Shown: positions 1-64,000 of the stretch, one piece after another
How the letters are laid out: each line of letters starts with the position of its first letter
How positions within the stretch are numbered: the first letter of the stretch is position 1
Assembly: GCA_038881895.1 (NCBI GenBank)
Contig: JAVZOV010000001.1
Location: forward strand, 372,001 to 436,000
Length of the DNA stretch: 64,000 bases
From: Thermoprotei archaeon
Lineage (GTDB): Archaea > Thermoproteota > Thermoprotei > Gearchaeales > WAQG01
Direction of reading: 5' to 3'
The notes under the pieces: model-generated
Databases searched by the model: none
What the model was told of the DNA's origin: nothing
What the model saw: the letters and a program-made list of their open reading frames with translations, nothing else
Made by a program: the position numbers and the translations under genes

Positions 1-173
1 CTTATAATTATGCTTATTCCACCCAATTCAGGAATTTCTGGTTTATTTAGCTTGTGCACATCTATTCCTGTCTTGCCAATTCTTTTCATGACATTCATAA
101 TTAGTGGTGTTAATAGAAATGTTAGTGTAAAGCTAACAATCGGTGGTAATATTATATTAATTTCATTGGCCAT
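1..173 (-). CDS. GlcNAc-1-phosphate transferase-like glycosyltransferase (family 4), N-terminal part
   Basis: Only the first 57 residues are inside the window; the gene runs off the left edge. The ATG lies at 173-171. The visible protein has one membrane segment (about residues 4-22) followed by a basic loop and the stretch KTGIDVHKLNKPEIPELGG. The KP-x-IPE-x-GG motif is typical of the first cytoplasmic loop of polyprenyl-phosphate GlcNAc-1-P transferases (MraY/WecA/Alg7 family), which load the first sugar onto dolichyl phosphate for N-glycosylation in archaea. It is divergent from mptA. The family call rests on this motif and the topology only, and the sugar is unknown. Confidence 0.72.
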   Translation of the reverse strand, partial: MANEINIILPPIVSFTLTFLLTPLIMNVMKRIGKTGIDVHKLNKPEIPELGGISIII

Positions 174-294
174 TCTATAGCACCTATTATTTTTAATTTA
201 ATGATTAACTATAAAATAAACTTTATGATTTCTGTAATAACGCAGTGTTCATGTATATATTGTTGAACTATTTCTATAGAGTGTGGTGATAAAC

Positions 295-1212
295 ATGCTT
301 ACTAGTGATGTGCAAAATAGTATACCTGATGTTACGATAAAAATTGACCGTGTTGGTGTAAAACGTGTTAGACGAATAGTATCTGTTAATACTCCTAAGG
401 GTTTAATGAACTTTAATTGTGAACTTGAGGCTTACATAGATTTACCCGCAATGCAACGGGGTGTTCATATGTCAAGAAACATTGAAGCATTCATAGAAGC
501 TATAGATGAGGCAAGAAACAACGGTGCATCATGTTTAGAAGAAATGGTTGAAAAAAGTGGTAAAAAATTGCTTGAGAAACACTCATATGCATCGCGAGCT
601 GAGGTCATAGTTAATACATCATTCTTTTATGACGAGAATTTCTTAGGTATGAATACTCAGGAGGTTGCTGAAGTAAAAATAAAATCAAGTGTTGATCGTA
701 ATAATCACAAAACTAGGTGCGTTTCTGTAACTCTTGAGGGTATGACTGCATGTCCGTGCGCCCAAGCAACGTATAGTGAAATAGAGAAAACTGAAATAAC
801 ACAGACACCTACACATACGCAAAGAGCACGATTAACGATCTCAGTAACAAATACGTTAAACGATAATGAAGATAAGATAGCTAGAATTGAGTGGCTTATA
901 GATACTGCCCGCAACTCATTCTCTTCCCCAGTGGTTAGTCTTCTTAAAAGAATTGATGAGTATAAGTTAATAAAAAATGCAATACATAGGCCTAGATTTG
1001 CCGAAGATGCTGCTAGGTTTGCATTAATTAATATAGCGAAGAAACTCTACGAGGAGGGATTTCCGCTAAACACAGTAGTTCGTGTAGAACTCGAGAGCTT
1101 TGAGAGCATACATCCGCACAACGTATACGCGTTTAAAGAGGCAAGCCTTAAAGAGTTGATAGAGGAAAATAATTATAAAAACCACGTAAATTGTACAACC
1201 AACAATTCATAA
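295..1212 (+). CDS. mptA: GTP cyclohydrolase IV (MptA/FolE2 family)
   Basis: Converts GTP to 7,8-dihydroneopterin 2',3'-cyclic phosphate, the first step of archaeal tetrahydromethanopterin-type pterin synthesis. About 305 residues, the usual length. The CPCAQ motif falls near residue 153 and PTHTQR near 172; both are MptA signatures, and the latter replaces the GAHNQR-like motif of bacterial FolE2. An upstream in-frame GTG exists at 283, but GGTGAT at 285-290 is well spaced for the ATG at 295, so I use that. The gene converges with mptG, overlapping by six bases at the 3' ends. With the two genes that follow it forms a pterin cluster. Confidence 0.93.
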   Translation: MLTSDVQNSIPDVTIKIDRVGVKRVRRIVSVNTPKGLMNFNCELEAYIDLPAMQRGVHMSRNIEAFIEAIDEARNNGASCLEEMVEKSGKKLLEKHSYASRAEVIVNTSFFYDENFLGMNTQEVAEVKIKSSVDRNNHKTRCVSVTLEGMTACPCAQATYSEIEKTEITQTPTHTQRARLTISVTNTLNDNEDKIARIEWLIDTARNSFSSPVVSLLKRIDEYKLIKNAIHRPRFAEDAARFALINIAKKLYEEGFPLNTVVRVELESFESIHPHNVYAFKEASLKELIEENNYKNHVNCTTNNS

Positions 1213-2208
1213 TTTTTGAATGTATAATCGATTGGGAATACTTTTAATCTTAGCTCCATGGTTTCTTGGCCTAGTGATCATTATCTTTGCATTAATATCC
1301 TTCTTCTCAAGTCTATGCTTAAGTTTGTTTAGTATCCTTTTAGCTAATTGATCATTATCAATAATACCATAAGCTGTTGGTCCCCAACTGCTTTGTCCTG
1401 CACCATAAGCTCCTAGTGATATAAGCGTCTTTACAATGAATTCCGTTTCTTCACAACAAAATATGCCTCCCTGAATTGGTTTAAAGTATTCACCCACCAT
1501 GAATTGTATTTTGGTTAAAAACTTGCCAAAAAGTTTTGGATTATTCCACAATATTGCAGGAATTAAGCCTGTCAAGATGAGTCTAGAGATTTCTGATGAA
1601 ATTGATGGCGGCATTGGTCTTGGGTTCATCATGATTATACGCTCATTATCTTCACTAAATCCTTTTTTATGAAGAGGTGTGGCTAATATGAATCGCCAGC
1701 TAGTTGGTATTTTTATTCTAGAGATGACCTTTGGTATATCATTACTACCGGTTACAGGTGGTATAATTTTATTCTCAGACAAGAATCGACCACTATCTAT
1801 TATGAATCCACCGTCTTCAAATGATGCAATGCCTATACCAGATGCAAATCCTAATCCCACTAGACCCGCTAAATCCCTAACACTCATTCTCAGATTATAA
1901 AGTCTAGAGGCTGATACTCCTAATGCCAGTTTAAGTTGTGTTGTTGAACCGAACCCTACATGAGATGGAATCTCATCAAACACTCTTATTTTAAGTCCTC
2001 CAATATTCAATAGGCGTACTATCTGTTGACATATTGGAAGAACTCTATCACTTTTATCATTCTCTATTAATATGGAATCATGAACATCTACAGACATCAT
2101 ATAGGAGGGTTCTTTAAGGCTCATTCCAATACTTCCATATGCAGTATAAGAATTAATTGTATTAAAGAAGCCCAAATGTATTCTTGAACCTGTTTCTATT
2201 AATAACAT
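1207..2208 (-). CDS. mptG: beta-ribofuranosylaminobenzene 5'-phosphate synthase
   Basis: Joins 4-hydroxybenzoate (or 4-aminobenzoate) to PRPP with loss of CO2, committing to the arylamine half of methanopterin. GHMP-kinase fold: N-terminal SRIHLGFF, the glycine/serine-rich PSHVGFGSTTQ near residue 80, and a C-terminal YGAGQSSWGPTAYG segment typical of the family. 333 residues is normal. The ATG at 2208 is preceded by GTGATCA. It lies downstream of the DHPS-like gene and a possible small gene on the same strand, with mptA convergent. Archaea use this pathway for methanopterin-like C1 carriers even where methanogenesis is absent. Confidence 0.88.
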   Translation of the reverse strand: MLLIETGSRIHLGFFNTINSYTAYGSIGMSLKEPSYMMSVDVHDSILIENDKSDRVLPICQQIVRLLNIGGLKIRVFDEIPSHVGFGSTTQLKLALGVSASRLYNLRMSVRDLAGLVGLGFASGIGIASFEDGGFIIDSGRFLSENKIIPPVTGSNDIPKVISRIKIPTSWRFILATPLHKKGFSEDNERIIMMNPRPMPPSISSEISRLILTGLIPAILWNNPKLFGKFLTKIQFMVGEYFKPIQGGIFCCEETEFIVKTLISLGAYGAGQSSWGPTAYGIIDNDQLAKRILNKLKHRLEKKDINAKIMITRPRNHGAKIKSIPNRLYIQKL

Positions 2209-2342
2209 TTTTGATCACAACTCTTTCTTAATAATAGAGGGATATGGGTACTCCAAAGAAGGATTAGCCTTAACCTTTCTAGGTTTATAGGATTATTGAT
2301 TCTTGTCTTCAGTTTGATATCGGGTCTAGATTGCATTATCAT
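2199..2342 (-). CDS. possible 47-residue protein in the pterin operon
   Basis: A short frame exactly fills the gap between the DHPS-like gene and mptG. GGAGGT touches the first ATG (2342) and sits at normal spacing before a second ATG two codons later (2336), the likelier start. The 3' end overlaps the mptG start in another frame. The product is basic, beginning MQSRPDIKLKTRINNP, with a Leu/Ile-rich middle and a C-terminal CxxxC. I recognise no family. Evidence for it is position, the strong ribosome-binding motif and the overlap; evidence against is small size and the lack of a recognisable domain. Confidence 0.45.
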   Translation of the reverse strand: MIMQSRPDIKLKTRINNPINLERLRLILLWSTHIPLLLRKSCDQKCY

Positions 2343-2366
2343 ACCTCCGAGCGTGAGTTGACATTA

Positions 2367-3923
2367 TTAGAAAGCTGTTAAAGGGAGAGATTCATCCTGT
2401 ACATAACTTTTGTTTAGTCGTAGAGCGGTTTCTGCTTTTTGTAGTTCCATTCCTATGTATGCTGCATGATCTAAGCGCGAAATTAATCCTAAGTCTATGA
2501 TTTTTTTGGCTACTGCATCAGCTGTGGCGCCTTTTATCGTAATGCTTCCTTTTCTACCCTGATATACTGCTATTATCAACCCACGATCCCTGTCAAGTCC
2601 TATTTTAAAGAAACCTTGGGGATCTAGATTTGTATGTCCGAAACCATGCTCAGAGAAGATCTCAGTAGATGAATCAACGTTAATTGGTACGGTTTTATCC
2701 GATTTCTCTTTAAGTATTAAAAGGTTCACACCTAAGTCTTTAGGATATGTTCTTCTTACATGTGCTAGCGTAACCATTTTTGATGCTGTTACTACTTCCC
2801 TTGTGGATCCTTTTGCTTTATGACTTTTTTCAACTACAAGGACAGCTGAAACTCCAAGCTCGTATGCAAGAACTGTAAGGAGAGCATTAATACCAACACT
2901 ATCAGCATCAATCATCTCGGTCACATTACTGATTCCTATCATCATTGGCAAGATTTTTCGTTTCTTTAATTCAATCGCAGTTTCCAGCCCTGTAAGTAAG
3001 CCTGGATTTATAGGCGGTTCTATTATCGGATCTATTATCACATTCTCTATTTTTTTCTCACGTGCTTTACTTAGAAGATAATCAATAAGCTTTAACCTTT
3101 CATCTACACTTCTGGGTACAAAATTTTCTTTCATGTTTGTAGGTATTAAAACAACAGCAACAGACCCAGGTATTGAGGATATATCAGATATGGTTCCAGC
3201 ATCCAAATTAAGTATCATATCAGAACCAGCATTTATTCCAGCCTTGATCTCTGAAATTGCCATCGAATCTACAGCTATAGGCACATCGTAATTTTCCTTG
3301 ATGAATCTTATTGTAGAGTATACTAGATCTGGCATTGGATTACTAGCATCAAAACCAACACTCACTATATCTGCACCTGCTTCGACTCTCTTAATGATTT
3401 CCTGAAGTAATTTGTTTCTATCATAAAGGTGGGCTTCAGTGATTTCAGATATAACCCTTATTGGTGGTGGTCGTAAAGGAATCTTTACTTTACCAGCTAT
3501 TATAAACATTTGGTCAACTATGCTCTTCTCTATCATAGAGAATGTTTGAGAAATTTCATTAGATACTTCTCCTTCATATATCATATCGGCAGGTATTTCA
3601 CCTGAAAGCTTTTCTATTTTCATAGTGCTCAATATTTTTGATATATCTGCGAAATGTTTGGGCCCTTTAACGCAGGGGATTCCCATTCTCTCCGAAATTA
3701 TTGATGCCGATCCTCTTGCAAGACCAGGTATGATTACTATGTCATAATCCCTAACATTAGCTCTCAAAAGAGCTTCTGCAATATAATTTGTAGAAGCTAA
3801 TGCAGCAACTGGCAAACGAAGAGTAAGAACGTCCACTTTATAACCAGTCAGTTTGCTAAGAATCTCAGCTTCTCTCCTAACATAACCCTCTGCTATAATA
3901 CCCGTAACTAATAGCATCCTCAT
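2367..3923 (-). CDS. dihydropteroate synthase-like protein (archaeal methanopterin type)
   Basis: Archaeal DHPS-related protein of about 518 residues. An N-terminal domain (LLVTGIIAEGYV onward, about 180 residues) is followed by a pterin-binding TIM barrel (GADIVSVGFDASNPMPD, AVDSMAISEI, MILNLDAGTISDI, VIIDPIIEPP) and a C-terminal tail. Homologues are linked with condensation of the pterin moiety in methanopterin synthesis. The frame extends to 3983, but family members start at MRMLLVTG, so I place the start at 3923. It is first in a minus-strand operon with the small ORF and mptG. Substrates are inferred from family and context. Confidence 0.85.
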   Translation of the reverse strand: MRMLLVTGIIAEGYVRREAEILSKLTGYKVDVLTLRLPVAALASTNYIAEALLRANVRDYDIVIIPGLARGSASIISERMGIPCVKGPKHFADISKILSTMKIEKLSGEIPADMIYEGEVSNEISQTFSMIEKSIVDQMFIIAGKVKIPLRPPPIRVISEITEAHLYDRNKLLQEIIKRVEAGADIVSVGFDASNPMPDLVYSTIRFIKENYDVPIAVDSMAISEIKAGINAGSDMILNLDAGTISDISSIPGSVAVVLIPTNMKENFVPRSVDERLKLIDYLLSKAREKKIENVIIDPIIEPPINPGLLTGLETAIELKKRKILPMMIGISNVTEMIDADSVGINALLTVLAYELGVSAVLVVEKSHKAKGSTREVVTASKMVTLAHVRRTYPKDLGVNLLILKEKSDKTVPINVDSSTEIFSEHGFGHTNLDPQGFFKIGLDRDRGLIIAVYQGRKGSITIKGATADAVAKKIIDLGLISRLDHAAYIGMELQKAETALRLNKSYVQDESLPLTAF

Positions 3924-4082
3924 AATACTACCCACATATTCTAACAAATTACTTATTAATGAATTTTCAGCAATCATGAACATTTTATTCTACTCATTTT
4001 TAGATTTATGAATGAAGAAATCCTATTATGAAGATGTTTAAAAGCTAGGTTTAATTTTTAGTGGAAATTTTTAAATTATGAA

Positions 4083-5285
4083 GTGCTGGAAGTGGCCACA
4101 CACACTAAGGTTTTTTATAGTGATGATTTCATAATTAGAATTAATCAGGGGTTTGTTTCTATTGATCGTAATATAAATGAGATAGCATCATTTGATTTGA
4201 ATGGAAGGTTGATTTTATATGTAAATAAAGATGGAACATACAAGCGTTCTCTTGAAAATCGTTTTTATAAGGTTAAATGGATCGGAGAACAGAGATATGT
4301 TAAGGATGCTACGAGGGATGAAGGGAAGGATGTTGTAATTAATGCATATAGAATTGTTAGAGATGCATTAGATCATTTAAAAACTAATGATGAAGATGCG
4401 TTGAACATTTTGAAAGTAATTGCGTCCAGAGACTGGGAGTGGTTAGAAAAGGATGCTGAAAAATTTAGGCAGATATACAAGTGGTCAGTGTCACTAATAC
4501 CACCTGACCAATATTTCTCTGTTTACTTAACGTTTACTGAAGGGTGTGCATGGAATAAATGCACGTTTTGCAAACTTTATAGAGATAGACCGTACCGTGT
4601 AAGGTCTATTGACGAATTTAAACAACATATAAATGATGTCAAAACATTTTTTGGAAGAGGGCTTGAAATTAGAAGAACGGTGTTTTTGGGAGATGCGAAC
4701 GCTATCAACGTGAATCAAGAGACTCTTGTAGAGGCATTAAAAGAAATAAAAAAGGAACTTAATAGGCCTGTCTATTCTTTTGTGGATGCGTTCACCACGC
4801 CAAAGAGAAAAAATATAGATGATCTTATGGAATTAAAGAGAGAAGGTTTGAAAAGGTTATACGTAGGGTTAGAGAGTGGTAGCAAAAGAGTACTTTCTAT
4901 ACTCAATAAACCTATGGAAGTTGAGGATTTTGTAGATTTTGTAACTAGTCTTAAAGATGTCGGCCTTTCGATATCGATCATAGTAATAGCCGGTGTTGGG
5001 GGGAGAATGTTCTGGAACGAGCATGTGGACAAAACTGCTGAAGTTATAAGTAGAATACCACTAGATAAAAATGATTTGATTTACATTTCTCCGTTAGTAA
5101 AATATAGAGATATACCTTATGTGCGTATCGAGAAAGAATTAGGATTAGGTGAATTAAATGATGATGAGATTCTAATACAGACTAAAGAGTTAAGGAATAA
5201 AATCAGAGAAGTTTTTGAAAAAATAAATAACAGAGTATTTCCATCAACTATTGCAAGGTACGACCTAAAGGAATTCGTATACTAG
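4083..5285 (+). CDS. radical SAM protein of unknown substrate
   Basis: Radical SAM enzyme of 400 residues. The [4Fe-4S] motif is at C155, C160 and C163 (GCAWNKCTFC), a CX4CX2C arrangement instead of the common CX3CX2C; this spacing is known in a COG1032-like archaeal/bacterial group. The barrel continues with RRTVFLGDANAI and YVGLESGSKRVLSILNKP, typical of the SAM-binding strands. The first about 130 residues are a separate N-terminal region without recognisable motifs. Start is GTG at 4083; an ATG three to five bases earlier is out of frame. The promoter-like TTTAAAA lies near 4035. It diverges from the pterin operon and is followed at once by repeat copy A. No function assigned. Confidence 0.8.
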   Translation: MLEVATHTKVFYSDDFIIRINQGFVSIDRNINEIASFDLNGRLILYVNKDGTYKRSLENRFYKVKWIGEQRYVKDATRDEGKDVVINAYRIVRDALDHLKTNDEDALNILKVIASRDWEWLEKDAEKFRQIYKWSVSLIPPDQYFSVYLTFTEGCAWNKCTFCKLYRDRPYRVRSIDEFKQHINDVKTFFGRGLEIRRTVFLGDANAINVNQETLVEALKEIKKELNRPVYSFVDAFTTPKRKNIDDLMELKREGLKRLYVGLESGSKRVLSILNKPMEVEDFVDFVTSLKDVGLSISIIVIAGVGGRMFWNEHVDKTAEVISRIPLDKNDLIYISPLVKYRDIPYVRIEKELGLGELNDDEILIQTKELRNKIREVFEKINNRVFPSTIARYDLKEFVY

Positions 5286-5299
5286 ATGATGTATTTAAC

Positions 5300-5573
5300 T
5301 TTGATGGCGGGGAGTCTCCATCCGTAGGGGTGGGGATGAAGGCCGATAAGCTTATATTTTTTCTCGTTGTATTTATCATTGCTTGGTTGGCAGACCTAGT
5401 AGGCATGGAACAGGCCGAAAGAGACGCCTGCTGAGGGCAAGACCTCCGTAACCCACCTTCCACACAGGATTCCCGAAACGGTCTCACCTGCCGAGACCTC
5501 CGCTGTGGGTGAGTGGAGATCGAGTCTGTCCGTGGAAGCAGGAAGCCACCTGCGAAAGCTGGTGGTAGTTCAC
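5300..5573 (+). mobile_element. structured GC-rich repeat, copy A (omega-RNA-like non-autonomous element)
   Basis: Copy A of a roughly 275-bp repeat also found at 13889-14162 and 50442-50719 (reverse). It begins just after a TTTAAC flank and ends in TAGTTCAC. It is much richer in G and C than its surroundings. Likely hairpins: GGTCTC/GAGACC, closed by CCCAC/GTGGG; a terminal CCACC/GGTGG stem with GC-GAAA-GC tip; and long-range CCTGCT/AGCAGG. The 3' end (GAAGCAGG, hairpin, TAGTTCAC) resembles right ends of IS200/IS605-type TnpB elements. An internal TTATATTTTTT near 5350 could serve as a TATA box for the last about 190 bases. No believable protein is encoded. Confidence 0.75.
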
Positions 5574-5651
5574 GAATACTCATCCTCTAAGAAATAATGT
5601 TTTTTCTAAAATTTTGGAAGCTTAAAGATTAAGGAACTAAGAACCTTAACC

Positions 5652-5676
5652 AACTTTAGTCGTAGAGAACATCAAT
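5652..5676 (+). repeat. short transposon-end scar (ACTTTAGTCG type)
   Basis: The segment ACTTTAGTCGTAGAGAACAT followed by CAAT matches 17751-17775, which is the 3' end of a decayed IS607-type remnant. I read it as a solo right-end scar. Around it (5574-5711) I see no gene. Confidence 0.5.
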
Positions 5677-5711
5677 ATTTGTATCATTTATTCTGAATAA
5701 GTACTAGTGTT

Positions 5712-5945
5712 TTATTCTTCAGTTAAGATATCCATTATAACTCCTTGACCTAAACCGTCTGGATTCCCATTGAATTTTATTTTGATGAAGGACCCTGTTA
5801 TTTCAACTACTTGTCCTTCCCATGTTTTATCTTTATAATCTTTATAAATAACTTTCTTGCCAACTAATTTTTCAAGATTTGTTTCCTCTGATGTCATGGC
5901 TAGGATACTATCATCCTCAAATGAGACTAATATTGCTGTAACCAT
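5712..5945 (-). CDS. conserved small beta-rich protein, function unknown
   Basis: 77 residues, beginning MVTAILVSFEDDSIL. The core LVGKKVIYKDYKDKTWEGQVVE followed by a short turn and IKIKFNGNPDGLGQG alternates hydrophobic residues like a small SH3/KOW-like or OB-type barrel as seen in ribosomal or RNA-binding proteins. I could not match it to a named family. The ATG at 5945 is preceded on the minus strand by GGTGATAGA, a good ribosome-binding motif. It is transcribed toward repeat A and lies downstream of truD on the same strand, with 66 bases between. RNA binding is only a guess from the fold impression. Confidence 0.7.
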   Translation of the reverse strand: MVTAILVSFEDDSILAMTSEETNLEKLVGKKVIYKDYKDKTWEGQVVEITGSFIKIKFNGNPDGLGQGVIMDILTEE

Positions 5946-6011
5946 TCTATCACCAAGCTTTTATTAGATAAAAATAATAAATATTTTTCTTAGGAATGTC
6001 TTGTCTCATGA

Positions 6012-7421
6012 TCAATTTTTATTGATATTAATAATTCCTACGTAGGATAGGTGATTTTTAGGTTTCATAATTTCTCTAAGGAGGTTTGTAGCATAACTTC
6101 CTCTTTTTAGCCTGAACCTAATTGTCATTAATTTACGTCCATTGAAAATGTCATCATTGTATATTTTTACTATTGAAAAGTTTTCGATATTGATGAGTGG
6201 TTGCCTATATCCACCTGTTACGTATAGTTTTTTCTTTAAGGCTGGAACTTTAAAATCTTTGAGCCTTACTTTCTCTTCTGCTAAAATTTTATGTTGTATT
6301 TCTCCTTGTATTCCATCTGCAAGCTTAACAATGTAACCTGGAACTGTTATCACAAGGACTGCTTTTCCTAGTCTGATTAAATTGTTAGCTTCTGAAGTGC
6401 TGATTGTTTTATTTGCGATCAGAATCCTTGTAGATTGGTAACCATGGGAATCTGTTAATGCAATCAGGTCGCCATCAGTTGTCTCGATTAATGATAAACC
6501 GTTACGCACACGTTCGCTGAGAAATTTATTGAAAATATAAGATCCGTATGATTCAACAAAAAGTCTTAATAGGTTCTTTGGTAATCGTTCAAGAGCACCT
6601 ACGTAGTCTTCAGGATGCTTTATTAAATATTTAAGAACAATTCTTTCAAAATGCAATTCTCTTGGCATCACTTTAAGCGTTTTTACGGGATCCATAGTCT
6701 CATCGAATGTTCTGCGCGCTTCAATGTGTGTTTTAGGCTCACCGATAACAGGAGAGCCTATAAATTTCATTACTGCGCTTTCGAAATCACTCTTGACTAT
6801 GTATTTTCCGACTAGATGACTGGATGCTCTAGGTATTCCAAAGCGTTGATATCCATAAAAATTTGCAAGGCCTCCAAGCTCTTCTATTTCTTTAATAATA
6901 CTGAAAATATGATTGGCTAAATCATGTTCAGAGCTACTATCAATATTTCTTATACAGACGGTAAACTGGTTACCGTATAACATTCCAGGTCTTAGAGGAC
7001 CTAAACTGAAACCTGTCCATAGAATTTTAATTTTGCGTAAATTTATCTTTTGTAAATCGCTCGGGTTAATACCCTTGATTGTAAGTCCTTGTGTTATGAC
7101 AGCTCTTCTGTCTTTAATGCCAGCGATACCTATCTGGGATGGTTTTACGTTAAGTTTTTTACAAAGTAATCTTATTGTTTCATGATGATCTAAGCCCCAT
7201 CTTTCAATGATGGTAAACACATAAGGTCCTGTTGTGGGTGAAGGGGGTGGAGTGAAATCTCCTAATAGGCTTGAACGATAAACAATTCCTTGTTCATTTA
7301 TCTCTTCGACGATGAAATCTTCTGTTTTGTACTTTATTATGCCTCCTATTCCTGGTGCTGATGATACATAAAATTCTATACCTAAACTCTTATCGAACTC
7401 TGGTACATTGAAGCTAATCAT
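6012..7421 (-). CDS. truD: tRNA pseudouridine synthase TruD
   Basis: Modifies uridine 13 in tRNA (and in some archaea position 35 of pre-tRNA-Tyr). 469 residues, the archaeal length with the inserted TRUD domain. N-terminal KYKTEDFIVEEI and then GIKDRRAVITQ with the catalytic aspartate at D104; FYGYQRFG near residue 195 is the conserved RNA-binding motif. C-terminal part KRGSYATNLLREIMK is typical. It ends the minus-strand run SIS gene, HAD gene, truD, with 24 bases before truD. The start ATG at 7421 follows an AT-rich spacer with only a weak ribosome-binding motif. Confidence 0.95.
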   Translation of the reverse strand: MISFNVPEFDKSLGIEFYVSSAPGIGGIIKYKTEDFIVEEINEQGIVYRSSLLGDFTPPPSPTTGPYVFTIIERWGLDHHETIRLLCKKLNVKPSQIGIAGIKDRRAVITQGLTIKGINPSDLQKINLRKIKILWTGFSLGPLRPGMLYGNQFTVCIRNIDSSSEHDLANHIFSIIKEIEELGGLANFYGYQRFGIPRASSHLVGKYIVKSDFESAVMKFIGSPVIGEPKTHIEARRTFDETMDPVKTLKVMPRELHFERIVLKYLIKHPEDYVGALERLPKNLLRLFVESYGSYIFNKFLSERVRNGLSLIETTDGDLIALTDSHGYQSTRILIANKTISTSEANNLIRLGKAVLVITVPGYIVKLADGIQGEIQHKILAEEKVRLKDFKVPALKKKLYVTGGYRQPLINIENFSIVKIYNDDIFNGRKLMTIRFRLKRGSYATNLLREIMKPKNHLSYVGIININKN

Positions 7422-7445
7422 CGAAATACTGTCCTTATTTTTTAT

Positions 7446-8129
7446 TTAAGGTAATTTGATTATATCTAACAGTTCTTTTATCGAATTGATTATGACAACA
7501 TTCTGAGGTAGTTGTTTATTCTTATATCCGATCAAGCTTCTGGAGACGTAAACCGTACGTAGACCTATGTTTGCAGCAACAGAGATTTCTTCAGGAACGC
7601 CGGAAACAAATATTACATTGTTCTCAGTTATCTTTAAATTTTGAATAGTATTATGTAAAAACTCTGATGTGAAACCTTGCATTGTGTTTGGGTTCTCCTC
7701 TATAAATACTCCATGAAAAAGGTGATCTAACCCTAGCGCTATGAGCTTTTGCCATTGTTTCACGGGAGGCCCTGATGTCACTACATAAACTTTAATGTTC
7801 TCATCTCTTAATTTCAAAATGGTTTGTATAATGTCTGGATAAGGTTTTAAGTATGCAGAACTGACTTCCCTGTATGCTAAGACGCCTGCTGCAATAATTT
7901 TGGGATCATATTTTAATCCCAGTGTTTCAATAAGTAAATCAAAATGTTTAGGATGGTGATTTCCATACTTTTTTACTATTTCATTAAGTATGTTGTATGC
8001 GAATTCTGCTTCAATTGGTAATCCTTCTGCTATCATAGCTTTTACAGCACTCATTCTAGCCATGCTCATTTGGAGTGTTGTATCATAGAGCGTATCATCT
8101 AATCCAAACAACACAGACTGAACATTCAT
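7446..8129 (-). CDS. HAD-superfamily protein lacking catalytic aspartates (probable pseudo-phosphatase)
   Basis: 227 residues with the HAD fold of the pyrimidine-nucleotidase/TIGR02253-like type. Motif I reads VLFGLDDTLYD, so the nucleophile expected before L10 is Gly9; only the second aspartate (D11) remains. Motif II (VVTSG, residues 116-120) and a motif III lysine (K124 or K129) are present. Motif IV reads FVSGVPEEIS (174-183) where GDxxxxD is usual, so the metal-binding acids are also gone. The reading frame is intact, which suggests a maintained non-enzymatic role. Its ATG overlaps the end of the SIS gene by four bases, so the two are probably co-translated. Confidence 0.82.
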   Translation of the reverse strand: MNVQSVLFGLDDTLYDTTLQMSMARMSAVKAMIAEGLPIEAEFAYNILNEIVKKYGNHHPKHFDLLIETLGLKYDPKIIAAGVLAYREVSSAYLKPYPDIIQTILKLRDENIKVYVVTSGPPVKQWQKLIALGLDHLFHGVFIEENPNTMQGFTSEFLHNTIQNLKITENNVIFVSGVPEEISVAANIGLRTVYVSRSLIGYKNKQLPQNVVIINSIKELLDIIKLP

Positions 8130-9160
8130 ATTACCACCTTCTTAAGCTTCTCAGGTTTATCAGGGTTCAATCCACGTGCAATAGCTAGATAAAACGCAAA
8201 CAACTGTACCGGAATTATTATCAATACTGGCATGAACAACTCCATAATTCTGGGCACTTGAAAATGAAAGTCTGAATTATTCAATTTATTTTCACCCACA
8301 GTTACAGTAAACACATTGAAGCTCTTAAACCTAGTGGCCAAATCCTCACCTTGAATAGCATCATCTGGAGTGCTTAACAACATGAAAATTGGTACTTTCG
8401 GACTTATTAATTGTATTGGCCCATGGAGGAATTCTCTCATAGCGTATCCCTCAGCAATAACACTGCACGTCTCTTTAATTTTAAGAGATGCCTCAAGCGC
8501 AGAAGGATACAACGCTCCACTGCCAAGAATAAAGAAGCCGTCAGATTCTTTTAATTGTAATGCTACTCTAAATGCCATATCCTCATTATCTTTTAATACT
8601 TGTGTCATGAGATCAGGAATTCTGAATAATTCCTCCTTCATATCTTTGTAGCGAGTTAGAAATCCTCTCACATTGGCCAATTCTAATGCAAGAAGGAATA
8701 GAGCAGCTAATTGTGAAACATAACTTTTTGTAGCCGCGATGGCTTTTTCTTCACCAGCATACAAAGGTATTACAACGTCTGATAATTTTGCCAACGTACT
8801 GGAAATATTGTTGGTCACACCAACAATAGTCATGTTCTTTTCTTTGACTTCTCTAACAGAATTTATCACGTCAATGCTCTCACCCGATTGACTAACTGCT
8901 ATCACCACTGATCTTTTTATATTAGGAGATAACCATCTTAAAAACTCTGAAGCTGGTATGGCTGATGCATTAATATCACTTATCCTAAGCAAAGTATACT
9001 GAAAAGAGAGCGATGCATGATAACTTGTTCCACTTCCAATTATATACAAAATATTACCTAACTGTTCATTGATTTGAAAAGCAGTTTTTTTAATTAATTC
9101 ATAATTCATACTAAGTGTTCTAGAAAATGCTATAGGATCTTCGTAGATCTCATTAATCAT
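8126..9160 (-). CDS. SIS-domain sugar isomerase (GlmS C-terminal-like, no glutaminase domain)
   Basis: 344 residues with two SIS domains. Sugar-phosphate binding motifs GSGTSYHA (about 42-49) and SQSGES (about 93-98), then AATKSYVSQL, and in the second domain GSGALYPSALEASLKIKE and FLHGPIQLI. This is the isomerase half of glucosamine-6-phosphate synthase; without the N-terminal glutaminase it probably acts as an ammonia-dependent GlcN-6-P deaminase/isomerase or on a related amino sugar. First gene of a minus-strand operon with the dead HAD protein. The upstream gap (9161-9361) holds AT-rich promoter sequence, including ACTAAAA/TTTTAGT arms at 9209-9229. Confidence 0.85.
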   Translation of the reverse strand: MINEIYEDPIAFSRTLSMNYELIKKTAFQINEQLGNILYIIGSGTSYHASLSFQYTLLRISDINASAIPASEFLRWLSPNIKRSVVIAVSQSGESIDVINSVREVKEKNMTIVGVTNNISSTLAKLSDVVIPLYAGEEKAIAATKSYVSQLAALFLLALELANVRGFLTRYKDMKEELFRIPDLMTQVLKDNEDMAFRVALQLKESDGFFILGSGALYPSALEASLKIKETCSVIAEGYAMREFLHGPIQLISPKVPIFMLLSTPDDAIQGEDLATRFKSFNVFTVTVGENKLNNSDFHFQVPRIMELFMPVLIIIPVQLFAFYLAIARGLNPDKPEKLKKVVI

Positions 9161-9361
9161 TTGATATTCATGTTTTCGTAATGATATAGTACAACACCAA
9201 ACATATTCACTAAAACGTTTTATTTTAGTTTTACTAAAAATGTTAAAGCTTTCTACGAGGACAGCTTAAAGTAATTGATCCCAACTGGATTAGAAGATAA
9301 TTCTTTTATGGACGCTTTCTTAATTTTGTTTTAGTTACAATATTAAGTATGAGAGATCTTT

Positions 9362-11086
9362 CTATGTTGCCTCTTTAAATATAGGTCCTAATTCTAGGAA
9401 TTGTTTTTTGTTGTTAAGGTAATCATTGATTAATTTTACTAGATCTGATACATGAACTCTAACTTGAGCCCATGTATCTCTGTCACGTAAAGTGACTGTG
9501 TTATCCTGTAATGTCTGATAGTCGATAGTTATTGCTATTGGTATTCCAATTTCATCTGCTCTCGCATAAAGGCGTCCTATAAATTCAGTGTCATCATAAA
9601 GAGCATCAATGTTATCTGTTCTTAACAAATTGTAAATTTCTTTAGCTTTTGTGTCTAAGTTATCTCTTGTGACTAAAGGAAATACTGCAACTTTATAGGG
9701 TGCTATATGTTTTGGAATTTTTAAAACAACTCGTCCCTCAATTTCTGTGTAAGCGTTTTCGAGTGTAACATAAACTAGGCGTTCAGCACCAAAAGAAGGT
9801 TCGGCAACATGTGGTATGAATTCTTCAACATTAATTGTTTCTTCCTCTGTAAATATCTTTATCATATTTTTATCAAGTTTTATATTATCGATTTCTATAA
9901 AACCGTTTTTTTCAAGTGACTTTATTATTTCTTCTGGATTCATGGACTGAAGTTTATTATTAATTATTGGTGTTTTGTCTCTTAATATTTTTCCTACGAT
10001 ATCAGTTCTTAAAGTTATTTTATAGTGTTTGATAATTTTTGGTTCTTTAAGTCTTCTATATGCCTTTAAATTTTTACCACTAAATTCCATGTGAGATTTA
10101 AGATCATAATCAGTTCTATATGCATGTCCAGATACTTCTATCCATCCGAAATCTTTTAAATGAACCATCTGATCAAATGTTTGTGATGAGTAATGTGCAC
10201 GTTCATTTGGAGATTTTTCTAGGAAAAGTTGTTTTTCTTTAGGAATTCCGAGACTCTCAACAAAATCTTGACTTATTGCAATGAAATACGCGTTCCATTC
10301 ATTGATTATGATTTTTTCTTTAAGTGCCTCTTTTATGGCTATTTTTATTGGTTCTTTATGATTAACTAATAAGAGGTTAACTACTTTATCTTCTACATTA
10401 TTAAGTAAGTGGCAACTTGGATTATTTGGATCATAGAAAAGTTCAAGTTCCATTATAGTGAATTCACGCATGCGTAATAATCCTTGTCGTGGAGATATTT
10501 CATTTCTCATTACCCTGCCTATTTGCGCAATACCAATTGGTAATTTTTGACCCATTAAGTCGTATATACGTTTAAAATTTATGAACATGCCCTGCGCAGC
10601 TTCAGGTCTACCATACACTATATTACCTGAATATGGTCCTACAGTAGTCTTCATAAGAAGATTGAATATTTGTACTGGGCCAAGAACGCCACCACACTCT
10701 GGGCACCTTATGTTTTTTTCTTTTATTATTTGATTAAGCGCCTCTGCAGATAACCCCTCCGCAGATATATTAGTTATCCCTTCGATTAAATGATCTGCCC
10801 TAAAGATTCTATTACAAGCTGCACATTCAACCATAAAATCTGTGAAATGATCTAGGTGTCCTGATGCTTTAAAAACTGTGTCCGGCATTATTACTGGTGT
10901 CTCTATTTCTATTATAAAATCCTGATGTTGCTCCACAAAAATTTTTCTCCAATGATTCTCAATATTTCTTTTTAACTTTATTCCCAATGGTCCAAAATCT
11001 ATGTAACCTGCTAGTCCTCCGTATATCTCAAATGATTGCCAAAAGAACCCTCTGCGTTTCGCTAATTCCATTATTTTATCATACAT
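9362..11086 (-). CDS. glyS: glycyl-tRNA synthetase
   Basis: Charges tRNA-Gly. Class II alpha2-type enzyme of 574 residues, archaeal/eukaryal form. Motif 2 region GRVMRNEISPRQGLLRMREF with the following MELELFY, motif 3 in FGAERLVYVTLENAY, and a C-terminal anticodon-binding domain starting at HIAPYKVAVFPL. Cys pairs CAAC (about 85-88) and CPECGG (about 133) may bind zinc. The ATG at 11086 has GGTGAGC seven bases upstream. It stands alone, divergent from the surface protein gene. Nothing unusual in length or motifs. Confidence 0.97.
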   Translation of the reverse strand: MYDKIMELAKRRGFFWQSFEIYGGLAGYIDFGPLGIKLKRNIENHWRKIFVEQHQDFIIEIETPVIMPDTVFKASGHLDHFTDFMVECAACNRIFRADHLIEGITNISAEGLSAEALNQIIKEKNIRCPECGGVLGPVQIFNLLMKTTVGPYSGNIVYGRPEAAQGMFINFKRIYDLMGQKLPIGIAQIGRVMRNEISPRQGLLRMREFTIMELELFYDPNNPSCHLLNNVEDKVVNLLLVNHKEPIKIAIKEALKEKIIINEWNAYFIAISQDFVESLGIPKEKQLFLEKSPNERAHYSSQTFDQMVHLKDFGWIEVSGHAYRTDYDLKSHMEFSGKNLKAYRRLKEPKIIKHYKITLRTDIVGKILRDKTPIINNKLQSMNPEEIIKSLEKNGFIEIDNIKLDKNMIKIFTEEETINVEEFIPHVAEPSFGAERLVYVTLENAYTEIEGRVVLKIPKHIAPYKVAVFPLVTRDNLDTKAKEIYNLLRTDNIDALYDDTEFIGRLYARADEIGIPIAITIDYQTLQDNTVTLRDRDTWAQVRVHVSDLVKLINDYLNNKKQFLELGPIFKEAT

Positions 11087-11224
11087 TATTGCTCACCGTT
11101 ATCTGGAATAAGCGTAATCTGTATTCTAATTTATAGTTAACCTTAACAATTCTGAAAGCATTATGCTTTAGATGATTAAAATAGTAAAGTTTATAAAAAT
11201 ACGCGTATGGATATTTTGATACAT

Positions 11225-12985
11225 ATGAGACTGGGAAAAGCTATAATACCTATAGCACTCATAATCATAGCAGCAATCCTAATAATTTATGGATTAACTC
11301 CACAACAAAAACCAACAGAGAAAATAGTTAATGTAAAATATACTGTTAGATTTTATGATAAAGCAGATCACATAGTCATGATACCATTAAATGTGACATT
11401 ATACAAAGGTGCACAAGTGATTTCTAAACTTAATTCTAATAGTACTGGATGGTATAGTACAGAAAAAACAATCCCTCCTAACAATTACACATTAATAGTT
11501 AGGGTCGGAAATCTAACGCTTTATCAGAAAAATGTCAACCTGAACAACAATATTACTGAGAGCAAAGTAGTAATAGATGCATATCCACTGTACGTTAATC
11601 TATACCCAAAAATCGACAACAATACTGCGTACAACATTACTAACGTTGACGCAATAATTTACGCTATGAATGGAACACAGATACTTAAACAATCAATTAG
11701 TGAATCAAAACAAGCAAACGTAATAAACTTTCCTTTAGTGCCAGAAGGAAATTATGTACTCAAAGTTAATTGGTTAGGTATTAATATATACACAAGAAAC
11801 GTAGTAATAAATAATTCCACTAACGTTAATGTGAACGTAACCGGACATTTGATAAGTTTCAAAGTGTATAACCAATATGGGGAACCTTTAAACAACGCTA
11901 CGTTAGAACTCTATTATAACAATTCAAGAGTATTAACTGGTCGTACACTATCCACCAATAGTTATACAATTACTGCCGTGCTCCCAAAATTAAAATATAA
12001 CATCAGCGTTTCTCTTTATGACCTCAAGACAGAAATAAAAGGCGACACATACGTAGATCTCAGAACTTTTACAGGCAAAATCTATAATGTCACAGTCTTA
12101 ATGACTAAGAACATTGAACTGAAAATTCTTAATCCTGACGATTCCATTGCAAACGGTTTGAAGCTAATTGTGAGAAGTAATAACTCAAGTATTATTCCTC
12201 TCACTCTAATTAATAATATAACAAAGCTACCACCATTACCTAGTAATTCAAGAGTGGTTTTATTAGTTTATAGAGCAGACGCATTAGCTTTAAAAGCCAC
12301 ATTAACGGTGCCGCCACCCAGTAACAACACAATAATATTAACATACAAGATTAATGAAGTACCCCTTACGATTACTTTACGTGATATCAATAATGATGAG
12401 ATTTCAAACTTTTCAGGGTCCATCTATTTGATTGACAAATTTAACAATAACAAGATAGTGTATAAAGGCTCGATGAGCATCTTACCGAGTAATTATTTAA
12501 TAATAGTATTAGATAAGATGCCTGATGGAAATATAATCCCAGTATACACTGACAGTAAAATCATTAATATAACCACTAATCAATTAACGTTAATGCTACC
12601 AGTTAACATAAAATTAGATGTGTCGCTTCATGGATTTACGGGTAATATAGAATTAAAATATGTTGGAATAAATAATGACATAGTACCTTACAGATCAGTT
12701 AATAATACGAATAAGGCCTTGTTTATTTTGCCTACTGGTAAATACTTAATAGAAGTGTATAGTAATGGAAAGCTTGTGTACTCTAGGTATATTGTGTTGA
12801 GCAATGACGAAAGCTTAGTAGTGCAATTGATTTCACCGGGCATTATTTCATCAATCGATGTAGAGTTAATAAGAAGTGTCGTATTACTTGCGATTTTAGT
12901 GATGATAGGTTTCTTTTCGGTTAGGTTCTATAGACAATACAAAAAAATAAGAAAGAAAGAACAAAAAGAGAAGGTAAGTGTGTGA
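11225..12985 (+). CDS. membrane-anchored surface protein with carboxypeptidase-regulatory-like repeats
   Basis: About 586 residues. N-terminal membrane segment (GKAIIPIALIIIAAILIIYG), a long extracytoplasmic part, and a C-terminal membrane helix followed by a strongly basic tail. The outer part consists of repeated beta-sandwich-like units of the carboxypeptidase-regulatory/PEGA style (LPPNNYTLIV, VPEGNYVLKVNWLG, LPTGKYLIEVYSNGK). Many N-x-S/T sequons suggest heavy N-glycosylation. The frame opens at 11207, but GTTTATAAAAAT at 11189-11200 is only about 10 bases upstream; a TATA box there fits leaderless translation from ATG 11225. It overlaps or abuts the agmatinase gene. Function unknown; a cell-surface structural or adhesion role is inferred. 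Confidence 0.75.
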   Translation: MRLGKAIIPIALIIIAAILIIYGLTPQQKPTEKIVNVKYTVRFYDKADHIVMIPLNVTLYKGAQVISKLNSNSTGWYSTEKTIPPNNYTLIVRVGNLTLYQKNVNLNNNITESKVVIDAYPLYVNLYPKIDNNTAYNITNVDAIIYAMNGTQILKQSISESKQANVINFPLVPEGNYVLKVNWLGINIYTRNVVINNSTNVNVNVTGHLISFKVYNQYGEPLNNATLELYYNNSRVLTGRTLSTNSYTITAVLPKLKYNISVSLYDLKTEIKGDTYVDLRTFTGKIYNVTVLMTKNIELKILNPDDSIANGLKLIVRSNNSSIIPLTLINNITKLPPLPSNSRVVLLVYRADALALKATLTVPPPSNNTIILTYKINEVPLTITLRDINNDEISNFSGSIYLIDKFNNNKIVYKGSMSILPSNYLIIVLDKMPDGNIIPVYTDSKIINITTNQLTLMLPVNIKLDVSLHGFTGNIELKYVGINNDIVPYRSVNNTNKALFILPTGKYLIEVYSNGKLVYSRYIVLSNDESLVVQLISPGIISSIDVELIRSVVLLAILVMIGFFSVRFYRQYKKIRKKEQKEKVSV

Positions 12986-12999
12986 TCGGTGAGAGGATT

Positions 13000-13887
13000 A
13001 TGGGTTATGAATTTCTTGATCTTTATGTTTCACCAGTAAAACCTAATTTCTCAGGATTTGATGTGGATCGTGATAAGGCAAGATTCATTATAGTAGGTGT
13101 GCCTTTTGATAGTACAACGTCACAACGTCCTGGGGCACGTTTTGGTCCAAAAGCCATTAGAGAAGCATCAATTGGTTTAGAGGGATATAGTTTAAGAAAT
13201 AATAAGTTTCCTGAAGATTTAATGATTCATGACGCTGGGGATCTTTCAGTCCTACACGGTGACTTACGTGAAACACAGAGAAGATTAGAAAATGTAATAA
13301 ATGATATTAAATCAGAAAATAAAATACCCGTAGTAATTGGAGGAGAGCATAGCATAACACTAGCTCCTGTACGAGTATCTAAACCAGAAATTTTAATAGT
13401 ATTTGATGCGCATCTAGATTTACGAAATGAATGGCCTCCAGGCGTTAAAAATAGCCATGCAACAGTGATGAGAAGAATATCTGAATACATTGGATTAAGT
13501 AGCATAATCTTTATCGGATCAAGAGCATACAGTAAAGAAGAATATGAACTAATAAAAAATAGAAAAGTATTAGTATTAGATCCAAAGTATTTGGAAAACA
13601 ATTTCGAGGAAAGCATCCATGCAATCAAAGAAAGGATACACGCAACTAACAATATCTACATAAGTATTGACTTAGATGCATTAGATCCTAGTCAAGCACC
13701 CGGAGTCGGCGACCCTGAACCAGAAGGACTTTCATTAACTATGCTTCTTGATACATTAAATGAAATCACCAAAATAACTAAAAATATTAGCGGGATAGAC
13801 CTGGTTGAACTATCACCACCATACGATCCAGGTTTTACAGCACACGTCGCGGCAAAAATATTATTCGAAGCACTCAGCAGTATTTAA
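13000..13887 (+). CDS. speB: agmatinase / arginase-family ureohydrolase
   Basis: Manganese ureohydrolase, most likely splitting agmatine to putrescine and urea for polyamine synthesis. About 295 residues. Metal motifs in order: GGEHS (114-118), FDAHLDLR (about 136), SIDLDALDPSQAPGVGDPEP (about 221-240). The TTSQRPGARFGPKAIREAS segment is typical of agmatinases. A GTG at 12982 overlaps the preceding stop, but GGTGAGAGG well placed before ATG 13000 decides the start. Substrate is inferred; arginase, guanidinobutyrase or another activity cannot be excluded. Its TAA stop is part of the TTTAAC that flanks repeat copy B. Confidence 0.85.
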   Translation: MGYEFLDLYVSPVKPNFSGFDVDRDKARFIIVGVPFDSTTSQRPGARFGPKAIREASIGLEGYSLRNNKFPEDLMIHDAGDLSVLHGDLRETQRRLENVINDIKSENKIPVVIGGEHSITLAPVRVSKPEILIVFDAHLDLRNEWPPGVKNSHATVMRRISEYIGLSSIIFIGSRAYSKEEYELIKNRKVLVLDPKYLENNFEESIHAIKERIHATNNIYISIDLDALDPSQAPGVGDPEPEGLSLTMLLDTLNEITKITKNISGIDLVELSPPYDPGFTAHVAAKILFEALSSI

Positions 13888-13888
13888 C

Positions 13889-14162
13889 TTTGACGGCGGG
13901 AAGTCTCCATCCGTAGGGGTGGGGATGAAGGCCGATAAGCTTATATTTTTTCTCGTTGTGTTTATCATTGTTTGCTTGGTTGTCAGACCTAGTAGGCATG
14001 GGACAGGCCGAAAGAGAAGCCTGCTGAGGGCAAGACCTCCGTAACCCACCTTCCACACGGGATTCCCGAAACGGTCTCGCCGAGACCTCCGCTGTGGGTG
14101 AGTGGAGATCGAGTCTGTCCGTGGAAGCAGGAAGCCACCTGCGAAAGCTAGTGGTAGTTCAC
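13889..14162 (+). mobile_element. structured GC-rich repeat, copy B (omega-RNA-like non-autonomous element)
   Basis: Second copy, near-identical to copy A and in the same orientation. Left flank TTTAAC includes the stop codon of the agmatinase gene, so the target, not the element, supplied it. Differences from A: the loop of the GGTCTC/GAGACC hairpin is only GCC (4 bases lost), the region before GTCAGACC is longer, and the terminal stem has one mismatch (AGTGG for GGTGG). The 3' end TAGTTCAC is identical, then the sequences of the copies diverge completely. A 14163-14255 gap before the next gene contains its promoter. Confidence 0.75.
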
Positions 14163-14255
14163 TCCGATCTCTCCCAACTCTTTCCTTCTGTAAAAGTACC
14201 ACAAAATATTATTTTGTGATTGATAATGCTTTAAATATTTTTTTACAAAAACAAC

Positions 14256-14624
14256 ATGGTGAGTGTATTGAATAGTAGTATTGTTATGTTATTTTTAATC
14301 GTAATGGGTAACATAATTAATGTAACCAATAATACAAATATTACCACGAATAGTTACAATAATTCTACTAATCCGTATGAATGGCTCGAGAATAAAGTTA
14401 ATTCAATATTTTCTGAAGCTCAGAACTTAACAAAATTAATCCTTACTAGGGTTTTCTATTTTCTGCTTTTGATCGCTCGTCTAATTTATATAAGTTTGGC
14501 TTTAGGCGGTATTTTAGAATGGTTTACTGGAATCTCGCCCTATAAGGGTCGTAGAATGATTATTGGTGCTGCTGTAATAGCATTAGCTGTCGAATTTATT
14601 AATACGTTCATAACATCTTTATGA
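14256..14624 (+). CDS. small membrane protein with three hydrophobic segments
   Basis: 122 residues. N-terminal hydrophobic segment (about 4-20), an Asn/Thr-rich outer stretch with several N-glycosylation sequons, then two membrane helices (about 66-86 and 101-120) separated by ILEWFTGISPYKGRRM. The two-helix end resembles TrbC/VirB2-like pilins only in outline. TTTAAATATT at 14231-14240, about 25 bases before the ATG, suggests a leaderless transcript. It sits alone between repeat B and the Tes homologue. No function assigned. Confidence 0.6.
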   Translation: MVSVLNSSIVMLFLIVMGNIINVTNNTNITTNSYNNSTNPYEWLENKVNSIFSEAQNLTKLILTRVFYFLLLIARLIYISLALGGILEWFTGISPYKGRRMIIGAAVIALAVEFINTFITSL

Positions 14625-14749
14625 GAGAACGTGATATTTTTCGTAAATCTTAGAGAAAAAATCTTATTATAATTTTCCCTTCAAGAAATGAGTAAAGTAT
14701 AAAAAGATTTATAAATATTTGTTTAACAAAACTGTAATAGGTGACATAC

Positions 14750-16468
14750 ATGGTAGAAGCCATAGCAGTTAAAAGGATAGATGAGCCAGTATATGACAAA
14801 AATACTGTAAAGATTGGAAAGAGAGTTATACCGATAGGTGGACCAAGACCTGAATTGCGACCTGGGGAGAAACTCATTAAAGTTACTCAAAGTATCTGTC
14901 CAGTATGTTATAGATTAATGCCAGCAATAGTGTTTGAAAAAGATAATAAAGTCATGATAAGAAAAGTATGTCCCGAACATGGTGAAACCGAAGATGTGTA
15001 CTGGGGTGATGTAGAACTTTATAAGAAGGCGATGAAATGGGACATACTCGGTCGTGGAACTTACGAATACGTTGATGCAAAGGCTCCTTGTCCATTTACA
15101 TGTGGTCTTTGTCCTATACATAGGAGTCACACAGCACTCGCGAATCTCGTTATAACTAATAGATGTAATATTTCGTGTTGGTATTGCTTTTATTATGCAG
15201 AAAAAGCTGGATATGTTTATGAACCATCACTTGATCAGATAAGATTTATGGTAAGACAATTAGCCAAGCAAGGTAAAGCGATGGTCATACAGATCACTGG
15301 TGGAGAGCCAACAATAAGAGAAGACCTGATAGACATCATAAGGATTTTACGGGAAGAAGGAGTAAAACACATACAATTAAACACAAACGGACTACGTTTT
15401 GCACAACCTGATGGCGCAGATTTTGCAAGAAAAGTCAGAGAAGCCGGCGTTAACACAGTTTATATGAGTTTCGATGGAGTAACACCCTCTACAAATCCAA
15501 AGAATCACTGGGAAATGCCGTACATATTAGATGCATTCCGCAAAGGTGGTTTAACTAGTGTAGTACTAGTTCCTACGATGATCAGAACAATAAACGATCA
15601 TGATGCAGGGCTAATAGTCAAATTTGCTGCATTAAACATGGATGTTGTAAGGGGAGTGAACTTCCAACCAGTCAGTCTTACAGGTATGATGAGAAAGCAA
15701 GAAAGGGAAAGGTACAGAATAACAATACCTGATGTGATAATTAGAATTGAGGAACAAACAGATGGACAAATACATAGAGATTCTTGGTACCCAGTGCCGT
15801 GTACACTCACTTTATCGAGATTCATTGAAGCCTTGACAAATAAACCTCAGTTCGAAATGTCTAATCATCCTGCGTGTGGTATGGGTACTTACGTTTATGT
15901 AGAACGAAAGAATGGAGAGATCATAAGATATCTCCCGATTACAGAATTCATCGATATAAATGGATTCTTCGAATATTTGCAAGAGAAAACCGATGAACTA
16001 ATTAAAGGTAAGAATAAGTACGTCACGTTAACAAAAATACTCTTTAACCTAAAGAAATTCATTAATGAAGAGAAACAACCTAAAGAATTTAACATTTGGA
16101 AGATATTATACGGCATTTTCGTAAGACATAATTATGAGGCTCTAGGAGAGTTTAATTATAAAATGTTATACCTAGGCATGATGCACTTCATGGATACCTA
16201 TAATTATGATGTAGCAAGGATTATGAGATGCGACATACACTACTTAGCACCTGACGGTAGAGTAATACCATTCTGCACGTTTAATGTACTCCCAGATATC
16301 TACAGAGATTATATACAAGAGCAATACAAGATATCCTTCGAAGAATGGGCCGCAGAGAAAGGTTCATTAGATAGCATGAAATACAGACGTAACATTAAGG
16401 CTCTTCAAAGCTCAGACCTCTACAAAAAAACATATGAACCATTCCTACAACATGCAAAATCTGCATAA
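14750..16468 (+). CDS. tes: radical SAM tetraether lipid synthase (Tes/GDGT-MAS homologue)
   Basis: About 572 residues. Homologous in layout to the archaeal tetraether synthase that joins the phytanyl chains of two diether lipids into GDGT membranes. In order: an N-terminal metal-binding part ([26 protein letters not shown]), [11 protein letters not shown], the radical SAM cluster motif CNISCWYC (C139, C143, C146), [12 protein letters not shown], and a C-terminal [19 protein letters not shown] with further cysteines. Several Fe-S clusters are expected. The frame opens at 14741 (GTG), but GGTGACATAC places the start at ATG 14750. TTTATAAATATTTG just upstream gives a strong promoter. Presence supports a tetraether-making, probably thermophilic archaeon. 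Confidence 0.85.
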
Positions 16469-16533
16469 ATATCCTTTAAATTGAACAAGTTTTTTAACAA
16501 TCATATCTTATAGGTTTGCAAATAGTTCGATAA

Positions 16534-16566
16534 GAAAGCCTAGAACTTTAGTTCTAGGATGAATTA
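16534..16566 (+). repeat. short transposon-end hairpin scar (CCTAGAAC type)
   Basis: GAAAGCCTAGAACTTTAGTT followed by CTAGGATGAATTA: an 8-bp CCTAGAAC/GTTCTAGG stem with a TTTA loop. A near-identical copy lies at 23649-23681. The next bases, 16558-16616, resemble 22926-22983. This is the form of an IS200/IS605-type right end. Confidence 0.6.
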
Positions 16567-16619
16567 TTGATAAGTTTAAATATTCTATGGTTGATATTTA
16601 CGTTTGAGCGTGTCACAAC

Positions 16620-16828
16620 CGAATAATTGCAATCAATGTAGGGGATAAGAATATAGCAACAAAAGTTGAATTGGTCGATGAAAAAGTAAAGAATCCTAAG
16701 TTTTATGGAAGAGAAGTTAGAGGAATTAGAAGACACCATGATTGGCTTAGGAGAAGACTTTGAAAAAGAAAACTTCTAAAAATGATTAAGAAGATTGGTT
16801 CTAAAGAGAAAAGGAAAGTTAACGATAC
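16620..16828 (+). pseudogene. tnpB: tnpB fragment with nonsense codon (IS200/IS605-like)
   Basis: In one frame the sequence reads RIIAINVGDKNIATKVELVD, then KFYGREVRGIRRHHDWLRRR, an in-frame TGA at about 16760, and KRKLLKMIKKIGSKEKRKVND. This is the RuvC-I region and following arginine-rich helix of a TnpB nuclease; the RuvC-I aspartate of the usual IDLG appears as Asn. Both ends of the gene are missing. Right after it, 16829-16867 is shared with 39262-39300, part of another transposon-derived reading frame. The stretch 16469-16938 otherwise holds only these remnants. Confidence 0.75.
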
Positions 16829-16867
16829 CGTTGTGGGATTCATAGACTTTCGTCCCTTCCCCCTCAC
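16829..16867 (+). repeat. 39-bp fragment shared with 39262-39300
   Basis: CCGTTGTGGGATTCATAGAC and the following CTTTCGTCCCTTCCCCCTCA differ by one base from 39262-39300. There the segment is inside a longer coding trace (PPLWDSWTFVPSPS); here only this piece remains, followed by a CCCCCT/AGGGGG hairpin. Confidence 0.6.
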
Positions 16868-16938
16868 CTCTATTTCTAGGGGGTTCAGCAGCTCTCAAAT
16901 AGATATATTTTTATAGACGTTCATAGTAACTTATCTCG

Positions 16939-17571
16939 ATGAGCATAGAGAAGCATTATACGATGAAGGAAGCCAGTAGAATTCTTGGTGTTAGCGTTAG
17001 ACGACTTCAGATTTGGGATAAGCAAGGATTAATTAGGTGTGTGAGGACGCCTGGGGGTAGGAGGAGAGTGCCTGAAAGCGAGTTGAAAAGGCTCCTTGGA
17101 ATAAAGGAAGTCGATGTAAGCAAGAGAGCTGTGTTATATGCTAGAGTCTCCTCTCATGACCAAAAACAAAAAGGGGATTTAGAGAGACAGAGGCAAGCCT
17201 TGTTAGACTACGCAAAATCAAGGGGCTACGAAGTCGTTGCAATTTTGGAGGACGTAGCAAGCGGTCTTAATGAAAACAGGAAATCGCTAAGCAAGCTCTT
17301 CGATATGGTTGAGAGGAAAGAAATTGGAGTTATTGTTATCGGGTTTAAGGATAGGTTAACAAGGTTCGGTTTCAAGTATTTAGAGCGTTACTTCACTTCT
17401 CACAATGTTAGAATTGAGGTAGTCAATGATGAGGAGCCGAAAGATGTCTACCAAGAGCTTGTTGAGGATTTGATAGCCATAGTCTCGAGCTTTGCTGGGA
17501 AGCTCTACGGCTTGAAGAGCCGTAAATATGAGAAGGTGATGGAAGGCGTCAAACAGCTTATTGCTGACTGA
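16939..17571 (+). CDS. tnpA: IS607-family serine recombinase (TnpA)
   Basis: 210 residues: a MerR-like helix-turn-helix (YTMKEASRILGVSVRRLQIW, residues about 7-26) followed by a small serine recombinase domain with catalytic Ser in ARVSSHDQ (about residue 72), [13 protein letters not shown] and the arginine motif DRLTRFGF. It moves the element by recombination at a GG dinucleotide. The frame is complete. The tnpB that should follow is cut to about 42 residues, so this element is a remnant, though the recombinase could still act. TTTTTATAGACG upstream looks like its promoter. Confidence 0.92.
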   Translation: MSIEKHYTMKEASRILGVSVRRLQIWDKQGLIRCVRTPGGRRRVPESELKRLLGIKEVDVSKRAVLYARVSSHDQKQKGDLERQRQALLDYAKSRGYEVVAILEDVASGLNENRKSLSKLFDMVERKEIGVIVIGFKDRLTRFGFKYLERYFTSHNVRIEVVNDEEPKDVYQELVEDLIAIVSSFAGKLYGLKSRKYEKVMEGVKQLIAD

Positions 17572-17689
17572 GACGTGCAAGTTTAAGCTTGAGCCAAGAG
17601 AAGAACAGGTGGGCATACTTGAAGAGCTCTTCGAAAGTTACCATGTGATGGTTAAAGCATGCTTAGATAGAGCCCGTAATTCCAAGTGA
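17561..17689 (+). pseudogene. tnpB: tnpB 5' fragment after IS607 tnpA
   Basis: A TTG-started frame overlapping the tnpA stop encodes LLTETCKFKLEPREEQ followed by VGILEELFESYHVMVKACLDRARN, the N-terminal helix pair of TnpB, and then stops. The nuclease part is deleted. About 20 bases on, the sequence reads like the 3' end of a tnpB (FEWRACEIKESPTFSRGEYQ in one frame), so the middle of the gene has been removed. Confidence 0.75.
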
Positions 17690-17750
17690 GACAAGTTCTC
17701 CTAGATCGTGTCGGTTTGAGTGGAGGGCTTGTGAGATTAAAGAATCTCCC

Positions 17751-17775
17751 ACTTTTAGTCGCGGAGAATATCAAT
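17751..17775 (+). repeat. transposon-end scar closing the IS607 remnant
   Basis: ACTTTTAGTCGCGGAGAATA followed by TCAAT matches 5652-5676. It sits where the right end of the truncated IS607 element is expected, about 60 bases before tRNA-Ala. Confidence 0.5.
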
Positions 17776-17828
17776 TTATTTTAGTAAGATGCTTTAAGGT
17801 TATATTGCTGTGACAAATAAAATTACTT

Positions 17829-17902
17829 GGGCCGGTAGTTCAGCCTGGGAGAATGCCCGCTTCGCACGCGGGAGGTCGCGGGTTCAAATCCCGCCCGGTC
17901 CA
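17829..17902 (+). tRNA. tRNA-Ala (anticodon CGC)
   Basis: 74-nt cloverleaf. Acceptor GGGCCGG pairs with CCGGTCC including the G3-U70 pair that identifies alanine tRNAs, with discriminator A. Anticodon stem CCCGC/GCGGG with loop TTCGCAC gives anticodon CGC (codon GCG). T arm CGCGGGTTCAAATCCCGC. No intron; CCA is not encoded. It is one of very few GC-rich stretches here. The upstream CTTTAAGGTTATAT is a plausible promoter. Mobile remnants lie immediately 5'. Confidence 0.97.
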
Positions 17903-17993
17903 CTCTTTTGTTTAAAAGGTTTTAGTTTTATTTAAAGTATAAATAGTAGGAATGAAGACTTTATAGGCTTTAGTATTCTGATTGTTTAAGATA

Positions 17994-19100
17994 TTATGTT
18001 TTCTTAACTTTTACCAGTATTGCTGTTGTTACTAATATTGCTACTAATGATAGTATAATACTTGCAGTAGATATTATTTCTGGAGTGCTAGGGCTTAGTG
18101 TTTGTAGTGTTGTTGTAGTGGTTGTAGTTTGTGAGGCCCATTGGATCACAGTGTATGGTGGTTTAAAAGATATTGTTTTGAGACCTTGTCCAGTATCTGG
18201 TGTAGTTTTTGTGAAATTAGTTATTGCGATAAAAGCGCCTGCGGCTCCTTTTGTGGCATGATTAAACGCATGATCAACGAAAGGATAGGTTCCAGGTTCT
18301 GGAAATACAAGATCTATTATGGCTCCCTGATCAGGTTCAAGACTCACTGACTGTAGTCCGTGGAATACGTTGTTTGGATTGCCATTATAATACACAGTGT
18401 CAAAAACAGTACCGATTACATGGAATGATAACCAAAGGTTTGGACCTACGTTCTCGACATAAAGCCTTACTGTCTTATTCACAGGGACTGGTAATGGTTG
18501 TTTTAGATATCGGAATGCATATCCATCGAAGGTTACATACATGGGATCTCCTGAGAGATAGTCTTGATTGTTCTTGTAAAACTCATTCTTTACTAATATG
18601 TATTCTGCTGCAGCTGGTGGTAAATTGGGTGGTTCTACTATTATTACACCTGCCATCCCGTTTGCGATATGTATACCGGTATTTGCAATACCGCCCGGAG
18701 CGCAATGATACATGAAAACTCCTGGATATTTTGCAACAAAGCTGAAGGTATAGGTTTCTCCGGGTTTAACAGGAATAAAATACTTACTTGGAGCCAAAAG
18801 TGCTGCATGAAAATCGATACCATGATTCATTGTTCCATTGTTAATTAGTGTAACTTCGATGGTATCGCCAAGTTTAACTTTTATGGGCGGTGCTGGCACA
18901 GTTCCATTGATAACATAAGCCTTGTATACGATGCTGTCATCTATGGCTATGTCTCTTTCATAAAGATAGAGAACAATCTTATGAACATTACTTGTGGTAG
19001 CTTGATATGCTGATGCTAATGGTGAGAGTATAGAAACTATTGGTAAACCTATTAAAACAAATAGCAGAAACATTAACAATAGAATTTTCAAGTTCATCAT
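17994..19100 (-). CDS. NirK-like two-domain multicopper oxidase, membrane anchored
   Basis: 368 residues: signal peptide/N-terminal helix, two cupredoxin domains, a Thr-rich linker and a C-terminal membrane helix with a Lys tail, so it sits on the outer face of the membrane. Copper ligands follow the copper nitrite reductase pattern: HGIDFH (type 1 and type 2 His), YHCAPGGIANTGIHIANGM (type 2 His, type 1 Cys, His and Met) and a second-domain VDHAFNH. Family and ligands support nitrite reductase or a laccase-like oxidase; substrate is not proven. The start ATG-ATG at 19100 follows GGTGAG. Two perfect palindromes occupy the promoter. Confidence 0.88.
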   Translation of the reverse strand: MMNLKILLLMFLLFVLIGLPIVSILSPLASAYQATTSNVHKIVLYLYERDIAIDDSIVYKAYVINGTVPAPPIKVKLGDTIEVTLINNGTMNHGIDFHAALLAPSKYFIPVKPGETYTFSFVAKYPGVFMYHCAPGGIANTGIHIANGMAGVIIVEPPNLPPAAAEYILVKNEFYKNNQDYLSGDPMYVTFDGYAFRYLKQPLPVPVNKTVRLYVENVGPNLWLSFHVIGTVFDTVYYNGNPNNVFHGLQSVSLEPDQGAIIDLVFPEPGTYPFVDHAFNHATKGAAGAFIAITNFTKTTPDTGQGLKTISFKPPYTVIQWASQTTTTTTTLQTLSPSTPEIISTASIILSLVAILVTTAILVKVKKT

Positions 19101-19113
19101 CTCACCATTTTGT

Positions 19114-19159
19114 TAAGTAATTACTTATATTAAAATGAATACCCTTATGTATAAGGGTA
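19114..19159. promoter_or_regulatory. promoter of the NirK-like gene with two palindromes
   Basis: TAAGTAATTACTTA (19114-19127) and TACCCTTATGTATAAGGGTA (19140-19159) are perfect inverted repeats. Read on the minus strand, a TTTTAATATAAG TATA-like element lies between and partly over the first one. The arrangement suggests a repressor site at the core promoter and a second site just upstream. The regulator is unknown; copper or redox control is an inference from the gene. Confidence 0.5.
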
Positions 19160-19370
19160 CTTTATTGTATTTATGATTTAATGATAAAATTGTTGTATGA
19201 AGATTTAGCTAATGTAGAGAATAGCGCAATATTTGGAAATCTTACCTTCTTGTTTTAAAGGTTTGTTGTTCTTTTATCAGAAGAGTTTAAGGAAGTATTG
19301 TAAGATAGCCGTGGTCAACAGTTTTGGAATAGATAGGTTTAAATATTTGTTTAACTCTATTAACTCTTTG

Positions 19371-19556
19371 ATGGAAGAAGAACTACTTAGACCAAAGGAT
19401 GTCGCAAAGAAGTTCGGTATCTCAGTTAAAACTCTCTGGAAGTGGCAAAGGAAAGGCATTATTAGAGCAGTTAAACTTCCAACTGGTAAGCTCCGCTACC
19501 CAAGGAGCGAGGTTAAGAGATTATGGAGGCAGTTAAAAGCTACAGGATCCCAGTAG
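19371..19556 (+). CDS. helix-turn-helix protein, recombinase-less TnpA
   Basis: 61 residues from ATG 19371. LLRPKDVAKKFGISVKTLWK continuing to WQRKGIIRAVKLPTGKLRYP is a MerR/IS607-type DNA-binding domain. It then ends after EVKRLWRQLKATGSQ, with the last residues overlapping the tnpB start by 34 bases. The full tnpA of the 48-kb element has a similar HTH plus a serine recombinase. So this is either a simple deletion product or a retained DNA-binding regulator of its own element. The longer upstream frame (to 19233) lies outside the element boundary and is ignored. Confidence 0.7.
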   Translation: MEEELLRPKDVAKKFGISVKTLWKWQRKGIIRAVKLPTGKLRYPRSEVKRLWRQLKATGSQ

Positions 19557-20677
19557 ATGTTCCAAAAGATTTAATCGAAGAATACTTCAAAGTTAAGCGG
19601 AAGGCTTTAGACGCAATATTCTCGCACGTTAAAATTTCCGAGAAGGCTCACCTCGAACTCGATAAGAAGGATAGGAAAAGACTTAGGGATGAATTGCTAC
19701 GGGAGTGGAAATACTCAAAGCATTACGTTGATTCAGCAATGAACTCCGTTATCGGATTGGTTAAGGGCTGGATAACCCTTTATAATAGGGGGAGGGCGAA
19801 TGAGCCTCCTAAGATAACTAAGAGGACAGTATATATTAAGAGCACGCTTTTCAGTTTCAGAAACGGCATACTGAAGATAAGCGTAGAGCCTAGTAAGCGG
19901 TATCTTGAGGTTGACTTAAGAAAGTGTTCGTGGATTCCGAGAGACTTTGATAAAGTCGGTGGACTACTTATGACTGAAAGTGAGCTGATAATTACGGTTA
20001 AGAAGAGGGTTGAGCTCAAGGCTGATGAGTGGGCATCATTTGACGTTAACTTAACGAACGTGACGGCGTTCATAGGTGGCGAGATTAAGCGCTATGACTT
20101 AAGAGAGCTCTACCACATCCACAGAACCTATGAAACTAAGCGGCAGAGGATACAAAAGTTATCTAAGATTAAGCCTCTAACCTCAAAGAGACTATTAGAG
20201 AAATACTCTAAGCGTGAGGGGAGTAGAGCCAAGGACTTCATGCACAAGTTAACCACGCAGGTTGCGGGGGAGCTCAAGGAGAAGGACTGCGGAGCAATAC
20301 TTGAAAACCTGAAAGGTATAAAGAGGCGAATCCTCAACAAGTCTAAAGACATGAACAGAAAGCTCTCAAAGTGGAGCGCAAGAGCATTCCAACTCATGCT
20401 TGAATACAAGCTTAAATGGCTTAACTTACCAGTAAAATACGTTAACCCAGCCAACTCATCTAAAACCTGCCCAGTCTGCCCAGGAAGCATGGCTTCCTAT
20501 CTGGGCAGGATAATGAAGTGCGAAGAATGCGGGTTAACAATGGATAGAGATATCATAGCGGTGTTGAACCTTCAGATGCGGGGAATTGGGTTCTCCCCGA
20601 GAGCCCTCAACAAATTAATCGAGAGGGAAGGGTTAAGTAGGAATAAAAGCAACAATTCACCATGCATTCCTACTTAA
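19523..20677 (+). CDS. tnpB: TnpB RNA-guided nuclease of IS607-like element
   Basis: 384 residues, full length. RuvC-I aspartate in SFDVNLTNVTAF (about 174), RuvC-II glutamate in AILENLKGIKRR (about 255), zinc finger CPVCPGSMASYLGRIMKCEE ending CG, and RuvC-III aspartate in MDRDIIAVLNL. All catalytic and zinc residues are present, so it is probably active as an omega-RNA-guided nuclease. The first zinc half reads CPVCP where CxxCG is usual. The stop codon is the last base triplet of a 12-bp hairpin, probably the 3' end of the guide RNA. A C-terminal fragment at 38893-39132 is a close relative. Confidence 0.93.
   Translation: MEAVKSYRIPVDVPKDLIEEYFKVKRKALDAIFSHVKISEKAHLELDKKDRKRLRDELLREWKYSKHYVDSAMNSVIGLVKGWITLYNRGRANEPPKITKRTVYIKSTLFSFRNGILKISVEPSKRYLEVDLRKCSWIPRDFDKVGGLLMTESELIITVKKRVELKADEWASFDVNLTNVTAFIGGEIKRYDLRELYHIHRTYETKRQRIQKLSKIKPLTSKRLLEKYSKREGSRAKDFMHKLTTQVAGELKEKDCGAILENLKGIKRRILNKSKDMNRKLSKWSARAFQLMLEYKLKWLNLPVKYVNPANSSKTCPVCPGSMASYLGRIMKCEECGLTMDRDIIAVLNLQMRGIGFSPRALNKLIEREGLSRNKSNNSPCIPT
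20633..20677 (+). other. 12-bp perfect hairpin over the tnpB stop codon
   Basis: TTAAGTAGGAAT (20633-20644) and ATTCCTACTTAA (20666-20677) form a perfect stem with a 21-nt loop; the TAA stop is in the second arm. The 46-kb element has a different-sequence hairpin (46868-46902) at the same place. Likely the guide-RNA 3' structure or recombinase end, given its conserved position. Confidence 0.65.
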
Positions 20678-20735
20678 TCCAGAACCCGTAATATTTAATG
20701 GGTATTTAGGTGTTCATCTGACTGTCTGGTTGAAA

Positions 20736-21146
20736 TTATATTGTTATGAGTCTTTCTGCTAGCGGATGTCCTTTTACTCTGATTTCAAATATTTTGTTCC
20801 ATCCGAAGGGTGCTTGGTGAGATTCTATATTTTTTGATAATTCGTGGTGTAGTTTTTTAAGGATTGTTAGTGCTTCTGATGGTCTTTTTAGGTTGTTGCT
20901 GAGGTGTGCATAAGGATAAACGAGTACTCGTTTTGCACCAATTTCTTTTATAATTCTGTTTATCTCATTCATAGCGTTGGATAAGATTTCATCGGTGTCG
21001 TTGCTTTCCACGCATGTTAGAAGGAGTAATACTTCATCTATTTTGGTGGGTTTCTTTTCTACATCTTCAGCGGTTTTTATTTCTTTTGCAACAGGTTCAT
21101 AATATACGTAATCACAGTGTAGTGCTAGAATTCTCAAGTCAGGCAC
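20736..21146 (-). CDS. free-standing threonyl-tRNA synthetase editing domain
   Basis: 136 residues matching the archaeal N-terminal ThrRS editing domain (DTD-like fold) and nothing else. Markers: LRILALHCDYVYYEPV, the central VESNDTDEILSNAMNEI, AKRVLVYPYAHLS, and the end HQAPFGWNKIFEIRVKGHPL. It removes serine wrongly attached to tRNA-Thr. In some Crenarchaeota a separate ThrRS-ed protein works in trans with an editing-less synthetase; this short form fits that or a truncated gene. No ThrRS catalytic gene is in the window. Good ends and intact motifs argue for a functional protein. Confidence 0.85.
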   Translation of the reverse strand: MPDLRILALHCDYVYYEPVAKEIKTAEDVEKKPTKIDEVLLLLTCVESNDTDEILSNAMNEINRIIKEIGAKRVLVYPYAHLSNNLKRPSEALTILKKLHHELSKNIESHQAPFGWNKIFEIRVKGHPLAERLITI

Positions 21147-21216
21147 CGTATGATTATTGTTTCTCTTTTAAATAAATTTTTTCATGCTGTAAAAATAATT
21201 AAGATATTTTTATACG

Positions 21217-22161
21217 TTAGTATTCCTTAATGAGGTCGACTTGGTTAAGTAGTTTTTCTCCGTTTTCTAATCTTGTTATATTTTCTGAGACTATGTTTGC
21301 AACACGTTCGAATGCTTTTTCGGTGATGCCTGATGTGTGTGGTGTTATTATAACATTATCCATTGAGAGTAGTGGGTTTGTTGGTTCTGGTGGTTCTTTT
21401 TCTAGAACATCTAGAAGTGCTCCTGCTATCCATTTTTCTTTTAGCGCTTTTATTAAAGCTTTTTCATCAATTATTGCACCCCGTGAAATGTTTACTAATA
21501 CCGCGTTAGGTTTCATTGTTTTCAGTTCTTTTTCGCTTATTAGGTGATATGTTTCTTTTGTGAGCGGAAGTGCGATTACTACGTAATCTGACTCCTTAAG
21601 CACAAGATCTAGATCTTTCATGGATCCTAAAAAGTCTACAAAATCATCTTTTTGTTTTTGTAGTTCACGTTTTATGGTTAGAATTTTCATGCCTAAACTT
21701 TTTCCTCTTTTTGCTATTTCATGACCGATAGAACCATAACCTATTATACCGAGAACTTTACCTGTTATTTCTCCATGAAAAACTATCGTCCATTTTCCAG
21801 ATTTTACGTGTTCGAATTGTTTAAGAAGTTTCAACTCCCAAGTCATTATAAGAGCGATAGCATGCTCAGCGACAGGTATACTGTAGGCTCCTCTTACATT
21901 GCATAACGGTATATTTGATTCTTTAACTACATCTAGATCTATTCTATCAACACCTGCACTGACGGCCTGTATTAGTTTTACTTTTTGTGCAGCTTTGATA
22001 ATTTTACCTGGCACTGCCATTCCTATTATTACATCTGCATCAGGAGCGTATTTCATAGCTTCATCATAATCGTTTGCAAAAACTAGTTCATGGCCTCTTA
22101 GGGTTGTTTTTAACTTTTCTGTCAGTATATGATTTAATTTATGACATACAAGTATTTTCAT
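21217..22161 (-). CDS. D-2-hydroxyacid dehydrogenase (phosphoglycerate/glyoxylate type)
   Basis: NAD(P)-dependent oxidoreductase of 314 residues. Rossmann motif GIIGYGSIGHEIAKRGKSLG (about 136-155), catalytic Arg in VNISRGAIIDEKAL, Glu in LDVLEKEPPEP and His in NVIITPHTSG. The family includes 3-phosphoglycerate, glyoxylate and formate-type dehydrogenases; no ACT domain is present, so serine-pathway PGDH is possible but unproven. 70 bases separate it from the editing-domain gene on the same strand. Start ATG at 22161. Confidence 0.88.
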   Translation of the reverse strand: MKILVCHKLNHILTEKLKTTLRGHELVFANDYDEAMKYAPDADVIIGMAVPGKIIKAAQKVKLIQAVSAGVDRIDLDVVKESNIPLCNVRGAYSIPVAEHAIALIMTWELKLLKQFEHVKSGKWTIVFHGEITGKVLGIIGYGSIGHEIAKRGKSLGMKILTIKRELQKQKDDFVDFLGSMKDLDLVLKESDYVVIALPLTKETYHLISEKELKTMKPNAVLVNISRGAIIDEKALIKALKEKWIAGALLDVLEKEPPEPTNPLLSMDNVIITPHTSGITEKAFERVANIVSENITRLENGEKLLNQVDLIKEY

Positions 22162-22243
22162 AACTTTGTTTAGTAATTAGTTTGCGTAAATAAACTTATC
22201 TCTAAATTTAAATCTAATTTGATAAGAAATAACTGGATTCTGT

Positions 22244-22843
22244 TTAAGTTTTTTTGTCATCGGATTTCTTGGTTTTCTCTTTTGGTGCCTCATCTTTTTT
22301 TGTCTCTGGTTTTAGTGCATCTTCGGATAGTATTCGCGAATATCCATATGCAGAGACTGCCCTGCGTAGTTTATCTATTGCTTCTTCTCCCATTAGATAT
22401 ATTTGATGTAGGGATTCTCTAGATAGTGGTAGTTCGAATGTGACACCTTTTACATAAAAATATGACTTAAGACCTTTTACATATTCGCTGACTAATTTTA
22501 GGTTTAAGAAATTGTCATTTAATATTATCCGTATGAGCTCGTTATCGTTGTCAGGAAAGACCACTTTAATAGCATCTTCCCAAATACCTGCACTTGGTTC
22601 ACCAAACCTTAAATGACTACCGCTTTCAAACGCAGTACAGTTAAAACGTGCTGATAATTTAGATGCAACACCGTCCGTAAAACCCAATACATCTGCAACA
22701 ATAAATTTGATCCACCCTTTTTTAGTTTTGATTTCGAGATCCATATACTCTATAGGAGTTAACCCCATCTTGTCTAGCACACTAGCTAAAGTGTCCAGAT
22801 CAACCTTATTATACTCAATACCTATCAAAGGCATTTTAACCAA
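22244..22843 (-). CDS. conserved archaeal protein with charged C-terminal tail, unknown
   Basis: 199 residues. A globular part of about 170 residues (MPLIGIEYNKVDLDTLASVL, RFGEPSAGIWEDAIKVVFP) is followed by a Lys/Glu/Asp-rich disordered tail (KKDEAPKEKTKKSDDKKT). No membrane segment and no motif I recognise. The start could be Met-4, which begins MPLIGIEY. The tail resembles those of archaeal nucleic-acid-associated proteins, but that is only an impression. It stands alone on the minus strand. Confidence 0.65.
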   Translation of the reverse strand: MVKMPLIGIEYNKVDLDTLASVLDKMGLTPIEYMDLEIKTKKGWIKFIVADVLGFTDGVASKLSARFNCTAFESGSHLRFGEPSAGIWEDAIKVVFPDNDNELIRIILNDNFLNLKLVSEYVKGLKSYFYVKGVTFELPLSRESLHQIYLMGEEAIDKLRRAVSAYGYSRILSEDALKPETKKDEAPKEKTKKSDDKKT

Positions 22844-22904
22844 TTTATCTTATTTTAGAAAGTAATATATTTTTATCAGAAGAATTAATAAGAAGCTTTA
22901 TTTC

Positions 22905-23130
22905 TGAAAGCTTAGTCCTTTAGTAGATGAATTGTTGATAAGCTTAATCAACTCTTGGTGTTTCTTAATTTAAGCGTGTCACTCAATAAATGGAGATAGA
23001 ACACGTGTAAGCGGAATATCGTGCTTACCTCCATAGCAGGTGCCATCTTCAACAGTATGCATGACCGGTATGATGAAACACTAGATTGAAAACCGAGAAT
23101 CCCCCGCCAAAGCGAGAGCATCAAAACTGG
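22905..23130 (+). repeat. decayed IS200/IS605-type element remnant
   Basis: 22926-22983 (GATGAATTGTTGATAAGCTT to TTTAAGCGTGTCAC) matches 16558-16616, which precedes a tnpB fragment. 23097-23124 (GAATCCCCCGCCAAAGCGAG then AGCATCAA) resembles the right-end-like scar at 44231-44257. Between them I find no coding trace. The gene-free stretch 22844-23230 contains only this remnant. Confidence 0.5.
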
Positions 23131-23230
23131 AGCTCCGCGTTTAAGGTGAAGGTTGTCAGAATTTTTCCAATGTTAGCATTGTTAACATAAATTATAATTA
23201 AGTGAAAGTCATAATATTATTTAAAAAACA

Positions 23231-23509
23231 TTAAATTTCCTGATTTATGTTAGAATTATTAATGTAATTTTTATTCTTCTCTTGTAACCATTTTATAATT
23301 TTGTCTTTATTAATTTTTATTATTCCGTAATTATGTGTACCTAAGTTATTTAGTATTATTTTGTCTATAACTTTATAAGCTGTATTAGTACCTATGTTAA
23401 GTTTTGTTTTAACATCAATATAATTAAATTGTATAACGTTTTCTTTGACTAAATATTCTAGAAATTTTTTCAACAAATCTTCATAATTATATCGTCGCGT
23501 CATATACAA
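23231..23509 (-). CDS. small winged-helix-like protein
   Basis: 92 residues, Lys/Asn/Ile-rich. YEDLLKKFLEYLVKENVIQF then DVKTKLNIGTNTAYKVIDKI looks like a winged helix DNA-binding domain with the recognition helix at about residues 41-54. The ATG at 23509 has no strong ribosome-binding motif. It is isolated between mobile remnants and is even more AT-rich than its neighbours, so it may be imported. Target unknown. Confidence 0.5.
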   Translation of the reverse strand: MYMTRRYNYEDLLKKFLEYLVKENVIQFNYIDVKTKLNIGTNTAYKVIDKIILNNLGTHNYGIIKINKDKIIKWLQEKNKNYINNSNINQEI

Positions 23510-23800
23510 TTATATAAATGCTTAACGTATAAATAAATTTTTCTATTTACAGCATATTAAAATCCTGATTTCCGTGTTTTAGTTTCATTGATACAAAAGT
23601 ATATATATATGAATAATTAAATTACTTGTAAATTTGAAAGAGATCACAGAAAGCCTAGAACCTTAGTTCTGGGATGAATCACACGGGCAGGGAATGCGCA
23701 AGGTTTAATGCCATGAAAATATCATTTCTTAAAGTAAGATCAGGATAAATTTTGATGTTCAAATGTTTTGACTTTATTAGAGACTTAAATCATGAATAGT
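23510..23800. other. gene-free stretch with one transposon-end scar
   Basis: 23649-23681 (GAAAGCCTAGAACCTTAGTT then CTGGGATGAATCA) is a near-copy of the hairpin scar at 16534-16566. The rest is AT-rich and I see nothing else in it. Confidence 0.55.
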
Positions 23801-24730
23801 TCATCCTGCTTGTTGCATTTCTATTTCCTCTACTTTTTTTGCTATTTTCTTTATTTTTTCGATTAAGTTGATAGCATTTTTGTCAAAAATATATACTACT
23901 GATTCTATTCCAGCTCCACCAGGATCTATGATACCGTCTTCAATGTTTTCAAGTGTTTGTAAGAAGAGTTCTATACTGTCATATTTTGACCTGTTCATTG
24001 TTACGAATTGTAAACCTACTTGTTTCATAGCTTGTTCGATTGTTTTGTCATATTTTATGCATGTTGCAGCTCTAATTTCTGGGTTTATTTTTCTTGCTGC
24101 TAATAAAATTATACTCATGTGTCGTGATGCGCCGAACTCGGGTCTTGAGATTGCTGTTGCTCTTCCTTTCATAACTGTTATTCTTCCTGGAAACGCTGCC
24201 ACATCGTTAATATCCTTAGGCTCTTTAATGCACATGACTATGTTTGTTCGTACTTCCGGTATTAAACGGTCGAATCGGGAGTACACAGATAGTGTGGATA
24301 GGGCTCTATTGAGTTCATTCAATACTTCCATTCTTTCTGTGGATCCTCCTCCTAGGTTTATGAATGCTCTATGGCATGCACTACATCCTATGAGACCTGG
24401 TAGTGCATTTCTGTGTATTCTGCAGATGTCACCTTCAACTCTCATGATCATGCAGTGTGAGCAAACTTGTTCAACGAAGGTTTCTGGGCTTATTTTATTG
24501 TTCGCTATTCCATCAGCAAGTGTGGTTGATAAACGTTCGAGAAGTTCGATTGAAATGCTAGTTTCTTCCTTAATTATTCTTTTATATTTAGATGCTGCCG
24601 TCACTGATATTTCAAGTTTTTTAGCAGCTTCGCCGATACTCCAGTTATATTTTTCAACTAGATTGCGCACTATACGTGCTCTTAATTGAGGTAAGTATGT
24701 TCTGCCTACATACTCACACGGAGGACGCAT
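23801..24730 (-). CDS. thiR: ThiR: thiamine-responsive repressor, HTH-ThiN fusion
   Basis: 309 residues. N-terminal HTH (WSIGEAAKKLEISVTAASKY, about 31-50), a cysteine-bearing middle part (CSHCMIMRVEGDICRIH, GCSACHRAF) that may bind metal, and a C-terminal ThiN-type domain from about residue 135 (PEVRTNIVMCIKEPKDINDV, PEFGASRHMSIILLAARKINP). ThiR proteins use the ThiN domain to sense thiamine phosphate and repress thiamine genes. It is divergent from thiDN across an 18-bp palindrome that covers its own TATA box, which implies autoregulation. GGTGGGAT precedes the ATG at 24730. Confidence 0.9.
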   Translation of the reverse strand: MRPPCEYVGRTYLPQLRARIVRNLVEKYNWSIGEAAKKLEISVTAASKYKRIIKEETSISIELLERLSTTLADGIANNKISPETFVEQVCSHCMIMRVEGDICRIHRNALPGLIGCSACHRAFINLGGGSTERMEVLNELNRALSTLSVYSRFDRLIPEVRTNIVMCIKEPKDINDVAAFPGRITVMKGRATAISRPEFGASRHMSIILLAARKINPEIRAATCIKYDKTIEQAMKQVGLQFVTMNRSKYDSIELFLQTLENIEDGIIDPGGAGIESVVYIFDKNAINLIEKIKKIAKKVEEIEMQQAG

Positions 24731-24756
24731 TATCCCACCTAGTATTATATATTACG

Positions 24757-24774
24757 ACATGTTTATAAACATGT
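24757..24774. promoter_or_regulatory. probable ThiR operator, perfect 18-bp palindrome
   Basis: ACATGTTTATAAACATGT lies between the divergent thiR and thiDN genes. Its centre TTTATAAA can serve as the thiR TATA box, and it directly adjoins TTTTATATAA, the likely thiDN TATA box (24775-24784). A dimeric regulator bound here would block both promoters. Assignment to ThiR is inferred from position and symmetry. Confidence 0.7.
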
Positions 24775-24836
24775 TTTATATAAAAAAATTGGTGTTGTAT
24801 GACGCTATATAAAAAAAGATTTAGAGGTGATGGAAT

Positions 24837-26201
24837 ATTAACTCTCATAAAGTACCGGTTGCGTTAACCATTGCCGGTAGTGATTCTGGTGGAGGAGCAG
24901 GTATTCAAGCTGATTTAAAAACGTTTGCGGCCTTGGGAGTTCATGGAACCTCCGCTATTACAGCTATTACAGCGCAAAATACTTATTCCGTGATTGGCGT
25001 TCAAGAAATAAGTACAGAGATTATCGAAAAACAAATTGATGCTGTAGCGCAGGATATGGGTATTGATGCTGCGAAAACTGGAATGTTAAGCAGCACACCG
25101 ATAATATTGGCTGTCTCTAAATCTGTTAGACGATATGCGTTTCCTTTGGTAGTTGATCCAGTAATGGTTGCCAAGAGTGGTGCTCAATTACTCAAGGATG
25201 ATGCTATTGAGACACTCATTAAGGAATTAATACCATTGGCTACAGTGGTAACTCCTAATACACCAGAGGTTGAAAAACTAATTGGAATAAAGGTAAAAGA
25301 TATAGATGATGCGAAAAAAGCTGCGAAAATGATTGTAAATAATTATGGGGCTAAAGCTTCAGTAGTAAAAGGTGGGCATTTGGACTGGGATGAAAGTGTT
25401 GATGTACTTTATTATGATGGAATATTTAAAGAGCTGAGAGCACCAAAAATCAATACGAAAAATACGCACGGGACTGGCTGTAGTTTTTCAGCTGCAATAG
25501 CTGCAGAGTTGGCTAAAGGAAACGATATAATAACTTCGGTTGAAATTGCAAAGCGTTTCATTACTAATGCAATATTTCATGGCCTATCAATTGGTAAAGG
25601 GCATGGCCCTGTAAATCCGATATCATGGTTATACGTTCCAGCTGAAAAATATAGAATAATTGAACAATTGAAAAATGCCATCATGATGCTTGAGAATGAT
25701 GAAAAAGTAGCAAATCTAATACCGGAAGTACAAACAAACTTAGTTATGGCTCTTCCGTATCCTTATGCTAAAAGTATAAGTGACGTTGCTGGCATACCAG
25801 GAAGGATAGTAAGGATAGGTAATCGTGTTAAAGCATCGGCACCACCTGAGTTTGGTGCATCATCACATGTTGCACGCGCTGTCCTTAAAGCTATGGAATA
25901 CGATAATAATATTAGAGCAGCGGCAAATATTAAATTTTCCGAGGAAATACTAGAAACTATAAAAAAGCTTGGTTTCACGATATCATTTTATGATCGAAGG
26001 GAAGAGCCGCCTGAAATAAAAATTAAAGAGGGCGCCACAATACCATGGGGAGTTGAACAAGCAATCAAAAGAGTTGGGAGAGTTCCAGATGCAATCTATG
26101 ATCCTGGTGATTTGGGAAAAGAGCCTGCAATAAAAATATTCGGAAAAGATGTAATAGATGTTGTAAATAAGATGATCGCTATTGCTCATTATGTAAGGTG
26201 A
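24837..26201 (+). CDS. thiDN: ThiDN: HMP-phosphate kinase / thiamine-phosphate synthase
   Basis: Bifunctional thiamine enzyme of about 454 residues. The ThiD ribokinase-like domain (VPVALTIAGSDSGGGAGIQA, KTGMLSS, VTPNTPEVEKL, GTGCSFSAAIAAELAKG) phosphorylates HMP-P; the ThiN domain (from about residue 280: PEVQTNLVMALPYPYAKSI, PPEFGASSHVARAV, IYDPGDLGKEPAI) joins HMP-PP and HET-P. No ATG, GTG or TTG lies upstream of the essential GSDSGGGAG motif in frame; the first such codon is past residue 30. GAGGTGA at 24824-24830 is well placed for an ATT codon at 24837, my preferred start. A frameshift from ATG 24830 is the alternative. Confidence 0.9.
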   Translation: MNSHKVPVALTIAGSDSGGGAGIQADLKTFAALGVHGTSAITAITAQNTYSVIGVQEISTEIIEKQIDAVAQDMGIDAAKTGMLSSTPIILAVSKSVRRYAFPLVVDPVMVAKSGAQLLKDDAIETLIKELIPLATVVTPNTPEVEKLIGIKVKDIDDAKKAAKMIVNNYGAKASVVKGGHLDWDESVDVLYYDGIFKELRAPKINTKNTHGTGCSFSAAIAAELAKGNDIITSVEIAKRFITNAIFHGLSIGKGHGPVNPISWLYVPAEKYRIIEQLKNAIMMLENDEKVANLIPEVQTNLVMALPYPYAKSISDVAGIPGRIVRIGNRVKASAPPEFGASSHVARAVLKAMEYDNNIRAAANIKFSEEILETIKKLGFTISFYDRREEPPEIKIKEGATIPWGVEQAIKRVGRVPDAIYDPGDLGKEPAIKIFGKDVIDVVNKMIAIAHYVR

Positions 26202-26206
26202 TGTTT

Positions 26207-27292
26207 ATGGGTGAATTGCCTAAACTTGGGAAGTTACCGCCTGATATTTTTGATGAGATAATTTATCCAAACCTAGGATCAACTGACCTAAGTGTTATCG
26301 TTGGTCCTAGGCATGGTGTTGATTTTGGTGTTGTTGAGTTAAATGAAAGAGAGGTTTTGATTATAAAAAGTGACCCAATTTTTGTTGTTCCTGAATATGG
26401 TTGGGATAGGAGTGCCTGGTTTGCGGTACATATACTTGCTAGTGATGTATCTAATTCTGGGGTTGCACCAAGATATTTAGCCATAGATCTCAACCTTCCT
26501 CAATCCATGACTAGAGATGAATTTACCAAGTTATGGTTAGGTATTCATAAAGAATGTAAGAGATTGGGCGTGTCAGTAGTTACTGGTCATACTGGTAAGT
26601 ATGCAGGGATTGATTATCCAATGATTGGTGGCGCTGCAATGTTTGCAATCGCTCCTAAAAATGGTTATGTTACGACTGAAATGGCTAAGCCTGGTGATAA
26701 AGTCATTATGACGAAAGGACCTGCTATTGAAGCTGCTGGAATATTGTCAGTAATGTTTCTAAGTTTCGTGGAAAAGCGATTTGGTAAGGATTTTGCCATG
26801 AAAGCTAGTAATATATTCTACTTACAAAGTGTTGTTGATGATGCTTTAACATTAGCGAAAGTGGGTTTAAGAACTGGTGTAACCTCTATGCATGATGCGA
26901 CAGAATACGGTGTTTGGGGCGCATTACATGATATAGTAGAGGCAAGCAAAGTAGGAATAAAAATATACAAGGATAAGCTTTTCATAAGGGATGACGTCAA
27001 AAAAATTATAGATGCATTTTCACAACTAACAGGCGTAAAAGCGGATCCGTATGCTGCAATAAGTGAAGGGACATTAATAGCAACAATAAAGCCATCAAAA
27101 GTTAATGAGGCATTAGAATTGTTAAGAAATAAAGGTATCGATGCACAAGTTATTGGTGAAATTACCGACGATAAGGGTAAGGTAACCCTCGTTACTGATA
27201 ATTATGAAGAAAAAATTTCGAGACCAGAGCAGGATCCTTTCTGGCCAATGTTCTTTAAGACTCTAGAAATCCTTGGTTCTCCTAAGAGGTGA
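26207..27292 (+). CDS. PurM/HypE-like ATP-binding protein in the thiamine operon
   Basis: 361 residues with the AIR-synthase/PurM fold: SDPIFVVPEYGWDRSAWFAV, ILASDVSNSGVAPRYLAIDL, GIHKECKRLGVSVVTGHTGK, GDKVIMTKGPAIEAAGIL. The superfamily includes PurM, HypE, SelD and ThiL. It follows thiDN with the start ATG 26207 placed by GGTGATG that overlaps the thiDN stop, and precedes thiW. Context suggests the thiamine-phosphate kinase step or another thiamine reaction, but it looks closer to the HypE-like group than to classic ThiL. Activity is an inference. Confidence 0.75.
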   Translation: MGELPKLGKLPPDIFDEIIYPNLGSTDLSVIVGPRHGVDFGVVELNEREVLIIKSDPIFVVPEYGWDRSAWFAVHILASDVSNSGVAPRYLAIDLNLPQSMTRDEFTKLWLGIHKECKRLGVSVVTGHTGKYAGIDYPMIGGAAMFAIAPKNGYVTTEMAKPGDKVIMTKGPAIEAAGILSVMFLSFVEKRFGKDFAMKASNIFYLQSVVDDALTLAKVGLRTGVTSMHDATEYGVWGALHDIVEASKVGIKIYKDKLFIRDDVKKIIDAFSQLTGVKADPYAAISEGTLIATIKPSKVNEALELLRNKGIDAQVIGEITDDKGKVTLVTDNYEEKISRPEQDPFWPMFFKTLEILGSPKR

Positions 27293-27296
27293 GAAA

Positions 27297-27842
27297 ATGT
27301 TTCTTCAAAATTCTAGAAAAAGAAGCATAGAAATTGCACTAGCTGCATTTTTTATAGCACTAGGGGTGGTGCTTTCACCATTCACTTGGTTTCAAGTAGG
27401 TCCAAGCAAAGCAAACCCCACGCAACACATGATAAATGTCATAGTTGGTATTATGTTAGGGCCTTTGTGGTCCATTGTAATAGCATTTTTTATTGGAATA
27501 ATTAGGATAAGCCTAGGGACAGGAACGATATTTGCTATACCAGGTGGGTTACCTGGGGGGTTCATTGTAGGGTTATTCTACCACTATTTATTCAAGCGAA
27601 TGTTTAAAGATCAAAAGAAGCTGATAGCGTCATTTACAGAACCAATAGGTACTGTTTTAATTGGTGCTACAGTCTCAATATACCTAGTTGCTCCATTAAT
27701 TAACACTAGAATTTCTAATTTAATAATTTTCTACATGGGCTGGCTAGCAAGCTCAGCGACTGGATCCGTAATAGGGTTTATCATATTAACGGTTCTATAC
27801 CGCACCGGTTATTCGAGGGAGAATATTCTTGGAAAACCTTAG
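27297..27842 (+). CDS. thiW: ThiW, substrate-binding membrane subunit of an ECF thiazole transporter
   Basis: 181 residues with about five membrane helices. SPFTWFQVGPSKANPTQHMI followed by NVIVGIMLGP and the TIFAIPGGLPGGFIVGLFYH segment are ThiW hallmarks; the family imports the thiazole precursor of thiamine. GAGGTGAGAAA positions the ATG at 27297; the frame itself opens at 27273 within the preceding gene. No general ECF ATPases or T component are in the window. Third gene in the operon after thiDN and the PurM-like gene. Confidence 0.88.
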   Translation: MFLQNSRKRSIEIALAAFFIALGVVLSPFTWFQVGPSKANPTQHMINVIVGIMLGPLWSIVIAFFIGIIRISLGTGTIFAIPGGLPGGFIVGLFYHYLFKRMFKDQKKLIASFTEPIGTVLIGATVSIYLVAPLINTRISNLIIFYMGWLASSATGSVIGFIILTVLYRTGYSRENILGKP

Positions 27843-28386
27843 GATCAGTGTTCATGATCTTTTGCACAAACGAACTCTAATAATAGGTGATATTGGAAAG
27901 GGAAAAACAAGAATTACTGCGCTGATCGTGAAACTCTTCATTGATATTGGTTTAAAAGAGAAGATCACAATAATTGATATGGCACCACCTCGCAGTGAAG
28001 CAATAGGGGGTAAAGTTTCTGAATATATAAATGTAAATTCTATCAGATATTTTCATGATGATAGAATAAGAGGACCTAGAATCTCTGCTAAAACATCAGA
28101 AGAACTTTTCTTAATAGCAGAAAAAAATAAAGATATTATAGAACAATTTTTAAACTATTATCTCAATGATCCAACAGAAATTTTAATAATGAACGACATC
28201 ACAATTTATCTTCACAAAGGCTCTGTATCAAGAATTATCCAATGCATAAATAAATCTAAAACATTTATAGGCAATGCTTATAGTGGTGTTAAACTTTACA
28301 AAGAGCAATTTAGAGATTTTGATATAAATGAGTCAAACAAACTGTCTGAAATAATAAAGATAATGGACAATATAATAAAACTATGA
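27829..28386 (+). CDS. P-loop NTPase-like protein ending the thiamine operon
   Basis: 185 residues. A Walker A motif GDIGKGKTR (about 20-28) follows a short N-terminal strand; ITIIDMAPP and ILIMNDITIYL are candidate strands, the latter near the Walker B position. Starts at TTG 27829, overlapping thiW by 14 bases, with GAGGGAG eight bases upstream. Small archaeal P-loop proteins of this sort have no known role to me. Its overlap with thiW suggests it belongs to the operon and may be tied to thiamine uptake or use, an inference from position only. Confidence 0.65.
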   Translation: MENLRISVHDLLHKRTLIIGDIGKGKTRITALIVKLFIDIGLKEKITIIDMAPPRSEAIGGKVSEYINVNSIRYFHDDRIRGPRISAKTSEELFLIAEKNKDIIEQFLNYYLNDPTEILIMNDITIYLHKGSVSRIIQCINKSKTFIGNAYSGVKLYKEQFRDFDINESNKLSEIIKIMDNIIKL

Positions 28387-28395
28387 ACATTCAAA

Positions 28396-28419
28396 CCTTA
28401 TCTCTAAAAGTAAGACTTC
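28396..28419 (-). repeat. short transposon-end scar (GAAGTCT type)
   Basis: On the minus strand GAAGTCTTACTTTTAGAGAT then AAGG resembles 50098-50125 (GAAGTCTCGCTTTTAAGGTG then AGG). Weakest of the scar pairs. Confidence 0.35.
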
Positions 28420-28458
28420 TAGTTCTGACATCTCTGGGAGACTTTATTTCTAATTTGT

Positions 28459-28776
28459 TTACCCTTTTAATAGTCCGACCAATAATCCTATGATAAAGAG
28501 TACTGGTAATCCTACCACAATTGTACCTATTCTGTTGTAAAGTGTTCCTACATTTTGCATGAGGTAGTCTAAGACTGTTTTTGTAAGAGTTTCTGATGAT
28601 GGTAATGGTAATGAAAGCCCTATAAACCCCGCTAACAGAATTCCAATTATGAAAAGTATTGCTGATGCGAGAGCTCTCTTTATTGCAATTCCGAATATTA
28701 AACCATCAACAAACGTGAGTAGCAAGAGAATTGCACCCCAATACGGTTCAAGCTCAGTAGGTATCATTTCACTCAA
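28459..28776 (-). CDS. small membrane protein, three helices, unknown
   Basis: 105 residues. After MSEMIPTELEPYWG come three hydrophobic segments (about 15-33, 35-54 and 82-102). There is a Pro/Ser-rich loop between the second and third. No motif recognised. The ATG at 28776 has a clean AT-rich upstream region. It is transcribed toward the thiamine operon's end and stands alone. Good codon structure and consistent hydrophobicity support coding. Confidence 0.55.
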   Translation of the reverse strand: MSEMIPTELEPYWGAILLLLTFVDGLIFGIAIKRALASAILFIIGILLAGFIGLSLPLPSSETLTKTVLDYLMQNVGTLYNRIGTIVVGLPVLFIIGLLVGLLKG

Positions 28777-28962
28777 AAGTAAAGCAAAAACAAAAAATAT
28801 AAAGCTATCGATTATGAACAGCGTTATTTTAACTTAGATGCATATGAAGAATCATATATTCATAAAAACCCTAGTAACTCGAAAAATTGCGCCATCTGTC
28901 GAAGAATTGGCGGTTTTTAGGTGAAGCAATAAATTTAAATAGGATATGTTGAATTTAGATAT

Positions 28963-29640
28963 GTGGTAATGTTGGTAGTTGATGATATATTCAGTAGTAC
29001 AGGATGGTATGGTAATTGGGGACTTGTTGTTGCATCGATTCTTTTAGCATCTTTTATATTTTTTGTGTTTATTGGATGGCCAAAGAGGTTGGATTGGAAA
29101 TCCTTTGGTTTGACTGAAGCTTTTATAATTTCATTATTTACTGAAATGTTTGGCGTTCCGCTTACGATTTACATTATTTCATCTTTCTTAGGCGTTGATA
29201 TTGCGCCTAGTGGTTTAACGGGACACTTGTGGGCTGTGTTTTTAAATCTTTATGGTGGTGTGAATCTTGAAGTCGGAGTTTTTATAGTGATGTTTGTGAG
29301 TATTATAATGATAGTTGCTGGGCTTATAATGATTATTGGTGGTTGGATTAGTATTTATAAGGGAAGAGATATGTTGGTTGTTAGTGGTTTTTATTCATAT
29401 GTTAGACATCCTCAGTACTTGGGTTTGATGATTATATTAACTGGATTTATTGTGCAATGGCCGACGATCCTCACATTATTAATGTATCCTGTCTTATTGT
29501 TTCTGTATTATAAGCAGGCATTGAAAGAAGAAGCAGATCTTATTAGAAGGTTTGGAAATGTTTATCTTGTTTATGCATCAAAAACTCCTAGGTTTAATAT
29601 TTTGAAGGGTTTGTTAGTGAAAAAGAATGCTGATGTTTAG
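28963..29640 (+). CDS. isoprenylcysteine/phospholipid methyltransferase-like membrane protein
   Basis: 225 residues with about five membrane helices. The C-terminal third carries the ICMT/PEMT signature: GFYSYVRHPQYLGLMIILTG (about 142-161) and the closing KEEADLIRRFGNVYLVY with the conserved Glu-Glu, the SAM-binding elements of this family. Substrate may be a lipid or a small molecule; family members methylate isoprenylcysteine, phosphatidylethanolamine or other groups. ATAAATTTAAATAGG at about 28930 fits a promoter with little or no leader; the start may be GTG 28963 or ATG 28969. Confidence 0.8.
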   Translation: MVMLVVDDIFSSTGWYGNWGLVVASILLASFIFFVFIGWPKRLDWKSFGLTEAFIISLFTEMFGVPLTIYIISSFLGVDIAPSGLTGHLWAVFLNLYGGVNLEVGVFIVMFVSIIMIVAGLIMIIGGWISIYKGRDMLVVSGFYSYVRHPQYLGLMIILTGFIVQWPTILTLLMYPVLLFLYYKQALKEEADLIRRFGNVYLVYASKTPRFNILKGLLVKKNADV

Positions 29641-29647
29641 TTCGTTT

Positions 29648-29842
29648 TTATTTCAGTTCTTTCCATTTTGTTATTTTTATTATCAATATTGTGAAGATTA
29701 CTGCGATTAATGTCATCACGATAAAAGATATTATTGTTTTGCATTTTTGAACACTAAAATTTTTCTTAATCCTTAGTGGAAGTAAATAATGGTAGTGCCC
29801 GTTTATTCTAATGTCATCATTATGAGCGTGAGTTAATACCAA
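29648..29842 (-). CDS. possible small single-helix membrane protein
   Basis: 64 residues from a TTG: a His/Asp/Tyr-rich start (THAHNDDIRINGHYHYLLP), then basic residues and one hydrophobic helix (about 37-57) ending KWKELK. The His cluster could bind metal. The frame remains open for 11 codons upstream of the TTG without an ATG or GTG, and there is no good ribosome-binding motif. It fills most of the gap 29641-29961, where I see nothing else except the ABC gene promoter. Confidence 0.3.
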   Translation of the reverse strand: MVLTHAHNDDIRINGHYHYLLPLRIKKNFSVQKCKTIISFIVMTLIAVIFTILIIKITKWKELK

Positions 29843-29991
29843 TAGTACTTGTTGTAAAAGATCGGCTATTATTCATGTGCTCTTGCTTAGTGGTGTTGAT
29901 GCTAAATCTTTTTAGTATTTCGTTTCCTCTGAATTCTAAAAAAGTAAAACAAAAAGTTTAAATGTTTGCCGATGTTGTTCATCTGAGTGGG

Positions 29992-30900
29992 ATGGCAATA
30001 CAATTAAATAATGTAGTAAAACATTTTGGTAACATTATAGCATTGAATGATGTTAGTTTTCATGTGAATAATGGTGAAGTTGTTGGATATGTTGGATTAA
30101 ATGGTGCAGGTAAAACTACAACAATTAGGATCGTTGCAGGCGTCTTAAATCCTGATTCCGGTGATGCAATCATAGATGGTTACTCTGTTACAAAGGATAA
30201 GAAAATCGCATCGAAAAATTTAGGGTGGGTCCCAGAACTTCCTATATTTGAGCATGATGTTAATGCAGTAGATTATTTTACTTATTTAGCTGGGTACTAT
30301 GGTATTAGTAGTAATGATGCAAAAAAGATTGCTAAAGAATTATTCAGGGAAGTAGGTCTTGAAGGTGTTGAGAATAAGAAACTCCAGCAATATTCTTTAG
30401 GTATGAAGAAAAGGTTTGCATTAGCAGTTTCACTGATTTCAAATCCAAATAACTTCGTATTCGATGAAGTGCTCAGCGGTCTAGATCCACAGGGTATTGC
30501 ATTTTTTAGAGATTTAACACTTAAATTTAAGAGGGAGGGCAAAGCAGTCTTATTTTCTTCACACATACTCTCTGAGGTTGAGACAATAGCTGACAAAGTA
30601 ATCTTTATACATAAAGGTAAGATTATTAGAGAAATGAGTATTGAAGACATTAGGAAGTATTCTCCGGTCGAATCTGTAAAACTAGTTCTTGATAAAATTG
30701 ACGAAAAAGTAATAAGGGTATTATCGGATTTTGGAACTGTAGAAATTGAGGGAAGTTATATAGTGATTCATAATTTTAATGGTGACACGTCAAAACTTAT
30801 ACAGAAACTTGTAAGCGAAGGTTATAAAGTGTATGAAGTGAATAAAACATCTGGAAATCTAGAGAGCATATTCTTCCAAATAATAGGGATGAGAGCATGA
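29992..30900 (+). CDS. ABC transporter ATPase (exporter type)
   Basis: About 302 residues. Walker A GLNGAGKTT (about 35-43), signature YSLGMKKRFALA in place of LSGGQ, Walker B NNFVFDEVLSGLD, D-loop and H-loop (SSHILSEVE). The C-terminal about 90 residues resemble the regulatory extension of CcmA/DrrA-like exporters. A frame opens at 29962; MAIQLNNV at 29992 is the usual N-terminus and GAGTGGG precedes it. It overlaps the permease start by four bases, a typical two-gene ABC-2 unit. Cargo unknown. Confidence 0.9.
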   Translation: MAIQLNNVVKHFGNIIALNDVSFHVNNGEVVGYVGLNGAGKTTTIRIVAGVLNPDSGDAIIDGYSVTKDKKIASKNLGWVPELPIFEHDVNAVDYFTYLAGYYGISSNDAKKIAKELFREVGLEGVENKKLQQYSLGMKKRFALAVSLISNPNNFVFDEVLSGLDPQGIAFFRDLTLKFKREGKAVLFSSHILSEVETIADKVIFIHKGKIIREMSIEDIRKYSPVESVKLVLDKIDEKVIRVLSDFGTVEIEGSYIVIHNFNGDTSKLIQKLVSEGYKVYEVNKTSGNLESIFFQIIGMRA

Positions 30901-32342
30901 GGACGGTTTTCTATGATTTCAAACGAGCTTTCTTCAGACGCTCGGTACTACTATTTATAATAATTTTTGCATTGGCCGGTGTAGGACTCTCTTACCTTGT
31001 CGCTAATTTGATAAATCCACAAACTGCAAGCATTAGTGTTATTGGTGTAGCTATTAATACAGAGAACAAGACAATGAAAATAATCGGAGCCGTGTTGGAT
31101 AGAAATGGCAATGGCATACCAAATGCAGATGTTTACATATCAAACTTAAATAACAAAACAATCATAGCTTCTACATCAACTAACTCATCAGGATACTTTA
31201 CATCCTCATTTGTACTGGGATTTCAAGGAATATTAGCACTGGACGTTAAATCAAGCATTGGTAACACATCTATCAGTATACCACAGTTTTCGTTCTCGGA
31301 AGCTTTTGTAAAACCATCATCCTTTACATATGGGTCATATTATTCGAACGTTAATTTTCCTTCCATAAGTGTTATACTTACAAATGTAGACAGATACGCT
31401 GGCACAGGAACTATAGTAATAGCTATGACGGGCCAATATGGATCAAAACCTAACTACGATGTATATTATACAACTATTGCTTTGGGTACTGAGATTCCCC
31501 CTAGAACTCCAATTTCACCATCAAACCTAACTTATAACTATCTGGGAAAAATCACAGATTACATATCTGTGTTTGATATCAATATAAATTCCTCCAATAA
31601 TTTTCTTTACTTGAACTTTAAGAGGGGGAATTCATCGGTCTATGTTTCATTCATGTATTCATTAGTATCCCATGCTGAATCCGGAATAGTTTCATCAACA
31701 ATTTCTTCGTTAAGTCCTTTTGCACAATTCTTTCCTATAATTTTTCTTTATTTAGTATACACAATGATTGCCAAACCTAGAAGTACTGGAGCATTAGAAT
31801 TTTTATTAGCTAGACCGGTAACTAGAAGAGATATCTACATTAATAGATACATTGCTGGATTATTGACTGTGTTGGTGTCCTCAGGAATATTAATAATTGT
31901 AACATACGTTTCTATGAATATTCTTATAGGTAAAACCCTTGATGTTTATAACTTCTTAATACTTTATATAGGTATTTCTGGATCATTAATAGCATTCTTC
32001 TCATTAATGTACTGTATCTCGACATTCCTAAAATCTGCAGTATATCTGGGATTATCCATAGGGCTTTACATGCTTTTTTATGTATTTTGGGCTGTAGTAG
32101 CCATACTCTTTGCATTCAGTACAAAGTCTAATTACTTTGATATATTATATCTAATGTATTATTTTAATCCTAACGGATTGTATAACTTTATAACATACTT
32201 CATAGAAAACAATTATGGTCTTTTAACAATAAAAACTACAACGATTAACAATGTTGCAATAATCCTTTCATCATTAGTGTGGATCATAGCACCAGCAACT
32301 CTTGGGTACTTAAAATTTAAGAAAATAAACTTATCATCATGA
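30897..32342 (+). CDS. ABC-2-type permease with extracytoplasmic beta domain
   Basis: 481 residues. One N-terminal helix (LLFIIIFALAGVGLSYLVA), then about 240 outer residues, then at least five helices. The outer part starts with a carboxypeptidase-regulatory-like unit (GAVLDRNGNGIPNADVYISN, NSSGYFTSSFVLGFQG) and continues Ser/Tyr/Asn-rich. RSTGALEFLLARPVTRRDIY is the ABC-2 coupling region. Co-translated with the ATPase. The large outer domain suggests capture or handling of a secreted substrate; the same beta unit recurs in the surface protein at 11.2 kb. Confidence 0.82.
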   Translation: MRTVFYDFKRAFFRRSVLLFIIIFALAGVGLSYLVANLINPQTASISVIGVAINTENKTMKIIGAVLDRNGNGIPNADVYISNLNNKTIIASTSTNSSGYFTSSFVLGFQGILALDVKSSIGNTSISIPQFSFSEAFVKPSSFTYGSYYSNVNFPSISVILTNVDRYAGTGTIVIAMTGQYGSKPNYDVYYTTIALGTEIPPRTPISPSNLTYNYLGKITDYISVFDININSSNNFLYLNFKRGNSSVYVSFMYSLVSHAESGIVSSTISSLSPFAQFFPIIFLYLVYTMIAKPRSTGALEFLLARPVTRRDIYINRYIAGLLTVLVSSGILIIVTYVSMNILIGKTLDVYNFLILYIGISGSLIAFFSLMYCISTFLKSAVYLGLSIGLYMLFYVFWAVVAILFAFSTKSNYFDILYLMYYFNPNGLYNFITYFIENNYGLLTIKTTTINNVAIILSSLVWIIAPATLGYLKFKKINLSS

Positions 32343-32361
32343 TTGTTTTTATATCATCAGC

Positions 32362-32414
32362 TTTATACGCTTATAGTGGGTTCTGCTCTAAAGTGTCAGA
32401 ATTTGGTATGATTA
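32362..32414 (+). repeat. 53-bp transposon fragment shared with 39178-39232
   Basis: TTATACGCTTATAGTGGGTT and what follows (CTGCTCTAAAGTGTCAGAAT, TTGGTATGAT) matches the coding trace at 39178-39232 with small changes and a lost base. It lies between the ABC permease stop and the DUF4143-type ATPase gene, so an element once sat here. Confidence 0.6.
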
Positions 32415-32434
32415 AGCACTGAGAATAATAAATA

Positions 32435-33721
32435 ATGTCAGAAAAATTTATAAGTCCAATTTTGCTAGAGATATTTATGGAATATTATCCAAGAAAACTA
32501 GAAGAAGAATTGGATAAATGGATTGAGAGGAAAGAGGTTTTAATAATTAAGGGTCCTAGACAGAGTGGCAAAACTACATTACTTTTGCATCTTAGGGAAA
32601 AATATGGTGGTGTGTACGTCACGTTTGAGGATGAAGACATGTTAAGAAGTTTTGAGGAGGCTCCAAAAGAATTTGTTCTGAGGTTTTTGCAAGAAGGTAA
32701 AGAAATTCTGTTTTTAGATGAGGCGCAATACAGTAGAAAAGTAGGGAAGAACATAAAATTGCTTTTTGATCTGTTTTCTGAGAAGCTTAAATTTGTTGTG
32801 ACTGGGTCAGGTTCTTTTGACATAAAAGTTGAGGTTGGAAAATATTTGGTTGGAAGAGCTATATACTTTGAGCTTCTCCCATTAAGTTTTGAAGAATTTT
32901 TATTATGGAAAGCGAAGGATTTGCATAAAATTTTTCTCGAATTTAAGAATCAAGTAAAACTTTTTATTCTTAATGGTAAGAAGATAGAGGTCTCGCCGGT
33001 TTTTCAAAGGGAATTCAGTTCTCTACTCGAAGAATATATAATTTTTGGTGGATTCCCTGCAATAGTGAAGGAAAAAGATGAGAAAATAAAAGCTGAGCTA
33101 TTGAAAAATTTAATGAGAACATACGTAGAAAAAGATGTTTTCTTCTTTTTAAACGTAAGGGAAATCGAAAAGTTCAGGAAACTCCTTAATTATCTCAGCT
33201 TAACCACAGGTTCTTTGCTTGAGTTATCCTCTTTAATGAAAGAGATAGGGATAGATTACAAGACATTAGAGAGTTATCTTTCCATACTACTCAATACTTA
33301 CATAATTTCTTTTGTTTCACCATTTTACAGAAACCTTGTTACAGAGTTGAGAAAAGCAAAGAAAGTTTATTTCATAGACACTGGTTTAAGAAATTCCTTA
33401 ATTAACAATTTCTTACCTTTAGCAAGCAGGACAGATAAAGGTATCTTGTTTGAAAATTTTATCTTTAATGAATTAAGAGGGCTAGGCTTTGATGTAAAAT
33501 ACTGGAGAACTAGTGGAAAAGCTGAGATGGACTTTATTATCGAATTACAGAATCAATTAATACCAGTTGAAGTGAAAAGTTTTGGTAAAATAAAAAGAGG
33601 TTTTCTAAGCTTCATTAATACATACAGGCCAAAGAGCGCCATTGTCTTTACTGAAAACGAATTTATGATAAAAAGGATTAACGACACAAATGTAGCATTT
33701 CTTCCCCACTTCCTTATTTAA
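32435..33721 (+). CDS. AAA ATPase with DUF4143 C-terminal domain
   Basis: 428 residues. Walker A KGPRQSGKTTLL (about 39-50), Walker B EILFLDEAQY (about 89-98), sensor VVTGSGSFDIK, then the DUF4143 part with a PD-(D/E)XK-like KAEMDFIIELQNQLIPVEVK (about 375-394). Such proteins are common in archaea in variable copy number, often near mobile elements or toxin-antitoxin-like loci; role unknown. The frame opens at ATG 32435, but the shared fold begins near MEYYPRKLEEEL (32477), a possible start. A transposon fragment lies just upstream, consistent with an acquired gene. Confidence 0.85.
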   Translation: MSEKFISPILLEIFMEYYPRKLEEELDKWIERKEVLIIKGPRQSGKTTLLLHLREKYGGVYVTFEDEDMLRSFEEAPKEFVLRFLQEGKEILFLDEAQYSRKVGKNIKLLFDLFSEKLKFVVTGSGSFDIKVEVGKYLVGRAIYFELLPLSFEEFLLWKAKDLHKIFLEFKNQVKLFILNGKKIEVSPVFQREFSSLLEEYIIFGGFPAIVKEKDEKIKAELLKNLMRTYVEKDVFFFLNVREIEKFRKLLNYLSLTTGSLLELSSLMKEIGIDYKTLESYLSILLNTYIISFVSPFYRNLVTELRKAKKVYFIDTGLRNSLINNFLPLASRTDKGILFENFIFNELRGLGFDVKYWRTSGKAEMDFIIELQNQLIPVEVKSFGKIKRGFLSFINTYRPKSAIVFTENEFMIKRINDTNVAFLPHFLI

Positions 33722-33854
33722 TTTTAAATAGCATAATGACGTGATCTTAAGTTGCGATTAATACAAACTTAATGAATATTCAGAAGTGATAAGAACTATT
33801 AAAATACGTGCAATAACTTTATTTTCTCCTTATGATATTATATAATGATATGTA

Positions 33855-35699
33855 ATGGTTGATGGTCTTGCTGGTAAAGTTGCTGAGATTAATCTTTCTG
33901 AGAATGAAATTAAAATACTTCCAACAGATGAAAATATTATTCGTAAGTATCTTGGCGGTAAGGGTTTTTGTTTAGCGATACTCTATAATGAACTAAAAAA
34001 ATTGGAAAAAAAGGGCATCAAATCTGTTGATCCTTTTGGTCCTGAGAATGTTGCAGTGATTGCTACTGGCCCTGCTACAGGTATCCCAGTTTTTCCAACA
34101 CCTGGCAGGTTTCACGTAATGGCTCTTAGATCGCCTCTCACGGGTTCTGTTGCTAGTGCTAACTCTGGTGGAGATTTTGGCCCATATCTTAAATTTGCAG
34201 GCTACGATGCTCTTATCATAAAGGGTTCATCTGAAAAACCAATTTATATTTCAATCACTGATGGAGAGATTAATATTCATGATGCATCAAATTTATGGGG
34301 CAGGACTGTATCGGATGCAGATGGTACATTAAAGAGAAGCGTTGACGGAAGATTTGTAAGCATTCTTAGCATAGGTCCTGCTGGAGAGAATTTAGTTTTA
34401 TTTGCAAGTCTGATGAATGGTTATAGATCTGCGGCACGTACTGGTATTGGTGCGATTATGGGTTCTAAGAAAATTAAAGCAATAATAGTATCATCATCTT
34501 CTGCTGGGCATATTAAGGTATTTGATCCTAAGAAGTTTAAAGAGTTCTCTAGGAAATCTTACGACAAACATAGAGAGAATTTAGTTACAAGCACTATACT
34601 AGGCATGTATGGTACTGCATCTGCCGTAAATTTGGTTAATCAAATGGGCATACTGACTTATAAAAACTTTCAATATGGCTATCACAGTAATGCTGAAAAA
34701 ATTAGTGGAGAGATTGTAAGTGAAAAATATTTGCTAAGAAGATCAGCATGTTGGGGATGTATGATAGCATGCGGCCGTGTTACGCAAGTAAAATCAGGAC
34801 CATACCAGATTCTTAAAACTGAAGGCCCCGAGTTTGAAACCATTGCACTCTTAGGAAGTGCAACTGGTGTTGATGATCTGGAGGCTATTATTAAAGCGAA
34901 TCATTTGTGTAATGATTTAGGATTAGATACTATTTCTATGGGTTCTACAATCGCTACGGCCATGGAATTATACGAGAAAGGCTATATTAATAATGAGATC
35001 ACAGACAACATCGAATTTAAGTTTGGTAACGCGAGTGCTGTAGTTGAAGCTGTGTGGAGAACAGCCTATAAAGCAGGGTTTGGTAAATATTTAGCATTAG
35101 GTTCTAAAAGACTTGCAGAACTTTTTAACGCTCCTGAATTATCTATGAGTGTGAAAGGTTTAGAAATTGCTGCTTACGATCCTCGCGGATCAAAAGGCAT
35201 GGGACTTGGATATGCTACTTCAAACCGAGGAGGGTGTCACGTTACTGGTTATGTTTTTAACGCTGAGGCCTTGGGCATACCTGAGAAATTAGATCCATTA
35301 AGTATAGAAAGTAAGGCTAAATGGGTTAAGTGGTTCCAAGATTTTACTAGTGTAGTTAATTCTACTGCTAATTGCTTATTTTCAACGTACGCTCTGAGAC
35401 CATCTGATTACGCAGAATTATTATCAGCTGTTACTGGTTTAAACTTTTCTGAGGAAGAATTAATGAGGATCGGTGAGCGAATTTATAATTTAGAAAGATT
35501 CATCATATCAAAATATGGTTTTACAGATAAGGATGACACATTACCAGTAAGGTTTTTAAAGGAACCCATGCCCGAAGGGACTGCGAAAGGTCATGTAGTG
35601 GAACTGGATGAAATGAAACGAGAGTATTATAAACTTAGAGGATGGATAAATGGTGTCCCTACTTTAGAAAAACTTAGAGAGCTAGAGATTGACGTTTAA
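33855..35699 (+). CDS. aldehyde ferredoxin oxidoreductase (tungsten enzyme family)
   Basis: 614 residues, standard AOR length. N-terminal domain with GGKGFCLAILY and pterin-contact TGPATGIPVFPTPGRFHVMA, domain 2/3 with the [4Fe-4S] ligands CWGCMIAC (C299, C302, C306) and a fourth cysteine near 506 (TANCLFSTYAL). SRGG-like NRGGCHVTG binds the second pterin. It oxidises aldehydes to acids with ferredoxin as acceptor, using a tungsten or molybdenum bis-pterin. Stand-alone gene; AT-rich gap upstream holds TATTATATAATG. Exact aldehyde unknown. Confidence 0.93.
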   Translation: MVDGLAGKVAEINLSENEIKILPTDENIIRKYLGGKGFCLAILYNELKKLEKKGIKSVDPFGPENVAVIATGPATGIPVFPTPGRFHVMALRSPLTGSVASANSGGDFGPYLKFAGYDALIIKGSSEKPIYISITDGEINIHDASNLWGRTVSDADGTLKRSVDGRFVSILSIGPAGENLVLFASLMNGYRSAARTGIGAIMGSKKIKAIIVSSSSAGHIKVFDPKKFKEFSRKSYDKHRENLVTSTILGMYGTASAVNLVNQMGILTYKNFQYGYHSNAEKISGEIVSEKYLLRRSACWGCMIACGRVTQVKSGPYQILKTEGPEFETIALLGSATGVDDLEAIIKANHLCNDLGLDTISMGSTIATAMELYEKGYINNEITDNIEFKFGNASAVVEAVWRTAYKAGFGKYLALGSKRLAELFNAPELSMSVKGLEIAAYDPRGSKGMGLGYATSNRGGCHVTGYVFNAEALGIPEKLDPLSIESKAKWVKWFQDFTSVVNSTANCLFSTYALRPSDYAELLSAVTGLNFSEEELMRIGERIYNLERFIISKYGFTDKDDTLPVRFLKEPMPEGTAKGHVVELDEMKREYYKLRGWINGVPTLEKLRELEIDV

Positions 35700-35869
35700 A
35701 GAGAAATGTTCTTGGGATAAATAATAACGTATAGTTTCTCTAAAATGTTTCTGAACTGATATCTAACTTCTCAATTAGCAATGTACCATCGGAAAGCCCC
35801 TCACAAATAGAATATCGCATAACCATCAACTTTATGAATGCTAATGGTTTTATGATAATGTAACAGTAA

Positions 35870-36256
35870 TTAAAGTTTATGAATTTTAACTATACTATAA
35901 AGAATTAATGCTATTAATGCTATTATGCCATCTGTTAAGACATTAAACATCAAAAAGTTAACATTGAAATGGATATACCAATAAAGACTTGAGAATGATG
36001 ATACAAACTTACCAATAGCTAATGGTAACAACATATCTAAATACTTTTTGGGATTAATCGTAACTAGCAAAGCTAACACTGATACTGTTGCCATGAATGC
36101 TAAAGCTAAACTGTGCCAAAATGCTGAATCTGGTGAAATTAATCTTCCTGTGAATATCTCCGGTTTTAGAGCAAATAATACTCCTGTGTAGATGAAACCA
36201 AGGAAAGCGATTAATGAAAGCAATCTAATTATAAACCAAAATTTATCTCTTATCAT
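35870..36256 (-). CDS. four-helix membrane protein paired with GMC oxidoreductase
   Basis: About 128 residues with four predicted membrane helices (about 5-27, 45-65, 73-93 and 100-120 of the short form). AAGGAGATATA places the start at ATG 36256, one base after the GMC stop; a longer frame to 36283 would overlap that gene. Tight spacing suggests one transcript, so it may anchor or pass electrons from the GMC enzyme. No heme or metal motif is evident. Unknown family. Confidence 0.65.
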   Translation of the reverse strand: MIRDKFWFIIRLLSLIAFLGFIYTGVLFALKPEIFTGRLISPDSAFWHSLALAFMATVSVLALLVTINPKKYLDMLLPLAIGKFVSSFSSLYWYIHFNVNFLMFNVLTDGIIALIALILYSIVKIHKL

Positions 36257-36257
36257 A

Positions 36258-38075
36258 TTATATCTCCTTAATGATTTTTTCACTTATTAAAAGGCTTAGT
36301 GCATTTATTGTTAATTGAGGATTTACATACGTGGTTGACGGAAGGACTGACGCATCTGCAATATGTAAGTTAGAGTATCCATACACTTTACCATTAAGAT
36401 CAACAACGCCTATATCTTGATCTCCGCCTATTCGAGCAGTTGACATAGGATGATACGCGCTAAGTTTAAATGCTTTAGGTTTAGCATTTTTTAGAACATT
36501 TTTAATACTTAACATGTTACTTATACCGCTCAGCTTTTTAATTGGCAAAAATATTTTCACTGCACCAGCAGCAAACAATATTTCTGATGAAAGAATAATT
36601 CCTTCTTTTATTTTCTCTATATCCCGCTCTTTCACGTTATATGTAGCAATACCAGTTATACGTCGTCCAAATATGTTGCCTTCACTATCATCACTAGTTT
36701 GAACTCCTATGGATGCTAAAAACGGGTATTTGTCTAATTCAGAGAAGGATAAGCTTCCAGCACTATAACCTATTCCTGGCGGAGGAAATGTTGCTAAAAG
36801 AAGTGTATGAAATTCCCTTAACAAATTATCTACGCAATATGATTGCATAGTACCTCTCCAACCCTCTACACGATAATCCATAATAGCTGTTACGCCAGCA
36901 GCTGGATGTATATGAAGATGCTTTCCTATATTATCATTTTTTATACCCGAAATCCTCAATAACTTAGGAGTATTGACAGCTCCAGCTGAAACTATAATAA
37001 CCTTAGCCTCAACAATAACGTGAGTATTATTAATGTTAACTAAAACACCCTGAGCTTTTCCATTATTAATGATTATTTTCTTAACTTCTGAAGAAGTAAA
37101 AACTGATGCTCCATGCTCTATAGCTTCTTTAAGAAACGTAAGCCTCATATCTAACTTTCCATTATATGGACAGCCAAACGCGCATTCTCCCATGCCATGA
37201 CAGTTTCCAAGAGGCCTTCTCACTGGATAATGATTTAACCCTAGCTTCTCAGCACCCTTCATCATAACTAAAGCATTATTTCCGAGTAAGTGTCGTGGGA
37301 TCGCTTTTACATTTAATTTACTTTCTATGACTTCATAGGCTAAATTCAACTCCTCATTTTTAATGTTAGCACCAGTCTCTTTTCTCCAATTTAGAAGAAC
37401 CTCATCTGGAATACGAAATATTGTTCCGGAATTTAAAGTAACTGTGCCACCTAGTACACGTCCAAATGGAACATCTATTATCGGTGACCCCCACGTGAAC
37501 GTCATTCCATTATTCCAATAATATTTTAACGCTCGATATACTGGGTGTTCATTTAGAAATTCTTCCCGCGTGGGTTCAGGACCAACTTCAAAAATAGCCA
37601 CATTGTAACCTTTTCTAGCAAAATTCCATGCAGCTACAGCACCACCTGCACCACTACCAACTATTATTACATCATATTTTTTATTAAGAACCTTTAAAGG
37701 TATGGAGAGTGCTGGTGATGAAGCAATCTCATGCGATGGCGAAACATAAGGCTCTCTTCTATAATTTATTTTTATCGCATTTTCTTGATTTACATAATAA
37801 ACTGCACCAAGAAAGAATTCTAAAAGGTTAATCATATCATAAGTAAAACTTTCACCTTTAATACTCGACAACCATTTCTTTTTCTCTTCATTATTCATCA
37901 TACTAAACGTTTTAAATCTTGAAATGATTGGTGAAAAGTTTATAATCCAAGATGCCATCTTCAACATTTTTTTCGTTGATGAATTAAGATATGGCATAAT
38001 TTCTTTATCAATAAAAAATGCAGGCCATTGCGTACCTAACTCTACTTCAGATAAAGCACTAATTACTCTATTCAA
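36258..38075 (-). CDS. GMC-family FAD oxidoreductase
   Basis: 605 residues. An unusual about 130-residue N-terminal extension resembles a gluconate-2-dehydrogenase-subunit-3-like region. Then the FAD motif YDVIIVGSGAGGAVAAWNFA (about 134-153), GGTVTLNSGTIFRIP, RRPLGNCHGMGECAFGCPYN, and the GMC C-terminal LSAYHPMSTARIGG with NPQLTINAL. This combination is that of membrane-linked sugar or alcohol dehydrogenases that donate electrons to a carrier and not to oxygen. CHGMGECAFGC might hold a metal or disulfide. Substrate unknown. Confidence 0.88.
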   Translation of the reverse strand: MNRVISALSEVELGTQWPAFFIDKEIMPYLNSSTKKMLKMASWIINFSPIISRFKTFSMMNNEEKKKWLSSIKGESFTYDMINLLEFFLGAVYYVNQENAIKINYRREPYVSPSHEIASSPALSIPLKVLNKKYDVIIVGSGAGGAVAAWNFARKGYNVAIFEVGPEPTREEFLNEHPVYRALKYYWNNGMTFTWGSPIIDVPFGRVLGGTVTLNSGTIFRIPDEVLLNWRKETGANIKNEELNLAYEVIESKLNVKAIPRHLLGNNALVMMKGAEKLGLNHYPVRRPLGNCHGMGECAFGCPYNGKLDMRLTFLKEAIEHGASVFTSSEVKKIIINNGKAQGVLVNINNTHVIVEAKVIIVSAGAVNTPKLLRISGIKNDNIGKHLHIHPAAGVTAIMDYRVEGWRGTMQSYCVDNLLREFHTLLLATFPPPGIGYSAGSLSFSELDKYPFLASIGVQTSDDSEGNIFGRRITGIATYNVKERDIEKIKEGIILSSEILFAAGAVKIFLPIKKLSGISNMLSIKNVLKNAKPKAFKLSAYHPMSTARIGGDQDIGVVDLNGKVYGYSNLHIADASVLPSTTYVNPQLTINALSLLISEKIIKEI

Positions 38076-38177
38076 AATACCTCCATCTAAATCTCATCAC
38101 CTAAATCTAAAATTAATGCAAGAGATTAAAAAGATATCCCAAAAGTTTATGTATTAGTTGATATTGCTTAAAATAAA

Positions 38178-38879
38178 ATGAGTGATCTTTATATAATAGT
38201 AGATCAGCCTGAGCTTAGAGATGCAAGCAATTTAATAAACCAATATTGCAGAACACATGTTATTACAATTTTTGCGTATTGTAAAATTGACTATGAAGGA
38301 CGAGCATCTTCATTAGCCAATTATGCTGATAGATTAATTTTAATTAAGCCTGACGGAGTTCTCATTATTCATGAACGGGAGAAACGCGAACCAATAAACT
38401 GGCAACCACCAGGTACTATTATTAGTGCTATGGCTATTGAGGATGAACTTGTGATCAAGGGCATTCGTAGAACTCCTTATGAAATACTTATTATTAAAAT
38501 TCCATTAGTCTATACGATGACTATTATGAGAGTTGGAACAGGAGATTTTCGATTATGGGGTAGTGAATCAGAACTTGTCGAACGTGTCATTAAAAAACCC
38601 AATTTAATTGAAGAAGGTTTCATACCACTAGAACGTGAATATGAAACTCCATATGGAAAAATTGATCTATTAGGTAAAGACTCTAATGGAAATTACGTCA
38701 TCCTAGAATTTAAAAGAGGCCAAGCCCAACTTCAAGCTGTTTCTCAACTTAAACGTTACGTAGATTATATGCGTGAAAAATCTAATCAAAATATCCGAGG
38801 CGGTATTGTAGCTCCTGGAATTACTAGCAACGCATACAAGTTATTAAAAAAACAAGGATTCTTCTACGTCAAAATTTAA
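38178..38879 (+). CDS. nucS: mismatch/single-strand-specific endonuclease NucS (EndoMS)
   Basis: 233 residues. N-terminal dimerisation/DNA-binding half (INWQPPGTIISAMAIEDELV) and C-terminal RecB-like nuclease half with GKIDLLGKDSNGNYVILEFK (about 163-182), RGQAQLQAVSQLKRYVDYM. Asp in IDLL, Glu and Lys in EFK are the catalytic residues. NucS cuts both strands at mismatches in archaea that lack MutS/MutL. No PCNA-binding tail is obvious beyond the end GFFYVKI. Leaderless or near-leaderless start at ATG 38178. Confidence 0.93.
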   Translation: MSDLYIIVDQPELRDASNLINQYCRTHVITIFAYCKIDYEGRASSLANYADRLILIKPDGVLIIHEREKREPINWQPPGTIISAMAIEDELVIKGIRRTPYEILIIKIPLVYTMTIMRVGTGDFRLWGSESELVERVIKKPNLIEEGFIPLEREYETPYGKIDLLGKDSNGNYVILEFKRGQAQLQAVSQLKRYVDYMREKSNQNIRGGIVAPGITSNAYKLLKKQGFFYVKI

Positions 38880-38892
38880 TTTGGTGATACTC

Positions 38893-39132
38893 TTACGAAG
38901 TTATAACCATGTCAGGTTCTAAGTTATGTACTTTGATAGACGTGCGTAACTTTTCCCTCTCTATCATCTCATCGAGTGCTTTCGTGAACCCAGTTCCCCA
39001 CATCTGAAGGTTCAGCACAGCTACAACATCCCTATCCGTGATTAAACCGCAATCTTCACACCTAATCAGCCTGCCCCCATAGGAAGCCATGCTTCCTGAG
39101 CAGAGGGAGCAAGAGAACTTAGGACTTTGATT
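38893..39132 (-). pseudogene. tnpB: tnpB C-terminal fragment
   Basis: The minus strand reads NQSPKFSCSLCSGSMASYGG then RLIRCEDCGLITDRDVVAVLNLQ: the zinc finger and RuvC-III region of a TnpB very close to the one at 19523-20677. The upstream 80 percent of the gene is gone. It abuts nucS, whose stop lies 14 bases away, convergent. Confidence 0.85.
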
Positions 39133-39308
39133 CTGAGCGAATCGCCAAGCTTATTAATGATGTTTTTAGTGGATCGTTCTTATACGCTTATAGTGGGTTC
39201 TGCTTTAACAGTGTCAGAACTTGGTATGATAAAGAGTTACCTAAAAGAACAGGTAATCCACCGTTGTGGGATTCATGGACTTTCGTCCCTTCCCCCTCAA
39301 TTTCATAG
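39123..39308 (+). pseudogene. fragment of an unidentified transposon protein
   Basis: An open frame without a start reads DFDSERIAKLINDVFSGSFL, YAYSGFCFNSVRTWYDKELP, KRTGNPPLWDSWTFVPSPSIS and stops. Pieces of it recur at 16829-16867 and 32362-32414, so it belongs to a dispersed element. I do not recognise the family. From 39309 to 39531 I see only weak traces and no gene. Confidence 0.55.
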
Positions 39309-39531
39309 AGGGCTTTCTGGGTCAACGAAAAATCCCCTCATCCTGTGCTATTCACCACATATTGGGCGTAAGCCCATTCGGTGCTCCGCTCATCAAATAC
39401 GGAATGCACTAAACATCTATAAAAATCTATCTGTTCAGAGACTACCGAACTACCCAACTTTAGACATGAAAAATGCCAATTAGTTTTATTAAATATTCAT
39501 CTATGGTTTTTAATTGAACTTATTTTTGAAT

Positions 39532-39559
39532 ACTAATCCCGTATATTTTCGGGATTAGT
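39532..39559. promoter_or_regulatory. inverted repeat around a TATA-like core, upstream of peroxiredoxin
   Basis: ACTAATCCCG, eight bases TATATTTT, then CGGGATTAGT: perfect 10-bp arms enclosing a TATA-like core, 41 bases before the start codon. The geometry fits a repressor operator over the promoter. It could also be a hairpin terminator for an upstream transcript. Confidence 0.55.
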
Positions 39560-39599
39560 TTTATTACTTTGTTTTTTAGCATATCCTCGGTGAAGTAAA

Positions 39600-40187
39600 G
39601 TGATAGACGTAGGTGTTGTAGCACCTGAGTTTAAGAGTAGAGCTTATTTTCCAGATGAAAATAAAATTAAAGAAATAAAACTAAGCGATTACAGAGGAAA
39701 ATGGGTAATATTAACGTTTCATCCTGGAGATTTCACATTTGTGTGTGCTACTGATTTAGAGGCTTTCCAAGTATATTATAATAAGTTTAAAGAAAATAAT
39801 GGAGAAATTCTAGCAATAAGTACTGATTCAGTATTCTCACATAAAGTATGGTTTGACACAAGTCCAAGAGTCAGTAGAGTGAAATTTCCATTGGTTGAGG
39901 ACATAAAGAAAGAAATTTCATCTTCCTATGGATTCCTAAACACAAATACAGGCATGACAAAGAGAGGTACAGTCATAATAAACCCAGAAGGAATCATAGA
40001 GTACGTCTCAGCATTTAATGATAGGTTAGGAAAAGATGTTCCTCACATCTATAGCGCTTTCATACATCTAAAATATCTCTACGAGCATCCAGCAAAACCA
40101 GAAGAATTTGACATAATAGGCGCAAATAAAGGAGAAGGCTTTCAAACAATAGCAATAAAAATACCTGACAGCATAGGTAAATTATAA
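39600..40187 (+). CDS. 1-Cys peroxiredoxin
   Basis: Reduces peroxides. 195 residues with the peroxidatic cysteine C49 in HPGDFTFVCATDLEAF (the usual PxxxTFVCxTE). It is the only cysteine in the protein, so there is no resolving cysteine and recycling must use an outside thiol. C-terminal PAKPEEFDIIGANKGEGFQ resembles AhpC/Prx1-type enzymes that normally have a second cysteine here. Start GTG 39600 is fixed by GGTGAAG. The promoter carries a strong inverted repeat. Confidence 0.9.
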   Translation: MIDVGVVAPEFKSRAYFPDENKIKEIKLSDYRGKWVILTFHPGDFTFVCATDLEAFQVYYNKFKENNGEILAISTDSVFSHKVWFDTSPRVSRVKFPLVEDIKKEISSSYGFLNTNTGMTKRGTVIINPEGIIEYVSAFNDRLGKDVPHIYSAFIHLKYLYEHPAKPEEFDIIGANKGEGFQTIAIKIPDSIGKL

Positions 40188-40242
40188 AAATAAAAACTTT
40201 TTTTAACTTTGAGTTAGGGAACACTTATGATCCATTATAAAA

Positions 40243-40479
40243 TTATTTGTAAAATATTCTGGGAAAAATAAAAGTATAATATGCAAAAGCCACTATGATT
40301 ATGAAAATTATAGCTACTAGTATTAATACTGAGATAAGATATTGGAAGCTGTAATTATACATTTTAGGATTAAACAACTTATTGATGTCAAACGTACTAC
40401 TTATCATAATAATACTTATCTCTATAATCAGAGTAACGATCATTATTATGAAAATTAATTTATAAATTCTAAAGCTCAT
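40243..40479 (-). CDS. small two-helix membrane protein, unknown
   Basis: 78 residues with two long hydrophobic segments (about 7-27 and 48-72) separated by a short polar loop TFDINKLFNPKMYNYS. ATG at 40479; upstream AGATGAGC gives a fair ribosome-binding motif. It is Ile-rich and lies between the peroxiredoxin and a pseudogene. No family recognised. Confidence 0.5.
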   Translation of the reverse strand: MSFRIYKLIFIIMIVTLIIEISIIMISSTFDINKLFNPKMYNYSFQYLISVLILVAIIFIIIVAFAYYTFIFPRIFYK

Positions 40480-40560
40480 CTAATAATTTTAGTAATAATT
40501 CAGTGATATAAAGTTTTATATAAGAGACCAAAAAGTCTTTTTGCTTTTACATTTATCGGC

Positions 40561-40850
40561 ATGAGTAATGTTCTTCATGGTAAGATGTTTGGAATGACAG
40601 ATGTTGAATATGTAGGTTTTAGACCTGAGGATGTTGAAATATCACGCACAAACGGTGATGTTGTAGGTTTTATAAGAAATATTCAATATCTTGGTTCCTA
40701 TCAAATGATCGAAGTGGTGTTTTAAACCATGAGACCGTTGTTAAAGTTAGATTACATATAGATCAGCAAGTATTCGAGGGTGAAAAGATACATGTTAGCA
40801 TTCCTCGGGATAAACTTTTGGAATTTAAGAATGGAGAACTGCTCAGTTGA
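40561..40850 (+). pseudogene. ABC transporter ATPase remnant (C-terminal TOBE domain)
   Basis: The first frame encodes MSNVLHGKMFGMTDVEYVGF, RPEDVEISRTNGDVVGFIRN, IQYLGSYQMIEVVF and stops; a shifted frame continues HETVVKVRLHIDQQVFEGEK, IHVSIPRDKLLEFKNGELLS. Together these form the TOBE/OB domain of a sugar- or iron-type ABC ATPase. The ATPase core is missing and a frameshift breaks the rest, so the gene is dead. No matching permease or binding protein is nearby. Confidence 0.82.
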
Positions 40851-40864
40851 GTTAGTGAGGTTCT

Positions 40865-41388
40865 ATGATTAGGCTATACTTTATAGGTACTGGTGCTGGA
40901 GGTTCACCTGGTTCTTGTAGATGGAGAGCATCAACATTAGTTGATTTCGGTAATAAAATGTTATTAGTCGATTGCGGTGTTGGTTGTCATTACAGATTGT
41001 CGGATAAAGGATTATTAAACAGTATTGATGCAATCTATGTTACACATCTTCATATGGATCACTTTTTAGGTGTTCCTGAGTTATTATTTCAAGCCCATAT
41101 AGAGGGTCGAAAGAAAGACATCGCAATATTTGCACCACTCGGCCTACGTGAAATAATAGCTCATGTTGGACCACATTTATTCACTGCTTTAAATTTTAAA
41201 ATAAATGTTATAGAAATATATGATGAATTTTCATATGATTCAGGCTCCTTTAAGTTAGAAGTGTACGAGGCATGCCAGCTAATGCTCTCAATGCTAAAAT
41301 TCTTATATTAAATCACATCGATGATCAATTTAATAAGAATCTTAAAAATGAGATTGGTAACATAAGAAATTATTTAAGGGTGAGCTAA
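40865..41388 (+). pseudogene. RNase Z-like metallo-beta-lactamase gene, internally deleted
   Basis: The open frame (148 residues) starts MIRLYFIGTGAGGSPGS and has the metal motif THLHMDHFLGVPELLF, then drifts into non-homologous residues after KLEVYE. In another frame, ANALNAKILILNHIDDQFNK is the C-terminal strand and last metal histidine. About 100 central residues with the remaining metal ligands are missing. Family: RNase Z/arylsulfatase-like MBL proteins. Probably inactive; a frame-checked reread of 41265-41290 would test this. Confidence 0.75.
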
Positions 41389-41465
41389 TCATCGCTGAAG
41401 ACAACTATCTGTTAACAATATATTACATAGTATGAAGTAGTTAGAGTCATTAATTTATGAACTTA

Positions 41466-42482
41466 TTAAAGTATTTTCAGCACTCCGCTTCCTTTGTATT
41501 CTCCATGCTTGAGCATGATTAATGCCTTGTTTGCTTCTTCTAGTTTGAATACATTAATTTCTGGTTTTATTGGAATTTTGCTGGCTAGAATTAGGAATTC
41601 TTCGATGTCTTTTCTTGTGATGTTCGCAACGCTTTTGATTTCCTTTTCATCCCATAGATGTGTTGCATAATCTAGCTCTGGTATGGGAGTCTCTTTTCTG
41701 ATTAGATTTATAACAAGCCTCCCGCCTCTTTCTAGATTTCTTAGCGCCTCTTTTATGGGTAATCCTACAGGGGTTGTGTCTATGGCATAGTTAAGTTTTC
41801 TTGGTGGTGTGTCTCCGGTTTTTCCAACCCATTCAGCACCTGCTTTTCTAGCTAATTCGCTGGGTTCATCTCCAGCTCTTTTTGTAAAAACATAGACTCT
41901 GGAGTTTGGGAATTTGTACTTTATCACCTGATGTATGATGTGAGCTGAAGATCCGTATCCGTATAATCCTATAGTGTCTCCATCCTGCATTCCTGTTAGT
42001 TTTAAAGCTCTATATCCTATTGCTCCACCGCAAAGTAGTGGTGCTGCTTCAACATCGCTAAATATTTCAGGTATTGGATACGCAAAATCCTCATTAATTA
42101 CCATGTATTCCGCATAACCTCCATCAGCATTATACCCTGTTCCTTTGAACTGGTAACATAAGTTCTCGTTTCCTTTTTTGCAGAAGTAACATTCACCACA
42201 TGCATGATAAATCCATCCGATGCCCACTCTATCGTTAATTTTGTATTTAGATGCACCAGGTCCAAGTTCGTACACTCGACCTACTACCTGATGTCCTAAT
42301 ATGACAGGAAGCTTAGGTGGTTTTAGTCTTCCTTCAATCTCGTCAAGTTCCGTTCGACAAATTCCACATGCGTAAACTTTTATGAGAATTTGTTTAAAAC
42401 CTGGTTGAGGAATGGGTACATCTTCTAATTTTAGTGGCTCCTCTTCTATTGGAGCTATTTTTTTAAGAACCATCGCCTTCAT
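41466..42482 (-). CDS. zinc-dependent alcohol dehydrogenase (MDR family)
   Basis: About 338 residues. Catalytic zinc ligands Cys in YACGICRTE and His in LGHQVVG; structural zinc cysteines CGECYFCKKGNENLC; Rossmann motif GLYGYGSSAHI. This layout (GIGWIYHACGECYFCKKG) matches the archaeal/bacterial AdhA-like group lacking a canonical GxGxxG. A longer frame begins at 42491; GTGATG four bases before ATG 42482 favours the shorter form. Likely NAD(P)-dependent oxidation or reduction of an alcohol/aldehyde; substrate not fixed. Confidence 0.88.
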   Translation of the reverse strand: MKAMVLKKIAPIEEEPLKLEDVPIPQPGFKQILIKVYACGICRTELDEIEGRLKPPKLPVILGHQVVGRVYELGPGASKYKINDRVGIGWIYHACGECYFCKKGNENLCYQFKGTGYNADGGYAEYMVINEDFAYPIPEIFSDVEAAPLLCGGAIGYRALKLTGMQDGDTIGLYGYGSSAHIIHQVIKYKFPNSRVYVFTKRAGDEPSELARKAGAEWVGKTGDTPPRKLNYAIDTTPVGLPIKEALRNLERGGRLVINLIRKETPIPELDYATHLWDEKEIKSVANITRKDIEEFLILASKIPIKPEINVFKLEEANKALIMLKHGEYKGSGVLKIL

Positions 42483-42554
42483 ATTCATCACATTATTAGT
42501 AGTATAACATAATAGATTTAAATTTTTTGAAAATAAAATAGAAATGGTGAAAGA

Positions 42555-44132
42555 ATGAAGGTATGTAGAGTTACCGAGATAAGAAAGTTAGATCGAGAAG
42601 CAATAGAAAAATATAATATTTCTGAGGAAATTTTGATGGAAAATGCTGGAAGATCTGTATGCTCTGTCATCTTAAGAGAGTTTGGTGTAAAGGATAAGAA
42701 GTTTGTTATTTTTTGTGGGCCGGGTAATAAGGGTGGGGATGGATTTGTAGTAGCCAGACATCTTCATTCTCATGGAGGAAAAGTAAAGGTTTTTATTTTT
42801 GAGAAAGAAAAATATGGTGAGTCAGCAAAAAAGAATTTCGAGAGAATAGAGAATCTTCCGATTGAAATTAGGGAGCTAAAGGATGTTGAGGATGTCAGAA
42901 GTGATGTAGAATGGGCAAATGCTATTATTGATGGGATGTTCGGTGTAGGTTTATCTAGGAATGTTGAAGGAGTTTATAAAGATGTCATTCAATTAATAAA
43001 CAAAAGTGGAAAAAAAGTTTTTGCTATCGATATTCCCTCAGGAATCAATGGTGATACTGGTCAAGAGATGGGAATTTCCGTTAAAGCTGACTATACTGTA
43101 ACCTTTGGATTACCAAAAGTTGGAAATTTACTATATCCAGGTTATGAAAAATGTGGAAAATTATATGTTGATTTTATTTCTTATCCTATTTCTCTTCAAG
43201 AACCCGAATGGATTAAAGTTGAAATATATGAACCTATTAAACTTCCAGAACGTGATCCGATGGCAACTAAATTCTCCTATGGACCGACCTTGTTTATAGC
43301 CGGTTCTAGATATTATTTTTGGGCTCCCATCGCTTCTGCATATTCTTTTCTAAAGGCTGGAGGAGGATATGCCTATCTAGCATCACCAAAGTCTGTCGTC
43401 CCTTTCCTTGCTGAGAGAGGAAGGGAAGTTGTCTTTCTTCCTCAACCGGAAACAGAGGAAGGAACTATTGCTTTAGAGGCTAAAGATGAAATTTTGAAAT
43501 CAAATGCCTACAAACGAGCAAAAATAGTAGTAATAGGGCCTGGCCTCTCTACAAATGAAAAAACTAAGCAACTAGTAAAGGAATTAGTTAGTGAGATTGA
43601 AAAACCAGTATTAATTGATGGTGATGGAATAACTGCTGTTTCTGAAGATATAGAAGTTATTAAAAAGAGGAAATCAATTACTATTCTCACTCCTCATACT
43701 GGAGAAATGGAAAGAATTACCCAAATAAAGAGGGAAGAAATAGAGAAAAATAGAGTAGACATTTTGCAGAAAACTACAAAAGAGTTAAATTCAATCATAG
43801 TTTTAAAGGGGCCACACACTTTAGTCGGTTATCCTGATCAAAAAGTTTATATCGTTCTCAGTGGAAACGCTGGAATGGCAACTGCTGGAAGTGGTGATGT
43901 TTTAAATGGAACAATCTGTGCAATGTATGCCTTAGGATTAAACATTGATGAAGCCGTAAGAACCGGAGTCTTTATTCATGGACTTGCTGGAGATTTGGCT
44001 GCAAAAGAAAAAGGACAAGATGGAATAGTCGCCTCAGATATATTAGAATCTCTTCCATATGCTATAAAATACTATAAAGAAAATTTCGAAAAACTTCGTG
44101 AAAGTTTCTATAATAAGATACATATAGTATAA
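42555..44132 (+). CDS. nnr: bifunctional NAD(P)HX epimerase/dehydratase
   Basis: Repairs hydrated NADH and NADPH. 525 residues: the epimerase domain (YjeF_N, FCGPGNKGGDGFVVARHL, AIDIPSGINGDTG) and the ADP/ATP-dependent dehydratase domain from about residue 235 (VVIGPGLSTNEKTK, LTPHTGEMERI, GNAGMATAGSGDVLNGTI). Both active regions look complete. GGTGAAAGA precedes ATG 42555. It is divergent from the alcohol dehydrogenase with a short shared promoter region, a sensible pairing with NAD(P)-dependent metabolism. Confidence 0.95.
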   Translation: MKVCRVTEIRKLDREAIEKYNISEEILMENAGRSVCSVILREFGVKDKKFVIFCGPGNKGGDGFVVARHLHSHGGKVKVFIFEKEKYGESAKKNFERIENLPIEIRELKDVEDVRSDVEWANAIIDGMFGVGLSRNVEGVYKDVIQLINKSGKKVFAIDIPSGINGDTGQEMGISVKADYTVTFGLPKVGNLLYPGYEKCGKLYVDFISYPISLQEPEWIKVEIYEPIKLPERDPMATKFSYGPTLFIAGSRYYFWAPIASAYSFLKAGGGYAYLASPKSVVPFLAERGREVVFLPQPETEEGTIALEAKDEILKSNAYKRAKIVVIGPGLSTNEKTKQLVKELVSEIEKPVLIDGDGITAVSEDIEVIKKRKSITILTPHTGEMERITQIKREEIEKNRVDILQKTTKELNSIIVLKGPHTLVGYPDQKVYIVLSGNAGMATAGSGDVLNGTICAMYALGLNIDEAVRTGVFIHGLAGDLAAKEKGQDGIVASDILESLPYAIKYYKENFEKLRESFYNKIHIV

Positions 44133-44230
44133 AACTAAAGAAGAATGTCCCTTAATTAAATGTTGACGCTGTCCTCAATGGCTCATCATAATTAACATCA
44201 GATGTCGATTATTTATTATTGGTGTCAATC

Positions 44231-44257
44231 ATCTCCTGCTAAAGGAGGAGAGCATCA
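44231..44257 (+). repeat. short transposon-end hairpin scar (AGCATCA type)
   Basis: ATCTCCTGCTAAAGGAGGAG then AGCATCA: a CTCCT/AGGAG hairpin followed by AGCATCA, like 23097-23124. It lies in the gap between nnr and nfeD. Confidence 0.45.
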
Positions 44258-44302
44258 GTTATCTCTCTTATTGTACAATGAAGGTATTCATGAGTTTTAG
44301 GT

Positions 44303-45658
44303 CTATTTTTCGATTTTGCGTTTAACCATCAACGTAGGACCTCTTTTATCTATTACTATCACTTTTTCTCCTTTTTCTATTTTTTCTGTTGATTCTGCTA
44401 TCCAATATTCTCCCTGGCAGAGTACGAACCCAGATTTCTCTGGTGATATGTCATCTAACGCAATACATTCTTGACCTATTATTCCGCTTATGTATAGTTT
44501 TGGTTTCATTCTTTTTGCTTGCAGTATTTTGTAGAAACTCACAGCAAAAAATATTGTTAACGGTGTTATTGATACTATCATATATAATCTCACGTGTTCA
44601 TACCAGCCGCTATAGACTATCCATTTCTCGGGAGTTGTTGATAAGGGAAGCATTAGGACGCCTAGTACTATCATGATTATTCCTGTTACTCCAGTTAATG
44701 TAAATCCAGGGATTACGAAAAGTTCAATGAGCAAAAGTACTATCCCCATAGTTATTAAAATTATTGAAAGCGTATTAATACTGAAACCCATCCCCACTAG
44801 ACTAATTAATATAAGGAGTATTCCGATTACTGAGACTGCGTGATGCGTTGATGCTAAACCAAATATTAATATGTACAAACCTAGCATGAAAGAGATATAT
44901 GATATGATCGGGTCTTGTAATATTCGTACTATGGTATTTCTTATACCTGTATTAAATTTTATTATTTCAGTATTTGATGTTTCTAACATTATTTCTCCTT
45001 GAGCTGTTTTTACATTTCTCTTATTAATGTTTGATAAAAGTTCTTCAAGACTGTCTGCGACAGTATCTATTACATTATATTTTAGCGCTTCATCGGCTCC
45101 CAAGTTGAGATTTTTAATAACAAAGTCCTGAGCGGCTGTCTCATTTCTATTGCGTACTTTAGCTATTTCTTTAAAATATGTTGCTACCGCATTAATTATT
45201 TTTGTATCGTTAACTGGGCGACTTCCTGTTACTGGATCATAGTAAACTGGTTGTGCGGAGCCTATCACCGTGCCGTGCGTCATAGCAGCTATATGACTTG
45301 ATAATAGTAATAATGAGCCAGCGGACCATCCTGTAGCTCCATGAGGATAGACGTAACCTATAACAGGAATTTTCGAATTTAAAATGAGCTCAACAATCTT
45401 CACCGTAGAATCTAAAGATCCCCCTGGCGTGTTTATTATTAACAATAAAGGAGCATTTAATGATGTGGCATAATTAATGGCATTGTCCAAATCTTCATAA
45501 GTACCTTCTGTTATTATACCCGATACTTCCATAAGTATTATAGGTTTCGATTGCGCACGCGCATTAATAGTACTTATCATTAGTATTAAAGACAAAATTA
45601 TTAAAGTTAGAAACACATATCTAAGAAGTGCCGTATACCTGCTTCTAAGAAAGAACAT
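44303..45658 (-). CDS. nfeD: NfeD-like membrane protease (ClpP-class serine protease)
   Basis: 451 residues. N-terminal signal/anchor, an outer ClpP-like protease domain with INTPGGSLDSTVKIVELIL and catalytic Ser112 in ATGWSAGSLLLLSS, then four membrane helices and a C-terminal OB-fold (GQECIALDDISPEKSGFVLC to KRGPTLMVKRKIEK). The family cleaves the C-terminal hydrophobic region of stomatin. It lies directly downstream of the stomatin gene (43 bases apart, same strand), the classic nfeD-stomatin pair. Confidence 0.94.
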   Translation of the reverse strand: MFFLRSRYTALLRYVFLTLIILSLILMISTINARAQSKPIILMEVSGIITEGTYEDLDNAINYATSLNAPLLLIINTPGGSLDSTVKIVELILNSKIPVIGYVYPHGATGWSAGSLLLLSSHIAAMTHGTVIGSAQPVYYDPVTGSRPVNDTKIINAVATYFKEIAKVRNRNETAAQDFVIKNLNLGADEALKYNVIDTVADSLEELLSNINKRNVKTAQGEIMLETSNTEIIKFNTGIRNTIVRILQDPIISYISFMLGLYILIFGLASTHHAVSVIGILLILISLVGMGFSINTLSIILITMGIVLLLIELFVIPGFTLTGVTGIIMIVLGVLMLPLSTTPEKWIVYSGWYEHVRLYMIVSITPLTIFFAVSFYKILQAKRMKPKLYISGIIGQECIALDDISPEKSGFVLCQGEYWIAESTEKIEKGEKVIVIDKRGPTLMVKRKIEK

Positions 45659-45701
45659 TCCTATTCGATTTTAAGAATATTTTTGTTAAATTTAAATGTT
45701 T

Positions 45702-46523
45702 CTACATTGTTTGTTTCTCTTCTTTTTCTCTTTCTTTGTTGTGAAATGCCTTAGTAAAGGCTGCTATTTCTCCTGGTGTTGTAAATGTTTGTGACGTAAC
45801 TACTATTAAGTTACGTTCCCTTGCTATTTCTGTTAGTGTTTGTAATTCTCGTAGCCTCATGGCCATAGCATGTTCTTCATATTGTTTTGCTGCTTCAGCC
45901 ATGATTTTTGATGCTTGTAATTCACCCTCCGCCATGATAACTCTGGATCGTTTTTCTCGTTCAGCTTCAGCTTGTTTAGCCATTGCTCTTAACATTGCTT
46001 CAGGTAATGCAACATCTTTTATAGTAACCGCTGTAACCTTAATCCCCCACGGGTCAGTAACGACGTCTAATAATACTTGCAATCTTTTATTCAATTCTTC
46101 TCGTTTTGTGAGCAGTTCATCTAGTTCAACCTGACCTAAGACATCTCTTAGTGTAGTTTGTGCAAGAAGTTGGCATGCATAATTATAATCTGTAACTGTA
46201 GTTACAGCTTTTACAGGATCGAAAACTCTATAATATATAACAGCATCTACATCAACGCTTACATTATCCTTCGTAACAATTCTTTGTTTTGGAACATCAG
46301 CAACTAAAACCCTTAAATCAACTTTGAAGAATTTGTCAAAAATCGGTATTATGAAGAAGAGACCAGGCCCCTTCGCTCCTAGTAATCTTCCTAATCTAAA
46401 TATAACGGCTCTCTCATATTCTTTCACAATTTTAATACTAGCTGAAAATATTATCAGTATTATAACAATTAAGAGTATTATAAACATTAATTCTAGTAGA
46501 GCTTCTGGTAGATCGAAAGGCAT
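45702..46523 (-). CDS. stomatin-like SPFH/band 7 protein
   Basis: 273 residues. N-terminal membrane helix (EALLELMFIILLIVIILIIF), then the SPFH core: VKEYERAVIFRLGRLLGAKG, RIVTKDNVSVDVDAVIYYRV, and a coiled-coil region AMAKQAEAEREKRSRVIMAE to ending with a charged tail. Forms membrane oligomers. Partner of NfeD, first in the two-gene operon. Start ATG 46523; AATATT-rich promoter just upstream. Confidence 0.94.
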   Translation of the reverse strand: MPFDLPEALLELMFIILLIVIILIIFSASIKIVKEYERAVIFRLGRLLGAKGPGLFFIIPIFDKFFKVDLRVLVADVPKQRIVTKDNVSVDVDAVIYYRVFDPVKAVTTVTDYNYACQLLAQTTLRDVLGQVELDELLTKREELNKRLQVLLDVVTDPWGIKVTAVTIKDVALPEAMLRAMAKQAEAEREKRSRVIMAEGELQASKIMAEAAKQYEEHAMAMRLRELQTLTEIARERNLIVVTSQTFTTPGEIAAFTKAFHNKEREKEEKQTM

Positions 46524-46645
46524 ACTAAGAATAATATTCGTAAGTAATTAATAAACCTATCTACTATCACAATGATGATTTCTATCTCCAAGTGCAACTT
46601 TTAACAAATAAAACTTTATTAGTATTCTTATGATACTCTAAACGT

Positions 46646-46860
46646 ATGCGATTTTTATGGTATTATGAGAAGCTATGGAAGAAAGAAAAAATGTGTAAAA
46701 TTTGTGGATCTAAGTCTACTACAATAAGTGAGGTATTAGGAGTTTGCGGGGACTGCATTAAAAAATATCCTGATAAAGCTCTCAATATTGCAATGAAATC
46801 ACATTCCTTAAGCAGGGATAGATTCAATCTTCCTAGAGAACCGCCAAGAAGTGCCAAAGG
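46646..46860 (+). pseudogene. radical SAM gene, 5' part, interrupted by IS607
   Basis: Encodes MCKICGSKSTTISEVLGVCG then DCIKKYPDKALNIAMKSHSL and NLPREPPRSAKG. This is the N-terminal zinc-ribbon-like part of an archaeal PflA/COG1180-COG1313-type radical SAM protein, which normally continues PP..x.GVKC. The reading is cut at GG 46859-46860 by the IS607 element; the rest resumes at 48716. The start could be ATG 46646 or the internal ATG 46691. Removing the element restores GCC AAA GGC GTT AAA TGC in frame, so the insertion looks recent. Confidence 0.85.
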
Positions 46861-46867
46861 GTTCTGA

Positions 46868-46902
46868 ACTAAGTATGGATACGTATAGAATCCATACTTA
46901 GT
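46868..46902 (-). other. 13-bp perfect hairpin over the tnpB stop codon
   Basis: ACTAAGTATGGAT (46868-46880) and ATCCATACTTAGT (46890-46902), loop of nine bases. The tnpB stop (46869-46871) is inside the distal arm. Position, not sequence, is shared with the hairpin at 20633-20677. Confidence 0.7.
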
Positions 46903-48080
46903 CCTTGAGCTTCAACGCTCTCGTCCTCCTCAGGGTTCATTGGAGGGCTCATCGAGCTCTGCTCCTTTCGGGGTGAACCCATGAATCCCCACATCCTAAG
47001 GAACGTTTTCCAAATGTTTATTGATGCATTCCTCTGTCTATCGATTACAAGTCCGCATTTTGGGCACTTGAAGACTGCTCCCCTTAGGTCTTTGTTGTAG
47101 TACCCGCATCTGGAGCAGGTCTTCGAGGTGCCCTTCGCCTTCACATATATGGTAGCATAACCGTTCCACGCAGATTTGTATTCCACGTACTTTTGCAGTT
47201 TGATGTAATTGTGCTTGCTGTTCTGCCTGTTCATGCTCCTACTCTTCGTCCTAGCAATCCTTTCCTTGAACCCCCTCAGGTCCTCGAAGACGTTTGTCCT
47301 GTTGGATAACTGTTTAGCCAGCTTGTGCAGCGCGTCGTCAACCCTGTTCCTCTCCCTCGAGCAGTACTTCTCCAGGAGCTTCTTCCTCGTTTTTCCGGGT
47401 AGCTTCTGGATGACCCTTCTCTTCAGCTCGTACGTTCTGTGGATAGTGTAGATTTCCTTCAAGCTTATCGAGTAATGCTTTTCACCATCAAAGCTGTCCA
47501 AGGTTAAGAGGTTCACGTCCCATGCTATTGGGTCTTTAATCTTTAGCTCCACCTCTCTTCTAACAGTAACTATGAACCTGTCCTGTTTAAGTATGAGTTC
47601 ACCGAGCTCCAATCCCCTTATCCTATCCCAGCACCACGCCTTCCTCAAATCTATGGTTAAGTTTTCTTCGTAAGGTTTCACTGAAATCCTGAGAACCCCG
47701 TTCCTGTAACTGTAGAGGGTTTCCTTAACTCTAACGAACTTCCTCCTCAGTTCAGGCCTACTTCTTCCTGCCCGCCCACGAAGGTACCTCTTCCTCCACG
47801 ATTCAAGTACGGAATAGGCCTGTTTTATCGCTGAGTCCACGTAATGCTTGGAGTAAACCCATCCTCTGAGGTGCTTGTCTCTAAGCTTTTTCCTAAAAGC
47901 CTTATCTTTCCTCAGAAACGGTATAAGCCTCTTCCCATTCCTATTCCATGCAATGTTCCTCCATAAATCTTCCAAGATAGAGTTTAAGACGCGCATGTAA
48001 TCCTCTATAAGCTCACTTACCTCAAGGTTATATGGTATTGAGTACGCTTTAACTAACAAGCTTCCTGACACCTTCAACAA
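46869..48080 (-). CDS. tnpB: TnpB RNA-guided nuclease of the complete IS607
   Basis: 403 residues. RuvC-I aspartate in [12 protein letters not shown], RuvC-II glutamate in [12 protein letters not shown], zinc finger [20 protein letters not shown] ending CG, and RuvC-III aspartate in [13 protein letters not shown]. All key residues are present. Its N-terminus overlaps tnpA, indicating translational coupling. It is distantly related to the 19.5-kb TnpB, with different finger and C-terminus, so the two elements are different subtypes although their ends are alike. The guide RNA would lie over and after the 3' end. Confidence 0.94.
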
Positions 48081-48657
48081 CCTCCCTATACTTATGGCTT
48101 CTCATTCCGTAGAGCTTTCCAGCGAAATGAGCAACTATGGTGATTAAGTCTTCCACAAGCTCTTCATGAGGTGCCTTCTCTTCATGGTTTATTACTTCTA
48201 TTTCTGTTCCGAAAGTTGTGAACATTTTCTTTAAAGTTTCAAAACCAAATCTCGTGAACCTGTCCTCGTAAGCGATTATCAGCTTGGATATTTTCCTTTC
48301 TGAAACCATATCTAAGAGTTTCAGGAAGTTTTTTCTGTTTTCGTTAAGTCCAGAACCAATATCCGTTAAAACTTGAATTTCACCGTAACCTTTCTCCTTA
48401 GCGTAACTTGAAATGAGCTGTTTCTGCCTTTCAAGGTCATCCTTTTGTGTTGAAGATGAAACCCTTGCATACCCTACAATAATTCTTTCCTCTCTTAAAC
48501 CAAGGATGCGTTTTATTTCACTTTCAGGGATCCTCCTACGTCCTCCAAGGGTTCTGACACACCTAATCTTGCCCTGCCTATCCCATTGCTGAATGGTCCA
48601 GGTGGTGACTCCAAGAAGCTTCTTCGCCTCTTTGATTGTATAGAGCTTTTCGGACAT
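48049..48657 (-). CDS. tnpA: IS607-family serine recombinase (TnpA)
   Basis: About 202 residues from ATG 48657, which AGGAG precedes; the frame extends upstream to 48693 but past the ribosome-binding motif. MerR-like HTH ([20 protein letters not shown]) followed by the serine recombinase domain: catalytic Ser in [41 protein letters not shown]. Closely similar to the TnpA at 16939-17571. It would catalyse excision and integration at GG dinucleotides and probably also serves the recombinase-less element. Confidence 0.94.
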
Positions 48658-48715
48658 CAATATTCTCCTATATCTACCAATATTTAAACACATCTATTCT
48701 GAAACTGCTGAAAGA

Positions 48716-49663
48716 GGCGTTAAATGCAGAGTTTGTGCTAATGAATGTTCAATACCTGATGGTGAACTTGGTTTTTGTGGCTTAACCGAGAACGTGAAAG
48801 GATTAATAAGATATAGGATTAAAGTTCCAGAGGAAGCTATTCTCGAATGGTATTATGATCCGCATCCAACCAATTGTGTTGCATGGTGGTTTTGTCCAGG
48901 AAGTACAGGACTCGGTTATCCTAAGTATGCTGTTAGACAAGGAACTGAAAAGGGTTATGCGAACCTTGCTGTTTTTTATGGAACCTGTAATTTAGATTGT
49001 TTATTTTGCCAAAATTGGTTTTATCGTGAGAACATTCGAAATCTTCACCCACGAGTTTCTATTTCAGAACTGATCAATCATATAACATATTATGTAACCT
49101 GTGTATGCTTTTTTGGTGGTGATCCATCACCTCAGATAATGCACGCATTAAATGTTTGTAAACTTATTAGAGAGAAATCTCTGAAAGAAAAAAGAATTAT
49201 TAGAATATGCTGGGAAACTAATGGACTTATGAACAAAGTGTTTTTAAACTTAGCGTTAAAGTACTCCTTAGAAAGCGGTGGTATGATGAAATTCGACCTG
49301 AAAGCCTGGAATCCTGCATTGTATAGAAGTTTGTGCGGCGTGGATGGTACTGTTGTTTATGATAATTTTAAGTATGCCTCCAATTTTATAAAAGATAGAC
49401 CTGAAGTCCCGTTATTAACAGCTAGTACTTTACTGGTACCAGGTTATATCGATGAGGATGAAATTAGAAATATCGCAAGGTTTATTGCAGACATTAACTC
49501 AGAAATACCGTACTCACTTTTAGCTTTCCATCCCGAATACATGCTAATAGATTTGCCACCAACTAGTAGAACTCATGCAGAAAGATGCGTGAAAGCTGCT
49601 AAGAATGAAGGATTAAAAAATGTTCATTTAGGTAATCCATGGATTTTAAGTGATTATTACTAA
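48716..49663 (+). pseudogene. radical SAM gene, 3' part, interrupted by IS607
   Basis: From GGC at 48716 the frame reads GVKCRVCANECSIPDGELGF, CGLTENVKGLIRYRIKVP and on to the radical SAM cluster motif CNLDCLFCQNW (CX3CX2C), FFGGDPSPQIMHALNVC, WETNGLMNKVF. This is the glycyl-radical-activase-like/COG1313 group. The N-terminal third is on the other side of the IS607 element. A GTG at 48794 could restart translation and make a 289-residue protein with an intact cluster, so partial function is not excluded. Natural substrate unknown. Confidence 0.85.
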
Positions 49664-49935
49664 CTAAACATCATTTCAAGAAGACAAGATTCGTCATATT
49701 CATATCAGCACTGCTTGAAACTTCTTCATCCTGAATTTAGTTTAATGAGAGCAGAAAGGTGAATAACATGGGATTTACAAAATAAATAAAAATATGGCAA
49801 TAAAATATCACAGACTTAAAAGTAAAGCTGAAAATTTAAAAATATCTTTGACTGAAAATTTTAAAATCTGTAATGATAATAAATTAAATAAATAAATTTA
49901 TATACTTCAGAAAAGCTTTAAAATTGGGTATAAAA

Positions 49936-50076
49936 ATGAAAAAGGGCAGAAGCTATATAATACTCATGTACACTGAAATCATTAGCGAATTGTCCAAAGA
50001 AGAACTAGAAAAGGAAATAGAAAATGGCAAATTAAAAATAGAAAAACCTATAATAAAAGTGCTAGAAAAACCATAA
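49936..50076 (+). CDS. possible 46-residue charged protein
   Basis: MKKGRSYIILMYTEIISELS then KEELEKEIENGKLKIEKPII and KVLEKP. The product has a strand-like start followed by a Lys/Glu-rich helix. TTTATATACTTC at about 49900 is a promoter-like sequence. There is no good ribosome-binding motif, but a leaderless mRNA is possible. The 272 bases before it (49664-49935) hold nothing I can identify. No family recognised. Confidence 0.4.
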   Translation: MKKGRSYIILMYTEIISELSKEELEKEIENGKLKIEKPIIKVLEKP

Positions 50077-50097
50077 ACTATTCACCATACTTTCATG

Positions 50098-50125
50098 ATC
50101 CTCACCTTAAAAGCGAGACTTCAAC
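50098..50125 (-). repeat. short transposon-end scar and decayed sequence
   Basis: Minus strand: GTTGAAGTCTCGCTTTTAAG then GTGAGGAT, like 28396-28419. Between here and 50441, on the minus strand, there are short open stretches (RTWKILKIEMQEPLTLVMER) broken by stops that may be a dead gene; I cannot assign them. Confidence 0.4.
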
Positions 50126-50441
50126 ATAAAGGTTGAGAAGGAATCGAAACTCAGTTTAAACTTAAAGTGTGAATCTTCCAGTTACAAGCTCCTTTCGAGA
50201 CATACTTTAATATCCTCGACTGAAACACCCTTAGTGCCATGTGGATCTCTATATTAATCTATTCTAAAGCTGCTAGCTACATTGAATCTCTCCATAACTA
50301 AGGTAAGTGGTTCTTGCATTTCAATCTTTAAGATCTTCCAAGTTCTGGATGTTATCAAAACAGAACTTGTTGTGAGTGTATTCTAAGTTATCTTTTTTTA
50401 TTAATTAATTTAACTTGAGTAGTTTATTAAAAAATTTTGCA

Positions 50442-50719
50442 GTGAACTACCACCAGCTTTCGCAGGTGGCTTCCTGCTTCCACGGACAGACTCGATCTCC
50501 ACTCACCCACAGCGGAGGTCTCGGCAGGTGAGACCGTTTCGGGAATCCCGTGTGGAAGGTGGGTTACGGAGGTCTTGCCCTCAGCAGTCTTCTCTTTCAG
50601 CCTGTCCCATGCCTACTAGGTCTGCCAACCAAGCAGACAATGATAAACACAACGAGAAAAAATATAAGCTTATCGGCCTTCATCCCCACACTTACGGATG
50701 AGGACTCCCCGCCGACTGT
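50442..50719 (-). mobile_element. structured GC-rich repeat, copy C (omega-RNA-like non-autonomous element)
   Basis: Third copy, reverse orientation. Read on the minus strand it follows TATATTTAAC, starts ACAGTCGGCGGGG and ends TAGTTCAC. The 5' 40 bases are the most diverged among copies; the GGTCTC/GAGACC stem, CCCAC/GTGGG pairing and terminal GAAA-capped hairpin are as in copy A. CCTGCT has become ACTGCT, weakening that long-range pairing by one base pair. It lies head to head with the phosphodiesterase gene. Confidence 0.75.
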
Positions 50720-50766
50720 GTTAAATATAAATAGTTTGATTCGGATTGCTTTATAGGGGTTTATTG

Positions 50767-52491
50767 ATGAGAAGGTCTGTAATTTTAGTGGTTTCTATGG
50801 TTCTGGTTCTTATCGTCACAGGTTTTGTGATTAACAATGTTGCAACTAAAATATGGAGTAGCTGGGTTAATTACGTGCCTCCTGTTGATATTAGAACTCG
50901 TTTACAATCCGATTATAATTATCCTAAAATAGCTGATTATGTAGTTATAATATTGGTGGATGGTGCTAGGCCGGATGTTGTTAATGATATTGGTTATGGT
51001 GGCTTTATATTTGTTAAGCATAATGGTGTTTTATTTTCCAATGCTTATGCACTACTTCCAACATATTCTGTTCCAGCTAGAGCTGCAATTTCAACAGGGC
51101 TGCCTCATGAGATTTCTGGTGTTTCATCTAATTGGTACAGTAAGGGTGTATTAAATGTTCCTAATATGTTTTCACTTGCTAAACGTTTTAGTTTAAAAAC
51201 TGCAGCTGTAGGTGATAATTCTATAAAGATGCTCTTTGGAAACTACTTGGATACATTTGTTCAAATTCCTGAGATTCCTGGTCAAATGTATAATGCTACG
51301 AAAGAGGCAATAAAGATTATAAATGATGCTCAGCCACCTAATCTTTTATGGATTGGTTTTTCTGATATTGATGAAGTTGGTCACGAATATGGAGCATTAA
51401 GCGATCAATATAAGGAAGCTGTAAAAGGAAGCTCAAAAGCAATCATGGATATAATTAACGCTCTTAGCATGCGAGGCATTCTTGAAAGAACATTATTAAT
51501 CATCCTTAGTGATCATGGCCATTTAAACACTGGTGGTCATGGAGGAGGCGAAATAGAGGTAAGGAGAATATATCTTTCTATGATGGGGCCGGGGGTTAAA
51601 AAGAGCATCATTATTAATCGAACTGTTTATTATACTAGCATTGCCTCAACTGTTACTTTTGCTTTAGGTCTTCCGCCTGAACTCGTATCGTATGAGTTAC
51701 CCCTGTTTGATGGATTTGATGAGAGTATTAGGAAAGATCTCAATACGTACATGATTGATTTGACCATAAATTTTGCGTATCATTTGGAAGACCTTTTTGA
51801 GAAAGTTAAATTAAATAATTACGTACAAAATGTTACTAGAATTATAGATGAGCTTAAAAAGCTCAGATCTACTAGTTCTGATAATGTTATGTTGATATTG
51901 GATTATCACAATAAATTGGCTAGTATTTATGAAAATGGCAAAAGCGATCTACTTTCGAGGGATTTTGTGTTTAGAATCGGTGGATCATTTCTAATAGGAT
52001 TAATTGCATGGTTACCTACTATAATTGTGCTTTATTTATCTAAAAGGATGTTTTGGAAGATTATAATTACAGGTCTTATTGGTGTAGCAGTTTTTTGGAC
52101 ATCGTTTATTTATGTGTTTAAGTTTCTACCAACAATGTCTTCAGTTAATTCATTGGATTTTTACATTACTTCTATAATGTGGTCAACACTATTATCTATT
52201 ATTATGTCTTCGTTAGTAATGATAATAGTATTTAATGTTAAATATAAAAAGCATGCGATTTTATTTCTCTCACCATTGTTTGTCATTATGACCATATCTT
52301 CTATACCTATATTAATTATGAGCTCTATCTATGGTTTTACTGTTAAATTTCCATTTCCTGATTGGAGCGTTGCATATTTATATTACACAGCGCTTCTTAA
52401 TGAAATGTTTTTGGCACTGTTTAGTGGTCTAATGCCAATAATAATATTTACTGGTTTAACATTTAAATCTAAAATCACAAAACAGATCTGA
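50767..52491 (+). CDS. membrane-bound alkaline phosphatase-superfamily phosphodiesterase
   Basis: About 574 residues. N-terminal anchor (RRSVILVVSMVLVLIVTGFV), an outer phosphodiesterase/nucleotide pyrophosphatase domain (VIILVDGARPDV, Ser/Thr nucleophile region LLPTYSVPARAAISTGLPHE, FSDIDEVGHEYG, IILSDHGHLNTGGHGGGE), then five C-terminal membrane helices. Metal-binding Asp and His residues of the superfamily are present. A membrane sink for phosphodiester or phosphoglycan turnover is possible. GPI-ethanolamine-phosphate-transferase-like enzymes share this layout. The start at ATG 50767 follows AGGGGT; an earlier in-frame TTG (50746) is less likely. Confidence 0.82.
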   Translation: MRRSVILVVSMVLVLIVTGFVINNVATKIWSSWVNYVPPVDIRTRLQSDYNYPKIADYVVIILVDGARPDVVNDIGYGGFIFVKHNGVLFSNAYALLPTYSVPARAAISTGLPHEISGVSSNWYSKGVLNVPNMFSLAKRFSLKTAAVGDNSIKMLFGNYLDTFVQIPEIPGQMYNATKEAIKIINDAQPPNLLWIGFSDIDEVGHEYGALSDQYKEAVKGSSKAIMDIINALSMRGILERTLLIILSDHGHLNTGGHGGGEIEVRRIYLSMMGPGVKKSIIINRTVYYTSIASTVTFALGLPPELVSYELPLFDGFDESIRKDLNTYMIDLTINFAYHLEDLFEKVKLNNYVQNVTRIIDELKKLRSTSSDNVMLILDYHNKLASIYENGKSDLLSRDFVFRIGGSFLIGLIAWLPTIIVLYLSKRMFWKIIITGLIGVAVFWTSFIYVFKFLPTMSSVNSLDFYITSIMWSTLLSIIMSSLVMIIVFNVKYKKHAILFLSPLFVIMTISSIPILIMSSIYGFTVKFPFPDWSVAYLYYTALLNEMFLALFSGLMPIIIFTGLTFKSKITKQI

Positions 52492-52618
52492 AGTAATATA
52501 AGAAATAATACATCTTGCTTTAGCTTTTAATAAATTTGATGCAATATTTTCTTATTAAATTTTCATGAGAATGTGATAAATTAATATTTCTCTTTAGTTT
52601 TGTATATCACGATAAGCC

Positions 52619-53245
52619 ATGACGAATGGGATACATAAAACAAAAACATTTCCACTTGAAAAAGAAATACCTGGGATCTCCATAAAGACGAACCAGGAAC
52701 ATTATAAACTATATCAAGGCTATGTTAATAAGAGGAATGAAATCGAGGAAAAATTAAAGACTGCGGACAGGTCTAAGGCTGCAGCAACGTATTCTGAATA
52801 TGGCGAGCTGAAACGACAGGAGACATTCAATGTAAACGGTATGATTTTCCATGAGATCTGGTTTAATACGATTTACGGCGGTGATGGCACACCTAAAGGT
52901 GAAATAGTAGAACAAATCAAAAAAGATTTTGGATCGTTTGAGGCGTGGGTTGAAGATTTCAAAGCTACTGCTATGGCTGCCCGAGGATGGGCTTGGTTAG
53001 TATATGATCTCAGTGATCACAGGCTCCATAATTACTTAATCGACCTACAGAATATAGGTTTTACTGCAATGTGCATACCCATCCTAGGTCTTGATGTCTT
53101 CGAACATGCATATTTTATAGATTACGGCACAAGTAGAAAACCATATGTCGACAATTTCTTTAAGATAATAAACTGGGACTACGTAAATAAACGATGGGAC
53201 TTCGCTAAAAAAGTAGGAGAACTGTATAAACAATCCGGGCTATAA
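52619..53245 (+). CDS. sod: iron/manganese superoxide dismutase
   Basis: 208 residues. Metal ligands: His in QEHYKLYQGYVNKRN (H28), His in MIFHEIWFNT (H78), Asp and His in LGLDVFEHAYFIDYG (about D164, H168). The insertion-free crenarchaeal type with long N-terminus. Converts superoxide to peroxide and oxygen; with the peroxiredoxin it shows exposure to oxygen. Stand-alone; the TTTTGTATATCACGATAAGCC upstream, 25 or so bases before ATG, suggests a leaderless transcript. 53246-53506 downstream holds no gene that I support. Confidence 0.95.
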   Translation: MTNGIHKTKTFPLEKEIPGISIKTNQEHYKLYQGYVNKRNEIEEKLKTADRSKAAATYSEYGELKRQETFNVNGMIFHEIWFNTIYGGDGTPKGEIVEQIKKDFGSFEAWVEDFKATAMAARGWAWLVYDLSDHRLHNYLIDLQNIGFTAMCIPILGLDVFEHAYFIDYGTSRKPYVDNFFKIINWDYVNKRWDFAKKVGELYKQSGL

Positions 53246-53506
53246 TCTTTCTTTTTTATTTAAGCTCAATTTCTTATCTATATCAATTTTTAGGTATATA
53301 GTATAGTAATTTCCGAATAGATGAATTTATAATACATGTTCGTAAGTTGTTTGATGTTAAGAAGCATTATAAGAAAGTTAGTCAAGTACTCAGAGTTAAT
53401 ACTAAACAACAATTTATCCTCGATAGTGTATTTGTATGGTTAGGAAACTATGACATAGAAATATTTATTATCTTGATAATTGATAATATTATGATGGTGA
53501 AAAATT

Positions 53507-54979
53507 TTGAAACTTATTGGAAGAATTGCTGATGGTTCTACTGAAACGAAAAGCAGAGCAATTTTATTAAAAGATTTAGAAAATGAGATAGTCTCTGAAG
53601 AGTTAGTTATTATTAAGAATGGTGGGCATGATGATGATCAAATATTAGGTGTTTTTAGGGAAGGTTTAGGTAAGAATGAATTTTTAGATCATACGTCATA
53701 TAGACCTGATATCGCTTACATGAAATATGGCGGTGAGCCTTCTGGTGCCAGAGAAGTGTATTCATTTTCTGTTCAACCTATAGGTATTATCACAAATAAC
53801 GGTGTAGAACCGAATAGAAAGATAATAAAGCCTCGGTCACCTGTTTATTTGCTTGATGATAATGACAATCCATTTGAATTAATGAGCAAAGGTGTGGATG
53901 TTTTGTGGTTGGATGCATTTCTCGATAGACATGAAAAATGGAAAATACCTGTAAATAGGGCGTTCATACCTTACCATGTGGGAATCTATGGAAGTACTGG
54001 TAGTGGTAAATCTTGGTTTGCACGTTATGTACTCATACCTTTGTATATTAGAGCAGGTTATAAAGTATTAATACTTGATTGGAGCGGAACCGATTATGTA
54101 CCTTATTATAAAAATTTAAAAAATGTTGAAATAATGAATATAACTGATATGTCGCTCGATGAAGAATCTGTTTTAAGTTATTTTAAAGAAAAAACGAACG
54201 GTTTTGCCGAGAATAATAACATTGAGGCCGCATTTGATGAATTTATAGTTAATTGGAGGGAAAAAGTTGAAAACGCAATCAAGAATGATCCAGAAAAAGC
54301 GCATGAAATATTATACAATGGCCTTAAAAATCATGTTGATAATTATATTAAAACTATAGAAGATAAGAGATGGCGAAACTACGCTATGAGGGCTGAAAAT
54401 AGAGTTTTTCGCAGACTTAAGAATACAGATTTACATCCAGTAATGGGGACTATTAGTGTGGAAGAGTTTCTTAAAAAATTTGAAGAAGAGAAGCACATCC
54501 TTGTTGTAGATATGAGTGGTTTGCCAACTGAGGCTAAACTAAGTTTCTTTAGCACACTTGCTAATTATCTTTATAAATTGATGGAAAAAGGAGATAATGT
54601 AAATACTGCTTTAGTAATTGATGAAGCTCCGCAGTACGCTCCATGGTCACCTAGTGGCTTACAACAAAAAACCACAGAAACGATAAAGAATTTGGCTGCG
54701 TTAGGAAGGAAAAGAATGCTTAATTTAACGCTCATCGCTCAGGGTATTAAGGGTGAAATAGGCATAAACGCCTCTGTTAGAAGAAATCTTAACACGCACT
54801 TTTTTGGGCGAATTCATCCACTTGATGCTGGCGGTGAAGGTGGAGCTTCAGAATGGTTATCACCTTATGGTATTACACCTGATCACATGCTCCAACTTAA
54901 TCCTGGTAAATTTTACTTTTCAGGTGCTATGAATCTGTCACCAGTACCATTACTCATAACTTATAAACCTCCAGAGTGA
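53507..54979 (+). CDS. herA: HerA DNA translocase/helicase
   Basis: 490 residues. N-terminal HAS barrel (KLIGRIADGSTETKSRAILL), P-loop GIYGSTGSGKSWFARYVL (about 158-175), Walker B TALVIDEAPQYAPW (about 364), LARIPRQ-like RKRMLNLTLIAQGIKG and arginine finger region NTHFFGRIHP. Hexameric FtsK/HerA motor that works with NurA in DNA end resection. Starts at TTG 53507 with GGTGAAAAA upstream; overlaps nurA by four bases from the first GTG. Mre11 and Rad50, often nearby in archaea, are not in this window. Confidence 0.95.
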   Translation: MKLIGRIADGSTETKSRAILLKDLENEIVSEELVIIKNGGHDDDQILGVFREGLGKNEFLDHTSYRPDIAYMKYGGEPSGAREVYSFSVQPIGIITNNGVEPNRKIIKPRSPVYLLDDNDNPFELMSKGVDVLWLDAFLDRHEKWKIPVNRAFIPYHVGIYGSTGSGKSWFARYVLIPLYIRAGYKVLILDWSGTDYVPYYKNLKNVEIMNITDMSLDEESVLSYFKEKTNGFAENNNIEAAFDEFIVNWREKVENAIKNDPEKAHEILYNGLKNHVDNYIKTIEDKRWRNYAMRAENRVFRRLKNTDLHPVMGTISVEEFLKKFEEEKHILVVDMSGLPTEAKLSFFSTLANYLYKLMEKGDNVNTALVIDEAPQYAPWSPSGLQQKTTETIKNLAALGRKRMLNLTLIAQGIKGEIGINASVRRNLNTHFFGRIHPLDAGGEGGASEWLSPYGITPDHMLQLNPGKFYFSGAMNLSPVPLLITYKPPE

Positions 54980-54984
54980 GAGTT

Positions 54985-56169
54985 ATGGAGAAAGAAACAA
55001 TAGAATGGATAAAATTACCCCAAGATCTTCAACATAAATTTTTTGAATTAGCTAGTGAAGAAGCTGAAGATTTGGCATCAAAGATATCAAACCTAAAAAA
55101 TCAATTAGAGTCTTTGAGGAGTCTTATAGAACCTTACACACATACGTTGAATACAAATAACAAAGTTTTTACCATTGCTGCAGTGGACAGCTCAAGATCG
55201 CCGAGGTTAAGTGAACGTTTAGGTATTAGATATGGTTTGATTGCTGGAGGTATAGTGTTCTTAAAGGGAGCTGAAAAAAGAAATGAGGATTTCGGTGTAG
55301 GCGTTTTTAGAAGAAAACAAGCGCTATCTCAAGATAAAAGTAAGTACTATTTTGATATATTATCAACATATATTGAGAGGAAACTGGCATTAGAAGCACT
55401 TGATAAATGTGATTTATTAATATTAGATGGTAGTTTTTACGGGTTTATATATACTGTACAAAGAATGAAAAAAGTCGGACTCTATGGTGCAGAAGAGGAG
55501 AAGAAGGTTAAGGAAATATTGGATATTACTGAGAAGTTAAAGACAAGCGGAAAAGTCATTAGTGTTATAAAGAGGAGTCATACAAGAGCTTTAGGTGGAT
55601 ATTTGGCGCTCAAAGAAAAGAGTAGTAACATTTTCACAACAATAATAGATAAGTTAATACTTTCACACATCATGCACGAGAGAACAATGTTTAACTATCA
55701 TGATCTAATCGGAGATTATCCTGTGCAATTATACACCCAAATCGCTTTTTTGATTTCAATAAGATCACATGAAAATAGACCTGAAGAAAACCTTATCGAA
55801 GAAGCCAAGGAAAAAGTTTACTCACCATTCAAGGCACTCAACATTCAGAAAAATATTATAGATGACATGAGAAGAGTCCAAGTAAAGTTTTATGGAGATT
55901 TGCCTCCTTGCGAAATAGAATTCCCCTCCTCAATACCTGTAGAGAAACTACTAGAATTCCTAGGACAAGAAAACATGTTTAACGATGCAACAAACTTACC
56001 TATAGCACTAGACCTTGTTGATAGTTTAGTAATGCTACCTGCAAAGTTTACAGAAGAATTCGTTTCTGAAGTAGAAGGTAGAATCCTAGAACATATGTCA
56101 AAATCCAAAGAATACCACAATACCATAAGATTATTCTTCACACTCCTCAACCCACAAAAAATCTATTAA
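54985..56169 (+). CDS. nurA: NurA 5'-3' nuclease
   Basis: About 394 residues. The RNase-H-like NURA fold: catalytic aspartate in FTIAAVDSSRSPRLSE (D71 of the longer form), AGGIVFLKGAEKR, LLILDGSFYGF with a second acidic residue, VIKRSHTRALG, and a C-terminal NATNLPIALDLVDSLVMLP. It forms a complex with HerA to degrade 5' strands at double-strand breaks. A GTG at 54976 overlaps the herA stop; GTGAGAG points to ATG 54985. Operon with herA. Confidence 0.93.
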   Translation: MEKETIEWIKLPQDLQHKFFELASEEAEDLASKISNLKNQLESLRSLIEPYTHTLNTNNKVFTIAAVDSSRSPRLSERLGIRYGLIAGGIVFLKGAEKRNEDFGVGVFRRKQALSQDKSKYYFDILSTYIERKLALEALDKCDLLILDGSFYGFIYTVQRMKKVGLYGAEEEKKVKEILDITEKLKTSGKVISVIKRSHTRALGGYLALKEKSSNIFTTIIDKLILSHIMHERTMFNYHDLIGDYPVQLYTQIAFLISIRSHENRPEENLIEEAKEKVYSPFKALNIQKNIIDDMRRVQVKFYGDLPPCEIEFPSSIPVEKLLEFLGQENMFNDATNLPIALDLVDSLVMLPAKFTEEFVSEVEGRILEHMSKSKEYHNTIRLFFTLLNPQKIY

Positions 56170-56471
56170 AATTATGCCACAGTTATTTTTGATACTAAAC
56201 ATCTTATACTCCTAATATTATTATAAACAATTTTTGTGCATATGTTTTATTTAATAAATAATTACTACTGTTTTATTAATTAACCATAAATGACTTCATA
56301 TCTAATATCAAGTATTCTAATAACTACTAGTTTATTAACATAAACTCAGAGTCATCATTATACTAAACAAGATTTTACTTTTATTCACACAGGATCCCTT
56401 GAGACTAAACAAAGATACCTATATAAACTTATATCAAAAAAATAAATACAAGAAATAAGCTCTTATTTTAT
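56170..56471. other. gene-free AT-rich stretch
   Basis: 302 bases after nurA. No ORF, repeat or tRNA is evident. CCTATATAAACTTAT near 56419 is the likely TATA box of the Nramp-like gene downstream. Confidence 0.6.
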
Positions 56472-57947
56472 ATGGAGTCACAAAAAGTTAAGCTTGGTGT
56501 TGGACCTGAAGTTGAAGTTGATGAACTTCCAGATCCTCCTCAATTAAACTTACGAGGTGTTTTAAGAATAATAGGTCCTAGTGCAATTGTTTTAGGTGTT
56601 TCAATAGGAAGTGGAGAGTGGTTAATAGGTCCAAGTAGCACAATACTCTATGGTCCTTTTATACTTTGGATAGCCACAGTATCTATACTTCTCCAAACAA
56701 TCCTAAATCTAGAAATGGTCAGATATACTATGTATTCTGGAGAACCTATTTTCAATGGTATGATGAGATTGCCACCAGGTAAAACATTTTGGGCTCCATT
56801 CTTAACAATTCTCTCAATATTGGAGAGAGCTTGGCCTGCATGGGCTTTTGCTGCTGCTACAGCTCTTACTGCTGCATTTATAGGAAAAATACCTGGTGAT
56901 GCTGAAGCCTTCTTAGTTATGGTTAGCGGCATCATACTTTTGTTTATTTGTGTAGGATTAGTTTCGGTTGGTGGAGTTGTTGAAAGAGCACTCGAATTAG
57001 CTCAGTGGGTAATGATATTTTTGATAATAGGAATGCTGATAATAATAGATGCATTAGTAGTGCCTAGTAATGTAGCGTTAAATACGTTTATAGGATTCTT
57101 CACATTCGGTTACTTAGCACCAGGTGCTAGCATAATACTTCTTGGAGCGCTTGCTGGTTACGCAGGCGCGGGCGGATTAAATAATACCACTGTTAGTAAC
57201 TATTATAGAGATAAAGGTTTTGCGATGGGAGCAAAAGTTGGAGCAATCCCAACATTAATTAAAGGTAAAAAAATTAGTGTGTCACCTACTGGAAAAGTTT
57301 TCAAAGTAACGGAAGAAAATCTCAGAAAATGGAGTGTATGGAGAAAACTCTCAATAATAGATATAGTTGGAATTTTCACTCTAGGTGCTTTCATAGGAAT
57401 GTATCTTCCTAATGCTTTAGCATTGGCTTTAATTCCAAGCGGCACAAGACTTCCTGCTTGGGGGGTCGCTGCATATCAAGGCAACACTTTAGCAGCAAAA
57501 TTTGGACCTATAGGATGGGCTGCTGCATTGTTAGCTGGTTTTTGGATACTTTTCAGTACACAATTGGGTAGTACTGATATGATAACAAGAACATTAGTTG
57601 ATATGACATGGCAAGCAAGTGATAAGATTAGAAAATGGACTGGGAATGATATAAGAAAACTTTATTATATCATATTGACGGTAATAGTTTTGTGGGCTAT
57701 TTTTGCTTTTGTCCTCACATACGGTTTCAAAATACAACCTTTAATTTGGATATTACTTGTTGCAAATATGTCAAATATAGTACTTGGCGTTACAGGTTTA
57801 GCAACAATATACATTAATTCTAAATGGTTACCTAAAGCTTTAAGACCCTCAATATTGATAAGAATTCTATTGTTAATAGGCGTTATCTTTTGGTTTACAT
57901 TTGCGTTTTTAGCGATTGGAGTAACATTCTTTGGATTAAAAATTTAA
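56472..57947 (+). CDS. Nramp-related transporter with altered TM1 motif
   Basis: 491 residues, about 11 helices. Family shape is that of Nramp/LeuT-fold transporters (LNLRGVLRIIGPSAIVLGVS, GALAGYAGAGGLNNTTVSNY, RKLSIIDIVGIFTLGAF). At the first substrate-binding helix the canonical DPGN is absent and GSGEWLIGP stands in its place, as in a known set of divergent prokaryotic Nramp-like proteins whose substrate may not be manganese. A loop of about 55 residues with basic character separates helices 6 and 7. ATG 56472; TATA box about 45 bases upstream. Substrate unknown. Confidence 0.85.
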   Translation: MESQKVKLGVGPEVEVDELPDPPQLNLRGVLRIIGPSAIVLGVSIGSGEWLIGPSSTILYGPFILWIATVSILLQTILNLEMVRYTMYSGEPIFNGMMRLPPGKTFWAPFLTILSILERAWPAWAFAAATALTAAFIGKIPGDAEAFLVMVSGIILLFICVGLVSVGGVVERALELAQWVMIFLIIGMLIIIDALVVPSNVALNTFIGFFTFGYLAPGASIILLGALAGYAGAGGLNNTTVSNYYRDKGFAMGAKVGAIPTLIKGKKISVSPTGKVFKVTEENLRKWSVWRKLSIIDIVGIFTLGAFIGMYLPNALALALIPSGTRLPAWGVAAYQGNTLAAKFGPIGWAAALLAGFWILFSTQLGSTDMITRTLVDMTWQASDKIRKWTGNDIRKLYYIILTVIVLWAIFAFVLTYGFKIQPLIWILLVANMSNIVLGVTGLATIYINSKWLPKALRPSILIRILLLIGVIFWFTFAFLAIGVTFFGLKI

Positions 57948-58045
57948 TAATTCTTATTTTTTTTAAGTTTTTGTTGCTTCTAAGTTAAATAAAATTAATG
58001 GTGAAAAAATAAATTACTGTTTCACGATAAGTGTAGTGAAGTGTA

Positions 58046-58654
58046 ATGAATGAGAAGTTTATTATGATTAATTTGACAAGTTATCTCAAAAATGTGAAGG
58101 TTGGTTTCATAATAGTAATAGTTGTTATACTTTTTGTTATATTTTCGTTCTTTAAAAATTTTTGGCCTGTTAATTCTCAATTATTTTTAGACACTCGTAC
58201 CTTTATTATAAACTATGGTCTCATAGGTGTTTTACTAGTGACAATAATAGGTGGCACAGTAATACCTTTAGGAAGCCCAGTATTAATAATGGGTGCGGCG
58301 CTCATTGGAATGTCTCTTTTCCCCCTCATCTTAGTTGCTTCTATAGGATCTACTATTGGTATGATCATTAATTACGCTTTAGCATATTATTTAGGAGGAG
58401 CCTACGTTGTAAAGAGAGTATCAGTTCAGAAACTCAATACAGCTATTAGATTATGGAATAAATATGGATGGGTTATCTACACTATATTTGGGATTATTCC
58501 ATTTTTACCAGTGGAACTATTTTCGCTCATATGTGGTTTATTAAAAGTACGAATAGATATTTTCATTACCTTAACTTTCATAACAAGAATCATAATGAAT
58601 ACAATTTTAGTATTAATGGTAGTACATTTAGGTTGTAGATTTGTATCATGCTGA
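58046..58654 (+). CDS. DedA/VTT-family membrane protein
   Basis: 202 residues with about five helices. The family core is visible: GGTVIPLGSPVLIMGAALIG (re-entrant loop region), IINYALAYYLGGAYVVKR, RLWNKYGWVIYTIFGIIPFL (the second conserved re-entrant motif). DedA/VTT proteins flip or move lipids such as undecaprenyl phosphate or phospholipids; archaeal substrate unknown. Starts at ATG 58046, with a later possible ATG (residue 8). Separated by 98 bases from the Nramp-like gene, which ends with a T-rich stretch. Confidence 0.82.
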   Translation: MNEKFIMINLTSYLKNVKVGFIIVIVVILFVIFSFFKNFWPVNSQLFLDTRTFIINYGLIGVLLVTIIGGTVIPLGSPVLIMGAALIGMSLFPLILVASIGSTIGMIINYALAYYLGGAYVVKRVSVQKLNTAIRLWNKYGWVIYTIFGIIPFLPVELFSLICGLLKVRIDIFITLTFITRIIMNTILVLMVVHLGCRFVSC

Positions 58655-58707
58655 TTAAATTGAAACCTTAGTATATCAAAAATGTTGTGATAATCATGTG
58701 AAAGAGA

Positions 58708-59811
58708 TTATATCTTGTTCACAATTTCTAGAACAAAGTCTCTGGCTTTTATTAGGTTTTCTTCTTTTATATATTCTGCCTTGTCATTATACCAGTGATA
58801 GTTTTCTGGAATGCCTCTATTATCTAATGCTATGATGGTGATACAAGTAAAGCCTCTTCTAATCGCAGGTGTTGCGTCTGTAGGAAGCAAACTATAAACT
58901 ACAGGCTCGATTTTAAATTTTTTACCAATTTCGTCTGCAATTTCTTTTAATCTTCCTTTACATTGGTATTTAATTATGATGCCTTCCTTTTTAGTATAAT
59001 AGAGTCTACCCGCACCAATGTTATCTATATTTATTATGTAGAATCCTTTTAAGTGCTTTAACATGTTATACATCCCAATCATGCCTGCTTCTTCACTTCC
59101 AGTAGCAATAAACCAAATTTCTTTATCAGATGTTTTTAGCTTATCTATCAAATCTATTAAAACAGCAACTCCTGAAGCATTATCATTAGCTCCTGGAACA
59201 TATTTATGAAATATTTCTCTGTGCATTAGAACTATTAGTGATACAAATAAAGGTATACTAATAATTAATAACCAATAAAATAAACCATTAAGGTATCCCG
59301 TAAAATATCCTACCAAAGCAAGCACATTGATAAGCGCTAACGATAGAAAATTTAACCTTATTGTTGTTTTTAAAGTTCCTACTCTCTTAGGATGGAATGA
59401 ATATGATGCTTTTGTACTGTCATAATGTGCGATTATCGCTATTTTTTTCTCTTTTCCCTCGTTTAATATTCCTATAACATTTCTACTTTCTCTTCCAAGG
59501 ATTGAAAGTGTCCTAGTTAAGATTGGAATATAAATTTCCTCCTCAAGTAAATTTAATATAAAAGAGATGAACATTAGGATAATACCTATGATGCTACTCA
59601 TAACCGTTATTATAATTCCAAGTATTGCTAATGAATAAACTAATATGTATGTATATGAGAACGTTGGAATTGTTTTAAAAACAATAAATTTACTTTTTAA
59701 TCCTTTTTCCTCAAAACTCTTTAATATATATTCCGCTGCTTTTCTCTCTTCTTTTGATCCAGCACCTCTAGGTCCTATTTCTTCGGATAACATTTTTATA
59801 ATCGTTATCAC
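58708..59811 (-). CDS. membrane M28-family aminopeptidase
   Basis: 367 residues. Zinc sites of M28: IAIIAHYDST (His, Asp), PGANDNASGVAVLIDL (Asp), ATGSEEAGMIG (Glu-Glu catalytic/metal), VYSLLPTDATPAIRRGF (Asp) and a late His (NYHWYND). Four membrane helices are inserted in pairs: two near residues 50-85 and two around 150-195, inside the peptidase frame. Such integral-membrane M28 proteins are uncommon in detail but known in archaea. Substrate is probably peptides at the membrane. Start ATG 59811. Minus strand, alone. Confidence 0.85.
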   Translation of the reverse strand: MITIIKMLSEEIGPRGAGSKEERKAAEYILKSFEEKGLKSKFIVFKTIPTFSYTYILVYSLAILGIIITVMSSIIGIILMFISFILNLLEEEIYIPILTRTLSILGRESRNVIGILNEGKEKKIAIIAHYDSTKASYSFHPKRVGTLKTTIRLNFLSLALINVLALVGYFTGYLNGLFYWLLIISIPLFVSLIVLMHREIFHKYVPGANDNASGVAVLIDLIDKLKTSDKEIWFIATGSEEAGMIGMYNMLKHLKGFYIINIDNIGAGRLYYTKKEGIIIKYQCKGRLKEIADEIGKKFKIEPVVYSLLPTDATPAIRRGFTCITIIALDNRGIPENYHWYNDKAEYIKEENLIKARDFVLEIVNKI

Positions 59812-60064
59812 GTTAGACTAATAGTTTTGAATATTTATAAACCTTTTATAGAAAACTTAAATATTTAACAAATATACAAAAAGTGTATGATTAAAGAGAG
59901 TTTTTCGTTGAAAACTTAATAATACAGTATTCAATGTGCAATTATGTAATAACAGAAACTTCAGTGAAGATTAGTGCTTTTCTCTAATTATTACAGGTCT
60001 TTCGAGGATACACAATAATAAACCGATGAGTTAGGAGGAAGATTATAATGAAGTAATTAGCGTT

Positions 60065-60769
60065 TTAAGATGATTTTCTTGAATATCTTGCAGTAATCAT
60101 AGCGTGATCTTTATCGTATGGTTCTAAATGTATAGCGTCTATTATGTTGAATCCTCTTTGCTCGAGTATTTTCATTTCTTTTTTATAAGTTTCGCTGGGT
60201 TCTTTTGTGACATCAATGCTCATGGCTTTTATTGCTAACATGATTGAACCTCCATCAGCCAAGTATAGATCTGCATTATCTGCTAATGGTTTAGCTTGTT
60301 GTGGTTGTGCTATGTCACAATATATGATGTCAACTTCATCAAGAAGTGCACTATAATTATGTGGTTGTGTAGCATCCTGATAGATGGGTATTACATTACT
60401 TCTGTATTTTACAACTTTTTCAATCAACTCTCTAGCAACTCTAGGTGCGAATTCTACTGCATAAACGATACCCTGATCTCCCACTATATCAGATACATGG
60501 CTTACTGTCGTTCCTGTGGATGCACCAAGATAAAGAACCTTAGAACCTGGTTTAATCGGCATTAGGCTTACTTCCTTTAATATTGATGCCGCTAGCTTGC
60601 TTCTATAAGGATTCCACACTCTATATTCCTTATCCCCAATGTTTACCGTAATTTCACCATAAACTTTAATGCCAGGTGCAAAACTAATTGTAGCTAATCT
60701 TCGTATTCCATCTTCAAGTGTAATCCAATATATGCCAGAGAAGCGTTCGTGAGGTTCAACTGTCACCAT
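60065..60769 (-). CDS. flpA: fibrillarin-like rRNA/tRNA 2'-O-methyltransferase
   Basis: 234 residues. SAM-binding fold: SKLAASILKEVSLMPIKPGS, VLYLGASTGTTVSHVSDIVG (motif I), GIVYAVEFAPRVARELIE, VIPIYQDATQPHNYSALLDE (post-I Asp), DIIYCDIAQPQQAKPLADNA. Methyltransferase of the archaeal C/D box sRNP with Nop5 and L7Ae. The frame starts at GTG 60778, but GGTGAG before ATG 60769 fits better. It lies directly after nop5, co-transcribed. Confidence 0.96.
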   Translation of the reverse strand: MVTVEPHERFSGIYWITLEDGIRRLATISFAPGIKVYGEITVNIGDKEYRVWNPYRSKLAASILKEVSLMPIKPGSKVLYLGASTGTTVSHVSDIVGDQGIVYAVEFAPRVARELIEKVVKYRSNVIPIYQDATQPHNYSALLDEVDIIYCDIAQPQQAKPLADNADLYLADGGSIMLAIKAMSIDVTKEPSETYKKEMKILEQRGFNIIDAIHLEPYDKDHAMITARYSRKSS

Positions 60770-60782
60770 TTTTCTCACCTAC

Positions 60783-62015
60783 TTATCTTTTCTTTTTCCC
60801 TTTAAACTTTTGTGGGCGTTCTTTGATGCGCGGTTGTGTTTTTGTTTCTTTTTCAATTTTCTTAATTGGAGGAGCTGCTGCAGTTTTTTTAATGAGATTA
60901 ATTTTTTGTTCGAGTTCCTTCTTTAAATGTTCGCTTACATCTCTTCCACTGAAGAAGTCTATTTTTGCTGCTATTGATAATTTTCCAGCTAGTGCCCTTG
61001 AAATTTTGCCACGTTGCCATTTTGGTGATGTGTGTACTATAATATATTGATATATTACTCCATGTTTTGGTGGTTTTGAACCGAATCTTAGTGCTCTAAA
61101 TAATGCTTTCTCTGCGCCCAGAACTTGTATTGTGCTTGAGGGCATTTTTGCCAGTTTTTCTAATCCTCCAGCTAGTGCTATTAATCTGGCTCCTATCGTT
61201 GGTCCTACTAAACCTTTAATGTTTGGTGCTACCTCACTCATTGCATTATCGACATATTTTTCGAGCTCTGATCGCATCTCGTACATTCTAATAGCTTCTT
61301 CAGCAAGTTTTTTGATGGTTTCTAGATCTTCATCTGCTAGTTCTGCACCTACAGAGGTGTTTGCAGATTTTTCAAGCTTATCTATTAGGTCTGGTTTTAA
61401 TCCTAGATTTTTTAATTTATCGCTATTATAATCCTCCCTATAAACGATATCACGCACGAGCTTTACATATAATTCGTTGTCCCGTATGATATTATTAATT
61501 TCTGGAAAATAAAGTCCGTACCATTCTTTTATCCTACCTACTATGTTATTGACAGTTTTATTAATTTCATCGATCGCATTTATAGCTTGAAGAATGCTTT
61601 GATCACGTTTTGATTGTGCTTTTCTGATTAAGATTCTGCTCATCTCTAATGTTATAGCTCGTTTAATTGAGAAGTATTCCTCCATTGTGTTTATCCATCC
61701 AGATTTGAGTGCTAAATCTTTAATCACTGAATTTAATCTTGCAATATTTCTATTGATTGAAAGTGAACCTTTAAACGAAAGCGCATTTGTTGCTTTTCCT
61801 AATGATTCATTTGGAATTACTAGATCATTTATATTATTTTTGGTTAACGTATCAAGAATTTGGGATAATTCTTCTATTGGCTCTCCTTCATTAAGTTTTA
61901 AAAGTTTTTCGGCGATTTCTTCAGGCTTACCTTTGAAAGTTTGATTTGCAATATTCTTCCCATCATCATCAAATGCATGTAAACCGAATATGCTCACTAT
62001 TAGATTTGCTCGCAC
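60783..62015 (-). CDS. nop5: Nop5/Nop56-like C/D box sRNP scaffold protein
   Basis: 410 residues. N-terminal fibrillarin-binding part, a coiled coil (ALKSGWINTMEEYFSIKRAI to IKEWYGLYFPEINNI), the NOP domain (LVGPTIGARLIALAGGLEKL, MPSSTIQVLGAEKALFRALR, PPKHGVIYQYIIVHTSPKWQ) and a Lys-rich tail ending PQKFKGKKKR. Binds guide RNA, L7Ae and fibrillarin. First gene of the nop5-flpA operon, 13 bases before fibrillarin's ATG. No guide RNA gene could be found in the window. Confidence 0.96.
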   Translation of the reverse strand: MRANLIVSIFGLHAFDDDGKNIANQTFKGKPEEIAEKLLKLNEGEPIEELSQILDTLTKNNINDLVIPNESLGKATNALSFKGSLSINRNIARLNSVIKDLALKSGWINTMEEYFSIKRAITLEMSRILIRKAQSKRDQSILQAINAIDEINKTVNNIVGRIKEWYGLYFPEINNIIRDNELYVKLVRDIVYREDYNSDKLKNLGLKPDLIDKLEKSANTSVGAELADEDLETIKKLAEEAIRMYEMRSELEKYVDNAMSEVAPNIKGLVGPTIGARLIALAGGLEKLAKMPSSTIQVLGAEKALFRALRFGSKPPKHGVIYQYIIVHTSPKWQRGKISRALAGKLSIAAKIDFFSGRDVSEHLKKELEQKINLIKKTAAAPPIKKIEKETKTQPRIKERPQKFKGKKKR

Positions 62016-62110
62016 AGGTATAACCTCACTATTAACTATTACCCGGCATAAATAAAGTTATATCAAGTTTGCTCATGAGATGCGTTTTATTCCGAATTAT
62101 GGTTACTAGC

Positions 62111-62875
62111 TTAGTGGTTAATCCACTTGCAGAACATATGTTCTAATACACTGAAGAATGTATAAAACAACATGCCTAACAATGCCATTATAACTATTGC
62201 TGAATACATTTCAATATAACTCACTCTTTGCCATGCATCTATTATTAAATATCCTAATCCATCGCTCGATGCAATTGATTCCACTATGAAGAGTACTGCA
62301 AATGCTGTACTTGATGCAATCTTTAAAGCTGTCAATAAGGATGGTAGAGTGCTTGGTAATGTTCCATATCTTATGAGTTCATATTTTTTAGCCCCCATCG
62401 CTAATAATAAGTCAACGTAATTTTTTGCCATACGCCTTGCGCTATCTCTTATCTGAATAAACAGTGGAAAAAATATAATTATTGATATCAATGCTACTTT
62501 ACTAGCATTACCAAGTCCTAACCACAAAATTAAAATTGGTAAAAGGATAATATGTGGTATTGGATACAATAACATGATTAATGGTGTAAATAACGCATCT
62601 AACTTATTATAATAACCCAAAACAAGGCCTAAAAATAGAGCTACCGAAACTGCTACTATGATAGAAATGATGACCCTGAAGAGACTAGCTATTATATGTG
62701 GTATTATTTTTCCTGATGATATGGAATTAATAGTATAGCTTATCACGCTTAATGGATCAGGTAGAAAAATAATTCGTAAAGTTATTGATATAATCCACCA
62801 TAATACTGCTATAGTAGTAAATGAGGTGAAATATGCTATTAACTTATACTTATTGATTGATAATTTGTCTGACAT
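62111..62875 (-). CDS. ABC transporter permease (SsuC/TauC/ThiX type)
   Basis: 254 residues with about six helices. The cytoplasmic coupling motif is in MGAKKYELIRYGTLPSTLPSLL (about 168-189), the EAA-type loop. IVESIASSDGLGYLIIDAWQ is typical of the sulfonate/nitrate/thiamine-precursor importers. Its start overlaps the ATPase end by 26 bases. Together with the two genes that precede it, this is a complete importer except for the missing N-terminal end of the binding protein. Substrate undetermined. Confidence 0.88.
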   Translation of the reverse strand: MSDKLSINKYKLIAYFTSFTTIAVLWWIISITLRIIFLPDPLSVISYTINSISSGKIIPHIIASLFRVIISIIVAVSVALFLGLVLGYYNKLDALFTPLIMLLYPIPHIILLPILILWLGLGNASKVALISIIIFFPLFIQIRDSARRMAKNYVDLLLAMGAKKYELIRYGTLPSTLPSLLTALKIASSTAFAVLFIVESIASSDGLGYLIIDAWQRVSYIEMYSAIVIMALLGMLFYTFFSVLEHMFCKWINH

Positions 62876-63572
62876 GCTTCACCACTTTATAATACTCATC
62901 TGTATCTCTATACTCATTCGTTCCTGTTCCTTTATTTTGTATTACAGCTTTAATTCTTCCAGGTCTCTCTGTGAATACGTATATTGTTTTTCCCATATAA
63001 ACAGCCTCTTCAATGTTATGGGTTACTATTAGCATAGTAAACCTTAACTGTGACCACATCTTCATGACTATATCTTGCATTTGCTCCCTAGTTAATGCGT
63101 CAAGAGCAGAAAACGGTTCATCTAAAAGAAGAACTTGTGGTTCAATAACGAGTGCGCGTGCCAATGCTGCTCTTTGTTTCATTCCGCCGCTTAGTTGTGA
63201 CGGATAATAATTACTAAAATCTTTAAGACCGACATGTGCTAATATCTCATCTACTTTTTTGGGATTTGCATTATTAGGATTATTAAATTTTAGCGCAAGC
63301 TGTACGTTCTGTCTTACTGTATACCATGGTAAAAGATTATTTTCCTGAAAAATTACTGCAACATCTTTTCTAGGACACTTTACCTGCTCTCCGCCAATCT
63401 CAATAACACCTTTATAATTTATTAAACCAGCTAGCGCTTTTATCAATGTCGTTTTTCCTGAACCACTGGGCCCAACTACAGCTACAGTTTCACCTTTCAT
63501 TACATCAATGCTAATGCTACTTAAAGCTCTTAACGGACCATAATTAACGCTTAATTCTCGAACCCTTATCAT
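62850..63572 (-). CDS. ABC transporter ATPase (SsuB/TauB/ThiZ type)
   Basis: 240 residues. Walker A GPSGSGKTTLIKALAG (about 34-49), Q-loop VIFQENNLLPW, signature QLSGGMKQRAALARAL, Walker B VLLLDEPFSALDAL and H-loop IVTHNIEEAVYMG. TERPGRIKAVI near the end is a mark of nitrate/sulfonate/taurine-type ATPases. Overlaps the binding-protein stop by four bases and the permease by 26. Confidence 0.94.
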   Translation of the reverse strand: MIRVRELSVNYGPLRALSSISIDVMKGETVAVVGPSGSGKTTLIKALAGLINYKGVIEIGGEQVKCPRKDVAVIFQENNLLPWYTVRQNVQLALKFNNPNNANPKKVDEILAHVGLKDFSNYYPSQLSGGMKQRAALARALVIEPQVLLLDEPFSALDALTREQMQDIVMKMWSQLRFTMLIVTHNIEEAVYMGKTIYVFTERPGRIKAVIQNKGTGTNEYRDTDEYYKVVKHVRQIINQ

Positions 63573-64000
63573 CGTGCGTTCAACACCAATTCTGTATCAA
63601 CAAAATCATTGTAATTAACAGTTTTAGTTATATAATTTTTTAACAAGAGCCAGTCCAAAACATCTTTGAAATTATCTTTCGGGTATACGCTAAGTTCTGT
63701 CCAGTATCCAATTCTGTAATAGGGTTTAAGTTCTTCAGGGAGCTTGATAAATGTTGTAATAAGGTCATTGTATTTGCTTGGATTTGAAATAATTAACTTT
63801 ATTGCTTTATTTATTGCTTTTAAGAACTTTACCATAACCTCTCTATTATTTACTAACCAATTATTATTAGCAATTAGCACACTCATAGTAATTGATTTAT
63901 TGTACGCTTTAGTTGATGCAAGAACATGAGCTCCTTTCATTATCGCTAAGCTTGCAAGCGGATCAGGTAATGTTACGGTCTCTATTTTTCCAGTCATAAG
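63569..64000 (-). CDS. ABC importer substrate-binding protein (NMT1/SsuA-like), partial
   Basis: Only the C-terminal about 144 residues are inside the window; the frame runs off the right edge. LPDPLASLAIMKGAHVLAST, SVLIANNNWLVNNREVMVKF and LKAINKAIKLIISNPSKYND are typical of the NMT1/THI5-SsuA-like periplasmic proteins of importers for thiamine precursors, sulfonates, nitrate or taurine. ThiR presence elsewhere makes a thiamine precursor possible but nothing here proves it. First gene in the importer operon. Confidence 0.82.
   Translation of the reverse strand, partial: LMTGKIETVTLPDPLASLAIMKGAHVLASTKAYNKSITMSVLIANNNWLVNNREVMVKFLKAINKAIKLIISNPSKYNDLITTFIKLPEELKPYYRIGYWTELSVYPKDNFKDVLDWLLLKNYITKTVNYNDFVDTELVLNAR

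Follow-up and report, generated by a model that had tools for sequence, protein, structure and literature searches.

The 64,000-nucleotide window analysed here (contig JAVZOV010000001.1, positions 372,001 to 436,000, from a Thermoprotei archaeon) carries three copies of a short repeated element, which we interpret as a nonautonomous IS200/IS605-type element whose RNA probably guides, in trans, a TnpB encoded elsewhere. In the best explanation that we can offer, this solo element of thermophilic archaea begins with a left end, followed by a TATA-like box of its own, a structured RNA of ~190 nt and a right end, and the RNA most likely belongs to the TnpB omega-RNA class, with an extra domain of ~75 nt. 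Since the element contains no gene, but only a folded RNA related to the TnpB guide RNA, both its transposase and its RNA-guided nuclease are probably borrowed from larger relatives. The mobility of the element is well supported and the conserved fold of its RNA strongly so, and we hold both with high confidence.

Copies, target site and mobility of the solo element

A search of the host genome (assembly of 1.75 Mb in 7 contigs, 97% complete) with a window copy identified 14 full copies, three of them in the window, with 93–100% identity to the query and E values from 2.9e-117 down to 1.9e-146, far beyond chance. The initial annotation had described a near-identical three-copy repeat of ~275 bp; its coordinates were right within a base or two, and the number of copies has to be raised. 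Copy A (C...TTCAC) occupies positions 5299–5573 (+ strand, 275 bp), copy B positions 13888–14162 (+ strand, 275 bp) and copy C positions 50442–50720 (− strand, 279 bp). The marked GC enrichment already pointed out is also evident, with 0.53–0.55 in the element and 0.59–0.61 in its RNA part versus 0.349 in the window, and the right end of IS200/IS605 form was correctly recognised: all 14 copies end with a hairpin followed by TAGTTCAC, with TTCAC at the 3' end.

We additionally noticed an invariant TTTAA directly 5' of every copy (TTTAAC in 14/14), the insertion target and probable TAM, located at 5294–5298 (+) for copy A, 13883–13887 (+) for copy B and 50721–50725 (−) for copy C. No target duplication was found at any of the 14 copies, and both flanks differ from copy to copy; this arrangement is the IS200/IS605 geometry. 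A fixed five-letter target without duplication and the absence of a transposase gene place the element in the nonautonomous class of this family, and subterminal hairpins at both ends in common with autonomous Y1 (tnpA) elements were observed in G081 and G277, hosts other than that of the window. The insertion of copy B (at 13883–13888) coincides exactly with the end of an arginase-family gene (12982–13887), whose TAA stop is provided by the TTTAA target.

Homologues are also present on mobile replicons. The Sulfolobus islandicus plasmids pARN4 and pHVE14 carry one homologue of 321 bp each, located after TTTAA. The joined flanks of the pARN4 copy correspond to contiguous sequence in NC_006423, which we take to be pARN3 (505/505 bases, 98.0%), and are also contiguous, at 88.5%, in a plasmid of S. 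islandicus Y.N.15.51. An empty site, as the initial annotation had proposed to look for in relatives, does therefore exist and, since the homologue is missing from it, insertion was precise and left no duplication. No other plasmid of the collection carries the locus of the pHVE14 copy, and no empty site was found for it. Further homologues were identified in viruses of hot springs, among them Acidianus tailed spindle virus, and in IMG/VR viral contigs (up to 3 per contig); the hosts named in the records are Candidatus Methanomethylicales, Nitrososphaeria and Brockarchaeota MAGs, besides the Sulfolobus/Acidianus plasmids and virus.

No transposase or other gene was found within the solo element, in agreement with the earlier statement that it lacks a credible open reading frame. 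Its RNA half includes an in-frame relic of the TnpB C-terminal tail (...VEAGSHLRKLVVVH; compare VEAGSPLRKRGVVH in the TnpB at L080), the frame of which is disrupted by 2- or 4-nt indels in 5/14 copies, and we thus rejected a coding function. We also rejected the tnpB at C2:406251–407815 as the parent of a simple deletion, because the sequence there is a solo copy that has diverged (76%) and been interrupted by the insertion of an IS607-like element with a TnpB of 384 aa. Members of this 384-aa family (window 19523–20677 and relatives) are many-copy IS607-like TnpB elements, with ends GCCGT[TG]GTCA (left) and CAGAACCC (right) and a first open reading frame that apparently encodes a MerR-type HTH protein without a recombinase domain. 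A TATA-like box is present in all 14 solo copies, ~33 bp upstream of the 5' hairpin (CTTATATTT at 13940–13948 (+) in copy B), and may act as the RNA's own promoter.

RNA structure and relation to the TnpB omega-RNA

The omega-RNA-like structured core spans positions 5402–5573 (+; GGCATGG...TTCAC) in copy A, 13995–14162 (+) in copy B and 50442–50613 (−) in copy C. We aligned by sequence 30 diverse long-form solo RNAs (at least 145 nt; alignment A4, mean column identity 72%) and observed pairing in 95.5% of cells and compensatory changes at 29 of 50 pairs (203 cells), values that are favoured by the derivation of the structure from the very alignment on which it was tested and that lie far above both controls: the pairing was attained in 0/500 shuffles and fell to 41–49% when partners were slid, and compensatory cells numbered 67 on average after shuffling and 15–48 after sliding. 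Covariation among further copies, on which the initial annotation had made its case depend, is thus evident. Where the consensus pair is Watson-Crick, the sense strand shows more G.U than A.C (79:35), which points to an RNA transcribed in the direction of TTCAC and not to a DNA structure. The folding energy of single sequences was not exceptional (z = −1.22) and was set aside as uninformative. No Rfam family matched at or above its gathering score; a known RNA family was therefore rejected as the identity of the solo RNA, and the match to an unrelated family that had been named as a possible refutation did not appear.

It is general knowledge of the IS200/IS605 family that the element ends suffice for Y1 transposition. 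The solo element could then be a plain nonautonomous element (MITE/PATE), in which only the ends matter, TnpA acts in trans and the RNA body is a functionless relic of the tnpB 3' end; short ends-only IS605 elements are known (PMC7290912) and the frame of the TnpB tail persists. We consider this unlikely, since the pairing and the compensatory cells, many of which are interior and not terminal, were obtained among sequences with a mean column identity of 72%, and since an interior domain is among the best conserved parts in every lineage, whereas a relic would decay.

The relation to omega-RNA becomes clear in a covariance model built from 13 solo copies (from the host genome and from Methanomethylicales, Nitrososphaeria and Brockarchaeota MAGs), which recovers tnpB-linked omega-RNAs (75.5 bits at L080, among others). 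Judged from sequence and modelled structure, the solo RNA is homologous to TnpB omega-RNA, in support of the initial proposal of a solo omega-RNA element whose nuclease is encoded elsewhere. Common to both kinds of RNA are a 5' stem-loop, whose loop lies around GGGACWG, a central stem, a closing stem CCTGC/GCAGG, a 3' hairpin and TTCAC. The 5' stem of Sulfolobales-type genomes is inverted as a whole between the two kinds, with GGG/CCC in tnpB-linked and CCC/GGG in solo RNAs around a conserved loop. In the solo RNA the apical hairpin of the tnpB-linked form is replaced by the conserved interior domain of ~75 nt (CTCCGTAACC..CTTCCACACGG..AACGG..GRRACCTCCGCTGTGGGTGA..GGATC).

With up to seven candidates scored per genome, 47 of the 398 genomes searched within the phylum gave matches to the model, the long-form RNAs being found in families f1, f17, f22, f23, f24, f29, f31 and a few others. 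Among 72 matches from these candidates that were checked for an adjacent tnpB, none of the 56 long forms had one beside it, and 13 of the 16 short forms (88–131 nt) were linked to tnpB. Where TTTAAC was found, it lies 73–168 nt upstream of the long-form RNA, which leaves no space for a gene. Because of this limit on candidates per genome, TnpB elements related to P0001, the TnpB encoded at L080, were additionally sought in 15 genomes; those omega-RNAs that were read at these elements are of the short kind. Being encoded at the tnpB 3' end, one of the marks of a TnpB omega-RNA, applies to no long-form copy checked, and for this reason the solo RNA was classed as a variant of TnpB omega-RNA. Tentatively, and with rather more doubt than conviction, we suggest that the expanded RNA may represent a lineage of its own, of ancient origin, whose selfish elements consist of RNA only and live as parasites of TnpB. 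A guide RNA would then be all that the transposon carries, and the extra domain would give it an advantage, for instance by being loaded preferentially, by being more stable or by recruiting another protein.

TnpB and TnpA partners and a proposed guiding role in trans

No TnpB with a matching 3' end was found inside the window, in line with the initial annotation, and the search for one that it had suggested succeeded 3.2 kb beyond, where the tnpB element C1:439212–440554 follows the same TTTAA and has left and right ends 91% and 88% identical to those of the solo element. Its TnpB (P0001, 382 aa) matches OrfB_IS605. This protein (L080:1201–2349 (−), G000:C1:439203–440348) belongs to a TnpB clade, present in five genomes (relatives L178–L181, L190 and L200), that has lost the Zn-ribbon cysteines, in a stretch about 20 residues shorter, and retains D, E and D where a RuvC site would have them; the clade is possibly still active.

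The solo 3' end best matches the TnpB omega-RNA end of its own genome in 6/10 genomes, and that of a close relative in 3 more. Right ends track those of the local TnpB elements, with a single hairpin and TAGTTCAC in the host genome and G081, TAGCTCAC in G185 and G111, and a double hairpin in G277, G306 and relatives, and within one genome the left end of the solo element is nearly identical to that of full IS605 elements. A Y1 tnpA adjoins the related tnpB in G081, G379, G277, G306 and G296; the full tnpA+tnpB element of G277 has 1728 bp and ends nearly identical to those of the long-form solos of that genome. In the host genome (as represented by an assembly 97% complete) one Y1 transposase was found, on a small contig, and its element has a right end of a different type. 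Two solo-bearing genomes, G084 and G357, showed no relative of the P0001-type TnpB above the cut-off, and G232, G340 and G396 have distant TnpBs only (about 32%).

That the solo ends follow the local IS605 elements points to dependence on transposon proteins. Together with the presence of copies on viruses, plasmids and at unrelated sites, this speaks against a host-domesticated family of regulatory RNA genes, spread by transposition and independent of TnpB, to which we give hardly any credence even though the RNA is highly conserved, has its own TATA-like box and finds a parallel in the PATE of a haloarchaeal virus-host system, which is expressed as ncRNA (PMC10544981).

The S. islandicus IS605 TnpB has TTTAA as TAM, a right end TTCAC and a guide that begins immediately after UUCAC (PMC11043419, PMC10640517). 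The solo layout agrees: the target is TTTAA, UUCAC closes the RNA, and the flank changes from copy to copy. By analogy with the published Sulfolobus TnpB work (PMC11043419), the downstream flanks would act as guides, predicted at 5574–5593 (+) for copy A, 14163–14182 (+), directly after TTCAC, for copy B and 50422–50441 (−) for copy C. TnpB binding and cleavage next to the TAM have been published for the omega-RNAs of tnpB elements (PMC11043419, PMC10640517), and we consider an equivalent guide function of the solo RNA, in trans via TnpB, to be likely. No guide matches were found within the window besides each copy's own flank.

We propose the following mechanism. The Y1 transposase (TnpA) of full-length relatives would excise the solo element and insert it 3' of TTTAA. 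Transcription of the RNA would be driven by the TATA-like box and would continue past TTCAC into the flank. A TnpB produced elsewhere would take up this RNA in trans, with the flank as guide, and would then cut the donor site left empty (TTTAA plus flank), and repair from the sister copy would restore the element. TnpB is thought to retain IS200/IS605 elements in the genome in this way, by cutting the site that they leave. Alternatively, the RNA could be a decoy or inhibitor of TnpB that competes with the cis omega-RNA and shields solo or other copies from cutting without any guiding. The extra domain is specific to TnpB-less elements and, in the host genome, 14 solos face one intact L080-type tnpB element, as such a role might lead one to expect; nevertheless, the element keeps its TAM, right end and guide geometry in full, none of which a decoy would require, and we regard this possibility as very improbable. 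If guiding in trans is correct, a widespread tnpB-less family under selection for a guide-type RNA, in which compensatory changes occur and the ends track the local TnpB, would mean that the service of TnpB is usable in trans and would explain the persistence of minimal elements. The family would also supply guide RNAs that naturally stand apart from their nuclease and share a new conserved domain, testable with thermophilic TnpBs that are already active.

Known systems and other TnpB-related elements of the host

SMN1 of S. islandicus is a nonautonomous element of 320 bp that depends on ISC1733 (PMC3718332; Berkner and Lipps 2007, described therein). The pARN4 and pHVE14 homologues differ from it by one base pair in length (321 bp) and are likewise nonautonomous, in dependence on an ISC1733-type transposase. 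Since the 1728-bp element that shares the G277 genome with long-form solos fits ISC1733, on which SMN1 relies, the Sulfolobales members are very probably SMN1, as judged from length and mobilising element rather than from the SMN1 (REN1H1) sequence itself. In the literature we found SMN1 described neither as a structured RNA or omega-RNA nor with relatives beyond Sulfolobales, and nothing direct on RNA-bearing MITEs linked to TnpB.

The solo RNA shares TAM TTTAA, right end TTCAC, 3' hairpin and guide position with the omega-RNA/reRNA of S. islandicus TnpB1 and TnpB7 (PMC10640517, PMC11043419), and central stem and 5' stem-loop with the tnpB-linked RNAs of the same genomes, with which it was compared directly. 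It differs from them in lying outside and away from tnpB, in the domain that takes the place of the apical hairpin, in an extra 5' hairpin and in its own TATA-like box. PATEs (palindrome-associated transposable elements) are similarly tnpB-less IS605 derivatives (about 270–490 bp); a Halanaerobium PATE-like element retains the tnpB 3' end (PMC7290912) and a haloarchaeal PATE is transcribed as ncRNA (PMC10544981), but those cited were described in single hosts, whereas the solo RNA family spans many archaeal families with covariation. What is new relative to the known nonautonomous IS200/IS605 elements is the cargo, a conserved guide-type RNA. Standalone IscB omega-RNAs, reportedly described by Altae-Tran and colleagues in 2021, are also guide-type RNA loci away from the nuclease gene, but they are bacterial and belong to IscB, not TnpB.

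The host genome contains about 60 tnpB genes or fragments of several families, the single Y1 transposase and about 10 serine recombinases. One open frame of 621 aa (L073:462–2327 (+), G000:C3:48955–50502) combines a serine-recombinase domain with a following TnpB with Zn ribbon, apparently a TnpA-TnpB fusion. A second tnpB-less omega-RNA element, of another subfamily, is present in two near-identical copies of ~245 bp (L085:722–983 and L086; G000:C5:102744–102983 and C2:93506), and retains the final portion of tnpB (NRDLNRAINI), with TTCAC again at its end. In the window, a 40-bp repeat (16827–16866 and 39260–39299, 98% identical) resembles the right end of a further TnpB family (L041, L075), and both copies are possible relics of TnpB elements.

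Follow-up and report, generated by a model that had tools for sequence, protein, structure and literature searches.

A candidate ThiR operator with ACATGT half-sites at thiamine salvage and transport genes of uncultured archaea

We believe that the perfect 18-bp palindrome ACATGTTTATAAACATGT (ACATGT-TTATAA-ACATGT; positions 24757-24774, with no strand assigned), found between the divergent genes thiR and thiDN in the window (the whole 64-kb stretch of DNA analysed here), is very probably an operator for the product of the adjacent thiR, and we refer to it as a candidate site. This reading draws on the recurrence of the word at thiamine promoters rather than on its symmetry. ThiR itself has been published: in archaea it is a regulator that carries a ThiN-like domain (Rodionov et al., 2017, J Bacteriol 199:e00743-16, and Hwang et al., 2017, J Bacteriol 199:e00810-16, as cited in PMC10746257, PMC9247456 and PMC8247775).

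The gene thiR (23801-24730, minus strand) encodes a protein of 309 residues with an N-terminal helix-turn-helix (HTH; MRPPCE...), a Cys/His-rich linker and a C-terminal ThiN-like ligand domain. On the plus strand, thiDN (24837-26201) encodes a ThiD-ThiN fusion, combining HMP/HMP-P kinase with thiamine-phosphate synthase. It is followed on the same strand by a gene for a thiL-like thiamine-phosphate kinase (26207-27292; AIRS fold, under the NCBIfam TIGR01379 cut-off), by thiW, the S component of a thiazole-precursor ECF transporter (27273-27842; Pfam PF09512, E=7.2e-43; TIGR02359 above cut-off), and by orf185 (27829-28386), the last gene of the operon, which encodes a small P-loop protein of RecA-like fold; consecutive genes in this series overlap or nearly overlap. 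The start codon of thiDN seems to be ATT (24837-24839), given that a TGA at 24828-24830 closes the frame, that a Shine-Dalgarno-like GAGGTGAT, read from the sequence at 24824-24831 on the plus strand, is well placed, and that the next in-frame ATG/GTG/TTG, a TTG at 24933, would cut off the conserved AGSDSGGGAGIQADLK segment; an assembly error is a possible alternative. In the relative G001, thiDN starts with TTG and thiR apparently with CTG.

The sequence-only reading had described a perfect 18-bp palindrome between thiR and thiDN, and both the repeat, exact at 24757-24774, and its flanking genes are as it stated. Each ACATGT box is itself self-complementary over 6 bp, such that the site can be read as an inverted repeat and equally as a direct one, with a step of 12 bp. 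Since first-order Markov simulations with the composition of the window give about 0.4 perfect palindromes of at least 18 bp per 64 kb, the symmetry of the 18-mer is by itself weak evidence. The only other perfect palindrome of at least 16 bp in the window is AAACGAGTACTCGTTT at 20918-20933. Within the window, ACATGTTTATAAACATGT has a single match at up to three mismatches, that is, the site itself.

The same reading had proposed a genome scan, in which a lack of other occurrences near thiamine genes would speak against it; a second site was found upstream of ykoEDC. Our scans combined pattern searches with family searches. At up to three mismatches the 18-mer occurs at seven places in the 1.75-Mb genome, just two of which have fewer than three mismatches, both at thiamine promoters. 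The exact pattern ACATGT-NN-AT-NN-ACATGT, of which the central AT was picked after the sites had been inspected, occurs twice against 0.02 expected from base composition, in each case at a thiamine operon. The second site is ACATGTATATAAACATGT (C1:561342-561359), at a distance of 55 nt upstream of the start codon of ykoE. This gene opens the operon of the classical HMP/thiamine ECF transporter YkoEDC, whose products are YkoE (PF09819), a double ABC ATPase and CbiQ. Family searches of the genome did not find ThiC, and a genome search for the Thi4 family returned just partial FAD-domain matches inside larger proteins; hence no de novo route to HMP was found in this genome. Its ThiN-domain proteins are ThiR and ThiDN, with no others. 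The two sites together thus cover every thiamine gene recognised, namely those for the salvage enzymes, for the uptake of thiazole and HMP, and for the regulator.

The 3-mismatch sites of the genome were also considered as members of the regulon and were rejected on inspection, being mostly TATA words in unrelated promoters. One of them (L007 1501-1518; G000 C4:21419-21436) immediately precedes split transketolase-like genes, recognised by eye as encoding a TPP enzyme, and is probably a chance match, as 3-mismatch matches are near background. Genes of TnpB-like transposons with Cys4 zinc motifs were seen by eye in the window (19523-20677, plus strand) and near ykoE (L008 1079-2903, minus strand), and one TnpB-like gene adjoins a serine-recombinase-like gene, forming an IS607-type pair.

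The position of the palindrome relative to the predicted promoters suggests how it might act. A possible TATA box for thiR, TTTATAAA (24762-24769, minus strand), occupies the centre of the palindrome and would give a start at about 24738, and a probable TATA box for thiDN, a perfect TTTATATA (24775-24782, plus strand), begins at the very next base after the palindrome, with a predicted start at about 24805 and a predicted leader of 31 nt that contains the Shine-Dalgarno-like element. Both boxes are predictions only, and as such they are compatible with the earlier proposal that the palindrome covers the thiR TATA box and touches that of thiDN. At the one-way promoter of ykoE, the centre of the palindrome reads TTTATATA in the direction of the gene. 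TTTATAAA is self-complementary and can therefore be read in both directions. In both L077 and L155, the two divergent start codons begin 30.5 nt from the palindrome centre, and the distance from TATA centre to start site is usually 27 nt. Due to this symmetric spacing, TTTATAAA would fit as a two-way TATA box shared by two genes with hardly any leader; a protein bound to ACATGT-N6-ACATGT would cover it. The symmetric geometry of these Brockarchaeota-type promoters also lends support to the earlier suggestion that one site could serve both divergent units.

Archaeal ThiRs reportedly recognise palindromes that are specific to their lineage and respond to thiamine phosphate as co-repressor. We propose that a ThiR dimer, with thiamine phosphate held in its catalytically idle ThiN domain, would bind ACATGT-N6-ACATGT and so cover the thiR core promoter and that of thiDN-thiL-thiW-orf185, where TBP and TFB could then not load. 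When thiamine phosphates are low, ThiR would be released and thiR, the thiDN operon and, through the second site, ykoEDC would all be expressed. That ThiR represses by occluding the promoters, with thiamine phosphate acting as the co-repressor, is in our view probable. The repressor sign is inferred, which leaves some room for ThiR as an activator, or as activator and repressor, instead of a plain repressor; however, we consider this unlikely, given that the site lies over or directly beside a predicted TATA box (in L174, the start region), at positions where repressors of archaea bind, and that transcriptional repressors of archaeal thiamine biosynthesis have been published, according to PMC8247775, citing Hwang et al., 2017.

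The domain composition of ThiR is consistent with a regulator of this kind. Its C-terminal ThiN-like domain matches Pfam PF10120 (E=6.6e-47), and the best PDB folds for its AlphaFold model are 2php and 2pb9. At the N-terminus none of the HTH models of Pfam reaches E=0.001; the AlphaFold model places helices at residues 4-27, 32-39, 43-47 and 49-54, mostly with high pLDDT, and the region aligns with other ThiRs. A methionine next to the active-site histidine is said to mark catalytic ThiN domains. In our alignment this column holds Met in the ThiDN of this genome and Arg in ThiR, which is without a ThiD domain. Between the HTH and ThiN domains, C90, C93, C103, H106, C116 and C119 (CxxC-N9-CxxH-N9-CxxC) are invariant in seven aligned ThiRs, and the linker (residues 90-119), in which the AlphaFold model is weak, is possibly a zinc site. 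These linker residues are partly missing in the ThiRs of Thermococcus.

Beyond this genome, the word recurs at orthologous promoters. A search of 61 genomes of the class for ACATGT-NN-AT-NN-ACATGT gave three exact sites, every one of them at thiamine genes; the third is in the thiR/thiDN divergent promoter of the other member of the family (WAQG01000182.1, labelled Candidatus Geoarchaeota). The recurrence is confirmed independently by two Brockarchaeota loci that had been fetched by the ThiR protein alone: L076 has the identical 18-mer in its thiR/thiDN intergenic region, and L077 has it in the region between thiC and thiDN. A genome search of L075, a record labelled Thaumarchaeota, gave a single exact 18-mer, again between thiC and thiDN. 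In genomes of related families the spacer is one base shorter: ACATGT-N5-ACATGT lies upstream of thiDN in G054 and G058, where the opposite flank holds a divergently oriented gene for an ABC ATPase, and in G050 it lies upstream of a gene for a cytosine/thiamine-type permease, followed by thiDN and thiW, with arms that extend to TTTTCACATGT...ACATGTGAAAA.

The form of the site follows the type of ThiR. Most other ThiRs for which a site can be recognised are of the ATAAC-N3-GTTAT type: among 51 thiR upstream regions, 27 contain this motif at up to one mismatch, against 1.04 in shuffles, and the ThiRs concerned mostly have a TQAAVSKY-like recognition helix; the recognition helix of the ACATGT group is S.TAA.KY or a close variant. 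In the ThiR tree, the five ACATGT-type ThiRs lie on one side of a branch with support 74, and a wider clade of ten rows, which includes G050, G054 and G058, has support 99; in two further members of that clade, G030 and G052, no operator site was identified. The link to the operator holds per ThiR clade and not per taxon, since within the same order family f2 differs in both ThiR type and motif. The ThiR of this genome is 50-54% identical to those of Brockarchaeota and of 'Thaumarchaeota SJ3.Bin70' and shares 44% identity with the ThiR of the other member of its own family, as could come from gene transfer or from uneven rates. A regulator other than ThiR, which also serves the thiamine genes, could be imagined to bind the site, as in two genomes thiR lies elsewhere (in L075 and L077 no ACATGT-type site was found upstream of thiR itself) and the link between ThiR and the 18-mer is drawn from sequence. 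However, the site adjoins thiR in three genomes, and ACATGT-type ThiRs share one side of a tree branch and a helix that differs from the one paired with ATAAC-N3-GTTAT. We therefore regard another regulator as very unlikely and retain ThiR as the protein that would bind.

The recurrence also has a well-defined spacing. Over 199 loci (0.98 Mb), ACATGT pairs were found at spacers of 5 or 6 only and at none other from 0 to 12, although some of these loci were fetched by the pattern, and part of the spacer-6 count is therefore due to selection. One ACATGT-N6-ACATGT, in G019 (L054), lacks the central AT and does not lie at a thiamine gene. In the 61 genomes the pattern with one mismatch is no commoner than a reversed control; its matches are thus at background, and weak sites cannot be called. 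An AT-rich promoter full of TATA-like words could have produced the palindrome by chance, as might be argued from the number of palindromes expected, from its TATA-like centre and from the TATA words that make up most 3-mismatch matches in the genome, but this is hardly credible, given that the conserved part is not the centre but the G+C-bearing ACATGT boxes, that exact recurrence at thiamine promoters extends to eight genomes, spacer-5 forms included, and that the presence of the very same 18-mer at orthologous promoters in distant archaea refutes it in practice.

Bacterial regulons under the TPP riboswitch (THI element) have the same target set. THI elements are found at thiC, thiD, thiW, ykoEDC and genes for cytX-type permeases. 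In contrast to those regulons, the system here would consist of a DNA operator and a protein. No Rfam family matches at the gathering threshold in L001, L008 or L020, and we therefore reject a TPP riboswitch at these loci.

The last gene of the thiDN operon deserves separate mention. In all 17 complete thiW loci of the 61 genomes, thiW is directly followed by a P-loop gene that encodes about 170-200 residues, and the same gene directly follows thiW in the Brockarchaeota locus L076. Full-length ThiM (PF02110, >280 bits) occurs in nine of the 61 genomes, none of which has thiW (Fisher p=0.047, uncorrected for kinship, with all nine ThiM genomes in one family), and a search of the present genome found no ThiM. 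The orf185 model (pLDDT 92.6) has a RecA-like domain, and its best PDB matches, with moderate TM-scores, include FlaH, thymidine kinase and corrinoid adenosyltransferase; at the sequence level, searches with this P-loop protein led to no informative family. As a partner of thiW, orf185 is a candidate thiazole kinase. That function is a plausible guess, and a role in energising ThiW or in regulation is also possible. A wider scenario, which we put forward only tentatively and hold to be somewhat unlikely as a whole, is that orf185 is a hydroxyethylthiazole kinase unrelated to ThiM, with which archaea lacking thiC and ThiM make thiamine from imported HMP and thiazole, and that it is an undescribed gene of a regulon governed by a ThiR clade whose operator is fused to a two-way TATA box. 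If true, such a kinase would fill a gap in thiazole salvage.

In common with the published archaeal ThiR regulons, the system described here has a regulator with HTH and ThiN-like domains, palindromic operators at thiamine biosynthesis and transport genes, autoregulation and repression, the last three of which are predicted here. It would differ from them in the half-site ACATGT, a spacer of 5-6 bp and another recognition helix, and it belongs to uncultured Geoarchaeota and Brockarchaeota. To our knowledge, neither lineage is in the published set of ThiR regulons. The ATAAC-N3-GTTAT sites of Thermococcales, families f5 and f2, and Asgard archaea likewise lie upstream of thiR and belong to an orthologous regulator, but they differ from the ACATGT type in half-site, in spacer and in the HTH, which reads TQAAVSKY or a close variant in place of S.TAA.KY. 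Since ThiR regulons are already known, we believe that the ACATGT site would be a lineage-specific operator variant, new in its half-site, spacer, lineage and apparent fusion of operator and TATA box.

Together, these observations provide a testable vitamin B1 regulon of two operons, for salvage enzymes and for HMP and thiazole transporters, in an uncultured archaeal lineage and in a genome without ThiC. As operator and recognition helix change together between ThiR clades, these clades form a natural set for mapping helix residues to bases. Finally, the suggested sharing of bases between the operator and a bidirectional TATA box would allow the compact silencing of two divergent genes by one bound protein.
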